This document shows positions 1 to 64,000 of a stretch of DNA of 64,000 nt, piece after piece. Numbering within the stretch: position 1 is the first letter of the stretch; each line of letters begins with the position of its first letter. Below the pieces are notes generated by a model. That model did not search any database. It was not told where the DNA came from and saw only the letters and a list, made by a program, of their open reading frames with translations. The position numbers and the translations under genes were made by a program. Origin of the DNA: Pocillopora verrucosa (lineage: Eukaryota; Cnidaria; Anthozoa; Scleractinia; Pocilloporidae); assembly GCF_036669915.1 (NCBI RefSeq), contig NC_089322.1, positions 4,547,692 to 4,611,691 on the forward strand, written 5' to 3'.

Positions 1-545
1 TCAAACTTGTAATTGATCCAATTCTCTCATTCAGGAAAGTAACTCCTCTTTGCCAGGTGTTTAATACAAAAGGCTGTGTTTTCATGATCAGTTTTAATTT
101 TGTCCCTTACCAATTTTCTTTTTTTCGGCCTTCCGGTATTTCCATATTCTGTTTACCTAAAAGTCATGATAACTGCATTATAAACCTGCAAGACTTGTGC
201 ATTTCATTTAAAATGTCAAAATAGAGTTGTGGAGTAATTGGAAACGTGCTGTTAAGAAAACAAAATGTCAAAGCTGTATTGCTGTATCCAAATAGAAAAA
301 TAGAACGGTCAAGCGAAGATCACGGAATTATTAAACTTACATTTAATATTGATGATACAGATCTGTTCACAAAGGTTTCTGTGTGTCGGGCGGTGTTTTT
401 CCATCAACAGAAAAGGGTGGGTTTAAATTTCTCTTCCTTTCTGATCTTTCTGTCTTGTTTGACTGTTTTGTCTTTAGGCAGGTAATTTATATGTTTCAGA
501 CGTTTACTGACTATACCTGATTTTGTGTCAAGATTCTCTTGACAG
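1..545 (+). promoter_or_regulatory. 5' flank and non-coding first exon of U1
   Basis: This block recurs upstream of every type I unit (about 7.7-8.3, 13.6-14.2, 23.5-23.9 and 59.6-60.2 kb). A likely 5' UTR exon ends at 416 before the donor gtgggt at 417. The acceptor of the next exon (cttgacag) ends at 545, directly before the ATG. The equivalent donor is a better consensus in type II (gtaagt at 4499, 12181, 33107) and in U12 (gtgagt at 44187), which supports a real intron of about 130 nt here. No TATA box is obvious and the transcription start cannot be placed. Confidence 0.5.
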
Positions 546-2895
546 ATGTTACTTCAAATCGAGTACCGATTTGCAATCGTCTTGTTCTTAGCGGCAAAGA
601 CAGCTGAAGGAGCCGAAAATGGTGTTTTCTTTCAAATCAAAGAAAATATATTTTTCAGCTTTGGAGAAGAAAGCCTTTTGTGGTCGGGAACGGGTTCTTT
701 GCTTTCCTGTTCTGTTTTGTGTATGAGGCAAGCCTCTTGCAGAAGTGTAAACTTTCTGGAAAACGCCGGACTTTGTTATTTTCTTCGTGACGAAGTGCAA
801 ACAAATTCAGCAACTGGGCGGCTTTTAGAGCGGGATGGCTCTTTCTATTTAAAAAAGGTATTTCACGTTGATTTTTTCACATGTTATAGTTTTCGGATGA
901 CAACTTGCGTTCATTTTAGCATTGTCACGACCCAGAAAACCGTTGCTCGATCTTTCCCATCAGAGGGAAGACTTTTCACAGCAAAACTGATTACTGTTTC
1001 CATCGTTTCAAGAGACAAAAACTCTAAAAAATTTAATTTCAGTCAAAAAAAAAAATTAAGAAAAAGACCAGAGCGTTTAATTCATAGCGCGCCGAAGTAA
1101 TTAAAAATGGAAAGTATTAAAACGCATGAATATTCTTAAAGAGCAGCATAATCAATGGAGATACGCGTTAAAGAAAGTAGTTTGGTTTTATCAGCTGAGT
1201 TGATAATGTTAATTGGCCGCCTTCGAGAGATTTTAGAGCTGACGTCTCGAGCCATGGCCCTCCTTCAGCTTCAGAAATGTTGGCCAATTTACATTATCAG
1301 TTGATAAATCAAATTATCTTGTTATAAACCCCACCGACTTAACACCACCGCTTCTTTCGAAAATTACCCCTTTAGTTAAAAAATGGAGATGACAAGACCA
1401 ATTACCAGAAGTTCATTTTATAATAAAGCTTATCATCCAAAGCACATAAATTGTTCAGTTATAAGCTGAAGCCACCAACAACTGAGAGCACACTATTAAT
1501 ACCCAATGAGCCTTCAAGAACTTTGTACGCATACATGCACGAGGTATGGGTATTAACTGATATGTATTGTTTGACTCCTATGCAGGTTGACCTCCTAGGA
1601 ATAACCGCTTTAACCCAAGGTGAGAGCGGAAGATTAGTGTTGATATTGGTAACTAAGAGACGCATTTAAACTGTTATATTTAACTCCATTCAGCCTATCG
1701 TTAGTATGCATATTCTACAGGCATACTGGTCTCTATACATTTCCTAAGGTACTGAAAAATAATTTGTTTATCGATCAAGAGCTTCGTTAGTTGGTGATCA
1801 TTTCCTTTATTTTCGTGATTCTGATTCAGGGGTGATTTTGTAATGAAAATTAGATGCCAGTCACTTACAGGGGTCAAATGATAAATGAACAATCGATAGC
1901 AGTTTTTTTAGCTTTAATACCGCAGAAAAACATGACGCAAAAACTCGGAAGTTGGACATTGCATGGTTTTGAAAGACTGTGATCGTGATATCAAAATTGT
2001 GATTTCGTAATAAAGTTGGCAAACATCAAAAATTTTAAAACTGAGTAATGCTTCCTTGAATTATCGTTGAATGGTCAGATCGATGAGCAGGTGAGGGAAT
2101 AAGAACTAGATGATGAATTAGGAACAGAGAACTGGTCTTCAATACAGAAATCTTTACAAAACCAGTTTTAATCATTAAAAGAACCTGTAAAAACTTTGTG
2201 ATCCAATAGGTCAAACCATTCCTTCGCACTCAGATTCAACCCAGCATTCAGTAGTAGGTCACTCATGCCAGACCCTCCACAGGAAGAATCCTACTTCAAA
2301 CTCTGGTGTCTATTGGATTGATCCTTTTGGTGGATCTCGGGTCAACGCTTTCAAGGCTTACTGTGATATGGAGACTGATGGAGGAGGCTGGACACTAGTA
2401 TGGAGCTATTCCTTTACTAATTACAGTCATTTTAACGATAAATCGAATGCGATCACTCCGAGGCCAAATTGGCCTGTGAGATCTGAAGTAGATGTTCCTA
2501 TCTCCACGACTCCTCCATTAAATGAAACAGACTACAAAGCCATGAACTTTTCACTCTGGAAACAACTCGGCAGACAGGTGCTCATTAAGAGCAACATAAA
2601 CAACTGGCTGGTGTGTGATCCGGGAAGTGGCAGCTTGGTTGATTGGCAGGAAGGTGATGTCAACTGTACTATCATCAAACAGGTGACTGATCCAAGTTAC
2701 GAGGTGGTCCCTTCCAAATTTTCAACATTCCAAAATGGGTATGGACCGCTGTTCTCTTTGAGTAACTTTTATTACTATTTTGACGGTTACACAGGAAAGC
2801 ATCGGCCGACCCATGATCCTCTGGGAACAAATAGTCCCAACCAAAAGAAAAATGTTCCTGATCCACATGGCAACATTTTTATTCGTGCCGAGTAG
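546..2895 (+). CDS. U1: secreted PAN/Apple-like + fibrinogen-like-start protein (type I), intact
   Basis: Exons are A 546-857, B 1586-1619 and C 2210-2895; the spliced length is 1032 nt, or 343 aa. Exon A gives a hydrophobic signal peptide (about residues 1-22) and a PAN/Apple-like core with Cys55, Cys59, Cys65 and Cys77. Exon B encodes an 11-residue linker. Exon C carries SCQTL (Cys135), SGVYWIDP, AYCDMETDGGGW (Cys167; GGGW 173-176) and ends HGNIFIRAE. The first part resembles the N-terminal subdomain of fibrinogen-related domains; the rest does not match the usual fibrinogen fold signature (seen). Sequons NYS, NET and NCT suggest glycosylation. The ATG was chosen because a conserved acceptor abuts it in all units. 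Donors gtattt and gtgaga and acceptors tgcag and aatag are canonical. A role in extracellular recognition, adhesion or matrix is inference. Coral skeletal organic matrix proteins with a similar look exist (recollection, unverified). Confidence 0.8.
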
Positions 2896-3332
2896 CAAAG
2901 ACATAATAACAAACTCTTGCACACAAATACTTCAAAAGGTGATTAAAACTTGATTGCATTACCCGGAAAATCATTACATTACCTGGCAAACAATTGACGA
3001 AAATTAATCAGCGTATCAGCTAGATGGTGTCATTCTGATAGAGCTCTTAACTCCTCCAACTTGTTTTCAATGAAAAAGCATTGCTACTGCAAAGAAGAAT
3101 TTCGGATCAGATTTTGGAAGCTGAAGGTTCACGCTTGATTCGCTCTTATGAGATGAGCACGAGCGAGATCTCCTACTTTGCGGAACACTCTATAGAGAGC
3201 ACCCGTTCCTGAAAGACTGTACAGTTAACACTCTAAACGTTAAAATTGATGTTAATCTGCACAGAATATCTATTACACAATCACTCCATTAAACATGTTT
3301 AGAACTACAGTTTGCAATGTAAACCTTAGACT
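2896..3332. other. 3' flank of type I unit
   Basis: Non-coding sequence downstream of U1, shared with U3, U8, U10 and U17 (for example 29.7-30.18 kb). It probably holds the 3' UTR, but no clear AATAAA lies just after the stop. Nothing else is recognised. Confidence 0.4.
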
Positions 3333-3540
3333 ACTCAACAACTGTAGGCTTGATGGGGGAGGGGTAGGGAGCACCTCTACATTTGACCTAAGAGAGTTTC
3401 ATTCGACAGCTTTAGGTTTGATGGGGGAGGGGTAGGGAGCACCTCTACATTTGACCTAAGAGAGTTTGACTCAACAGCTTTAGGCTTGATGGGGGAGGGG
3501 TAGGGAGCACCTCTACATTTGACTCAATAGAGTTTTCCTT
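3333..3540. repeat. 68-bp minisatellite, three copies
   Basis: Three tandem copies are centred on the G-rich tgatgggggaggggtaggga (starts at 3351, 3419 and 3487, an exact 68-bp period), each followed by gcacctctacatttgacc. Two-copy versions follow U3, U8, U10 and U17, so the repeat is a fixed part of the type I downstream flank and its copy number changes. Confidence 0.9.
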
Positions 3541-4614
3541 GCCCAACAGGATTTGGTAATCATTTTGGGCCTCACAAAGGGTATGAACCAAAGGGTATGT
3601 AGGTTCCTCATCCAGCGTCTTAAGCAGCTAGAACGAGTTGCTGTATCACGAGTCTAAACTGACTTGTTTTCTGCCTACTGATAAAATCGCGAGAACATAG
3701 AACAAAAAGGTAAGTAAACATTACTCATCTTCTCACCGGCACACAAAGCGGATTTAAGGAATCAAAGGTTAAAAAGATGCGTGAGAGACAATTTAGTTCG
3801 AGCTTGAAAAAGTCATTACATATATATTACTAAATTTAATAAATGCAACATACAAATTTAAAGGAAACATCAGATTGAAAGGACTGCTTACTGAATAGCC
3901 GATGATATTTGAATATATTTCAATATTCTAAACGAAATTTCGAGTTTTAAAAGCATTATTTCTGCGAATATACTCAGTAAATTTGACTTAAATCTTCAAA
4001 ATGTCTATCTCTGGGACGAGGCTGTTCCATCTGTCTTAAATGTTTACGAGGTCTGATGGCGACTCTGTTTTAGCCGGACAGAAATTAAGTTTTTCATTCT
4101 TACAGTTTGCACTCACAAAACCAGTTATTCCATGCCAGATATCTAATAGAATAGAACTTTTAATCTAGATTAAATAGTTTTCTTCTTTTTTTTAGATGAA
4201 ATAGCACATTGTAGCCTTTTCAGTGATTCCTCTTTCTGTTTGTCTAGACGTTATGACGATTGCATTAAAAACCTGCAGGACTTGCGATTTTCATTTAAAT
4301 GTCATAATAGAGTTGTGGAGTAATTGAAAATGTATTGTTAGAAAACAAAATGTCAAAGCTATATTGCGCTACTCAAACAGAAAAATACACTTTCAGACGA
4401 AGATTACAGAATCAGCACATTTACAATTAATACTAACGATGCAGATCTATTCAGAAAGGTTTCTGACAGTCGTGCGGTGTTTTTCATAAACGAAAAGCGT
4501 AAGTAAATATTCCTTACCTTCCTGAAATTTTTACCCTTTTCTCAACAAGTAGGCAATTTTTATGTTTCATACGTTTACTAAATAAAAATATTTTTCGTAA
4601 GATTCTCTTGACAG
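3541..4614 (+). promoter_or_regulatory. Upstream region of type II unit U2
   Basis: This is homologous to 11.24-12.30 kb (U4) and 32.2-33.2 kb (U9). A 5' UTR exon ends at 4498 with donor gtaagt at 4499, and the acceptor abuts the ATG at 4615. A direct 10-bp repeat aaagggtatg (about 3579 and 3593, separated by 4 bp) lies exactly where a retrotransposon sits in other copies (30364 and 40726). Confidence 0.5.
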
Positions 4615-5322
4615 ATGTTATTTCAAGTCGTGTATGGAATTGCTTTCGTCTTGTTCTTGACAAAGACGACAACTGAAGGATCCGAACATGGCGTTTACTT
4701 CCAAATCAAAGAAAACAGCTTTTTCGGTTTCAGTGAGGAAAGTCTTGTTTGGTCTGGAAAAGCTGACTCTTTGCTTTCCTGCTCTGTTTTGAGTTGGCGG
4801 GAAACTTCTTGCAGACGAGCAAACTTTTTAGAAAACCAAAGACTTTGTCACCTTCTTCGCGGCGAAATGCAAACAAGTTCAGCAGCTGGGCATCTTTACC
4901 AGCGAGATGGTTCTATATATTTAACAAAGGTATTTGCCACTGATGACAAGTTGCGCGGTGCTTTGCCATTAAAAAAAAAGGGCGAATTAAAATTCCCTTT
5001 CTGGATTGTTTTACAATTTTCTCAACAAGAAGGCAATTTATATGTTTCACACGTTTACTAAAGAAAAGAATTTGTCGTGAAATTCTCTTGACAGATGTTA
5101 TTTCAAGTCGAGTACCGATTTGCATTGGTCTTTGTTCTTAGCGGCAAATATTGACAAACAGAAGTTTGTTGTAACATCAAGTTTTGTATCCAGAGGCACA
5201 TAAAATGTTCCCTTGGAGGTGCAGGCCACCGATAAATATGAGCACATTTATTAATCATTATAGTATGCATTGTTTAACTCCAATACAGGTCGAACTCCCA
5301 GAAAGAACCGACTCACCCCAAG
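4615..5322 (+). pseudogene. U2: type II gene 5' half, no usable exon C
   Basis: Exon A is intact (4615-4929, 105 codons; signal peptide and four-Cys PAN-like core of the type II form with EHGV and FFGFSEES). Exon B is intact (5289-5322). Between them is a second truncated copy of the beginning of exon A with its acceptor (about 5080-5150), a recombination scar also present in U16 (57.6 kb). After exon B the gene runs into a Penelope-like element, and only relics of exon C remain (6.36-6.9 kb). A complete protein is unlikely. Confidence 0.7.
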
Positions 5323-5403
5323 GTGAAAGCCACAAATTCTTATTAATATAGGCAACTAGAGCACAAAGGTAAACGAAATTGGAACTTTCTCAAATCCAAA
5401 GAA

Positions 5404-5970
5404 AGATTATCACTCATCTTCAACAAGCCACCTTTAGTAGCCTACCGACGACCGAAAAGTCTACGAGACAGACTTGTTCGTTCAAGATTTGTAAATGAAA
5501 CACCTCAGAATTTGATACCAAAGGGATGTAGAGCATGTGAAAGAACGAAGTGTAGTTGGTGTAAAAAGATCAACCAGACCACAACTTTCACCAGTCCCAA
5601 TAACAACAAGACCTATACCATATTTCATACAGTGGACTGCCAATCGTCATGGATCATTTACATAATCGAGTGCAACATTTGCAAACTTCAATACATTGGC
5701 AAAAGCGAAACTGCATTTAACCTGCGGTTAAACAATCACAGAAACCATATTAAAAAGGGAGTGAGTAGCTGCGAACTCACGGAACACTTTTTACATAACA
5801 AACGAACTCACGACTTTAACAATAATGTTACCATAACCATTATAGAGCAAATCCGAAAAGATCATTTAGAGACTGACAAAAAGAAAGAAGTCCTTAGAGA
5901 AAGAGAGATTTTTTGGCAAAGAACATTAAACTCCTTTCAGCCATATGGACTAAACAAAAGAACTGGATAA
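5404..5970 (+). CDS. GIY-YIG endonuclease C-terminus of Penelope-like element (partial)
   Basis: One open frame of about 188 codons up to the TAA at 5968-5970. It begins with the FNKPPLVAYRRPKSLRD-type segment that follows the reverse transcriptase in these elements, then a Cys-rich linker (CRACERTKCSWC), then the GIY-YIG core (WIIYIIECNICKLQYIGKSE) followed by NLRLNNHR and a conserved-looking Glu/Arg region (LREREIFW). In intact elements this domain nicks target DNA for reverse transcription (family knowledge). The frame is free of stops, so the copy may be young, but without the reverse transcriptase it is not autonomous. There is no own start; the frame enters from the truncated 5' side. 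Confidence 0.8.
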   Translation, partial: RLSLIFNKPPLVAYRRPKSLRDRLVRSRFVNETPQNLIPKGCRACERTKCSWCKKINQTTTFTSPNNNKTYTIFHTVDCQSSWIIYIIECNICKLQYIGKSETAFNLRLNNHRNHIKKGVSSCELTEHFLHNKRTHDFNNNVTITIIEQIRKDHLETDKKKEVLREREIFWQRTLNSFQPYGLNKRTG

Positions 5971-6166
5971 AGCTTTTACGCGAAAACCTTTATAAAGTTT
6001 TAGGTACATAAATTGTTTATAACATACGTTATAAAGGTTTTAAAACTGTTAACCAATTAGAAACACTAATTGTTTACGAGAGATTTTACTCAGCATTTAA
6101 TTAAGCAACATGCACTGTACTACGTCACACAATTAACCAATTACGACTCTGTAACAATTGCATGTT

Positions 6167-6208
6167 AAGGCCCCTGAGGAAGGCAAATGCCGAAACGCGT
6201 CGGGTCTT
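6167..6208 (+). ncRNA. Hammerhead-ribozyme-like motif of Penelope-like element
   Basis: The core CTGAGGA (6174-6180) and GAAA (6192-6195) match the hammerhead consensus CUGANGA and GAAA. Stem I pairs 6167-6173 with 6202-6208 (7 bp, one G-U). Stem II is GGC/GCC (6182-6184 with 6189-6191) with loop AAAT and one extra A at 6181. Stem III is 2 bp (A6195-T6200, C6196-G6199). The predicted cleavage site is after C6201. Penelope-like elements are known to carry hammerheads with very short stem III. Activity is inference; the extra A in stem II is a weak point. Confidence 0.65.
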
Positions 6209-6248
6209 GAATAAAGCGTTGAAAACGGAAGCACATTCTCCATTGTGC

Positions 6249-6252
<4 letters not shown>

Positions 6253-6279
<27 letters not shown>
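6253..6279. repeat. (TA)n microsatellite
   Basis: A pure TA run at the junction between the retroelement 3' end and an exon C relic. A paralogous run lies at 58491-58521 before the same relic. Confidence 0.95.
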
Positions 6280-6283
<4 letters not shown>

Positions 6284-6284
<1 letters not shown>

Positions 6285-6880
6285 TAGTCACTTGGTGATC
6301 TTCTCCAAGTTTTCACTGCACCAACAGAATCGGACCACTGTCCTATTTGACTGAACGCTCGCATAGCTTTTATTACTATTTTGACGGTTACACAGGGAAG
6401 CATTGGTCTACCCATGATCCTATGGGAAGAACAGAGCCAAACCAAAAGAAAAATGTTGTTGATCCACACGGTAACATTTTTATTCGAGCCGAGTGGCAAA
6501 GACATAGTAATAAAACCACACATAGATCTTTCAGAGGTGATTGAATTCTTAAAATCATTGCATCCGAGAACTGGCAGCTTGGCTGATTGGAGGGAAGATG
6601 ACATCAGCTGTCATGTCATCAAGCACGTGACTGACACGTGGAAAGATACACCGGCATCTTTATTTTTTGAACGGATAGTAAGCTGTGGACCGATTTTCTA
6701 AGCCGTCAACCCGTACTATTATTTTCGTATCAAGAAAAGCGGATCGGACTAAAGTTGAGCAGCTTTGTTTTAAGACTAACAATGACCGTATATGGCTACT
6801 TTGGAACAATGGCGGGTTAACGGTTCCACAGGGTGTAACTGGCTTGTCCATGATCAGAGAGCATTTCATTTGTTAAATTA
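6284..6880 (+). pseudogene. Exon C relics of U2
   Basis: Two pieces. At 6360-6500 the end of exon C is readable (SFYYYFDGYTG...HGNIFIRAE), but the stop codon TAG has become TGG. At 6570-6870 lies a fragment of a divergent exon C subfamily (SLADWREDDISC, TCKD/TWKDTPAS) with stops and frameshifts. The same second fragment recurs at 22.93-23.24 and 36.5-36.73 kb. Confidence 0.75.
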
Positions 6881-7680
6881 GTCTATGAAAGTTAGTTGCT
6901 CTGTAATGAGCACCGGTTCCCGTTATCCGTATATTTCTTATAGCACATTTACTCAGGGAAGGGTATACAAAACAGTCAAAAGGAAAATTCAAGTAAAACA
7001 AATTCATATTACTTGATTAGTTTTTCTTGCTAAAACAGCTGGTAAAGACACAGAGAATGCCCAACTATTTTAATAAATCAGCTGCAGTACCAAGATAGTA
7101 CATTCTCTTGAAAATACTGTCAAATAAAATAATTATCATAATTTGATTAAATTGATTTATGTGGATAAAACGTTGTCTTGTATTGTCAATAACGCGAACC
7201 TTTTCGTTATCGCGAACTTTAAGTCAGGTCACCACAGATTCTCGCCTCCTCATATCCAAATCATTCATTGACGAACCTATGATTTTTTCTCATATCACAA
7301 AATTACTTGACTCTCCTCCGCAAATATTCTGACAGAACGTTACTATTTAATCAATATACTTGCTGCTCTTCCCTGAGAGAAAAGCCTTGTTTTTCGGACT
7401 GTATATCTAATTTTTATAAATTTTTGCGATGTTTTTGTTTCTACTTTATTAAGTAAAAACGAACGAATAAAAGCAAAAACAAACAAAAGACATCAAGAAA
7501 AAAAGGCAGAACGAAAATCAAAATAGAAATCATTAAAAATCACAGGGAGGGGTTCTTTCACTTTTGTAGCAAATTCTCGGCAGTATTTAGTATATTTAGC
7601 CTGCCCTTTTAGCACGTTTTATAACGGTAGCCAACAATATGCGTCATCATCAAACTTGTAATTGATCCAATTCTTTCGCC
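6881..7680. repeat. Inter-block spacer, copy 1
   Basis: A non-coding spacer separates a type II relic from the next type I unit. Homologous copies are at 12637-13270, 36731-37620 and 58800-59640. It includes an A-rich stretch around 7440-7530. No open frame or transposon hallmark was seen; it marks the duplication unit. Confidence 0.7.
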
Positions 7681-8300
7681 GAATTATGCAAGCCTTACTT
7701 TTTATTTTATGGTTTATTTCCATTCAGGAAAGTAACTCCTCTTTGCCAGGTTTTTCATACAAAAGGCTGTGTTTTCATGTTCAGTTTTAATTTTGTCTCT
7801 TACCAATTTCCTTTTTTCTTTTTTTTTAACTTTGCATTTCGAATTTTTGATTTCTTCATTGTTACATAAAAGAACTTTTTTCAGCCTTCCGGTATTTCCA
7901 TATTCTATTTACCTAAAAGTCATGATTATTGCATTATAAACCTGCAGGACTTGTGCATTTCATTTAAAATGTCAAAATAGAGTTGTGGAGTAATTGGAAA
8001 CGTGTTGTTAAGAAAACAAAATGTCAAAGCTGTATTACTATATCCAAATAGAAAAATTGACTATCACGCGAAGATCACGGAATCATTAAATTTATAATTT
8101 ATATTAACGATACAGATCTGTTCACAAAGGTTTCTGTGTGTCGTGCGGTGTTTTTCCATCAAGAGAAAAGGGTGGGTTAAAATTTCTGTAGCTTTCTGAT
8201 TTTTCTGTCTTGTTTGACTATTTTGTCTATAGGCAGGTAATTTATATGTTTCAGACGTTTACTAACTATACCTGATTTTGTCTCAAGATTCTCTTGACAG
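7681..8300 (+). promoter_or_regulatory. 5' flank and non-coding exon of U3
   Basis: Same block as 1-545. The 5' UTR exon probably ends at 8171 (donor gtgggt at 8172), and the acceptor cttgacag ends at 8300. Confidence 0.5.
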
Positions 8301-10710
8301 ATGTTACTTCAAGTCGAGTACCGATTTGCATTCGTCTTGTTCTTAGCGGCAAAGACAGCAGAAGGAGCCGGAAATAGTGTTTTCTTTCAAATCAAAGAAA
8401 ATAAATTTTTCAGCTTTGGAGAAGAAAGCCTTTTGTGGTCTGGGACGGGTTCTTTGCTTTCCTGTTCTGTTTTGTGTATGAGGCAAGCCTCTTGCAGAAG
8501 TGCAAACTTTCTGGAAAAAGCTGGACTTTGTTATCTTCTTCGCGACGAAAAAATGCAAACACGTTCAGCAACTGGGCGGCTTTTAGAGCGAGATGGCTCT
8601 TTCTATTTAAAAAAGGTATTTCACGTTGATTTTTTTTTACATGTTATAGTTTTCGGATGACAACTTGCGATCATTTTAGCATTATCACGACCCAGCAAAC
8701 CGTTGCTCGGTCTTTCTCATCAGAGGGAAGACTTTTCACAGCAAAACTGATTACTGTTACTATCATTTCAAGAGACAAAAACTGTGACAAATTTAATTTC
8801 AGTTAAAACAAAACTACGAAAAAGACCAGAGCGTTTAATTCATAGCGCGCCGAAGTAATAAAAAAGGGAAAGTATGAAAATGCATGAATATTCATAAAGA
8901 GCAACATAATCAATGGAGATACGCTTTAAAAAAAGGTATTTTGGTTTTATTAACTGAGTTAATGATGTTCATTGGCCGCCTTCAAGAGATTTTAGAGCTG
9001 ACGTCTCGAGCCATGGCCATCCCTCAGCTTTAAAAACTCAATGTTGGCCAATTTACATTATCGGTCGATAAACCAAATTATCTTGTTCTAAACCCCACCG
9101 TCTTAACACCACCGCTTCTTTCAAAAATTACCCCCTTTGGTTAAAAAATGGAGACGACAAAGACCAGTTACCAGAATTCACTTCAAAATCAAGCTTATCA
9201 AACATAGCACATAAATTATTCAGTTATAAGCTGAAGCCACCAACAACTGAGAGCACAAAAATTACTGACTAATGAGCTTTCAAGAACTTCGTATGCATGC
9301 GCATACGCATGCATGCACGAGGTATGGGTATTAACTGATATGTATTGTTTGACTCCAATGCAGGTTGACCTCCCAGGAATAACCGCTTTAACCCAAGGTG
9401 AGAGCGTAAGATTAGTGTTGATATTGGTAACTGGGAGACAGATTTAAACTGTTATATTTAACTCTCTACAGCCTATCGTTAGTGTGCATATTCTACAGGC
9501 ATACTGTTCTCTACACATTTCCTAAGGTACTGACAAAGAGAATTTGTTCGTCAACCAAGAGCTTCGTTAGTTGGTGATCATTTCCTTTATTTTCGGGATT
9601 CTGATTCAGGGTGATTTTCTAATGAAAAATTAGATGCCAGTCACTCTTAGGGGTCAAATGATTAATGAAATGTTGAAATTAGCTAACTAACTTTCATACC
9701 ACAGACAAACAAGACGCAAGAAAAAAAAACGGGAGTTAGGCATTGCATGGTTTTGAAATATCAAAATTGTGACATCGTAATATAAAGTTGGAAAAATCAT
9801 AAAATGTTAAAACTGAGTAAAGCTTGTCTAAAATATCGTTGAATTATCGGGTCGATGAGCACCTTAGGGAATAAGGATTAGATGATGAGTTGGAAACAGA
9901 GAACTGGCCTTCAATACAGAAATCCAGTTTTAATCATTAAAAAACGTGTTCTCCATTTTTTCAAAACCTTGTGACCCAATAGGTCAAACTATTCCTTCGC
10001 ACTCTGGTTCAACTCAACATTCAGTGGGACACTCGTGCAAGACCCTCCTCAGGAAGAATCCTACTTCAGACTCTGGTGTTTATTGGATTGATCCTATCGG
10101 TGGATATCAGACCAACGCTTTCAAGGCTTACTGTGATATGAAGACCGAGGGAGGAGGCTGGACACTAGTATGGAGCTATTCCTTTACTAATTACAGTCAT
10201 TTTAACAGTAAATCGAATGCGATCACTCCGAGGCCAAATTGGCGGGTGAGATCTGAAGTAGATGTTCCTATCTCCACAACTCCTCCATTAAATGAAACAG
10301 ACTACAACGCCATGAACTTCAGACTCTGGAAACAACTCGGCAGACAGTTCCTCATCAAGAGCAACATAAACAACTGGCTGGTTTGTCATCCGGGAAATGG
10401 CAGTTTGGTTGATTGGCAGGAAGGTGATGTCAACTGTGCGATCATCAAACACGTGACTGACCCTAGTCACAAGGTGGTCCCTTCCAAGTTTTCACCGCAC
10501 CCGCAAAATGGGTATGGACCGCTGCTCTCTTTGAGTGGGCTGCCGAAAAGCTTTTATTACTATTTTGACGGTTACACGGGGATGCATTGGCCTACCCATG
10601 ATCCTCAGGGAAGAAATAAGCCCAACCAAAAGACAAATGTTGTTGATCCACATGGTAACATTTTCACATTTTACCCGGAAAAATCGTTGCATTACCTGGC
10701 AAACAAGTGA
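8301..10710 (+). CDS. U3: secreted PAN-like + fibrinogen-like-start protein (type I) with altered C-terminus
   Basis: Exons are A 8301-8615, B 9364-9397 and C 9983-10710; 1077 nt, 358 aa. Exon A has one extra Lys codon (DEKMQT) compared with U1. Exon C reads GQTIPSHSG...SGVYWIDP...AYCDMKTEGGGW and is open throughout. A deletion of about 100 bp removed the normal IRAE ending and its stop; translation now runs into former 3' UTR and ends TFYPEKSLHYLANK. Splice sites are canonical. The mature protein would therefore have a 14-residue new tail. The function is as for U1 (inferred). The loop after GPLLSLS reads GLPKS, unlike its paralogues. Confidence 0.75.
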
Positions 10711-11092
10711 CGAAAATTAATCAACGTATTAGCTAGATCGTGTTATTCTGATCGAACTCTTAACTCCTCCAACTTTTTTCCCAGTCTAAAAGCATTGCTA
10801 CCAGAAAGAAGAATTTCGGATCAGATTTTGGAAGCTGAAGGTTCATGCTTGATTCGCTCTTATGAGATGAGCACGAGCGAGATCTCCTATTTTGCTGAAC
10901 ACTCCATAAAAAACATGCGCCAATTGGTAACGCAATAAAAAAAAATGTGTAACGCAACACAACAGACAGCTTTCTAAAAGACATTACAGTTTGAACTCAA
11001 ACGTTAAAATTGATGTTAATCTGCACAGGATATCTATTACACAATCACTCCATTAAACATGTTTAGAACTATAATTTGCCTTGTAAACCTCA
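10711..11092. other. 3' flank of U3
   Basis: Homologous to the flank after U1 and U8. Non-coding; nothing else is recognised. Confidence 0.4.
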
Positions 11093-11235
11093 GACTATTC
11101 AACAGCTGGAGACTTGATGGGGAGGGGTGGGGAGCACCTCTACATTTGACCTAATAGAATTTGCCCTACTCGACAGCTGTAGGCTTGATGGGGGAGGGGT
11201 AGGGAGCACCTCTACATTTGACCTAATAGAGTTTG
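11093..11235. repeat. 68-bp minisatellite, two copies
   Basis: Same G-rich unit as at 3333-3540, here two copies. No retrotransposon follows: the sequence continues acaaagggtatgtaggttc at about 11272, an unoccupied site. Confidence 0.85.
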
Positions 11236-12296
11236 CATTGCCCAACATGGTTTGGTGATCATTTCGGGCCTTACAAAGGGTATGTAGGTTCTTCTTCATC
11301 CAGCGTATTAAGCAGCTACGACGAGTTGCTGTATCACGAGTCCAAACTGACTTGTTTTCTGCACCAAAAGGCCTAATGACACAATCGAGAGAACATAGAA
11401 CACCCAAGGGAAGTAAACATTACTCATCTGACACCGGCACACAAAGCGAATTTAAAGAATCAAAGCGGTTAAAAAGATATGTGAGAGACATTTTAGTTCG
11501 AGCTTGAAAAAGTCATCAAATACATATTACTAAATTTAATAAATGCAACAAATAAATTTAAAGGAAAACATTAGAGTGAAAGGATTGCTCAATGAATAGC
11601 CGATGATATTTGAATATATTTTAACATAGTAAACGAAGTTCCGAGTTGTAAAAACATTATTTCTGCGAGTATATTCGGCCGAATTTGACTTAAAATTCAA
11701 AATGTCTTCCTCTGAGATGAGGCTGTTCCATCCGTCTTAAATGTTTACGAGATCTGATGGTGATTTTAGCCGGACAGAAATTAAGCTTTTCATTCTTACA
11801 GTTTGCACTTAAAAAATCGATTATCAATCAATGCCAGATATCTAACAGGATAGAATTTTTACTCTAGATTTAATGGTTTTCTCTTTTTTAGGTGAAATAG
11901 CACATTATAGTCTTTTCGGTGTTTCCATATTCTGTTTGTCTAGACGTTATGATGATTGCATTAAAAACCTGCAGGACTGCAAGGTCATAATAGAGTTGGG
12001 AGTAATTGAAAATTTATTGTTAGAAAGCAAAATGTCAAAGCTATATTGCACCACTCAAAGAGAGAAATACACTTTCAGACGAAGATCACAGAATCAGCAA
12101 ATTTACAATTAACACTAACGATGCAGATCTATTCAGAAAGGTTTCTGACCGTCGCGCGGCGTTTTTCATAAACGAAAAGCGTAAGTAAATATTCTCTGCC
12201 TTTCTGATTTTTCTGCCATTTTCTCAACAAGTAGGCAATTTGTATTTTCATATGTTTACTAAATAAAAAAAATTTGTCGTAAGATTCTCTTGACAG
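11236..12296 (+). promoter_or_regulatory. Upstream region of type II unit U4
   Basis: Homologous to 3541-4614 and 32199-33218. The 5' UTR exon ends at 12180 with a consensus donor gtaagt at 12181; the acceptor cttgacag precedes the ATG at 12297. Confidence 0.5.
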
Positions 12297-12636
12297 ATGC
12301 TATTTCAAGTCGTGTACCGATTTGCTTTCGTCTTTTTCTTGGCAAAGACGACAACTGAAGGATCCGAACATGGCGTTTTCTTCCAAATCAAAGAAAACAG
12401 CTTTTTCGGTTTCAGTGAGGAAAGTCTCGTTTGGTCTGGCAAAACTGACTCTTTGCTTTCCTGTTCTGCTTTGTGTGGGCGGGAAACTTCTTGCAGAAGA
12501 GCAAACTTTCTAGAAAACCAAAGACTTTGTCACCTTCTTCGCGGCGAAATGCAAACAAGTTCAGCAGCTGGGCATCTTTACCAGCGAGATGGTTCTATAT
12601 ATTTAACAAAGGTATTTGCCATTGATGATATGTTGC
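12297..12636 (+). pseudogene. U4: orphan type II exon A
   Basis: Exon A is intact (12297-12611, 105 codons; signal peptide and PAN-like core with four Cys), and its donor is conserved. At about 12636 (after tatgttgcag) the sequence jumps into inter-block spacer, so exons B and C are deleted. Only a truncated secreted PAN-like peptide could be made if intron read-through is used. Confidence 0.75.
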
Positions 12637-13270
12637 AGTACATTCTCTTGAAAACACTGTCAAATTAATAACTATTGCAATTTGATTAAATTTATTTATG
12701 TGAATAAAACGTTGGCTTGTCTTGTCAATAACGTGAACCTTTTCGTTATAGGGGTTGATCGCGATCTTTAAGTCAGGTCACCACAGATTCTCGTTTTCTC
12801 ATATTCAAATCATTCATTGACGAACCTGAGGTTTTTTCTCATATCACAAAATTACCGCTTGACTCCCCTCCGCGAATATTCTGACAAAACGTTACTATTT
12901 AATCAATATACTTGCTGCTGTTCCCTGAGGGAAAATCCTTGTTTTTCGGACTGTACATCTAATTTTTATAAATTTTTGCAATGTAATTGTTTCTACTTTA
13001 TTAAGTAAAAACGAATAAAGGCAAAAATAACAAAAGACATGAAGAAAAAAAAGCAGAATGAAAAGCAAAATAGAAATCATTAAAAATCACAGGGAGGGAT
13101 CCTTTCACTTTTCTAGCAAATTCTCGGCACTATTTGGTATCTGTACATTTAGCCTGCCCTTTTAGTACGTTTTATAACGGTAGCCAACAATATGCATCAT
13201 CATCAAACTTGTAATTGATCCAATTCTCTCGCTGAATTATGCAAGCCTTACTTTTTTCATTTCCATTCAG
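12637..13270. repeat. Inter-block spacer, copy 2
   Basis: Homologous to 6881-7680; it enters abruptly at the U4 deletion breakpoint. Non-coding. Confidence 0.7.
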
Positions 13271-13275
13271 GAAAG

Positions 13276-13627
13276 TGTTACGAGTGTCGATGTAAAACAG
13301 GGTTGTTTCTAGACAAAACTCAGGATCGTCGGTAACAACAACAAACTGTTTTATTTCCACGCACTTGACTTCACTAAGCTTCCTCGCAAATCTCTCTCTC
13401 TGTTCGATGGAACTGTCGCTCTTATATACATAAAGTATAAGGATCTAGAAACTTCTCTAACGAACTAAATTTAGTAGATTAACACGGTTTCTAAATTTGA
13501 ACAATCACGTAAGTAATAGAACGTTCCAGAATGTTCTCTTTACTAGAAGGTCACGTCTAGATGACTTAGGATTCTAGAATGCTCTATTAGAATGTTCTGG
13601 GCTTTACTTAGACAATTTTTCGTAACA
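13276..13627 (-). mobile_element. Solo LTR (352 bp)
   Basis: It begins TGTTACGA and ends TCGTAACA (inverted ends, TG...CA). It is flanked by a perfect 5-bp duplication GAAAG (13271-13275, 13628-13632). Paralogous spacers have the empty site cattcaggaaagtaactcc (for example near 7723 and 59631). On the minus strand a TATA-like box (TATATAAGAG) precedes an AATAAAA signal, the normal LTR order, so it lies in minus orientation. No internal region remains. Confidence 0.85.
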
Positions 13628-13632
13628 GAAAG

Positions 13633-14200
13633 TAACTCCACTTTGCCAGGTGTTTCATACAAAAGACTGTGTTTTCATGTTCGGTTTCAATTTTGTCTCT
13701 TACCAATTTCCTTTTTTTTCTCTTTTTAACTTTGCATTTCAAATTTTTTATTTCTTCACTGTTACATAAAAGAACTTCTATTAGCCTTCCGGTATTTCCA
13801 TATTCTGTTTACCTAGAAGTCATGATAATTGCATTATAAACCTGCAGGACTTGTGCATTTCATTTAAAATGTCAAAATGAAGTTGTGGAGTAATTGGAAA
13901 CGTGTTGTTAAGAAAACACAATGTCAAAGCTGTATTGCTATATCCAAATAGAAAAATTGACTATCACGCGAAGATCACGGAATCATTAAATTCACATTTA
14001 ATATTGTTGATACAGATCTGTTCACAAAGGTTTCTGTGTGTCGGGCGGTGTTTTTCCATCAACAGAAAAGGGTTGGTTTAAATTTCTCTTCCTTTCTGAT
14101 CTTTCTGTCTTGTTTGACTATTTGGTCTATAGGCAGGTAAGTTATATGTTTCATACGTTTACTGACTATACCTGATTTTGTCTCAAGATTCTCTTGACAG
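13633..14200 (+). promoter_or_regulatory. 5' flank and non-coding exon of U5
   Basis: Type I upstream block as at 1-545. The acceptor cttgacag ends at 14200. Confidence 0.45.
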
Positions 14201-16495
14201 ATGTTACTTCAAGTCGAGTACCGATTTGTATTCGTCTTGTTCTTAGCGGGAAAGACAGCTGAAGGAGCCGAAAATGGTGTTTTCTTTCAAATCAAAGAAA
14301 ACAAATTTTTCAGCTATGGAGAAGAAAGCCTTTTTTGGTCTAAAACGGATTCTCTGCTTTCCTGTTCTTTTTTGTGTGTGAGGGAAGCTTCCTGCAGAAG
14401 TGCAAACTTTCTGGAAAAAGCTGGACTTTGTTATCTTCTTCGCGACGAAATATTAAGTTCAGCAGCTGGTCGGCTTTTAGAGAAAGCTGGTTCTTTCTAT
14501 TTAAAAAAGGTATTTTACATGTATATTGTTTTACATGTTATAGTTTTCGGATGGCAACTTGCGATCATTTTAGCATTATTACGACCCGGCAAACCGTTGC
14601 TCGATCTTTCCCATCAGAGGGAAGAGTTTGCACAGCAAAACTGATTACTGTTACTATCATTTCAAAAAAACAAAAACCCTAACAAATATAATTTCAGTTC
14701 AAGAAGACTACAAAAAAGACCAGAGCGTTTAATTCATAGCGCGCCGAAGTAATAAAAAAAGGGAAAGTATTGAAATGCATGAATATTCATGAAGAGCAGC
14801 ATAATCAATGGAGATAAGTCTTAAAAAAAGGTATTCTGGTTCTATCAACTGAGTTGATAATGTTTATTTGCCGCCTTCAAGAGATATTAGACCTGACGTC
14901 TCGAGCCATGACCCTACTTCAGCTTTAGAAACTCAATGTTGGCCAATTTACATTATCAGTCGATGAAATAAAATTATCTTGTTATAAACCCCACCGACTT
15001 AACACCACCGCTTCTTTCCCCGTTTGGTTAAAAAATGGAGACGACAAGACCATTACCAGAAGTTCATTTCAAAATCAAGCTTATCATCCAAAGCATGAGC
15101 GTTCAAGAACTTCGTATGCAGGCATAAGGTATGGGTATTAACTGATATGTATTGTTTGACTCCAATGCAGGTTTACCTCCCAGGAATAACCAGCTTACCC
15201 AAAGGTGAGAGCGGAAGATTAGTGTTGAGATTGGTAACTAGGAGACTGATTTAAACTGCCATATTTAGCCCCTTATAGCCTATCGTTAGTATGCATATTC
15301 TCCATACCAGTCTCTATACATTTCTTAAGGTCCTGACAAGGAGAATTTGTTTATCTATCAAGAGCTTCGTTAGTTGATGATCATTTGCTCTATTCTCGTG
15401 ATTCTAATTCAGGGTTGATTTTGCGATGAAAAAATAGATGCCAGTCATTCTTAGGGGTCAAATGATAAATGAAAAGTTGAAGCAGCTATTTAACTTTCAT
15501 ACCGCAGACAAACACAACGCAAAAAAACGGGAGTTAGGCATTGCATGGTTTTGAAATATCAAAATTGTGACATCGTAATATAAAGTTGGCAAAAATAAAA
15601 AATGTTAAAACTGAGTAAAACTTGTCTAAAATATCATTGAATTGTCAGGTTGATGAGCAAGTTAGGGAATAAAGATTAGATAACGAGTTAGAAACAGAGA
15701 ACTGGTCTTTAATACAGAAATCTTTGTGAAATCCAGTTTTAATCATTTAAAAACGTGTTCTCCATTTTTTCAAAACCTTGTGACCCAATAGGTCAAACCA
15801 TTCCTTCGCACTCTGGTTCAACCCAACATTCAGTAGGACACTCGTGCCAGACCCTCCTCAGGAAGAATCCTACTTCAGACTCTGGTGTTTATTGGATTGA
15901 TCCTATCGGTGGATCTCAGACCAACGCTTTCAAGGCTTACTGTGATATGAAGACCGAGGCAGGTGGCTGGACACTAGTATGGAGCTATTCCTTTACTAAT
16001 TACAGTCATTTTAACCATCACTCGAATGCGATCACTCCGAGGCCAAATTGGCCGGTGATTCCAAGAGTGGATGTTCCTGTCTCCACAACTCCTCCTTTGA
16101 ATGAAACAAACTACAACGCCATAAACTTCTCACTCTGGAAACAACTCGGCAGGCAATTTCTCATCAAGAGCAACATAAACAACTGGCTGTTGTGTCATCT
16201 GGGAGGTGGCAGCTTGGTTGATTGGTAGGAGGGTGACGTCAACTGTACGATGATTAAACAGGTGCCGGATGATCCGAGTAACACGTTGGTTCCTTCCCTT
16301 TTTCTTCCAAACAGGTTGCCCAAAAGCTATGGACCACTTTTCTCCTTGAGTAAGTCGTGGAACACCGTGTACTACTATTTTGATGGCTCTACCATGGACC
16401 ACTGGCCTACCCATGATCCTTCCGGAACAAATTCGCCCAAAAAAATGAGAAATGTTGTAAATCCACATGGTAATATTTTCATTCGAGGCTTATAG
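14201..16495 (+). pseudogene. U5: type I/II fusion gene with one premature stop
   Basis: Exons are A 14201-14509 (103 codons, a two-codon deletion near DEILSS), B 15171-15204 and C 15792-16495; the total of 1047 nt stays in frame. A single CAG-to-TAG change at 16226-16228 (normally DWQEGD) stops translation; the frame beyond is open to HGNIFIRGL. The 5' part, including the start of exon C, is type I (most like U3). From about 16190-16240 onward, exon C and the downstream flank match type II U9 (VPDDPSNTLVPS, WNTVYYYFDG, IRGL). It is thus an unequal-crossover fusion. The truncated product would lack about 90 residues. Confidence 0.8.
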
Positions 16496-16905
16496 CCAAG
16501 GCAGACTGTAACAAATTAATTCTCACACACAGAACGTCCAAAGGCCGATTACTTACTTTGTAAATATGAATACATTACCCAAGTGATAACAATCGATGAA
16601 ATGATCAGTTGTCTAATTTTATGTTGCACCAAATCCTCATATGCTTAGAGCTTCGAAAAGGAAGAATCTCGCACCTAATCATGAAGCTGACGTTTTAAAC
16701 ATATTGTAGGGTTAGACGAGCACAAGGGAAGTGTTGGCTACGTTGATCATGTAAAATCAACTGATTATCTAACTGGATTCTGTTTTTAGAGCAATTTTCA
16801 ATGGGTGCCGAAAGTAACCCAAGATTGCTTTGTTTGTTTACCGACGATTCCCCATAACCTGAGACTTGAGGAGAAGCTGTAAAGGGCTCGAATTACCTTG
16901 AACAT
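16496..16905. other. Type II-derived 3' flank
   Basis: Matches the sequence after U9 (35255-35665) until about 16905, then diverges. Non-coding. Confidence 0.6.
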
Positions 16906-17335
16906 GATTTTAGTTCTTCGGAACTTAGTATATTGTTTGTTAGTGCTAGTCATTGTTCGCACCTTTTATTTCTTAGCCATCCTGTGGCGGAGCTCGCAGC
17001 GCGCAGCGAAGCCCCATACTTATTAAAAATGGTTACTAAACTAATATCAAACTCGATTTTAAAAAGGATTGTGTGTCATCAGTGCAAGAACAAGTCGAAA
17101 GTTAAAATTACATTGCTTCCAGATCACATGATACGAAGGAATTTTAAACAGAAGTGGAAATTCCTTCTCTTTAGTATTTTAAATGCGATATAGTTATTAA
17201 GGTAAACTAACCTATACATTGCTATTATCTTTTGTAAGACTGTATGACAGTGTTGTTAGCTGCATAAGGGTAGAAAAAATGTCTGTGGGGTATGTAGTGT
17301 TAAAATAAAGAGCTGATGTTGATGCAAACGGTGAC
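16906..17335. other. Unrecognised insertion, possibly a retroelement 3' end
   Basis: Not shared with the paralogous flanks. It contains a locally GC-rich motif (ggcggagctcgcagcgcgca near 16985) in an AT-rich setting and ends with aataaagagctgatgttgatg near 17305, a style seen at LINE 3' ends. A short open frame (16933-17193) has no recognisable domain. Confidence 0.35.
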
Positions 17336-17727
17336 ATCGAGAGTCGAGCCCAACAAAGTGAAAAATGATTGTTCGAACTTTAAAACACTACCAAACATAT
17401 ATTACTATATATTACTGGTGTTTTCATTAAAATAAAGTATTGGAAAAGTATTGCTAAGAAAACAAAATGTCCAAGCTGTATTATTATACTCAAATAGAAA
17501 AATGGAATTTCAGATGAAGATCAGGAAGTCAATAATATTACAATTTGTACTACCGGTGCAAACTTATTGAGAAAGGTCTGAGTGTGTCGCGCGGTGTTTT
17601 CCATTGAAATAAAAGGGTGAGTTAAAATTTGTCTACCTTTCTGTCTTGTCTGACTATTTTGTCTATATGTAGGTAATTTATATGTTCCATACATATACTA
17701 TTTATAAGTTTGTGTTAAGATTCCCTC
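17336..17727 (+). promoter_or_regulatory. Upstream block of type III unit U6
   Basis: Homologous to 43560-44300 and 50890-51850 but shorter. It has a likely UTR donor gtgagt near 17618. Confidence 0.4.
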
Positions 17728-19180
17728 TCGGCAAGTCGAGTATCTATTTGCATTCGTCTTGTTCTTGGCGGCAAAGACAACTGAAGGATCCGATATTGGC
17801 GTTCTCTTTCAAATAAAAAAAACCACTTTTTTCAGCTACAGCGAAAAAAGCCTCTTTTGGTCTGGAAAAACTGATTATTTGCTTTCCTGTTAGGCTTTGT
17901 GTGCGAGACAAGCTTCGTGCAGAAGTGCAAACTTTCTGGAAAACCCATAACTTTTTACCTTCTTCGCGGCGAAATGCAAACAAGTTAAAATAAAATGACA
18001 AATTTTTGTTTCATCTGTTGCATCCGTTTTAAAAATTTTAAGGCCGTCAAATTTTGTCAGCGTCCGATCTATTCATAGGACCAGCCAAAGGATTTCACCT
18101 CCAGTCTGCACTTGTAAAATGTTTATGATGATAGAAAATTTGTCAAATTAAACAACTTTTTCGCCGGTGCGGAATGGCCCTAATTCTCTTTCCTAGCTAC
18201 AGTGTGAGGGAGATTTTTTGATAGCGATAAAGATAAAGATAATTTCATTAAATAACAACTCCACATACTTTTTGATTCAGCTCACCAAATCTACCTAATA
18301 GATTCGATCGGTCGTTTACACTAATTTGCGTTTAATATTGGTTCCTTGTTTGATGCTCATAACTAAATTTAGGTCGCCAGCTCCAACTTCCGTTACAGGG
18401 CTAAAGCACACATAGAGGATACTTTGCTAGACTCACTTTTAATGATGAAATTGTTTTTCTAATTTTAAACTATATGATGGTAAAGTAAAACACTTCTCCA
18501 CCCCCTGGTTCTGACCAGCACTTACCTAACAGTAACCTCACGCCATACTCTCCTCAAACAATTTCCAAGGACGTCCTCGAGTGTTTATTGGATTGATCCT
18601 GATGGTGGATCCCAGGTCAACGCTTTTAAGGCTTACTGTGACATGGATACTAATGGCGGGGGCTGGACACTAGTATGGAGCTATTCCTTTACTAACGACA
18701 GTCATTTTAGAGATGATTCAAATGCGATCAGTCTAATAGCAAATTGGCCGGTTACGAATAAGGTGAATGTTCGTATCTCCACAACTCCTCCGTTAAATGA
18801 AACAGACAAATCTTCAGACTCTGGAAACAACTCGGCAGACAGATCCTCATCAAGAGCAGCATAAACAACTGGCTAGTGTGTCATCCGGTAACTGGCAGCT
18901 TGGTTGATTTGCAGAAAGGTAACGTCAACTGTACGATCACCAAATACGTGCATTACGTGGCAGACCCTAGTAAATCATCTTCGGCGCCTTCCAAGTTTTA
19001 CCAAGCACCAACTATGGACCAATGTTCTATTCGAGTGGGCGCTGGAACGGCACCTTTTATTATTTCAATAGTTACACAGGCAAAAATTGGCTTACCCATG
19101 ATCCTTGTGAAAGAAATAGGCTCAACCAAAAGAAAAACGTTCTTGATCCAAACGGTAACATTTTTATTCGAGCCGAGTAG
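17728..19180 (+). pseudogene. U6: degraded type III gene
   Basis: The exon A relic (about 17728-17990) has lost its ATG and acceptor by deletion, has an extra-A frameshift, an in-frame TAG in the Cys core (tgttaggctt) and a truncated end. The exon C relic (about 18490-19180) lacks the acceptor, starts readable sequence at VYWIDPDGG, and is frameshifted where about 17 bp are missing after NETD. It still ends in the family IRAE motif (about 19168-19180). No product is expected. Confidence 0.8.
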
Positions 19181-20452
19181 CAGACAGACAATAACAAACC
19201 TTTACACACATATCTCCCAGAGCTAGTTAACTTATCTGCACAAAATCATTACATTACCTTGAAAAAGTGTGGCGAGAATCATCTGGAGAACCTAGAGGGT
19301 CTTATACTGATAGAATTCTAAATTCCTCTGTCGTGTTTACTGAGAAAAACCCCACCAGAAGGGAGAATTTAGGACCAGATTTTGGAGGCTGAAGCTTGAT
19401 TCACTCTTGCAAGATAAGAACAAGCAAAGCAACAGTTATACTCATCATGTGAAGTCAGGGAATTATTCTTCAGAATTTTGCTTTCCAATGGAGTTTTAGA
19501 GAATTAAAATCACTTCACAAAACTCTGACTTAATGAGGTGCTAGTCACTATTACAGAGACTTCGTAATTTTTTTAAAATTTGTTTTTGTATGCCTTTTTC
19601 TTCTTTGTTTTTGTACAACAAAATTTAAGTTCTTGATGTTTTTAATAATAACTCCCTTTACCGATATTGCTTACAAAACTCGTGCCAGCCACTAAGTTAG
19701 TTAATTGCAATCAGCTAGAGCAATTTTTAGAATGAAATTAATAAATAAGGTTCACTTAAGGAAGCTTGGATCAATCACCACATTAAATAATTGACGTCAC
19801 AGCTTTATATATATTTAAGGCGCAAAATAACGGGTTTAGTAACGAGCATTACTTAATAGTAAAAACATATTTTCCCAGTAACAAAGTTTCAAAACGGTAT
19901 ACCACTTGGTTCTAAAGGGTGCATACCTTTCCAAGACACTTCAATTTCTTTTCTACTATATGTTGAAACTTAGTTTGCCTTCTAGGCTAACTACCTTCGA
20001 AATGCTAATAAAAACAACTTGTATTTCATGTTAAGACCATAGTGTTTGCTTTTACTTATTCTACATTTATAAACCGTAATTGATATATTTCAGGAGCTTT
20101 CCAAAACCACTTTGGGTTTTTTTGGCAATTGAGTACAGCTACCTGACCAAATAAATTCTCGTTAGATTTCTGGATATCATTACAGGTGTTTTTGCCTTTT
20201 ATGATTGTTTTCTCTAACTCATTCCTTAAAAAAGGCAAATTAAAGCTGATCTTTACTTCAAGGTTTTGAATCACGCATTCTGAACATCTGAACACTCAGT
20301 CTCATTTCCAAAAAAACTCGCACACCCATACCTTGTCCGATCCCCGAATGAATGATAAGTATTAACAAATAAAACAGAGCATAAAATCCTTTTAGATTGT
20401 ACTCGAATGCATTACGTTTGTTTTTGTTTGAGAAACAAAACTCGATAAAATC
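19181..20452. other. Spacer between type III and type IV units
   Basis: Homologous to 46558-47723 and 54254-55743; part is reused at 41648-41830. AT-rich and non-coding, with no gene recognised. Confidence 0.5.
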
Positions 20453-21091
20453 ATGAGGAGTAAAGATGTGCTCCTGTATCAATATGCCTAAGAGCACTCA
20501 ACAGACAAAAAGGGAGAGACCTTGTGGTAAACGACAAGCTATCTTTAATGGCCGGAAGAACAACCTTTTCCAACATCCGGGAATCTCTGAATACGGGTTT
20601 GACAAATTAGGGCATGTCACGCAATATGTTACAGCTCCCAATGTTACTTTTCTCATCGATGATGGCTTTAAAATTTGTAAGTGACGTCTCTTCAAATTGT
20701 TGCAATATATTAAGTAATAATCCAACAGAGTTCTCTTCCTTTGATTGTTCTCCGTTATGTCATTATATCATTTTAATTTCCTTTCTTGCAGATCTTTGCT
20801 TGGGACATATTTGCTCTCATAAGGGCTTTTTCGGTAACACCAAAGATATCCGCCAAAGAAGATCAGGGCATGTTCTTGCGCATAGAAGAAAACGGTTTTT
20901 TTGACAATGAAAATGCTCTTCAAGGTGAAAAGGTTGACTCTACATTGACCTGTGCTCAAATGTGTCGCAGAGCAGCTGCTTGCAAAGGAGCAAACTTCCT
21001 GGCGAACAAAGACTTGCTTTTTGGCGAAGGAAAACAAGCAAGAAAGTTGGAGAGATTTGTAAAATGAGATGGTTCCTTCTATGTAAAAAAG
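20453..21091 (+). pseudogene. U7: type IV unit (signal exon + PAN-like exon), disrupted
   Basis: The type IV layout differs: a 20-codon signal-peptide exon (MRSKD..., donor gtaagt near 20677), a short intron, then a PAN-like exon after tttcttgcag (about 20791-21091) with four Cys (LTCAQMCRRAAACKGANF plus flank). The signal exon is interrupted by a 159-bp insertion (20475-20633). The PAN exon carries a CGA-to-TGA stop at 21065-21067, just before the conserved DGSFYVKK end. Confidence 0.75.
20475..20633. mobile_element. 159-bp LTR-like insertion
   Basis: Starts TGTATCA and ends TGTTACA (TG...CA, near-inverted ends), flanked by a 5-bp duplication GCTCC (20470-20474, 20634-20638). The paralogous U15 exon shows the unoccupied site. 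The size suggests a very short LTR, a TRIM-like solo LTR or an internally deleted element. No TATA/poly(A) pair was convincing. Confidence 0.65.
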
Positions 21092-21815
21092 GTGTTTCAT
21101 AGAGTTTTGTATATTTTGCCGTTACCATTTTGTGTTACCATTTCTTTATTATTCAGTGCGATCACAAATGAATAAAACTTTCTTTGAGAGCTAGATATTT
21201 TAGGTAATGCTATGCGGTTGTTGTTTTTCATTTTATTGTTTTCTTTCACATGTTTATGTTTCAATTTGGTTTTCATAATCTTTTTCCTAAAGCTCGACTG
21301 GAAATTTTATGTTTTAATGTCGGAAATGCTTTATAGCCGGAAAACCTAATCAATAAAAGACATTTGTCGCCATGTTCTATCGTATCCGTTTCGTAAATGT
21401 TCGTTTCTCCTTCTCATTTATTTACTTTTAAATTTTAGAAAAGAAAATTGCACCTGTCGCTTTTATCTGTTTGTACCCGTTCAGGTTGTCTAGATAAAAA
21501 ACTAATTTAAATGACCCGTGATAAAATTCCACAAGCTAAAAGTTAAGAAACTTATTAGATAAAAAAACCCAGAGTTAAAAATATGACAAAAATTAAACTT
21601 CGTCTTGGTTTACTTCACGGGTTGTCTCTCCAGGAATATCTGGCCCACGAGGTATGTAAACATATTCTGTGTCCACCATGTCTTCCTTGTACTCAGAAGG
21701 GCTCCGTAATTAAGACCAATTCTTTGAATAGAAGCAAAACTGTTCGGAAGAACTGATTGTCCCACACCTTTTAGTGCACTCCAAGGAAAAATGTACGCAA
21801 GGAAAATTAGTTGAC
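21092..21815. other. Non-coding, downstream of the type IV PAN exon
   Basis: Partly homologous to 48210-48900. No exon is recognised. Confidence 0.4.
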
Positions 21816-22045
21816 CCCACTCCAACATAATAGCACCCCTTGGCTCAAGCCAGCATTTAGTAGTACTGTGAGCAAGACTCTCCTCAACTAATGTCCCACT
21901 ACAACATCGGGTGCTTATTGAATTGGTCCTCAAAGTTCTCTGTGACATGGACACTGATGGGGGAGGTTGAACTTCAACGGTAAGGAGTTATTCCTTCCCT
22001 ATATCATTAATTAGACTAATTTTTATGATGGTTCAAATGCACATC
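21816..22045 (+). pseudogene. Exon C relic
   Basis: A decayed start of exon C: traces of the SCQTLLN, GAY-IGPQ and CDMDTDGGG region are readable, with a stop in place of Trp (ggaggttga) and several gaps. Confidence 0.6.
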
Positions 22046-22205
22046 ACCCCGAAACTGAAAAGAGGTGACACTAGTCAAATTTTTAAACCGATTGGTACTA
22101 GATTGAATTATCGATAAATAGCCCAACCGTTGAACAAGCTAGGGAGTAAATCCTACTTCTGATCATCAAACGTGTTGCTATCCTCTTTCCGAAACTTCTG
22201 TGACC

Positions 22206-22885
22206 CTATAAGTCAAACCATTCCTTTGCACTCTGGTTCAACCCAGCATTCAGTAGGGCAGACCCTCCTTAAGAAGAATCCCTCTTCAAACTCCGGTCTA
22301 TTGGATTGACCCTTTTGGTGGATCTCAGCTCAACGCTTTCAAGGCTTGCTGTGATATGGAGACTGATGGAGGAGGCTGGACACTAGTATGGAGTTATTCC
22401 TTTACTAATTACGGTTATTTTGACGATAAATCGAATGCGATCACCCCGAGGCCAAATTGGCCGGTGAGATCTGAAGTGGATGTTCCCATCGCCACAACTC
22501 CTCCATTAAATGAAACAGACTACAACGCCATGAACTTCTCACTACGGAAACAACTCGGCAGACAAGTTCTCATCAAGAGCAACATAAAGAACTGGCTGGT
22601 TTGTCATCCGGGAAATGGCAGTTTGGTTGATTGGCAGGAAGGTGATGTCATCAAACAAGTGACTGACCCAATTCAAGGGGTGGTCCCTCTAAGTTTTCAA
22701 CTGACCAACAAAATCGGTATGGACCGCTATTCTATGTGAGTGAGCACTTGCCCAGCTTTTATTACTATTTTGACGGTTACACAGGAAAGCATTGGCCTAC
22801 CCATGATCCTCTGAGGAAAAATGGGTCCAACCAAAAGAAAAATGTTGTTGATCCACATGGTAACATTTTTATTCGAGCCGAGTAG
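22206..22885 (+). pseudogene. U7 exon C, frameshifted
   Basis: Nearly complete exon C of the type I sequence. The acceptor is altered (ctataag), 11 bp are missing before QTLL, a base is lost at SGVYW, 24 bp are missing near VNCT, and a frameshift occurs near 22730. Normal sequence resumes (SFYYYFDGYTGKHW) and ends IRAE at 22885. The middle open frame 22356-22739 is only part of the exon. Confidence 0.75.
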
Positions 22886-22924
22886 CAAAGACAGTAAAAA
22901 AAACTCCTACATACATATATCTTT

Positions 22925-23245
22925 TAGAGGTGATTGAATTTTTAAAATCATTGCATTACTGGTGTGCCATCCGAGAACTGACAGCTTGGTTGATTGAAAG
23001 GGAAGGTGACATCAGCCGTCAGATCATAAAACACGTGACTGACAGGTACAAAGATACACCGGCATCTTCACGTTTTGAACGAATAGTAAGCTGGATCGAT
23101 TTTTTAAACCGTTTACCTGTACTATTATTTTAATGGTTCTACAGGGCGTAACCGGCCTGTCCATAAACCATATGGACAAAACAGACTCAACCATTTAAAT
23201 GGTGTCGCTAAGCCTTATGGGAACATTTCATTTGCTAGTTTATGA
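22925..23245 (+). pseudogene. Divergent exon C fragment
   Basis: Carries EGDISRQIIKHVTD and DTPASSRFERIVS-like sequence followed by a decayed end (PYGNISF). Same relic as at 6570-6870 and 36515-36730. Confidence 0.65.
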
Positions 23246-23916
23246 AAGTTAGTTGTTCTCTGATGAGCACCTGTTCCCGTTATCCGTATATTTCTTATAG
23301 CATATTAACTTAGGGAAGGGTATACAAAACACTTATAAGAAAAATTCAAGTGAAACGAATTCATATTGTTTGATTAGTTTTTCTTGCTAAAACAGCTGGT
23401 AAAGAAACAGAGAGTGCCCAACTCCTCACGAATTCACTGGGCCTCTAAAATATAATTTTTATCGACTTCAAGTGCTAAAATTATTCCATTTACGCAGGAG
23501 CCCATCACTTATTCCCATATTCTGTTTACCCAGAAGTCAAGTCATGATAGTTGCATTATAAACCTGCAGGACTTGTGCATGTCATTTAAAATGTTAAAAT
23601 TGAGTTGTGGAGTAATTGGAAACGTGTTGTTAAGAAAAACATGTAAAAGCTGTATTACTATATGCAAATTGAAAAATAGACTGTCAAGCGAAGATCACAG
23701 AATCATTAAATTGACAATTTATATAACAATACAGATCTGTTCACAAAGGTTTCTGTGTGTCGGGAGGTGTTTTTCCATCAACGGAAAAGGGTGGGTTTAA
23801 ATTTCTCTTTCTTTCTAATCTTTCTGTCTTGTTCGACTATTTTGTCTATAGGCAGGTAATTAATATGTTTCATACCTTTACTAACTATAAATTTTGTCTC
23901 AAGATTCTCTTGACAG
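23246..23916 (+). promoter_or_regulatory. 5' flank and non-coding exon of U8
   Basis: Begins with spacer-like sequence, then the type I upstream block from about 23515. The UTR exon probably ends at 23790 (donor gtgggt at 23791), and the acceptor ends at 23916. Confidence 0.45.
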
Positions 23917-26900
23917 ATGTTACTTCAAGTCGACTACCGATTTGCATTCGTCTTGTTCTTAGCGGCAAAGACAACCGACGGAGCCGAAAATAGTGTTTTC
24001 TTTCAAATCGAAGAAAATAAAATTTTCAGCTATGGAGAAGAAAGCCTTTTGTGGTCTGGAACGGGTTCTTTGCTTTCCTGCTCTGTTTTGTGTATGAGGC
24101 AAGCTTCTTGCAGCGGTGCAAACTTTCTGGAAAAAGCTGAACTTTGTTATCTTCTTCGCGACGAAATGCAAACAAGTTCAGCAACTGGGCGGCTTTTACA
24201 GCGAGATGGCTCTTTCTATTTAAAAAAGGTATTTCACATTAATTTTTTTACATGTTATAGTTTTCGGATGACAACTTGCGATCATTTTAGCATCATCACG
24301 ACCCAGAAAACCGTTGGCCGATTTTTCCCATCAGAGGGAAGACTTTTCACGGCAAAATTGATTACTTTTACCATCATTTCAAGAGAAAAAAACTCTAACA
24401 AGTTTAATTTCAGTTCAAGAAAACTACGAAAAAGACCAGAGCGTTTAATTAAAAGCGCGCGGAAGTAATAAAAAGGGGAAAGTTTTGAAACGCATAAATA
24501 TTCATGAAAAGCAGCATAATCAATGGAGATACGCCTTAAAAAAATAGATATTTTAGTTTTATCGACTGAGTTGATAATGTTAAGAGGCGATCTCTGTAAG
24601 AGCGGTCCAGGGCATTTCGCATCGGAAAAAAGTTTTCCCTCAAACTTTTCCCAATAAACTATCTTTGGTTACAAGTAAATAAAACCACATTAGTTTCTGG
24701 AAATACGTTAACATAAAATTCTTAGAGCTCTCATAAGTCAAAGCTGCAAAAGGCCCTTTTTTGACATCTTGCGACATCGAAAATTTCAAAAGTTGAATAG
24801 CTCGGTCCTCGTATCACACCGCATGCAGCAAAAAATATTTTTTATTCTTAAAGTGTGTGATATATAAGGTGTATAAAATGCATTTCAATTTTGATATTCG
24901 TTTATTCAGAGGCTCGTCAAAATTTATTTAAAAACACTCGTTGAACAGCTTTCTGAAATTGGTTAAAAGTACTCTTTCTTTCTTGGTTGATATTGCTCAA
25001 GTCCAGACCAGACCATTAAAAACGCCGCTTGATTTCTGCTAATAAGATGTTTGGCTGCAGAAAAATATAAAAACATCTTGCACTTACTGATTTTCTTCGC
25101 CGAGGTGACTTCAAGCTTTTAGCGATATTGCTAGCGTGACAGCCGATTATGCAAATTAGTTCATTGAGCAAACTCCGACCGTTTTATATGAGTAGCTCAA
25201 TAAATCTTAGATTTTAACCATTTTAAGTAGAAAATACAGTAGGACAGAGCTTTAAAACCACACTGATTAATACTTTAAGCTTTTCAAAAGGCCAAAATTT
25301 GACAATTTTTAATATCTCGTGACGAAAGACGTCAACAACAACATATCGAATATCATAATTTGATTAGCGCTCGCGAACTTATTTAAAAATTTGGCTTCTG
25401 TTATTTCACATTTGAGTTCTGATGGCTTACGCTATTCAATCCTGTATGAATATTTCAAAACCAAACTACAGGATTCTATTTAGTGTAACCGGCGATAACA
25501 GCACACACAGAAATACACCATGACCATTGACTCTGTCACGTAAACGGACAAACTGTGTAATTGTCCTGAATACTTCTCATGTCTAAATAAAGCAGCGATT
25601 GCTCGGATTTCTAGCTGAAAGGGAAAAAAAATGATATTTGGTCGTCACGCCTGTCTGCATAACAGTCCCTTCTCATAAGTTTGAAGAGTTCTTGTGAAAA
25701 AGGATATCGCATTTGCATAATTAACGGGTGGACGTCATAACTAGATTGCATAACATCTGCACTCCGAAATCATTTCCTCCATTTTTGCAAGAGGTGCTGC
25801 ATTTGTATCTTGCATTTGGAATGCGAGCTCAAAATGTTTGCACATGTCTCTTAGCATCTTGACTTTGAGGCTAGGCAACCTTGCTTCTCTTGCCACGAGC
25901 ACACGTCATAGATATCAAACATGATTGGATGTTTCAATCCTATCTCATCCATTACTGTGTTCCTCGCCTCTCTCTGAAACCTACCCAACTGCATTGTGTA
26001 CTCAGAAATAGCGCCTTTTACTCCTTCAAAAATACTCTTCAGCTGCTCACAATCCTCACACCTCACGTTGTGACTGTGACTGCATACTTTCTGAACGTCA
26101 GTGTTACCAGCATGACTCAGTGCAAAGACCCTAGAGTGATCGGTACATTTTCTATCTTCCGCTTCGTAGCGATTACGGTATGTAGTCTTCAAATACAACT
26201 TGCTCTCCTAAAGCCTCTTCCCAACTTCTTTACCCTAGTCCTTTTCTGCTCCCACGCTTTCCAATTCGTCTATAATTTGGAGAAAAATCTTTGAAACCAT
26301 CCGCTCCCTCAGCTGCAGTATTGTCTAAACCTCTATAGAACGCCATACATCTTAGAAATGGCCTTTGAGATTTGCAAATTGACAGAATACCGGCTCTTTA
26401 CCCATTTGGAATCGCTACCAGGGTGTGTCGGATACTGGCACGCTGAACTTTGGCGCCAGAACTTCCCATAAGTGTGCCTATGCTTTGCGCAGACCCACAT
26501 TTTGCCATAACTGAGTCTTCTACATCGAACAGGCCAGCCCTTGCAAAGATAAGCTCTCCTTCTGTGAAACTCTCTTTTAACAAATGGATTAAGCAGAGAT
26601 GACTCTTTATTGAGTCAGTACTCTGAGGCAAGTTAAACAAACCGGAAACTCCTCGTCAGTCTCCGAACGAAGTTTCTGAGGAACGCGACTGAAAACAGGA
26701 CTTCTTGTGGCGAATACCGTTTCAAGGATTTTTTTTTTATTAATCCCAAGCAAACCAGTACCGAAAGAGACATATGAATTACAGCTAATAAAATTACACG
26801 CTTTACGATATAAATATAGCTAATTTTTGGAAAAATGAGGTGAGACGTAACGTAATAATTTATTTCCTCAAAAATCGCGGGGTCCTTTTTCAAAAGAACT

Positions 26901-29692
26901 CTCTAGAGTTCTGAATAGAAACTTTCATAAAGACCGGTGTGCAGGCAAAATTTCTCTTATTTCTGCCGACCAGAATTCTGATCCAAAAGGCGATGTTATC
27001 GCTGCTTTATTACGAAGGGAGAAGCAATTCAGGATAATTACACAATTGAATTATGTGACAGTGGTCACGGTGTATTTCAGTGTGTGCTGTTATCGCCGGT
27101 TACACCAAATAGAATCCTGTAGTTTGGTTTTGAAATATTCATACAGGTTTTAATAGCGTAAGCTGTCAGAACTCAAATATGAAATAACAGAAGCCAAATT
27201 ATTTAAAAGGGGTTTGCGAGCGCCAATCAAATTATGACATACGATATGTTGTTGTTGACGTCTTTCGTCACGACATAATAAAATTTGTCAAAATTTTGGC
27301 CTTTTAAAATGTTTAAGGTATTAATTGGTGTGGTCTTAATGCTTTTCCACTATATTTCCTATTTTATTTTCTACTTATAATGGTCAAAAGCTAAGATTTA
27401 TTCAGCTACTCACATAAAACGGTCGGAGTTTGCTCAATGAACTAATTTGCATAATCGGCTGTCACGCTAGCAATATCGCTAAAAGTTCGAAGTCACCTCG
27501 GCGAAGAAAATCAATAAGTGCAAGATGTTTTTATATTTTTCTGCAGCCAAACATCTTATTAGCAGAAATCAAGCGGCGTTTTTAATGGTCTGGTCTGGAC
27601 TTGAGCAATATCAACCAAGAAAGAAAGAGTACTTTTAACCAATTTCAGAAAGCTGTTCAACGAGTGTTTTTAAATAAATTTTGACGAGCCTCTGAATAAA
27701 CGAATATCAAAATTGAAATGCATTTTATACACCTTATATATCACACACTTTAAGAATAAAAAATATTTTTTGCTGCATGCGGTGTGATACGAGGACCGAG
27801 CTATTCAACTTTTGAAATTTTCGATGTCGCAAAAGGTCAAAAAAAGGGCCTTTTGCAGCTTTGACTTTTGACAGCTCTAAAAAAATTTATGTTAACGTAT
27901 TTCCAGAAACTAATGTGGTTTTATTTACTTGTAACCAAAGATAGTTTATTGGGAAAAGTTTGAGGGAAAACTTTTTTTGGATGCGAAATGCCCTGAACCG
28001 CTCTTACAGAGATCGCCTCTTAATTGGCTGCCTTGAAGAGATTTTAGAGCTGAAGTCTCGAGCCATGACCAATTTACATTATCAGTTGATAAATTCAAAT
28101 TGTCTTGTTATAAACCCTACCGACTTAACCCCACCGCTTCTTACTAAACTTATCCCCTTTAGTTGACAAATGGAGACGAAAATACCAATAACCAGAGGTT
28201 CATTTAAAAATCAAGTTTATCATCCAAAACACATAAAACGTTTTGTTATAAGCGGAAGCTACCAACAACTAACAACACACAGTTACTAACCAAGAAGCCT
28301 TCAAGAATTTCGTATGCATGCGCATAGGCATGCATACATGAGTTATGGGTATCAACTGATATGTATTGTTTGACTCCAATGCAGGTTTACCTCCCAGGAA
28401 TAACAACTTCAACCCAAGGTGAGAGCGGAAGATTAGTGTTGAGATTGGTAACTAGGAAACTGATTTAAACTGCCATATTTAACCCTCCATAGCCTATCGT
28501 TAGTATGCATATTCTCCATACCAGTCTCTGTACATATCCTAGGGTACTAACAAAGAGAATTTGTTTATCTATCAAGAGCTTTGTTAGTTGATGATTATTT
28601 CCTTTATTCCCGTGATTCTGATTCAGGGTTGATTTTGCGATGAAAAATAGATACCAGTCACTCTTAGGGGTCAAATGATTAATGAAATGTTGAAAGCAGC
28701 TATTCAACTTTCACACCGCAGACAAACACGATGCAAAAAACGGGAGTTAGGCATTGCATGGTTTTGAAATATCAGAATTGTGACATCGTAATATAAAGTT
28801 GGCAAACATCAAAAATGTTAAAACTGAGTAAAACTTGTCTAAAATATCGTCGAATTGTCAGGTCGATGAGCACCTTAGGGAATAAGGAGTAGATGATAAG
28901 TTGGAAACAGAGAACTGGTCTTCAATACAGAAACCCAGTTTTAATCATTTAAAAACGTGTTCTCCATTTTTTTCAAAACCTTGTAACCCTATAGATCAAA
29001 CCATTCCTTCGCACTCAGGTTTAACCCAGCATTCAGTAGTAGGTCACTCGTGCCAGACCCTCCTCAGGAAGAATCCTACTTCAAACTCTGGTGTTTATTG
29101 GATTGATCCTTCTGGTGGATCTCAGGCCAACGCTTTCAAGGCTTACTGTGATATGGAGACTGATGGAGGAGGCTGGACACTAGTATGGAGCTATTCCTTC
29201 ACTAATTACGGTCATTTTAACCATGAATCGAATGCGATCACTCCGAGGCCAAATTGGCCGGTGAGATCTGAAGTAGATGTTCCTATCTCCACAACTCCTC
29301 CATTAAATGAAACAGACTACAACGCCATGAACTTCTCACTCTGGAAACAACTCGGCAGACAGGTGCTCATTAAGAGCAACATAAACAACTGGCTGGTGTG
29401 TCATCCGGGAAACGGCAGCTTGGTTGATTGGCAGGAAGGTGATGTCAACTGTACTATCATCAAACAGGTGACTGATCCAAGTCACGAGGTGGTCCCTTCC
29501 AAATTTTCAACATTCCAATATGGGTATGGACCGCTGTTCTCTTTGAGTGAGCCCTGGCCTAACTTGTATTACTATTTTGACGGTTGCACAGGATGGGATT
29601 GGCCTACCCATGATCCTCTGGGAAGAAATAGTCTCAACCAAAAGAAAAATGTTCCTGATCCACATGGCAACATTTTTATTCGAGCCGAGTAG
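23917..29692 (+). CDS. U8: secreted PAN-like + fibrinogen-like-start protein (type I), intact
   Basis: Exons are A 23917-24228, B 28385-28418 and C 28995-29692; 1044 nt, 347 aa. Signal peptide, four-Cys PAN-like core and 11-residue linker are as in U1. Exon C begins with codon GAT instead of GGT (DQTIPSHSG) because the acceptor reads atag|at. It has SGVYWIDP, AYCDMETDGGGW and ends IRAE. The first coding intron is 4156 nt long because a 3.4-kb transposon (24584-28019) sits in it; all splice sites remain canonical, so the gene may still be expressed. The loop after GPLFSLS reads EPWPN. Confidence 0.78.
24584..25605 (+). repeat. Left terminal inverted repeat
   Basis: Pairs with 26997-28019 with scattered mismatches and small indels; the inner boundary is approximate (last clear pairing at the aaagcagcgat segment). 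Confidence 0.8.
25851..26893 (-). pseudogene. Decayed transposon-encoded protein
   Basis: Minus-strand open pieces 26893-26633, 26640-26398 and 26198-25851 are separated by stops and frameshifts. The last piece has a Cys/His-rich stretch (CTDHSRVFALSH...CSHSHNVRCEDCEQL) of a type I recall from uncharacterised cnidarian transposon proteins. No catalytic motif is visible. Probably a dead transposase or accessory protein of the surrounding element. Confidence 0.55.
26997..28019 (-). repeat. Right terminal inverted repeat
   Basis: Reverse complement of the left arm, ending exactly at the TTAA of 28020-28023. Confidence 0.8.
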
Positions 29693-30184
29693 CAAAGACA
29701 TAATAACAAACTCTTGCACACAAATACTTCAAGAGGTGATTAAATTCTTAAAACTTGATTTCATTACCCGGAAAATCATTACATTACCTGGCAAACAAAT
29801 GACGAAAATCAATCAACGTATCAGCTAGATGGTGTTATTCTGATAGAACTCTTAACTCCTAGCAATACTTTTTCACTGAAAACAAGTTGGACTGGAAAGA
29901 AGAATTTCGGATCAGATTTTAGAAGCTGAAGGTTCACGCTTGATTCGCTCTTATGAGATGAGCACGAGCGAGATCTCCTACTTTGCGGAACACTCTATAG
30001 AGAACATGCGCCAATTGGTAACGCAATAAAAAATGTGTAACGCAAAACAACATTTAGTTTTCTGAAAGACAGTACAGTTAACACTCTAAACGTTAAAACT
30101 GATGTTAATCTGCACAGGATATCTATTAAAAAATCACTTCACTAAACATGTTTAGAACTACAGTTTGCGATGTAAACCTCAGAT
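29693..30184. other. 3' flank of U8
   Basis: Same as after U1, U10 and U17. Non-coding. Confidence 0.4.
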
Positions 30185-30325
30185 TACTAAACAGCTGTAG
30201 ACTTGATGGGGGAGGGGTAAGGAGCACCTCTACATTTGACCTAATAGAGTTTGCCCTAACGACAGCTTTAGGCTTGATTGGGGAGGGGTAGGGAGCACCT
30301 CTTCATTTGACCTAATAGAGTTTGC
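30185..30325. repeat. 68-bp minisatellite, two copies
   Basis: Same unit as at 3333-3540. Directly followed by the retrotransposon insertion. Confidence 0.85.
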
Positions 30326-30373
30326 CCTTCCTAATAGGATTTGGTAATCATTTCGGGCTTTACAAAGGGTATG

Positions 30374-32188
30374 AAAAAAAACAAACATTGGTTCCAACCT
30401 AACTAAATCTATACCCAGTGTGAATCCTCCTTTTCGTTCCTATCTTGGTGATAATAACCATCCTTCCATTAACTTAAAGCCCACCACAGCTATTGAACTG
30501 GAAAGCATTTGTGGCATTTGTGAGAAGGGTCCTGGCTATGACAGTATCCCAATGCATGTCACTAAGTATTCATTTCACCTTATTTCTGCTCCATTGGCAG
30601 ATATTATCAATCTATCTCTGCTAAAAGGCATTTTCCCGGACAAACTTAAAATCGCCACAATTATTCCCATCTTCAAAGCAGAGGATCCAAACTTTTTTGT
30701 AAACTACAAACATATTTCTATGTTGTCTAATTTTTACAAATTTTTCGAAAAAGTCATATGCAATCGCTCAGTAGAATTTGTTGAAAAAAAACGATATACT
30801 TTACCGCTGTCAGTTTGGATTTCGGAAAAATCACTCAACATCATACGCACTAATTCATTTGGTAAATAAAATAGCTTCTGCAATCGACCAACACGAAACA
30901 ACGGTGGGTGTTTTCCTAGATCTTTCCAAAGTATTTGACACTCTCGACCATCAAATCTTGTTTGCCAAATCGGAGCACTATTATATGCGTGACGCGGCTC
31001 TGCAGTGGTTTTTTCTTTTCTTGCCGCCAGCAATTTGTCCAATTCAATCAAGCTTGCTCTCCAGTGCAAACCATCAAGTGTGGTGTGCCTCAAGGTTCGA
31101 GTTTAGGCCCTCTATTGTTCATTCTATACATAAATGACCTCCCTAATGCCTCTGAATTAACAGACCCTCTGCTTTTCGCTGATGACACCAGTATCCTTTA
31201 TTCTCACTCAAACCCAAATTGCTTAGAATCCCTACTTAATGATGAACTCCAAAATATTGATATTTGGCTAAAATGCAATAAGCTCTCAGTTAATCTAAAG
31301 AAAACTAACTACGTAATTTTAAACCCAGACAGAAGACATTTAACTCCAGCATTTCTCTCTCCTTTGGAAGTAAACCCCTACAACAATCTAACATAACTAA
31401 ATTCTTTGGGGTCTATATTGATGATCATCCCACCTGAAAACACCATATCAGCTATGTATGTAAACAAATCGCTAAATCAATAGGTATTATGTTCAGCTCT
31501 GGCTTTTTCCTATCCTCTACAACCAAACTCACTTTGTACTGCACCTTAATTTATCCTTATATCGTCTATTGTAACTGCGCCTGGTCGTCCACATACGTAT
31601 CTAACTTAAACAGAATTTATTACTTGCAAAAGCGAGCTGTGCGGGCTATCACCAACTCAGACTATCGAGCCCATTCCGCTCCTTTATTCTCCAAACTAGG
31701 AATTTCATATATTTCCAAGTCAATACGCTTGAAATCGCCAAATTCATGTTTTATTATAGAAATAACTTATTGCCTCCATTGCTTCCTCAATCTTTTTGTG
31801 ACGAATAGTCAAATTCACAACTATGGTACCAGAACAGCCAGTAATTGTCGAACGCATTTGTGCCGTACAAATCTCAAGCAATTTAAAATTCTCTACCTAG
31901 GTCCTAACATTTAGAACTCTCTTCCTGTTTCAGTCACTCGTTCGACAAACCTTCTTAGTTTTAAGACGAAAATGCAAGAGTTTTTACTTAAATAATCACT
32001 GAATTGGCCTAACCGCACATTCGCAGCACTTTTTCTTTACTTGATTTATTAATGTAAGTGAGGTGGCTCTCCCATAAGCCCGGTGGCTTCCTGGGTCTCC
32101 TCGCCTTCCAGCTATAACTGCTGTAAATACATTTTTTGTATTGTGTAAATAAGGCAAATGAAGATGATGTTGATATGATGATGAATCA
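30374..32188 (+). mobile_element. CR1/Jockey-like non-LTR retrotransposon, 5'-truncated, copy 1
   Basis: Flanked by a 10-bp duplication AAAGGGTATG (30364-30373) and its slightly changed partner AAAGAGCATG (32189-32198); U3 shows the empty site near 11272. The 3' end is a gatgat-rich tail, as in CR1/L2-like elements. Coding pieces run over about 30420-31914. The longest of the three copies in the window. Confidence 0.85.
30420..31914 (+). pseudogene. Reverse transcriptase relic (copy 1)
   Basis: Contains N-terminal RT blocks (EKxPGYDSIP-like, IIPIFKAEDP), FLDLSKVFDTLDH, PQGSSLGPLLF (from 31088) and the catalytic FADD (31175-31186), followed by the thumb/connection region to about 31914. Frameshifts occur at an A-run near 30788, at a 5-bp loss near 31010 and after 31394, so no full protein can be made. 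No endonuclease domain remains. Confidence 0.85.
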
Positions 32189-32198
32189 AAAGAGCATG

Positions 32199-33218
32199 TA
32201 GGTTCTTCATCCAGCGTATTAAGCAGCTTGGATGAGTTGCTGTATCACGAGTCTAAACTGATTTGTTTTCTGTACCAAAAGGCTTAATGACACTATCGAA
32301 AGTACATAGAACACCAAAGGTAAGTGAACATTACTTATCTGACCCCGGCCTAAAAACATATTTAAGGAATCAAAGGTGCAAAAAATGCGTGAGAGACATT
32401 TTAGTTCGAGCTTGAAAAGGTCATTAAACACATATTACTAAATTTAATAAATGCAATGAATAAATTTAAAGTAAAACATTAGATTGAAAGGATTACTTAA
32501 TGAATAGCTGATGATATTTCAATATATTTTAACATAGTAAACGAAATTTCGAGCATTAAAAACATTATTTCTGCGAATATATTCGGCTGAATTTGACTTA
32601 AAATTCAAAATGTCTACCTCTGAGATGAGGCTGTTCCATCCGTCTTAAATGTTTACGAGATCTGATGGTGACTCTGTTTTAGCCGGACAGAAATTAAGCT
32701 TTTCATTCTTACAGTTTGCACTTAAAAAATCAATTATCAATCAATGCCAGATATCTAACAGGATAGAATTTTTACTCTAGATTTAATAGTTTTCTCTTTT
32801 TTTAGATGAAATAGCACATTATAGTCTTTCCGGTGTTTCCACATTCTGTTTGTCTAGACGTTATGATGATTGCATTAAAACCTGCAGGACTTGCGATTTT
32901 CATTTAAATGTCATAATAGAGTTGGGAGTAATTGAAAATTTATTGTTAGAAAGCAAAATGTCAAAGCTATATTGCACCACTCAAAGAGAGAAATACACTT
33001 TCAGACGAAGATCACAGAATCAGCAAATTTACAATTAACACTAACGATGCAGATCTATTCAGAAAGGTTTCTGACCGTCGCGCGGTGTTTTTCATAAACG
33101 AAAAGCGTAAGTAAATAATCTCTGCCTTTCTGATTTTTCTGCCATTTTCTCAACAAGTAGGCAATTTGTATTTTCATATGTTTACTAAATAAAAAAAATT
33201 TTCTCTTTCTCTTGACAG
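32199..33218 (+). promoter_or_regulatory. Upstream region of type II gene U9
   Basis: Homologous to 11236-12296. The UTR exon ends at 33106 with a consensus donor gtaagt at 33107; the acceptor tcttgacag precedes the ATG at 33219. Confidence 0.5.
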
Positions 33219-35254
33219 ATGCTATTTCAAGTCGTGTACCGATTTGCTTTCGTCTTGTTCTTGGCAAAGACGACAACTGAAGGATCCGAACATGGCGTTT
33301 TCTTCCAAATCAAAGAAAACGGCTTTTTCGGTTTCAGTGAGGAAAGTCTCGTTTGGTCTGGCAAAACTGAATCTTGCCTTTCCTGTTCTGCTTTGTGTGG
33401 GCGGGAAACTTCTTGCAGAAGAGCAAACTTTTTAGAAAACCAAAGACTTTGTCACCTTCTTCGCGGCGAAATGCAAACAAGTTCAGCAGCTGGGCATCTT
33501 TACCAGCGAGATGGTTCTATATATTTAACAAAGGTATTTGCCGTTGATGATATGTTGCAGTTTTAAGATGATAACTCAAAACACGATAATTTTAGCACTA
33601 CCACCAACAAGTTCAACCCTCCTTCCTTCCCACCAAAGGGGAGGTTTCTTCACAGCGATCATGATTACTTTCACCATCCTTTCACGAGAAAAACATTACG
33701 CAAAATGTAATTTTTGTTTAGGAAAAACTATGAACGTAACAGGACTTTGGCGTTTTATTTACATTGCTCTGTAAGTCCAAAGAAAGAGAAATATCTCTAA
33801 AGATCGACGTAAATAGATTGAGATGAGTATTTGTTTCAAGCGTTAACCCTACGTCAGCTTTAGAAACTCTTTACGGTGACCAGTTTAAATTAACGACTCA
33901 GTTGATAACACCAAAATATCTTGTGATACCCCCCACACGCGCAGCACCACAGTTTCCTCAGAAACTTAACCCTTTTAATTAATTAGTTAGGAGGGACAGC
34001 ATGATCAAAGGAAGTTCATTAAAAATCAGTTTCTCTATTCAAACACCCATAAAACGCTCGGTTAAAAGTGGAAGCCAAAAGTGTAAAGATACACTGTGTG
34101 CCAATGGGCCTTTAGGAATTCCTTAAAGATGCACATGGCATGAAGTATGGATGTTAATTGAGATGTTTTGTCTAACCCCAATACAGGTTGACCTACCAAG
34201 AAAATCCGGCTCATCCCAAGGTAAGACTGAGACGCAAATTGTTTGAATTGGTAACTATAACACTGATGTTAACTATCATTTAGCATTATCAACTGAGTTA
34301 ATACCGTAAATTGGCCACCGTAAAGAGTTTCAAAGCCAGTTCCAATCGCTCTGACGAAGGGCTAACGCTCGCAACGTCAGCTTTGAAACTCTATACAGTT
34401 GCCAAGTTACGTTATCAGTTTAGTTGATGATACCAAATTACCCTGTTATACTCTCCCACCGACGCGGCACCATTAGGAAATATTTATGAAACCCAGTTTT
34501 AATCATCAAACATCTTGTCATCCTCTCTCTAAATTTTTGGGACACTATAGGTCAAACCACTCCTTTGCACTCTGGTTCAACACAGCATTCAATAGGAAAC
34601 TCGTGCCAGACCCTCCTCAGGAAATATCCCACTTCCTCTTCGGATGTTTATTGGATTAATCCGAGTGGTGGATCTCAGGCCAATCTTTTCAAGGCTTACT
34701 GTGACATGGAGACTGATGGAGGAGGTTGGACTCTCGTATGGAGTTATTCCTTCACTAACTACAGTCATTTTAGGCGTAAATCGAATGCGATCACTCCGAG
34801 GCCAAATTGGCCGGTGAGATCTCAAACGGATGTTCCTATCTCCACCACTCCTCCATTAAATGAAACAGACTACAACGCCATGAACTTTTCACTCTGGAGG
34901 CAACTCGGCAGACAGGTCCTCATCAAAAGCAACATAAACAATTGGCTGGTGTGTGATCCGGGAAGTAGCAGCTTGGTTGATTGGCAGGAAGGTGACGTCA
35001 ACTGTACGATAATTAAACAGGTGCCGGATGATCCGAGTAACACGTTGGTTCCTTCCCTTTTTTTTCCAAACAAGTTGCCCCAAAGCTATGGACCACTGTT
35101 CTCCATGAGTGGGCCGTGGAACACCGTGTACTACTATTTTGATGGCTCTACCATGAACCATTTTCCTACCCATGATCGTTCCGGAACAAATTCGCCCAAC
35201 CAAATGAGAAATGTTGTAAATCCACATGGTAATATTCTTATTCGAGGCTTATAG
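33219..35254 (+). CDS. U9: secreted PAN-like + fibrinogen-like-start protein (type II), intact
   Basis: Exons are A 33219-33533, B 34187-34220 and C 34551-35254; 1053 nt, 350 aa. The only complete type II gene in the window. Exon A has signal peptide MLFQVVYRFAFVLFLAKT and a PAN-like core with an extra Cys (ESCLSC rather than DSLLSC), so five Cys. Exon B ends in donor gtaaga. Exon C contains SDVYWINPSGG, AYCDMETDGGGW, a type II-specific VPDDPSNTLVPS segment and ends HGNILIRGL instead of IRAE. A possible AATAAA lies at 35324-35329. Splice sites are canonical. Function as for U1 (inferred). Confidence 0.8.
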
Positions 35255-36500
35255 CCAAGGCAGACTGTAACAAATTAATTCTCACACATATGACGAGGGC
35301 TGATTACTTTCTTCGTTCATATCAATAAACTACCCAGCAAATAAGTGATAAGAATCGATGAAATGATCAGCTGTCTTATTTTATCTTGCATCAAATTCTG
35401 ATATGCTTATAGCAGCGAAAAGTAAGAATTTTGCACCTAATCTTAAAGCTGACGTTTTAGGCATTTTTTAGGATTAGACAAAAACGAGCGAAGTGTTGGC
35501 TACGTTCATCATGTAAAATCAACTGATTGTCCCCCTGGATTCCTTTTTTTTAGAGCAATTTTCAATTGGGCGTCGATATTTATCCACGATTGCTTTGTTT
35601 GTTTACAGACGATTCCCAGTAACTTGAGACTCTAGGAGAAACGGAGAAAGACTCTAATTACCTTGAAACAAAAGTGAACGGCTAGAAATAAGAAGGGAAT
35701 AAGGGGTGGGGAGGGAGAGGCAAAATCATGCAATAATGCAAAAGCATGCAAAATCCAAGTTTAAACCAATCCTTAGGCGAAATTCCTTTCGCGATGGTGT
35801 TGCGAAAAACTATTAACAGATATTCCAGCGTATACACAATCAGGGACCGGTGAAACACATCGTTAAGTCCAATAACTGAATAAAAACTGACAACCTGAAA
35901 GAGAGAGGTTTTAACTATGTGGCCTTGTGGCATCATTTGAAAAGGCCACCGCTCTGGGCATGCTCTAAACTTCGATGACTCGGTGGGAACCCAGGCTAGG
36001 CAGTGCATCGACCAGCCTAAACAGTGGTAGTACCGTAAAAAGTGTTGTGGTGGTAAGGGGTGAAATGGAATGTTCGCTGTGTTCAATTGTTGGCATTTTA
36101 AGCAAAGTAAGTACTGGCGATAATGTTAGTCTTGAAAAGTGAGATAAGGATATGTAATATTATTTAAGGGCATTTTATGTACACTTAGTAACGTATAGTG
36201 TTGTAAATAAAGTTGGGAGTATAGTTAAAATTTTGACTTCAGTATGAAGGGATCGAATGAAAAGCGGCGGAAGTTAATAAAGATGTAATGCATTGTGATT
36301 AATGTATCCTTAAGACGCCAGTCATTACTATCGCCGGGGGTGAGAAGATGTTTGGTTGATTCATGATAAAATTCATTGGATCCCTAATAAGACTCTGGAA
36401 TGTTCCTATGATCCCCCTAATTGACAGTTAATTGGCAGCCAATTCTTTTTATAGTCCTTCCTTTAGACTCTTTCTTGCTGTGCCGTTCAGTTTTGACCCC
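35255..36500. other. 3' flank of U9 and unrecognised sequence
   Basis: To about 35665 it matches the flank after U5. From there to 36500 it is unlike other parts of the window. A minus-strand open frame of 134 codons (36086-35682) has no recognisable domain and no supporting paralogue, so it is not called a gene. Confidence 0.4.
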
Positions 36501-36514
36501 ACGGAGAAAGAGAA

Positions 36515-36730
36515 TTGGTTAAACCACCTGCAAAATTGGCTGACATCAACTGTCAGGTCATCAATCACGTGACTGAAACGTGCAAAGATACACCAGCATC
36601 CTCATATTTTGAACGGATAGTAAGCTGTGGACCGATTTTCAAAACCGTCAACCCGTACTATTATATTAACGGTTCCACAGGGCGTAACTGGCTTGTCCAT
36701 GATCAGAGAGCATTTCATTTGTTAAATTAG
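36515..36730 (+). pseudogene. Divergent exon C fragment
   Basis: Readable NCQVINHVTETCKDTPASSYFERIVSC-type sequence and YYINGSTGRNW, then a decayed end. Same relic as at 6570-6870 and 22925-23245. Confidence 0.65.
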
Positions 36731-37620
36731 TCTATGAGAGTTAGTTTCTCTGTAATGAGCACCTGTTCCCTTTATCCGTATATTTCTTATAGCACATTTA
36801 CCCAGGGAAGGGCATACAAAACAGTCATAAGGAAAATTCAAGTAAAACAAATTCATATTGCTTGATTAGTTTTTCTTACTAAAAGACACAGAGAATGCCC
36901 AACCCCTGATGATATTTTAATAAATCAGCTGCAGTACCAAGATAGTACATTCTCTTGAAAATACTGTCAAATAAAATAATTATCACAATTTGATTAAATT
37001 GATTTATGTGAATAAAATGTTGTCTTGTATTGTCAATAACGTGAACCTTTTCGTTATAGGGGTTGATCGCGATCTTTAAGTCAAGTCACTACAGATTCTC
37101 GCTTCCTCATATTAAAATCATTCATCGACAAACCTAAGATTTTTTCTCGTATCACAAAATTACCACTTGACTCTCCTCCGCAAATATTCTGACAGAACGT
37201 TATTATTTCATCAATATACTTGCTGCTGTTCCCTGAGGGAAAATCCTTGTTTTTCGGACTGTATATCTGATTTTTATAAATTTTTGCGATGTTACTGTTT
37301 CTACTTTATTAAGTAAAAACGAACGAATAAAAGCAAAAACAAACAAAAGACATCAAGAAAAAAAAAGTAGAATGAAAAGCAAAATAGAAATCATTAAAAA
37401 TCACAGGGAAGGATCCTTTCACTATTCTAGCAAATTCTCGGCAGTATTTGGTATCTTTAGCCTTCCCTTTTAGCACGTTTTATAACGGTAGCCAACAATC
37501 AGCACCATTATCAAACTTGTAATTGATCCAGTTCTCTTGCTGAATTATGCAAGCCTCACTTTTTCACTACCATTCAGGAAAGTAATTCTTCTTTGCCAGG
37601 GTTTTTATACAAAAGGCTGT
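36731..37620. repeat. Inter-block spacer, copy 3
   Basis: Homologous to 6881-7680. Non-coding. Confidence 0.7.
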
Positions 37621-37743
37621 GTTTTCAGCTCTTCCTTTCTGATCTTTCTGTCTTGTTTGACTATTTTGTCTATAGGCAGGTAATTTATACGTTTCATACC
37701 TTTACTGACTATACCTGATTTTGTGTCAAGATTCTCTTGACAG

Positions 37744-40117
37744 ATGTTACTTCAAGTCGAGTACCGATTTGCAATCGTCTTGTTCTTAGCGACAAAGACA
37801 ACTGAAGGAGCCGAAAATGGTGTTTTCTTTCAAATCAAAGAAAATATATTTTTCAGCTTTGGAGAAGAAAGCCTTTTGTGGTCTGGCACGGGTTCTTTGC
37901 TTTCCTGTTCTTTTTTGTGTGTGAGGCAAGCCTTTTGCAGAAGTGCAAACTTTCTGGAAAAAGCCGGACTTTGTTATGGTCTTCGCGACGAAGTGCAAAC
38001 AAATTCAGCAACTGGGCGGCTTTTAGAGCGGGATGGCTCTTTCTATTTAAAAAAGGTATTTCACGTTGATTTTTTCACATGTTATAGTTTTCGGATGACA
38101 ACTTGCGATCATTTTAGCATTATCACGACCCAGAAAACCGTTGCTCGATCTTTCCATCAAAGGGAAGACTTTTCACAGCAAAACTGATGACTTTTTCCAT
38201 CGTTTCAAGAAACAAAAACTCTACCAAATTTAATTTCAGTCAAAAAAAAATTACGAAAAAGACTAGAGCGTTTAATTCATAGCGCGCCGAAGTAATTAAA
38301 AATGGAAAGTATTAAAGCGCATGAATATTCATAAAGAGCTGCATAATCAATGGAGATACGCGTTAAAGAAAGTATTTTGGTTTTATCAGCTGAGTTGATA
38401 ATGTTAATTGGCCGCCTTCAAGAGATTTTAGAGCTGACGTCTCGAGCCATGGCCCTCCTTCAGCTTTAGAAACTCAATGTTGGCCAATTTACATTATCAG
38501 TTGATAAATCAAATTATCTTGTTATAAACCCCACCGACTTAACACCACCGCTTCTTTCGAAAATTTCCCCCTTTAGTTAGAAATGGAGATGACAAGACCA
38601 ATTACCAGAAGTTCATTTCAAAATTAAGCTTATCATCCAAGCACATAAATTGTTCAGTTATAAGCTGAAGTCACCAACAACTGAGAGCACACAATTACTA
38701 ACCAATGAGCCTTCAAGAACTTCGTATGCATGCGCACAGGCATGCATGCATGAGGTATGGGTATTAACTGATATATATTGTTTGACTCCAATGCAGGTTG
38801 ACCTCCCAGGAATAACCACTTCAACCCAAGGTGAGAGCGGAAGATTAGTGTTGATATTGGTAACTAGGATACAGATTTAAACCGTTACATTTAACTCTCT
38901 GCAGCCTATCGTTAGTATGCATATTCTACATGCATACATTTCCTAAGGTACTGACAAAGAGAATTTCTTTATCTATCAAGAGGCTTCGTTAGTTGGCGAT
39001 CATTTCCTTTATTTTCGCGATTCTGATTCAGGGGTGATTTTGTAATGAAAAATTAAATGCCAGTCACTCTCACGGGTAAAATGATTAATGAACAGTTGAT
39101 AGCATTTTCTTAACTTTAATACCGCAGAAATACACGACGCAAAAAATCGGAAGTTGGTAATTGCATGGTTTTGAAAGACTGTGATCGTGATATCAAAATT
39201 GTGATTTCGTGATAAAGTTGGCAAACATCAAAAATTTTAAAACTGAATAATACTTGCTTGAATTATCGTTGAATGGTCAGATCGATGAGCGGGTGAGAGA
39301 ATAAGAACTAGACGATGAACTGGGAACTGGGAACTGGTCTTCAACACAGAAATCTTTACGAAACCCAGTTTTAATCATTAAAAAAACCTGATTTTTTTTT
39401 TAACTTTGTGCTCCAATAGGTCAAACCATTCCTTTGCACTCAGGCTCAACCCAGCATTCAGTAGTAGGTCACTCGTGCCAGACCCTCCCCAGGAAGAATC
39501 CTACTTCAAACTCTGGTGTCTATTGGATTGATCCTTTTGGTGGATTTCGAGCCAACGCTTTCAAGGCTTACTGTGATATGGAGACTGATGGAGGAGGCTG
39601 GACACTAGTATGGAGCTATTCCTTTACTAATTACAGTCATTTTAACAGTAAATCGAATGCGATCACTCCGAGGCCAAATTGGCCGGTGAGATCTGAAGTA
39701 GATGTTCCTATCTCCACGACTCCTCCATTAAATGAAACAGACTACAACGCCATGAACTTCTCACTCTGGAAACAACTCGGCAGACAGGTGCTCATTAAGA
39801 GCAACATAAACAACTGTCTGGCGTGTCATCCGGGAAGTGGCAGCTTGGTTGATTGGCAGGATGGTGATGTCAACTGTACTATCATCAAACAGGTGACTGA
39901 TCCAAGTCACGAGGTGGTCCCTTCCAAATTTTCAACATTCCAAAATGGGTTTGGACCGTTGTTCTCTTTGAGTGTGTCCCCGTTTAACTTTTATTACTAT
40001 TTTGACGGTTGCACAGGAAAGCATTGGCCTACCCATGATCCTCTGGGAACAAATAAGCCCAACCAAAAGAAAAATGTTGCTGATCCACATGGCAACATTT
40101 TTATTCGAGCCGAGTAG
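37744..40117 (+). CDS. U10: secreted PAN-like + fibrinogen-like-start protein (type I), intact but missing upstream exon
   Basis: Exons are A 37744-38055, B 38797-38830 and C 39420-40117; 1044 nt, 347 aa. Signal peptide and four-Cys PAN-like core as in U1; exon C with SGVYWIDPFGG, AYCDMETDGGGW and end IRAE. A Trp of the otherwise fixed NNWLVCHPG segment is Cys (NNCLACHPG), giving an odd cysteine count. Upstream, about 420 bp present in all other type I units, including the 5' UTR exon and its donor, is deleted (junction near 37626), although the acceptor abutting the ATG remains. Expression would need another promoter or first exon. Confidence 0.75.
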
Positions 40118-40544
40118 CAAAGACATAATAACAAACTCTTGCACACAAATACTTCAAGAGGTCATTAAATCTTAAAACTTGATTGCATTAGCCGGAAAAT
40201 CATTACATTACCTGGCAAACAAATGACGAAAATCAATCAACGTATCAGCTAGATGGTGTTATTCTGATAGAACTCTTAACTCCTAGCGATACTTTTTCTT
40301 TTTGATTCGCTCTTATGAGATGAGCACGAGCGAGATCTCCTACTTTGCGGAACACTCTATAGAGAACATGCGCCAATTGTTAACGCAATAAAAAATGTGT
40401 AACGCAAAACAACATTTAGTTTTCTGAAAGACAGTACAGTTAACACTCTAAACGTTAAAACTGATGTTAATCTGCACAGGATATCTATTACACAATCACT
40501 TCATTAAACATGTTTAGAACTACAGTTTGCGATGTAAACCTCAG
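40118..40544. other. 3' flank of U10
   Basis: As after U8, with a small deletion near 40295. Non-coding. Confidence 0.4.
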
Positions 40545-40690
40545 ATTACTAAACAGCTGTAGACTTGATGGGGGAGGGGTAAGGAGCACCTCTACATTTG
40601 ACCTAATAGAGTTTGCCCTAACGACAGCTTTAGGCTTGATGGGGGAGGGGTAGGGAGCACCTCTTCATTTGACCTAATAGAGTTTGCTCT
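40545..40690. repeat. 68-bp minisatellite, two copies
   Basis: Same unit as at 3333-3540. Confidence 0.85.
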
Positions 40691-40735
40691 GCCTAATAGG
40701 ATTTGGTAATCATTTCGGGCTTTACAAAGGGTATG

Positions 40736-41647
40736 AAAAAAACAAACATTGGTTCCAACCTAACTAAATCTGTACCCAGTATGAATCCTCCTTTTCGTTC
40801 TTATCTTGGTGATAATAACCATCCTTCCATTAACTTAAAGCCCACCACAGCTAGTGAACTGGAAAGCATTTGTGGCATGTTCGCTTCAGAGAAGGCTCCT
40901 GGCTATGACAGTATCCCAATGCATGTCACTAAGTATTCATTTCACCTTATTTCTGCTCCATTGGCAGATATTATCCATCTATCTCTGCTAAAAGGCATTT
41001 TCCCGGACAAACTTAAAATCGCCACAATTATTCCCATCTTCAAAGCAGAGGATCCAAACTTTTTTGTAAACTAGACATATTTCTATGTTGTCTAATTTTT
41101 CCAAATTTTTCGAAAAAGTCATATGCAATCGCTCAGTAGAATTTGCTGAAAAAAAACGATATACTTTACCGCTGTCAATTTGGATTTCGGAAAAATCACT
41201 CAACATCGTACGCACTAATTCATTTGGTAAATAAAATAGCTTCTGCAATCGACCAACACGAAACAACGGTGGGTGTTTTCCTAGATCTTTCCAAAGTATT
41301 TGACACTCTCGACCATCAAATCTTGTTTGCCAAATTGGAGCACTATTATATGCGTGACGCGGCTCTGCAGTGGTTTAAAAGCTACTTTTCTTGCCGCCAG
41401 CAATTTGTCCAATTCAATCAAGCCTGCTCTCCAGTGCAAACCATCAAGTGTGGTGTGCCTCAAGGTTCAAGTTTAGGCCCTCTATTGTTCATTTTATACA
41501 TAAATGACCTCCCTAATGCCTCTGAATTAACAGACCCTCTGCTTTTCGCTGATGACACCAGTATCCTTTATTCTCACTCAAACCCAAATTGCTTAGAATC
41601 CTTACTTAATGATGAACTCCAAAATATTGATGTTTGGCTAAAATGCA
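40736..41647 (+). mobile_element. CR1/Jockey-like retrotransposon, copy 2, truncated at 3' side
   Basis: Same insertion as at 30374 (same left target sequence AAAGGGTATG at 40726-40735 and same first base), hence copied by host duplication. It carries the RT region through FADD and beyond, with a 2-bp loss near 41073 that breaks the frame. It is cut at about 41647 (after aaatgca), where type III/IV spacer sequence begins. Confidence 0.85.
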
Positions 41648-42115
41648 GCTACTAAACTAGATAGTTGCAATCAGCTAGAGCAATTTTTAGAATGAAATGA
41701 ATAAATAAGATTCACTTAAGGAAGCGTGGATCAATCACCACATTACATAATTGACGTCACAGGTTTTTCTATATTTTTGCATGGAAAGGCGCAAAATTAG
41801 GGGTTTAATAAAAAGCATTACTTAATAGTAAAAATATTTTTTATCGATTCCGTTTTGTAATTATGATTATTTTACATTTGTAAAAATATATTTTCAAGTT
41901 TCGGTTGCCTCAAAAAATACTTCTCTTTTCATGTTGTGCCCGTCTACTCTGAAGCAGACTACTTTAAATGACCCTTGGACAATTTTCCAACTATTGACTA
42001 AAAAAATGAGACGAGAGAACGGCAGAAAAGAAAAGGTGATAAAATTGAATTTAAAAATGAATATCTTTAAGAAAAAAAACCCTACCCTCAGATTTTACAG
42101 TCACTAAATAGAAAT
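41648..42115. other. Rearranged spacer
   Basis: Patchwork: about 41650-41830 matches 19690-19860, and about 41850-41960 matches 48495-48610. A recombination junction region with no gene. Confidence 0.55.
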
Positions 42116-42662
42116 CTCAAACTCAGTCCAACGCTTTAAATGCTTATTGTGACATGGAGACCAGTGGTGGGGGTTAGACTCTAGTACTTAGTTATGCCTT
42201 GACTAATTACAGTCACTTTCGTAATCGTTCAAATGCGATCACTCCAAGAGCAAACCGGCCTATTTGGTTTGATAGTTAAATGCATGTTCCTGACTCCACA
42301 ACTCCTTCATTAAATGAAACAGACTACAACGCCGTGAACTTCTCACTCTGGAAAAAACTTGGCAGACAGATTCTCATCAAGAGCAACATAAACAATTGGC
42401 TGGTGCGTGATCCGGGAAATGGCAGCTTGGTAGATTGGCAGGATGGTGACATCAACTGTATGATCATTAAATACGTGACTAACACGTGCAAAGAGACACC
42501 AGCAACTTCATTTTTTGAACCGATATTCTTTATCCACAGTCGTTATTATCATTTCGATACTCTTACAGGGTATGACTGGCCTGTCCATGATCCATGTGGA
42601 AAAGGTGAGCTCAACCAGTTGAACGGCGTCGCTGAGCCTCATGGGAACATTTTCATCCGTTA
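42116..42662 (+). pseudogene. U11: exon C pseudogene of a divergent subfamily
   Basis: Readable from the YCDMETSGGG region with Trp changed to TAG (ggttagact) and another stop near 42279. Then 127 open codons (42280-42662) with NETDYNAVNFSLWKKLGRQ, TCKETPATSFFEP and the Cys-containing HDPCGKGELNQLNG. It ends HGNIFIR. A possible poly(A) signal AATAAA is at 42727-42732. No exons A or B nearby. Confidence 0.7.
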
Positions 42663-42869
42663 GTTGATGGACATTAATTGTCCACCGATGTGTAACTTTT
42701 CCCGTCAGTGGTGAACGAAATCTCTGAATAAACTCACGAAAGATTTTGCACTTTCTCAGAGTCAAATAATTCTTTAACGAAGTTCAGAATCCTTCGTCAT
42801 CGAAACGTCAGCTTTTAAAGTCTTTACTGTGGCCAATTTACGCCAGTTATCAACTTAGTTATCAACTCA

Positions 42870-43150
42870 GTTGATAGTACCAAATTACATAAACAACTGG
42901 CTGGTGTGTCATCCAGGACCTGGCAGCTTGGTTTTGGCGGGAAGGTGACATCAACTGATCGATCATCAAACACGTGACTGACCCAAGTCATGAGTTGGTC
43001 CCATCCAAGTTTTCACCGAATCAAAACAATGGCTATGGGCCGCTGCTTTGCACGACTAATAAATATTAAATAAATATTATTTTGATAATCACACTGAAAA
43101 CCATAAGCCTGCCCAAAAGACCAAAAGAAAAATGCTGCAAATCCAGGAGT
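42870..43150 (+). pseudogene. Exon C fragment
   Basis: Decayed NNWLVCHPG, TSIN and VTDPSHELVPSKFSP region; a better copy of the same fragment is at 50150-50474. Confidence 0.6.
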
Positions 43151-44302
43151 AGGAAAGACAAACTCTGACAAATTTCTGCTCAAATAACTTCCAGAAGTAA
43201 TTAACTTCTCCTAACAATATCAATACCATATCCACCAGAAAGGTTGTGAAAATGAACAAATTTATCAGCAAAAGGGTATCATTTTGATATTTCAGGTTGT
43301 TCTTTTGACTACTTTACTGTACAAGAGCATAGAAGCCAAAGCCGAATCACATCTTGGACGCTGGAGTGATGGGATGATGGCTCCATATTTGCCAAAGGAA
43401 TTTTTATGCAAAGTTACATTTTTTATTTTACTACTTTAAAATTTCACCCAACAAATCCCAAGGCTATGAACCGCTATTCTCTTGGAGCATGCGCTGAAGT
43501 AGGTCTTGCTATTAATTTGACAGTTGCTCTGGAGATCATTAGCTTACACGTAATCTTAGTGGAAGAGTCGAGCCCAACCAAGTGAAAATGATTGTTCGAT
43601 CTTGAAAAAATGATCAAACATGTATTACTTTATGTAAAAAATGTAAGAAATAAAAGGAAAAATATCAGCTTGAAAGGACTGGTTAACAAATAGCATATTA
43701 AATAATCTCTACAAATACAGGCCTTACCTTTCCATTTGCACTAAAAAAAGTAATTTTTCCTTGCCAGGTGTTTCAAACAAAAAAAGATGTGTTTTCATGT
43801 CCAGCTTTAATTTTATCTCCCACCAATTCTTTCTATTTTTAACTTTGCAGTTTAAATTATTTTCTTCTTCACCGAACAGTTTCATAAAAGAGCTTATCGC
43901 AATCTTTCCGGTATTTCCATATTCTGTTTACCTAGAAGCCGTGATAATTTCATTATAAACCTGCAAGACTTGTGTTTTCATTTAAATGTAAAAACAGAGT
44001 TGTGGGGTAATTGGAAACGTATCGCTAAGAAAACAAAAGATCAAAGCTGTATTATTATACTTAAATAGAAAAATAGAATTCAGACGGAGATCACGGAATC
44101 AATAAATTTACAGTTGGTACTAACGGTGCAAACTTATTCACAAAGGTTTGAGCGTGTCGCACGGTGTTTTCGATTAAAATGAAAGGGTGAGTTAAAATTT
44201 CTCTTCCTTTCTGTCTTGTTAGACTATTTTGTCTATAGGCAGGTAACTTATATTTTCCATACATTTACTAATCATAAGTTTGTCCCAAGATTCTCTCGAC
44301 AG
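43151..44302 (+). promoter_or_regulatory. Upstream block of type III gene U12
   Basis: Homologous to 50475-51856. The UTR exon ends at 44186 with consensus donor gtgagt at 44187; the acceptor tctcgacag precedes the ATG at 44303. The earlier part is non-coding. Confidence 0.5.
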
Positions 44303-46557
44303 ATGTTTCTGCAAGTCGAGTACCTATTTGCAGTCGTCTTGTTCTCGGCGGCAAAGACAACTGAAGGAGCCGAAAATGGCGTTTTCTTTCAAATAAAAGA
44401 AAACGCTTTTTTCAGCTACAGAGACAAAAGCCTCTTTTGGTCTGGAAAAACTGATTCTTTGCTTTCCTGTTCGGTTTTGTGTGCGAGACAAGCTTCGTGC
44501 AGAAGTGCAAACTTTCTGGAAAACCCAGGACTTTGTTACCTTCTTCGCGGCGAAATGCAAACAAGTTCTGCAACTGGGCGGCTTTTACAGCGAGATGGCT
44601 CTTTCTATCTAACAAAGGTATTTGGCATTGATGACACACCATGTTTTTTGGTGACACCTTCCGATAATGTACACCTTATCACGAACAAGTGTAAGGGCCT
44701 TCCGCACAAGTAGACAAAACTAGAATTGCCCGGTTAAAATGAAAGGACAAATTTTTGTTTCGTCTGTTGCATCCATCAATTTTTGACAGCGATAAAGATA
44801 ACTTCTACGATCATTTCATGAAACAAAAACTCCGCAAACTTTTTGATTTAGCTCATCAGATCTACGTAAGAGACTTGATCGGGCGTTTAAAGTAATTTGC
44901 GCTTTAGCAGGAAAAAAGCTGAAACATGAGAGGACATGGGTGGAGGGACGTGAATGAATTGAGATGAGACCTTATTAGAAAAGTTAAGACGACAAGACCC
45001 ACAGAAGTTCGTCTTAACATCAAGATCATTTTATGAATCGTTCTGTTATAAGCAGAAGCCACCAACAATTGAAATAAGACCACAGTCGCCCGGTGAGCCT
45101 TCAACCGTTTCGTACACATGCACATGACCTGAAGTACGGAAACTAAATATAAATGTCTTCTTTATTTCCAATTTCGGTCGACCTTCCAGAAAGAACCGAT
45201 TCGCCCCGAGGTGAGAGTTAGGAATTCAGTATTATTAAGATCAGTAACCCGAGCACTAATGTAAATTACTGCCCATAGCTATTGGATAAATCTCGATGCA
45301 CCAAGATCAACTTGGATCTTTTATAATTTTCAAGTTCTTTATTTCTACCACGTTTTGGTGTCATCCATCTTCTACCCTTCTTCCATTATCCATTATCTTC
45401 CAGTATCCTATTGCTGCCAATTTTAGTTTGTTTTTGTACTGAACACTTTTTCCTCAGCTTCTATTTTCATTAAAATAAAACACAAAAAATCGGGACATTT
45501 ATACAGCTACTTAGAATGGTTTCGAATGTCCTAATGGTCGTACGTTCACCAATTTCATCATTTATTTACAAGGTTAATAGTAAGGAAGTGATTGAGTTTG
45601 AATCCTAATTGTCTGAGACAGCTCAGCGGAATTTAACAAAAAAAAGAGGAAAGAAAAATCCAAGTTAGAACGCATGTCAGGAAACGTTGGGCCGGTGTTT
45701 AAGTCTAGATCCTTTTAAATTTCTCAGTAACATAATATTGGTTCTTGTTTGATGCTCGTAACCGAATCTAGGTCGCCAGCTCTATTTTCCCTTACAAGGC
45801 TTTAGCACATACAAAAGATACTTTACTAGACTCACTTTCAATTTTCAAATTTATGGCTATAGAGCAAAACACTTCTCCACCCCCTGGTTCTAACCACCAC
45901 TCAGCAGTAACCTCATGCCAGACTCTCCTCAAACAGTCTCCCGCAACGTCCACGGGTGTTTATTGGATCGATCCTGACGGTGGCTCCCAGGCCAACGCTT
46001 TCAAGGCTTACTGTGACATGGATACAAATGCAGGGGGCTGGACATTAGTATGGAGCTATTCCTTTACTAACTACAGTCATTTTAACGATCATTCAAATGC
46101 AATCACTCCTAGGCCAAATTGGCCGGCCAAAAATGAAGTGAATGTTCCTATCTCTACAATTTCTCCATTAAATGAAACAGACTACAACGCCATGAACTTC
46201 TCACTCTGGAAAAAACTCGGTAGACAGTTCCTCATCAAGAGCAACATAAACAACTGGCTGTTGTGTCAACCGGTAACTGGCAGCCTGGTTGATTGGCAGA
46301 AAGGTGACATCAACTGTACTATCACAAAATACGTGACTGACCCTGGAGAATCAGCTTCGGCGCCTTCCAAGTTTTCACCAAATATCGACAATGGACCAAT
46401 GTTCCATTCGAGTGGGCGCTGGGACAGCAACTTTTATTATTTTAATGGTTACACGGGCAAATATTGGCCTACCCATGATCCTTGCGGAAGAAATGGGCCC
46501 AACCAAAAGAAAAATGTTCTTGATCCACACGGTAACATTTATATTCGAGCCGAGTAG
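44303..46557 (+). CDS. U12: secreted PAN-like + fibrinogen-like-start protein (type III), exon B acceptor lost
   Basis: Exons are A 44303-44617, B 45177-45210 and C 45863-46557; 1044 nt, 347 aa if all are used. The signal peptide reads MFLQVEYLFAVVLFSAAKT; PAN-like core with four Cys. Exon C starts EQNTSPPPG, has SCQTLLKQ, GVYWIDPDGG, AYCDMDTNAGGW and a fifth Cys in HDPCGRN; ends IRAE. The base before exon B reads tttcg instead of the cag found in all paralogues, so the acceptor is broken. Skipping exon B would join phase 0 to phase 1 and shift the frame. Otherwise it is almost identical to U14. Confidence 0.65.
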
Positions 46558-47723
46558 CAAAGACAGACAATGACAAACCTTTACACACATACCTTCTAGA
46601 GTTGGTTAACTTATCTGCACAAAATCATTACATTACCTTGAAAACGTGTGACGAGAATCATCTGGAGGACTTTGAGGGTATTAAACTGATAGAACTCTAA
46701 ATTCTTCTATCGCAATTACTGAGAAAACCCCATTCATTCGAAGGAAGAATTTCGTATCAGATCTTGGAGGCTGAAGGCTCAAGCTTGTATCACTCTCGTA
46801 AGATGACAACAGGCAAAGCACCAGTTACACTCATCATGAGAGATCGGGGGATTATCTTTCAGAATGTTTTTTTTCCAATGGAATTTTAGGTAATTCAAAT
46901 CACTTCGCGAAACTTTGACTTGATTAGGTGCTAGCTTCTTCTTTGTTGTTGTACAACAAAATTTAAGCTCTTAATGTTTTTAATAATGACTACTTTTACC
47001 GCTGATGTTTACAAAACTCGTACCAACCACTACACCAGATAGTGCAATCAGCTAGACCAATTTTTAGAATAAAATGAGTAAATAAGATTCACTTGGGGAA
47101 GCCTGGATCAATTACCCCATGAAATAATTGTCGCCACGGTTTTTTTTTCATATTTTCATGGAAAGGCCAGGAGTGATGAGTAATGAGTAACGAGTTGAGT
47201 AATGAGCATTAATCAATAGTAAAAGCATATAACGAAGTTCTAAAATGGTGTCCTGCGTGGAAACTTAGTTTGCCTTTTAGGCTAACTACCTTCGAAATGC
47301 TAATAAAAACAACTTGTATTTCATGTTAAGACCATAGTGTTTGCTATTACTTATTCTGCATTTATAAACCGTAATTGATATATTTCAGGAGCTTTTCAAA
47401 TCCACTTTGAGTTTTTTCAGCCACCTGACCAAATAAATTCTCGTAAGATTTCTTAATTACGGGTATTTTTGCCTTTTATGATTATTTTCTTCGACTTATT
47501 CGATAAAAAAGGCAAATTAAAGCTGATCTTTATTTCAAGGTTTTGAATCACGCGTTCTGAACTTCTGAACACTCAGTCTTATTCCCAAAATCTCACACAC
47601 CCATACTTTCTCCAATCCCCTAGAGAATGATAAGTATTAACAAATAAAACACACCATAAAATCCTTTTATGTTGTACTGGAATGCATTGCGTTTATTTTT
47701 GTTTGACAAAAACTCGATTAAAT
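46558..47723. other. Spacer between type III and type IV units
   Basis: Homologous to 19181-20452 and 54254-55743. Non-coding. Confidence 0.5.
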
Positions 47724-48209
47724 CACAAGGAGTAAAGATCTCCTCCCAATGTTACTCTTTCCATCGACGATGGCTTAAAAATTTGTAAGTGACTTCTTTT
47801 CAAAGTCATGTAATGTATTAAGTAACAATCCAACAGGGTCCTCCTACTTTCCTTGGTCTTCGGTATGTTATTATATCATTTTAATTTCCTTTCTTGCAGA
47901 TCTTTGCTTGGGACAGATTTGCTCTCATATGGGCTTTTTCGGTTTCACCAAAGATATCTGCAGGAAGAAGATCAGGGCATGTTCTTTCGCATATAAGAAA
48001 ACGTTTATCTTGATGATGAAAATGCTCTTCAAAGTGAAAAAAGCTGACTCTATATTGACCTGTGCTCAAATGTGTAGGAGAGAAGCTGCTTGTAAAGAAG
48101 CAAGTTTCTTGGCGAGCAAAGGCACCCGTTTCCTTTTTGACGAAGGAAAAAACAGGCAAGGAAATTGAAGAGATTTATAAAACGGGATGGTTCTTTCTAT
48201 ATAGAAAAG
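47724..48209 (+). pseudogene. U13: type IV signal + PAN-like exons, degraded
   Basis: The signal exon (about 47724-47784) has lost its ATG (acaagg instead of atgagg). The PAN-like exon (from about 47901 to 48209) retains LTCAQMCRREAACKEASF but is frameshifted near both ends. Donors and the acceptor tttcttgcag are still recognisable. Confidence 0.7.
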
Positions 48210-49134
48210 GTATTCCTCGAATTTTGTAGATTTTTCAGATTACTGTAAGTTGTGTCGCCATTTCTTTCTTTATGCCGTGCGATTACAAAGGAATGGAGTG
48301 AGAGCCGGATGTTTTGGGCAGTTTTACGCAATGGCAATTTTTTTTATACAACTTGTTCATGTTTCAATTTAGTTTTCATTGTCCTTTTCATTAAGTAGGA
48401 AATAAAATTTTTCTCATGTCCGTAATGTCACACAGCCACTGTAACCTGATCAATAAAAGATCCTTAAAAAGATGGGAGTCAGCATGTTTTATCGAGTCCG
48501 TTTTGTAATAATGTTTATTTTACACTTGTATCAATACATTTTCAAGTTTCGGTTGCCTCAAAAAAATACTTCTCTTTTCATGTTGTGCCCGTCTACTCTG
48601 AATCAGACTACTTAATCTTAAGTTGATGAGGATCAGGTAATCAGGGCAAACATTTTAAAAAGTGATCAGAGACAAGACTTCTTTTTTTTCGTCTTTTTAA
48701 TCGAAAGTGGATACCTACTTTTTTTTCAAATAAATGTACAAATTTAAGTGTAGCTTGCAAACTATGAATATGAGTGAAAGTTTCTTAGTCACGCGAAAGG
48801 CTGTCTGTTTTTGGCTCACTTAATAGGTTGCCTTTCAAGGAGTCTAGTCCACAAGGTATGTGATTTTTTTTACAGCAAATTTGTCCTCACACAAAGCTCA
48901 GTTCATGGTGGCTCACACTGGATTTCGTCATTTTTAAGTCACAACTCCTCAAATGAATGATACTGTCCCACCTTTTGGCGTGGTCGGTAGAATGTGCTTT
49001 CAAAAAATACCTATTCCGTCTCTAAATGTCACATTTAACACAACAGCCATACAAAAGCAACTTTTTTTTAGGTTTATGTGCCTGTAACTTAAAGCAAAGG
49101 TTGATAACCATATTGTTTGATCATAGGAAAGAAC
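48210..49134. other. Non-coding, downstream of U13 exons
   Basis: Partly homologous to 21092-21815 and 41850-41960. Nothing coding is recognised. Confidence 0.4.
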
Positions 49135-49586
49135 ACGCCAGCACCCCGTGGATTAACCCAGCATTCAACAATCCCATAGTGCAAGACTCTCCTCGACCAA
49201 TCTCTCCCTCCCTCCACAGGTATTTGTTGGATTAATCCTGATGGTGTGTCCCAGTCCAACGCTTTCAAGGGAAATGGCAGGGTGGCAGATTGGCAGGATG
49301 GTGACATCAACTGTATGATCATTAAACACGTGACTAACACGTGCAAAGAGACACTAGCACCTTCATTTTTGGCAGTGGATTAGGCTTTGGACTGATATTC
49401 TTTATCCACAGCTGTTATTATAAATTCGATACTCTGACAGAGTATGACTGGCCTGTCCGTGATCCATGTGAAAAAGGTGAGCTCGACCAATTGAACGGCA
49501 TCGCTGAGCCTCGTGGGAACATTCTCATCCATTTGTTGATGAACATTAATTGTTCACCCATGTGTAACTTTTCCTGTCAGTGGTGA
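49135..49586 (+). pseudogene. Exon C relic (divergent subfamily)
   Basis: Start of exon C (CWINPDGVSQSNAFK), then a deletion of the central part to NGRVADWQDGDINCMIIKHVT, TCKETLAPS, and the end YDWPVRDPCEKGELDQLNG. Same subfamily as U11. Confidence 0.7.
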
Positions 49587-49880
49587 ACGAGATCTCTGAA
49601 TAAACTCACGAAAGATTTTGCATTTTCTCAGAGTCAAATATTCTTTAACGAAGTTGAGAACCCTTGGGCATGGAAACGTCAGCTTTTAAAGTATTTACAG
49701 TGGCCAATTTACGCCAGTTATCAACTCAGTTGATAGAGCCAAATTACCCTGTTATACTCTCTCTCCGACGCAGCACCACAAACTTACCCCCTTCATTCAT
49801 TTTTTTAACCCTCTTCCAAAGTCCTTTTTGACCTTTCGACTATAAAGTTGTTGGTTTAGTACTTATCTTTATCATTATAG

Positions 49881-50474
49881 AACAAAACGCTTCTCCGCTC
49901 CCAGGTCCTAACCGGCATTCAGCCGTAACCTCGTGCCAGACTCTCCTCAAACAATATCCCGCTACGTGTGTTTAATGGATCGACCCCCATAATGGATCCC
50001 AGGTCAACACTTTCAAGGCTTACTGTGACACGAATACTTATGGAGGGGGCTGGACACTCGTATGGAGCTATTCCTTTACTAACTACACTCATTTAAATGA
50101 TGGTTCAAATGCCATCACTCCGGAAACAACTCGGCAGACAGGTCCTCATCAAGAGCAACATCAACAACTGGCTGGTGTCTCATCCAGGGCCTGGCAGCCT
50201 GGTTTTTGGCGGGAAGGTGACATCAACTGTTCCATCATCAAACGCGTGACTGGCCCAAGTCACAAGTTGGTTCCATCAAGGTTTTCACCGAAATCAAAAC
50301 AATAGCTATGGGCCGCTGCTTTGCATGACCAAACGCTATAACAGCACTAACTATTATTTTGATGGTCGCAGTGAAAACCATAGGCCTACCCATGATCCTC
50401 TCCGTGGAAATAGTCCTAACCGAAAGAAAAATGTTGCAAATCCACATGGTAACATTTTCATTCGAGTCGAGTAG
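49881..50474 (+). pseudogene. Type III exon C pseudogene
   Basis: Intact-looking acceptor (attatag) and start (EQNASPLPGPNRHSAVTSCQ), then a frameshift before the VYWIDP region, a central deletion after SNAITP, another frameshift in the SLVDWQ region, and a readable end (NHRPTHDPLRGN, HGNIFIRVE, TAG at 50472-50474). No exons A or B of its own. Confidence 0.75.
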
Positions 50475-51856
50475 GAAAGAGAGACTCTGACAAATTTCTA
50501 CTCAAATAACTTCAGAAGTAATTAACTTCTTCTCACAATATCAATACCATATCCACCAGAAAAGTTATTAAAATGAACGAACTTATCAGCAAAAGGGTAT
50601 CATTTTGATATTTCACTTTGGTCTTTTGACTACTTTACTGTACAAGAGCATAGAAGCCAAAAATGAGATATTTGAATCACATCTTGGAGGCTTGAGTTAT
50701 GGGATGATGGCCCCACATCTGCTAAGGGAATTTTATGCAAAGTCACTTTTTCTACTTTACTACTTTGAAATTTCATCCAACAAATCCCAAGGCTATGGGC
50801 CACCATTCTCTCGGAGCATGCGCTGAATTAGATCTTACTTTTAATTTGATAGTTGCTCTGGAGATTATTGGCTTACACGTGATCCTAGTGGAGGAGTCGA
50901 GCCCAAGCAAGTGAAAAATGATTGTTTGATCTTGAAAAAATTATCAAACATGTATTACTTTATATAAAAAATAATAATGATAATGATAATGATATGGAAT
51001 TTATATAGCGCTCAAACTTTAAACAATATTCTGAAGCGCTTTACATAAGTTAAAGTTCTATACTTATTAAAATTAAAATATTCAAAGGCAATAAACATTA
51101 GATCTATCAAAACAAACTAAAAGCTTTCCTAAATAGAAATGTTTTAAGTTGCTTTTTAAAAACGGTAAGGCTGCTACTTGTAGCCTACTACTACTTGTAA
51201 GAAATAAAAGGAAAAATATCAGTTTGAAAGGACTGGTTAACAAATAACATATTAAATAATTTCTAAAAATAAATGCCTTACCTTTCCATTTGCGCTCAAA
51301 AAAAGCACTTTTTCTTTGCCAGGTGTTTCAAACATAAAAGATGTGTTTTCATGTCCAGTTTTAATTAAATCTCCCACCAACTCTTTCTATTTTCAACTTT
51401 GCATTTTAAATTATTTTCTTCTTCACTGAACTGTTTCATAAAAGAGCTGATCGCAACCTTTCCGGTATTTCCATATTCTTTTTACCTAGAAGTCGTGATA
51501 ATTGCATTATAAACCTGCAGGACTTGTGTTTTCATTTAAATGTGAAAACAGAGTTGTGGGGTAATTGGAAACGTATTGCTAAGAAAACAATAGGTCAAAG
51601 CTGTCTTATTATACTTAAATAGAAAAATAGACTTTCAGATGAAGATCACGGAATGAATAAATTTACAATTGGTACTAACGGTGCAAACTTATTCACAAAG
51701 GTTTGAGCGTGTCGAGCGGTGTTTTCAATTAAAATCAATGGGTGGGTTAAAAATTTCTCTCCTTTTCTGTCTTGTCAGACTATTTTGTCTATAGGCAAGT
51801 AATTTATATGTTCCATATATTTACTAATCATAAGTTTGTCCAAAGATTCTCCACAG
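50475..51856 (+). promoter_or_regulatory. Upstream block of type III gene U14
   Basis: Homologous to 43151-44302, with a 230-bp extra insertion (50968-51197). Donor-like gtgggt near 51742; the acceptor ctccacag ends at 51856. Confidence 0.5.
50968..51197 (-). mobile_element. SINE/LINE-tail-like insertion
   Basis: Absent from the matching place in the U12 upstream block (near 43640). It carries a (aataatgat)-type microsatellite at its left edge next to tttatatagcgctcaaac and gcgctttaca, a combination common in animal short interspersed repeats. If the microsatellite is the 3' tail, the element is on the minus strand. Target duplication is unclear. Confidence 0.5.
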
Positions 51857-54253
51857 ATGTTCCTGCAAGTCGAGTACCTGTTTGCAGTCGTCTTGTTCTC
51901 GGCGGCAAAGACAACTGAAGGAGCCGAAAATGGCGTTTTCTTTCAAATCAAAGAAAACACTTTTTTCAGCTACAGAGAAGAAAACCTCTTTTGGTCTGGA
52001 AAAACTGATTATTTGCTTTCCTGTTCGGTTTTGTGTGCGAGACAAGCTTCGTGCGGAAGTGCAAACTTTCTGGAACACACAGGACTTTGTTACCTTCTTG
52101 GCGGCGAAATGCAAACAAGTTCAGCCACTGGGCGACTTTTACAGCGAGATGGCTCTTTCTATCTAACAAAGGTATTTGGCATTGATGACATACCATGTTT
52201 TTTGGTGACACCTTCCGATAATGTACACCTTCTCACGAACAAGTTTAAGGGCCTTCCGCACAAGTAGACAAAACTAGAATTTCCCGGTTAAAATGAAAGG
52301 ACAAATTTTTGTTTCGTCTGTTGCATCCGCATTAAAAATATAAAAGCCGTCAAATTCCGTCAACGCCCGATCTATTCATAAGACCAGCCAGCATAGTTTG
52401 CTAAGGATTTCACCTCCAATCCGAACTTGTAAAATGTTTATGATGATTGAAAATTTGTGAAAATAAACAACGTTTTTTAAAGCGATAAAGATAACTGCTA
52501 CGATCATTTCACGAAACAAAAACTCCGCAAACGTTTTGATTAAGCTTTTGAGATCTACGTAAGAGACTTGATCGGGCGTTTAAAGTAATTTGCGCTTTAG
52601 CAGGAAAAAAGCTGAAACATGAGAGGACATTTGTGGAGGAACGTGAATGAATTGAGATGAGACCTTATAGGAAAGGTTAAGACGACAAGACCCACAGAAG
52701 CTTGTCTTACCATCAAGACCATAATTTAAAACTTTATGAAACGTTCAATTATAAGCAGAAGCCACCAATAACTGAAATAAGACCACAGTCGCCCGGTGAT
52801 TCTTCAACAATTTCGTACATATGCGCATAACACGAGGTGCGGATACTAACTATAAATTTCTTGTTTAACTCCAATTCAGATCAACCTTCCAGAAAGAACC
52901 GATTTACCTCAAGGTGAGAATTATGACTTCAGTATTATTAAGATCAGTAACCCGAGCGTTAATGTAAATTACCAGCCATAGCTATTGGATAAATCTAGAT
53001 GCATCAAGACAAACTTCAACTTTTATAATTTTCAATTTCTTTATTTCTACCACGTTTTGGTGTCTTCCATCTTCTACCTCTCTTCCATTATCCTTCCTGG
53101 CCTATTGCTACCAATTTTAATTTTTTTTTGCATTGAATACTTTTTCCTTAATTTCGATTGTCATTAAAATAAAACACCAAAAAATCGGGACATTTATACA
53201 GCTACGTAGAATGGTTTCGAATGTCTTAGTGGTTGTACGTTCACCAATAAAATCATTTATTTACAAGGTTCATAGTGAGGAAATGATTGAGTCTGAATCC
53301 TAATTGTCTGAGACAGCTCAACGGAATTGTAAAAAAAAAAGGAAAGATAAATCCAAGTTAGAACGCATGTCAGGAAACGTTGGGCCGGTGTTTAAGTTTA
53401 GATCCTTTTAAATTGCTCAGTAACATAAAATTGGTTCAGTCTTGTTTGATGCTCGTAACTACATTTAGGTCGCCAGCTCTATTTTCCCTTACAGGGTTTT
53501 AGTACACATAGAGGATACTTCAGTAGACTCACTTTCATTTTTTACTTTATGACTATAGAGCAAAACACTTCTCCACCCCCTGTTTCTAACCACCACTCAG
53601 CAGTAACCTCATGCCAGACTCTCCTCAAACAGTCTCCCGCTACGTCCACGGGTGTTTATTGGATCGATCCTGATGGTGGCTCCCAGGCCAACGCTTTCAA
53701 AGCTTACTGTGACATGGATACAAATGCAGGGGGCTGGACATTAGTATGGAGCTATTCTTTTACTAACTACACTCATTTTAACGATGATTCAAATGCAATC
53801 ACTCCGAGGCCAAATTGGCCGGCCAAAAATGAAGTGAATGTTCCTATCTCTACAATTTCTCCATTAAATGAAACAGACTACAACGCCATGAACTTCTCAC
53901 TCTGGAAAAAACTCGGTAGACAGTTCCTCATCAAGAGCAACATAAACAACTGGCTGTTGTGTCAACCGGTAACTGGCAGCCTGGTTGATTGGCAGAAAGG
54001 TGACGTCAACTGTACTATCACAAAATACGTGGCTGACCCTGGAGAATCAGCTTCGGCGCCTTCCAAGTTTTCACCAAATATCGACCATGGACCAATGTTC
54101 CATTCGAGTGGGCGCTGGAACAGCAACTTTTATTATTTTAATGGTTACACGGGCAAATATTGGCCTACCCATGATCCTTGCGGAAGAAATGGGCCCAACC
54201 AAAAGAAAAATGTTCTTGATCCACACGGTAACATTTTTATTCGAGCCGAGTAG
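51857..54253 (+). CDS. U14: secreted PAN-like + fibrinogen-like-start protein (type III), intact
   Basis: Exons are A 51857-52171, B 52880-52913 and C 53559-54253; 1044 nt, 347 aa. The best type III copy: all splice sites are canonical (acceptors cacag, ttcag and atag; donors gtattt and gtgaga). Signal peptide MFLQVEYLFAVVLFSAAKT; PAN-like core with four Cys; exon B INLPERTDLPQ; exon C EQNTSPPPVSNHHSAVTSC, GVYWIDPDGG, AYCDMDTNAGGW, HDPCGRNGPN, end IRAE. A fifth exon C cysteine makes nine in the mature part, which allows one unpaired or intermolecular Cys (inference). Followed by a type IV spacer. Confidence 0.8.
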
Positions 54254-55743
54254 CAAAGACAGACAATGACAAACCTTTACAAACGTATCTTCTTGAGTTG
54301 GTTAACTTATCTGCATAAAATCATTACATTACCTTGAAAACGTGTGACGAGAATCATCTGTAGGACCTTGAAGGCATGAAACTGCTAAAACTCTAAATTC
54401 TTCTATCGCAATTACTGAGAAAACCCCATTAGAGAGAGAATTTCGGATCAGATCTTGGAGGCTGAAGGTTCAAGCTTGTTTCACTCTCGTAAGATGACAA
54501 CAGGCAAAGCACCAGTTACACTCATCATGAGAGATTGGGGGATTATCTTTCAGAATTTTACTTTCCAACGGAATTTTAGAGAATTCAAATCACTTCGCGA
54601 AACTTTGACTTGATTAGGTGCTAGCTTCTTCTTTGTTGTTGTACGACAAAATTTAAGCTCTCAGTGTTTTTAATAATGACTTTTACCGCTGATGTTTACA
54701 AAACTCGTGCCAACCACTAAACCAGATAGTTGCAATCAGCTAGAGCAATTCTTAGAATAAAATGAGTAAATAAGATTCACTTAAGGAAGCCTGGATCGAT
54801 GACCACATTAAATAATTGTCGTCACGGGTTTTTTTTTCTTGGGGGTTGGGTAATGAGCATTAATTAATAGTAAAAACATATAACGGAGTTTGAAAATGGT
54901 GTGCTGCGTGGAAAGTGAGTTTTCCTTTTTACGCTTACTACCTTCGAAATTCTAATAAAAACAACTTTTACTTTTACTTATGTTAAGACCATAGTGTTTA
55001 CTATTACTTATTCTGCATTTATAAACCGTAATTGATATATTTCAGGAGCTTTGCAAAACCACTCTGAGGTTTTTTGGCAATTGAGTACAGCCACCTGACC
55101 AAATAAATTCTCGTTAGATTTCTGGATATAATTGTCGCCGCAGTTTTTTTTTTATTTACATAGAAAGGCCAGGAGTAAAGGGGTTGAGTAATGAGCATTA
55201 AGTAATAGTAAAAACATGTAACGGAGTTTCAAAATGGTGTACTGCGTGGAAACTTAGTTTGCCTTTTAGGCTAACTACCTTCGAAATGCTAATAAAAACA
55301 ACTTGTATTACATGTTAAGACCATAGTGTTTGCTATGACTTATTCTGCATTAATAAACCGTAATTGATATATTTCAGAAGCTTTCCAAAACCACTTTGAG
55401 TTTTTTTGGCAATTGAGTACAGCCACCTGATCAAATCAATTCTCGTTAGATTTCAGGATATTATTACAGGTGTTTTTGCCTTTTATGATTGTTTTCTTAG
55501 ATTCATTCGATAAAAAAAGGCAAATTAAAGCTGATCTTTATTTCAAGGTTTTGAACCACGCGTTCTGAACTTCTGAACACTCAATCTTTTTTCCCAAAAA
55601 CTCGCACACCCATACTTTCTCCGATCCCCGAGAGAATGATAAGAATGATAAGTAAACAAATAAAACAGAACATAAAGTCCTTTTAGGTTGTACTCGAATG
55701 CATTACGTTTATTTTTGTTTGACAAACAAAACTCGATAAAATC
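54254..55743. other. Spacer with tandem duplication
   Basis: Homologous to 46558-47723, but a segment of about 320 bp (containing taataaaaacaactt and the aaaccgtaattgatatattt motif) occurs twice in tandem, about 54810-55130 and 55131-55455. Non-coding. Confidence 0.6.
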
Positions 55744-55803
55744 ATGAGGAGTAAAGATCTGCTCCCAATGTTAATTTTCCCATCGATGATGGCTTTAAAA
55801 TTT
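55744..55803 (+). pseudogene. Type IV signal-peptide exon (U15)
   Basis: An open 20-codon exon (MRSKDLLPMLIFPSMMALKF) with consensus donor gtgagt at 55804. It is not interrupted, unlike U7. Downstream the acceptor tttcttgcag (ends 55915) is present, but the PAN-like exon has been replaced by sequence leading into an exon C, out of frame with this exon. Confidence 0.6.
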
Positions 55804-55937
55804 GTGAGTCACTTCTCTTCAAAGTTTTGCAATATGTTAAGCAATAATCCAACAGGGTCCTCCTACTTTGACTGTTCTTCCTTATGTTATCATATTTTGA
55901 TTTCCTTTCTTGCAGATCTTACTTCTGATCACCAAAC

Positions 55938-56666
55938 ATGTTGTTATCGTCTTTCCGAAACATCTGTTACCCTGTAGGTCAAAGCATTCCCTTGCACTCT
56001 GGTTCAACCCAGCATCCAGCAGGACACTCGTGTCAGACTCTCCTCAGTAAATATCCTTCTTTGATCTCTGGTGTTTATTGGATTGATCCTGATGGTGGAT
56101 CCCAGGCCAACGCTTTCAAGGCTTACTGTGACATGGAAACTGATGGAGGAGGCTGGACACTAGTGTGGAGCTATTCCTTCACTAATTATAGTCATTTTAC
56201 GAGCAAATCAAATGCAATCACTCCGAGGCCAAATTGGCCGGTGAGACCCGAAGTGGATGTTCCTATCTCCACAACTCCTCCATCAAATGAAACAGACTAC
56301 AACGCCATAAACTTCTCACTCTGGAAACAACTCGGCAGACAGGTTCTCATCAAGAGCAACGTAAACAACTGGCTGGTGTGTCATCCGGGAAATGGCAGCT
56401 TGGTTGATTGGCAGGAAGGTGACGTCAACTGTAAGATAATTAAACTCGTGATTGACTCAAGCATATCATTTTCTTTTGCGCCTTCTAAGTTTTCGCCGAA
56501 CCGAGCCTATGGACCGCTGTTCTACCTGAGTACACTCTGGGGGAGCACTTCCTATTACTTTGATGGTTTTACAGGAAATCATTGGCCTACCCATGATCCT
56601 AGTGGAAGCGATAGGCCTAATCAAAAGAAGAATGTTGTTCATCCGCATGGAAACATTGTTCGATAA
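55938..56666 (+). CDS. U15: fibrinogen-like-start domain without PAN exon (chimeric 5' end)
   Basis: The exon C body is open from its acceptor-like ctgtag (exon start 55979) to TAA at 56664-56666: GQSIPLHSGSTQHPAGHSCQ, SGVYWIDPDGG, AYCDMETDGGGW, ending HPHGNIVR, shorter than IRAE. There is no exon A or B. Spliced signal exon (phase 0) to 55979 or 55916 gives the wrong frame, so the only in-frame start seen is the ATG at 55938, read through the acceptor (MLLSSFRNICYPV), a poor signal peptide. It could be a one-exon gene or a recently orphaned exon. AATAAA at 56689-56694. Confidence 0.5.
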   Translation: MLLSSFRNICYPVGQSIPLHSGSTQHPAGHSCQTLLSKYPSLISGVYWIDPDGGSQANAFKAYCDMETDGGGWTLVWSYSFTNYSHFTSKSNAITPRPNWPVRPEVDVPISTTPPSNETDYNAINFSLWKQLGRQVLIKSNVNNWLVCHPGNGSLVDWQEGDVNCKIIKLVIDSSISFSFAPSKFSPNRAYGPLFYLSTLWGSTSYYFDGFTGNHWPTHDPSGSDRPNQKKNVVHPHGNIVR

Positions 56667-57596
56667 TGCAATTATCACGACTTCTATAAATAAACAGCAT
56701 TTGGGAAGAATATCCAAAAGGCTTCAACGGAAAAATGAATAACGTAAAAAATTAGTGGAAGACGAATTAAAACCGACCTTGAAAATATTAACGATGCATT
56801 AGTATATGAAATAAATGGTATAAATAAAAAGTTAAATATCACTTTGAAGTTCAAGCCGGCTGATGACTCGCAATTCAAATTTAGTGTTTTGTAAACATTT
56901 TTTCTTTAAAACGTTCAATACATATTACTTTTAAAAATATTCAGACTGAAATATCTACTTCGGCATCCACGTTATTATTTTGTTTCATCTCAAATGCGTT
57001 TGTGAGGCCGGTTGGTAACAATAATTTTGCTCTAGGACACACATTTTTAAACATTTACATTTTCATTTGTAGTCAAAACATTTAAGTTTCCTTGCTAGGT
57101 GTTTCAAACAACTTTACTGCTGTTAGATGTTCAGTTTTAATTCGTCTTCCACTAATTTTTTTCGTCATTTATTTTTCCGTTGAAGCCTTTTGGATGTTCT
57201 TCCCAAATGCTGTTTATTTATAGAAGTCATGATAATTGCATTATCAACCTGCTGGGCTTTTGTTTTTCAGTTTAAAGTCAAAAAAAGGTTGTGGAGTAAT
57301 TGGAAACGTATTGTAAAGAAAACAAAATTTCAAAGCTGTATTTCTCTACTTAAATAGGAAAATAGACTTTCAGACGAAGATCACGTGCACGGAATCAGAA
57401 AATTTGAACTAATATATACCGATGGTGCAGATTTATTCACAAAGGTTTCTGTGTGTCGCGCGGTGTTTTGCCATTAAAAGAAAAGAGCGAGTTAAAATTC
57501 CCTTTCTGGATTGTTTTACAATTTTCTCGACAAGGCAATTTATATGTTTCACACGTTTACTAAAGAAAAACATTTGTCGTGAGATTCTCTCGACAT
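56667..57596 (+). promoter_or_regulatory. Upstream region resembling type II block
   Basis: From about 57230 it matches the block before the exon A remnant of U2 (5.0-5.1 kb) and other upstream blocks. The earlier part is unmatched and non-coding. Confidence 0.4.
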
Positions 57597-57824
57597 ATGT
57601 TATTTCAAGTCGAGTACCGATTTGCATTGGTCTTTGTTCTCAACGGCGAATATTGACAAACAGAAGTATGTTGTAACATCAAGTTTTGTATCCAAAGGTA
57701 CATAAAATGTTCCCTTGGAGGTGCAGGCCACCGATAAATATGAGCACATTTATTAATCTTTATAGTATGCATTGTTTAACTCCAATACAGGTCGAACTCC
57801 CAGAAAGAACCAACTCACCCCAAG
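57597..57824 (+). pseudogene. U16: remnant of exon A start plus exon B
   Basis: Exon A is cut after about 15 codons (from ATG 57597; LALVFVLNGEY then stop). Exon B is intact (57791-57824, VELPERTNSPQ, donor gtgaaa). The same arrangement follows the complete exon A in U2, so U16 derives from the same recombined block. Confidence 0.7.
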
Positions 57825-58487
57825 GTGAAAGCCACAAATTCTTATTGATAAGTCTTGATGCACTGAGATAAACTTGAATCTTTTACATTTTCTTAGTTCA
57901 CCATCTCTACCCGGTTTTAGTGTCACCCTTTTCCACCTCCTCCTTCGAAGTTTCGTTCGCCGTCAAAATACGACACGAAAAGTCGGAACGTATACAGCTA
58001 CTTAGAATAGTTTCGAACGACTCTAGGACCCCTTATTGGTATAGTATCATTGATCAGACAAAGTTCATAGAGAGGAAATGTTTTGAGTCTAATAATTGTC
58101 TGATACAGCTCAATGGAAATGTGAAAAAAGTCTGTAAAAGCGTATGCCAGTAAACATAAGGCTGGTCTTCGGGGCCTTGTTGTTGTTCAAAAGGTAGATG
58201 ATACTGTCGGAAACTGTAGAAGATCATTTCGTCGTTGTTACGTTTTACTAAGAGACCAGAAACACATGAAAAAGGAAGCGGAAACTCGTGGCTATGATCG
58301 TTCTTTTGTTAGAGAAAAAAATCGTCATATATCTTCAGCTCGTTAATTAAAAAGGTACCGATTTATTATTGGTGCTTTTTTGACAACACTTTCCCATATA
58401 TACACTATTCAACGCATAAATGTCAACAAAAACAAAAAATTGCGCTATCCACCGGATAGAGATTTATCTGGTGGATATCTATGTCTG

Positions 58488-58490
<3 letters not shown>
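57825..58490. other. Intron-like region with unclassified open stretch and hairpin
   Basis: 57840-58165 matches type III intron sequence (45.3-45.7 kb). From 58165 to 58348 an open stretch ends RSFVREKNRHISSAR at a TAA; no family is recognised. At 58446-58458 and 58465-58477 lies a near-perfect inverted repeat (tatccaccggata), typical of a dispersed MITE-like end. Confidence 0.4.

Positions 58491-58521
<31 letters not shown>
58491..58521. repeat. (TA)n microsatellite
   Basis: Same position relative to the following exon C relic as 6253-6279. Confidence 0.95.
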
Positions 58522-58526
<5 letters not shown>

Positions 58527-58760
58527 TAGTCACTTGGTGATCTTCTCCGAGTTTTCACTGCACCAAAAAAATCGTACCACTGTCCTATTTGACTGAGCGC
58601 TCGCATAGCTTTTATTACTATTTTGACGGTTACACAGGGAAGCATTGGTCTACCCATGATCCTCTGGGAAGAACATAGCCAAACCAAAAGAAGAGTGGTA
58701 ACTTTCCACATGGTAACATTTTTATGCGAGACATAGTAAAAAAACCACACGTATATCTTT
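58522..58760 (+). pseudogene. Exon C relic of U16
   Basis: Near-identical to 6284-6540: SFYYYFDGYTGKHW...HDPLGRT, then a stop and frameshift. Paralogous with the U2 relic. Confidence 0.75.
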
Positions 58761-58799
58761 CAGAGGTGATTGAATTCTTAAAATCATTGCGTCTGAGAA

Positions 58800-59640
58800 C
58801 TGATGAGCACCTGTTCCCGTTATCCGTATATTTCTTATAGCACATTTACCCAGGGAAGGGTATACAAAACAGTCATAAGGAAAATTCAAGTGAAACAAAT
58901 TCATATTACTTGATTAGTTTTTCTTGCTAAAAAAGCTGGTAAAGACACAGAGAATTCCCAACCCCTGATGATATTTTAATAAATCAACAATACCAAGATG
59001 GTACATTCTCTTGAAAACACTGTCAGATTAATAACTATTTCAATTTGATTAAATTTAATGTGAATAAAACGTTGGCTTGTCTTGTCAATAACGTGAACCT
59101 TTTCGTTATAGGGGTTGATCGCGATCTTTAAGTCAGGTCACTACAGATTCTCGTTTTATCATGTTCAAATCATTCATTGACGAACCTGAGGTTTTTTCTC
59201 GTATCACAAAATTACCACTTGACTCTCCTCCGCGAATATTCTGACAAAACGTTACTATTTAATCAATATACTTGCTACTTGTTCCCTGAGGGAAAATCCT
59301 TGTTTTTCGGACTGTATATCTAATTTTTATAAATTTTTGCGATGTTATTGTTTCTACTTTATTAAGTAAAAACGAACGAATAAAAGCAAAAACAAACAAT
59401 AGACATCAAGAAAAAAAAGCGAACGAAAAGCAAAATAGAAATCATTAAAAATCACAGGGAGGGATCCTTTCACTTTTCTAGCAAATTCTCGGCACTATTT
59501 GGTACCTGTACATTTAGCCTGCCCTTTTAGTACGTTTTATAACGGTAGCCAACAATATGCATCATCATCAAACTTGTAATTGATCCAATTCTCTCGCTGA
59601 ATTATGCAAGCCTTACTTTGTTCATTTCCATTCAGGAAAG
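58800..59640. repeat. Inter-block spacer, copy 4
   Basis: Homologous to 6881-7680 and 12637-13270; it shows the empty site of the solo LTR near 59635. Confidence 0.7.
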
Positions 59641-60205
59641 TAACTCCACTTTGCCAGGTGTTTCATACAAAAGACTGTGTATTCATGTTCAGTTTCAATT
59701 TTGTCTCTTACCAATTTCCTTTTTTTTCTTTTTTTAACTTTGCATTTCAAATTTTTTATTTCTTCACTGTTACATAAAAGAACTTTTATCAGCCTTCCGG
59801 TATTTCCATATTCTGTTTACCTAGAAGTCATGATAATTGCATTATAAACCTGCAGGACTTGTGCATTTCATTTAAAATGTCAAAATAGAGTTGTGGGGTA
59901 ATTGGAAACGTGTTGTTAAGAAAACAAAATGTCAAAGCTGTTTTACTATATCCAAATAGAAAAATTGACTATCACGCGAAGATCACGGAATCATTAAATT
60001 TATAATTTATATTAACGATAGAGATCTTTTCACAAAGGTTCCTGTGTGTCGTGCGGTGTTTTTCCATCAACAGAAAAGGGTGGGTTAAAATTTCTGTTGC
60101 TTTCTGATCTTTCTGTCTTGTTTGACTATTTTGTCTATAGGCAGGTAATTCATATGTTTTACACGTTTACTAACTATACATTTTGTCTCAAGATTCTCTT
60201 GACAG
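59641..60205 (+). promoter_or_regulatory. 5' flank and non-coding exon of U17
   Basis: Type I upstream block; donor gtgggt near 60079; acceptor cttgacag ends at 60205. Confidence 0.5.
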
Positions 60206-62523
60206 ATGTTACTTCAAATCGAGTACCGATTTGCATTCGTCTTGTTCTTAGCGGCAAAGACAGCTGAAGGAGCCGAAAATGGTGTTTTCTTTCAAATCAA
60301 AGAAAATAAATTTTTCAGCTTTGGAGAAGAAAGCCTTTTGTGGTCGGGAACGGGTTCTTTGCTTTCCTGTTCTGTTTTGTGTATGAGGCAAGCCTCTTGC
60401 AGAAGTGTAAACTTTCTGGAAAACGCCGGACTTTGTTATTTTCTTCGCGACGAAGTGCAAACAAATTCAGAAACTGGGCGGCTTTTAGAGCGGGATGGCT
60501 CTTTCTATTTAAAAAAGGTATTTCACGTTGATTTTTTCACATGTTATAGTTTTCGGATGACAACTTGCGTTCATTTTAGCATTGTCACGACCCAGAAAAC
60601 CGTTGCTCGATCTTTCCCATCAGAGGGAAGACTTTTCACAGCAAAAATGATTACTGTTTCCATCGTTTCAAGAGACAAAAACTCTACCAAATTTAATTTC
60701 AGTCAAAAAAATTAAGAAAAAGACCAGAGCGTTTAATTCATAGCGCGCCGAAGTAATTAAAAATGGAAAGTATTAAAACGAATAAATATTCTTAAATAGC
60801 AGCATAATCAATGGAGATACGCATTAAAGAAAGTATTTTGGTTTAATCAGCTGAGTTGATAATGTTAATTGGCCGCCTTCAAGAGATTTTAGAGCTGACG
60901 TCTCGAGCCATGGCCCTCCTTCAGCTTCAGAAATGTTGGCCAATTTACATTATCAGTTGATAAATCAAATTATCTTGTTATAAACCCCACCGACTTAACA
61001 CCACCGCTTCTTTCGAAAATTACCTCCTCTAGTTAAAAAATGGAGATGACAAGACCAATTACCAGAAGTTCATTTCATAATAAAGCTTATCATCCAAAGC
61101 ACATAAATTGTTCAGTTATAAGCTGAAGCCACCAACAACTGAGAGCACACTATTACTACCCAATGAGCCTTCAAGAACTTTGTACGCATACATGCACGAG
61201 GTATGGGTTTTAACTGATATGTATTGTTTGACTCCAATGCAGGTTGACCTCCAAGGAATAACCGCTTTAACCCAAGGTGAGAGCGGAAGATTAGTGTTGA
61301 TATTGGTAACTAAGAGACATATTTAAACTGTTATATTTAACTCCATTCAGCCTATCGTTAGTATGCATATTCTACAGGCATACTGGTCTCTATACATTTC
61401 CTAAGGTACTGACAAACAATTTGTTTATCGATCAAGAGCTTCGTTCGTTGATCATTTCCTTTATTTCGTGATTCTGATTCAGGGGTGATTTTGTAATTAA
61501 AATTAGATGCCAGTCATTTATAGGGGTCACATGATAAATGAACAATTGATAGCAGTTTCTTAGCTGTAAACCCGCAGAAAAACATAACGCAAAAACTCTG
61601 AAGTTGGACATTGCATGGTTTTGAAAGACTGTGATCGTGATATCAAAATTGTGATTTCGTAATAAAGTTGGCAAACATCAAAAATTTTAAAACAGAGTAA
61701 TACTTGCTTGAATTATTGTTGAATGGTCAGATCGATGAGCAGGTGAGGGAATAAGAAGTAGATGATGAATTGGGAACAGAGAACTGGTCTTCAATACAGA
61801 AATCTTTACAAAACCAGTTTTAATCATTACAAAAACCTGTCAAAACTTTGTGATCCAATAGGTCAAACCATTCCTTCGCACTCAGGTTCAAGCCAGCATT
61901 CAGTAGTAGGTCACTCGTGCCAGACCCTCCTCAGGAAGAATCCTACTTCAAACTCTGGTGTCTATTGGATTGTTCCTTTTGGTGGATCTCGGGTCAACGC
62001 TTTCAAGGCTTACTGTGATATGGAGACTGATGGAGGAGGCTGAACGCTAGTATGGAGCTATTCCTTTACTAATTATAGTCATTTTAACAATAAATCGAAT
62101 GCGATCATTCCGAGGCCAAATTGGCCGGTGAGATCTGAAGTGGATGTTCCTATCTCCATCACTCCTCCATTAAATGAAACAGACTACAACGCCATTAACT
62201 TCTCACTCTGGAAACAACTCGGCAGACAGGTGCTCATTAAGAGCAACATAAACAACTGGCTGGTGTGTCATCCGGGAAATGGCAGCTTGGTTGATTGGCA
62301 GGAAGGTGATGTCAACTGTACTGTCCCTTCCAAATTTTCAACATTCCAAAATGGGTATGGACCGCTGTTCTATGTGAGTGAGCACTCGCGTAGCTTTTAT
62401 TACTATTTTGACGGTTACACAGGAAAGCATTGGCCTACCCATGATCCTCTGGGAACAAATAAGCCCAACCAAAAGAAAAATGTTCCTGATCCACATGGCA
62501 ACATTTTTATTCGAGCCGAGTAG
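60206..62523 (+). pseudogene. U17: type I gene with one premature stop
   Basis: Exons are A 60206-60517, B 61243-61276 and C 61862-62523; 1008 nt, in frame throughout. The last Trp of the GGGW motif is TGA (62041-62043), truncating the protein at the start of the fibrinogen-like part. A 36-bp in-frame deletion removes the segment between VNCT and VPSKF. Splice sites and the IRAE end are intact. Nearly identical to U1 (546-2895), so the loss is recent, polymorphic or a sequencing error. Confidence 0.8.
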
Positions 62524-62989
62524 CAAAGACATAATAACAAACTCTTGCACACAAATACTTTAAGAGGTGATTAAATTCTTAAAACTTGATTTCATTACCA
62601 GGAAAATCGTTACATTACCTGGCAAACAAATGACGAAAATCAATCAACGTATCAGCTAGATGGTGTTATTCTGATAGAACTCTTAACTCCTAGCAATACT
62701 TTTTCACTGAAAACAAGTTGGACTGGAAAGAAGAATTTCGGATCAGATTTTAGAAGCTAAAGGTTCACGCTTGATTCGCTCCTATGAGATGAGCACGAAC
62801 GAGATCTCCTACTTTGCGGAACACTCTATAGAGAACATGCGCCAATTGGTAACGCAATAAAAAACGTGTAACGCAAAACAATATTTAGTTTTCTGAAAGA
62901 CAGGACAGTTAACACTCTAGACGTTAAAACTGATGTTAATCTGCACAGGATATCTATTACACAATGACTTCATTAAACATGTTTAGAAC
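62524..62989. other. 3' flank of U17
   Basis: As after U8. Non-coding. Confidence 0.4.
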
Positions 62990-63160
62990 TACAGTTTGCG
63001 ATGTAAACCTCAGATTACTAAACAGCTGTAGACTTGATGGGGGAGGGGTAAGGAGCACCTCTACATTTGACCTAATAGAGTTTGCCCTAACGACAGCTTT
63101 AGGCTTGATGGGGGAGGGGTAGGGAGCACCTCTTCATATGACCTAATAGAGTTTGCCCTG
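62990..63160. repeat. 68-bp minisatellite, two copies
   Basis: Same unit as at 3333-3540. Confidence 0.85.
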
Positions 63161-63204
63161 CCTAATAGGATTTGGTAATCATTTCGGGCTTTACAAAGGG
63201 TATG

Positions 63205-64000
63205 AAAAAAAACAAACATTGGTTCCAACTTAACTAAATCTATACCCAGTGTGAATCCTTCTTTTCGTTCTTATCTTGGTGATAATAACCATCCTTCCAT
63301 TAACTTAAAGCCCACCACAGCTAGTGAACTGGAAAGCATTTGTGGCATGTTCGCTTCAGAGAAGGCTCCTGGCTATGACAGTATCCCAATGCATGTCACT
63401 AAGTATTCATTTCACCTTATTTCTGCTCCATTGGCAGATATTATTAATCTATCTCTGCTAAGGGCATTTTCCCGGACAAACTTAAAATCGCCACAATTAT
63501 TCCCATCTTCAAAGCAGAGTATCCAAACTTTTTTGTAAACTACAGACATATTTCTATGTTGTCTAATTTTTCCAAATTTTTCGAAAAAGTCATATGCATT
63601 CGCTCAGTAGAATTTGCTGAAAAAAAAACGATATACTTTACCGCTGTCAGTTTGGATTTCGGAAAAATCACTCAACATCGTACGCACTAATTCATTTGGT
63701 AAATAAAATAGCTTCTGCAATCGACCAACACGAAACAACGGTGGGTGTTTTCCTAGATCTTTCCAAAGTATTTGACACTCTCGACCATCAAATCTTGTTT
63801 GCCAAATCGGAGCACTATTATATGCGTGACGCGGCTCTGCAGTGGTTTAAAAGCTACTTTTCTTGCCGCCAGCAATTTGCCCAATTCAATCAAGCCTGCT
63901 CTCCAGTGCAAACCATCAAGTGTGGTGTGCCTCAAGGTTCGAGTTTAGGCCCTCTATTGTTCATTCTATACATAAATGACCTCCCTAATGCCTCTGAATT
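63205..64000 (+). mobile_element. CR1/Jockey-like retrotransposon, copy 3 (runs off the window)
   Basis: Same insertion site and left target sequence (AAAGGGTATG, 63195-63204) as copies at 30374 and 40736. It encodes the RT N-terminal region up to PQGSSLGPLLFILYINDLP. Frameshifts near 63465 and at an A-run near 63622. Continues past the window end. Confidence 0.85.

Follow-up and report, generated by a model that had tools for sequence, protein, structure and literature searches.

Tandem genes for predicted secreted proteins with a PAN module and a fibrinogen/intelectin-like head in the stony coral Pocillopora verrucosa

Repeated exons crowd one stretch of the genome of Pocillopora verrucosa, raising the question of what these copies encode and how many of them are intact genes. 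The stretch analysed here, 64,000 nucleotides of contig NC_089322.1, is referred to as the window. The tandem array of duplicated genes is real, and it goes beyond chance because copies of the 300-nt repeat families D1, D2, D3, D8 and D9 are 61-98% identical to their own reference copy and the mean dN/dS among copies (0.36-0.41) is well below 1. Throughout the window, and always on the plus strand, we mapped 14 PAN-like first coding exons (exon A, two of them divergent), 11 copies of a 34-nt exon (exon B) and 14 sizeable copies of a long exon (exon C), besides short exon C fragments that fall into nine groups by our own grouping. All three coding exons are found together in nine units. A previous sequence-only reading of this DNA had described about 17 units; the exon mapping corrects that number to the counts given here and agrees with its description of tandem copies on one strand with a common plan and common phases, which leaves the observation partly confirmed. 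A scan of the window against Rfam returned no match at the gathering score, and transposon fragments are present.

A predicted signal peptide followed by a PAN/Apple module is encoded by exon A, which has phase 0; exon B adds a linker of 11 residues and exon C the head, the codon across the B-C junction being G/GT (Gly), G/AG (Glu) or G/AT (Asp). The joining of the three exons is supported because gene models of P. verrucosa have the same plan at 94-95% identity, and because the contigs that carry two complete relatives are not long enough to hold introns of this size. All 11 intact copies of exon A have AG immediately before the ATG, a placement that would fit an upstream noncoding exon. Three coding exons of the proposed four-exon plan were recovered and the noncoding first exon was not located, so that the plan is shown in part.

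Seven spliced frames of 343, 347, 347, 347, 347, 350 and 358 aa read through, as had been noted before, including two flawed ones (U3 and U13). Five copies are cleanly intact and the others doubtful or decaying. The five predicted canonical full-length genes, with exons A, B and C in this order and exon B always framed by AG and GT, are U1 (546-857, with AG/ATG at the start and the donor GTATTT; 1586-1619; 2210-2895; 343 aa), U8 (23917-24228; 28385-28418; 28995-29692; 347 aa; sister to the P. verrucosa protein P0006), U10 (33219-33533; 34187-34220; 34551-35254; 350 aa), U11 (37744-38055; 38797-38830; 39420-40117; 347 aa) and U15 (51857-52171; 52880-52913; 53559-54253; 347 aa). U3 and U13 are doubtful as genes. 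In U3 (8301-8615; 9364-9397, with the same AG and GT; 9983-10710; 358 aa) the common C-terminus is lost and the frame reads on into a different tail. U13 (44303-44617; 45177-45210; 45863-46557) translates to 347 aa provided that exon B is included, but CG instead of AG precedes this exon, and skipping it would, as we read the sequence, join A to C out of frame.

Stops inside exon C shorten the products of U5 (14201-14509; 15171-15204; 15792-16489) to 259 aa and of U17 (60206-60517; 61243-61276; 61862-62523) to 175 aa. The exon C of U5 is a mosaic of U3 and U10, this copy being a recombinant within the long exon. In U2, exon A (4615-4929) and exon B (5289-5322) are present, but downstream of them exon C is reduced to fragments (6332-6725). 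An orphan exon A lies at 12297-12611, where no exon B was found downstream, and a decayed unit combines an exon A with a stop (17732-17947) and an exon C with stops and a frame change (18502-19177). The two divergent PAN-like exons are a remnant with a stop (20840-21091) and an exon at 47863-48165 that scores 17 bits, below the Pfam cutoff of 21.4. Further exon C copies are partial (22269-22697), decayed with stops (42121-42660), decayed with a stop (49880-50290) or an open orphan (55980-56666); the interval from U15 to this orphan showed no exon B. An orphan exon B (57791-57824) is accompanied by an exon C fragment (58577-58729). In this reef coral the array illustrates how tandem genes arise, decay and exchange sequence.

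The PAN/Apple identity of the first module was borne out by Pfam PAN_1, which scored above its cutoff of 21.4 bits in all three window models (23.0, 23.1 and 25.3 bits), and by the fold of this part, which matched Apple and HGF-N domains. The four cysteines ascribed to the module are present in eight of the nine models with all three exons; U10 has five.

Exon C begins with the GVY...YCDM..GGGWT start of Fibrinogen_C, and this beginning was confirmed by Pfam (positions 3-46 or 5-46 of 221, 24.7-29.1 bits against a cutoff of 22, in three of three window models) and by NCBIfam NF040941, of which 46 of 46 positions were matched in three of three relatives. The Pfam profile recognised only the first 45 or so residues and not the whole domain. 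Structure prediction, which the sequence-only reading had proposed as a check, was run on exon C of U15 alone (53561-54250) and gave a model with a pLDDT of 91.5 that agrees over its whole length, through residue 230, with fibrinogen-related and intelectin domains. The claimed departure from fibrinogen after the start therefore holds for the sequence and not for the modelled fold; a new fold behind the fibrinogen start is rejected on this model. Exon C is predicted to keep the fibrinogen fold, as a member of the fibrinogen-related/intelectin superfamily that is complete although it has diverged strongly, and the C-terminal third of its product is variable, with changes in length. Ficolin, tenascin and angiopoietin match it in fold end to end at only 10-17% identity. 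The GGGW start is common to exon C and the fibrinogen-related domains of ficolin, tachylectin-5A, tenascin and angiopoietin, yet the match covers no more than about 45 of the 221 Pfam positions. The intelectins ITLN1 and XEEL and a lamprey serum lectin have target lengths of 277-283 compared with the 230 residues of exon C, and relative to them the PAN module is a coral addition.

Within a protein superfamily of wide distribution, the array represents a branch in corals. Among the matches listed, the closest database relatives are P. verrucosa proteins at 94-95% identity, two array copies having close counterparts in this species; Stylophora, Oculina, Desmophyllum, Montipora and Acropora likewise have proteins that pair PAN with the same head, and a partial protein of Porites has the head by itself. 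The term lineage-specific was accordingly too narrow, since no fewer than five stony-coral genera besides Pocillopora have the combination. P0001, P0002 and P0006 (P. verrucosa), P0004 (Stylophora) and P0138 (A. millepora) have the same plan and a similar length; precomputed lists give the same three Pfam families for P0001, P0002, P0004 and P0138, and PAN is not listed for P0006. These relatives are named uncharacterized or collagen-like, with no stated function. Among the papers listed, titles and the openings of abstracts contained nothing about a coral family with PAN and a fibrinogen-like domain, nor did the available parts of PMC10236652 and PMC13044578, and a literature search with six of the family's sequence words brought up no paper. 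The label undescribed stands to that extent; it has to be qualified by the existing database entries and by a possibly related, published family with a fibrinogen subdomain, that of USOMP-5 and coral egg proteins.

As the models combine PAN with a whole fibrinogen/intelectin-type head, secreted adhesion or lectin-like proteins are the better reading of the products, and the earlier interpretation is supported in part. In all likelihood they are lectin-like proteins of matrix or recognition that are secreted and probably bind sugars or extracellular matrix, and putative roles in recognition, adhesion or matrix are plausible. We assign a probability of roughly 55% to the following mechanism. The protein, to judge from hydropathy, would be secreted. 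Its C-terminal head would bind a glycan or a matrix protein through the variable C-terminal half, the half in which ficolins and intelectins have their ligand site. The PAN module would dock the protein to glycosaminoglycan or protein partners, perhaps in mucus, mesoglea, egg coat or skeletal matrix, and duplication and exchange between copies would vary the head.

Possible, if clearly behind this mechanism, is a structural function as building blocks of egg coat, extracellular matrix, the organic matrix of the skeleton or yolk, after the kind of USOMP-5 and the egg proteins, in which copy number would serve dosage and no specific ligand would be recognised. The low mean dN/dS fits such a role. 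In the available parts of the sources, USOMP-5 is reported from the skeleton of Acropora (PMC4043741), skeletal EP-like proteins of A. digitifera resemble egg proteins of Euphyllia and Galaxea and are said to be lineage-expanded (PMC4890752), sponge proteins that match USOMP-5 contain a fibrinogen subdomain (PMC6824150), an egg-protein transcript of the Euphyllia ovary is annotated as USOMP-5 (PMC7579821), and USOMP-5 is lower at a low Mg/Ca ratio (PMC6637933). These are secreted coral proteins like the array products, and they may be kin; the reference entries of the group are B8VIU6 (USOMP-5), AGO04749 and BAE94663. However, USOMP-5, given as 256 aa, is too short for PAN plus the exon C head. 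Neither name appeared among the best 120 of 653, 711 and 445 matches in three protein searches. Were the kinship true, the fold would endow these proteins of skeleton and yolk with a binding role that can be tested.

Similarly tentative is a role as lectins of innate immunity or symbiont recognition, the coral counterpart of ficolins and of the FREPs of snails, with copies for different microbes or algae; this is a narrower form of the favoured two-module mechanism, and the odds of the two overlap. The modelled fold, which is that of ficolins, tachylectin and intelectins, the variable C-terminal third with its length changes and the exchange between copies all point in this direction. The dN/dS of 0.36-0.41 does not: no 20-codon window exceeded 0.90, and values above 1 were confined to three very close pairs with few changes, so that positive selection was not found as support for recognition. 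We know of no expression response of array-type proteins. A more speculative and rather doubtful extension holds that the array is a recombining repertoire of lectin-like proteins on a fixed PAN stem, in which the middle of exon C, conserved and with unusually few silent differences, would be an exchange zone for swapping the variable ligand-side part of the head, the mosaic U5 being an example. If true, the coral would own a store of recognition heads.

It is unlikely that, apart from one or two working genes, most of the array is duplication debris without function. Stops, frame changes or partial length in six of the 14 large exon C copies, the orphan exons A, B and C and the transposon fragments would suit this explanation, but the five clean full-length genes, the mean dN/dS well below 1 and the two copies with close P. 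verrucosa counterparts speak against it. Least probable are secreted proteins of stinging cells (cnidocytes): the partly available source describes the FREP family of the Nematostella matrisome as vastly expanded, with several members in mature cnidocytes as possible venom components (PMC12549020), but nothing in the array points to cnidocytes.

Finally, the name collagen alpha-2(I) chain-like, carried in stony-coral databases by Stylophora P0004, is wrong on present evidence. Pfam COLFI matches with an E value of 0.001 in 115 of 115 aligned relatives; in the three window models the match starts at profile position 22, 25 or 29 and ends at position 70 of 233. Fibrillar collagen identity is rejected, since the match ends so early in the profile and no G-X-Y run was seen by eye in the window models. 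Collagen C-propeptide structures are absent among the 50 structure matches listed, which does not exclude such matches. A parallel to the Stylophora name is offered by the red-coral skeletal protein CR_6, which, according to the available part of the source, was automatically called a collagen owing to its fibrinogen-related domain (PMC7853314).

The AT-rich window (G+C of 0.376) holds a direct-repeat array along which a plan of three coding exons is repeated, exon A encoding a predicted signal peptide and a PAN/Apple module, exon B 34 nt long, and exon C encoding the fibrinogen/intelectin-like head. Exon A starts at an ATG in phase 0 and is followed by the donor GTATTT in all nine complete units. 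Exon B has a GT directly 3' and, in 10 of 11 copies, an AG directly 5', and its identity across the 11 copies is 78%, compared with 68% and 67% in the flanking 60 nt. The A-B introns measure 559-748 nt, save for 4156 nt in U8, and the B-C introns 330-652 nt. All three exons are present in nine units, of which seven retain full frames (U1, 343 aa; U3, 358 aa; U10, 350 aa; U8, U11, U13 and U15, 347 aa each) with an exon C of 686-728 nt, while premature stops end U5 at 259 aa and U17 at 175 aa. When both strands were scanned in translation with six queries, one of them itself a divergent exon A, exon A was detected 14 times (twice in divergent form) and exon C in 14 large copies and, by our own grouping, nine groups of short fragments, every listed match lying on the + strand. 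An orphan exon C at 55980-56666 (+) is open, and no exon B was found between U15 and this copy. The anatomy of the array is solid.

The gene models are matched by database relatives. A search with the U15 model aligned its full length (100%) to P0001, a Pocillopora verrucosa protein of 347 aa, at 94% identity. P0001 clusters with U13 (support 90/67), and P0006 clusters with U8 (95% identity, support 100/99). Both are gene models from a database rather than reads. If the window comes from a different species, these copies are older than the species split; if from the same one, P0001 and P0006 may represent further paralogues of the window copies. Two more relatives, P0003 and P0020, are encoded as complete A-B-C proteins by contigs of 1569 and 1178 nt, shorter than the array introns permit, and these contigs are thus most simply explained as spliced transcripts. 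U13 carries CG instead of AG before exon B (45175-45176), which could be a mutation, an allele or an assembly error; its exon B residues are identical in P0001.

Of the nine window models, U8, U15 and U10 were compared with Pfam; PAN_1 scored 23.0, 23.1 and 25.3 bits against a cutoff of 21.4, with Fibrinogen_C matched only at profile positions 3-46 or 5-46 of 221 and COLFI from 22, 25 or 29 to 70 of 233. The sole NCBIfam domain in three of three relatives was a short fibrinogen-like GGGW domain at full length. In an alignment of 115 related sequences, five from the window and many covering exon C only, COLFI was found in 115, Fibrinogen_C in 112 and PAN_1 in 28 at E 0.001. The predicted fold of exon C corrects the database names. 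Among the relatives, P0111 joins PAN_1 and P0112 repeated EGF matches to the same head, and P0140 has its N-terminal half in common with P0111 and is annotated with EGF, PAN and the C-type lectin domain PF00059, its domain list lacking the fibrinogen-like head. Modules of this set are therefore shuffled among coral proteins.

Exchange between array copies was seen once, in the mosaic exon C of U5 (15794-16489), whose first 350 nt are closest to U3 (92.6%; runner-up 90.7%) and whose last 276 nt are closest to U10 (92.8%; runner-up 73.7%). Large blocks are also duplicated, for example 6906-10664 and 58803-62507 at 88% identity. Mean Nei-Gojobori values were dS 0.323, dN 0.133 and a ratio of 0.41 for 11 copies of exon A, and 0.409, 0.147 and 0.36 for eight open copies of exon C, including the orphan at 55980. 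The highest 20-codon window reached 0.90 at the end of exon A and 0.62 within exon C, and the ratio exceeded 1 in three very close pairs with few changes (U4-U10 and U11-U17 in exon A, U8-U11 in exon C). Variability in exon C is lowest in the middle and highest in the last third. Among five clade representatives of the eight copies, silent differences at same-residue codons numbered 60/549 in codons 81-150 and 57/169, 106/379, 95/302 and 37/172 elsewhere. Of 10,000 random sets of 70 codons, one had so low a proportion, a result that serves as a guide, given that the region was picked after seeing the dN/dS results and neighbouring codons are non-independent. The middle is also relatively conserved in the decayed exon C at 42121, and not in that at 18502. 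The few silent differences may reflect conversion or silent-site constraint, and because the latter could also produce them, we only infer exchange between copies as the cause of the uniform middle.

Protein searches at E 0.001 returned 653, 711 and 445 matches. Among the best 120 of each, most without a species name, the named genera were Pocillopora, Stylophora, Oculina, Desmophyllum, Montipora, Acropora and Porites; all but Porites, represented by a partial protein with only the head annotated, had PAN_1 together with the head among the matches listed. The many closely numbered Oculina gene models listed suggest that this genus also has such an array. Published studies describe USOMP-5 in the Acropora skeleton (PMC4043741), skeletal organic matrix proteins resembling egg proteins (PMC4890752), sponge matches to USOMP-5 that show a fibrinogen subdomain (PMC6824150), an ovary egg protein annotated as USOMP-5 (PMC7579821) and an expanded family of fibrinogen-related proteins in Nematostella (PMC12549020). 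The array products are most likely secreted adhesive or lectin-like proteins, a putative role for a kind of protein that is already known; the weights of the rival explanations overlap, since a matrix protein may bind glycans too.

Traces of mobile elements accompany the array. The A-B intron of U8 contains an inverted repeat of about 1 kb (24580-25599 and 26998-28023, 92% identical) that looks like an inserted foldback element. Blocks at 29940-31277, 40302-41647 and 62771-64000, 97-98% alike and copied together with array units, include a reverse-transcriptase fragment (RVT_1, 30920-31393). An open frame with a GIY-YIG domain at 5347-5970 is perhaps a remnant of a Penelope-like element.
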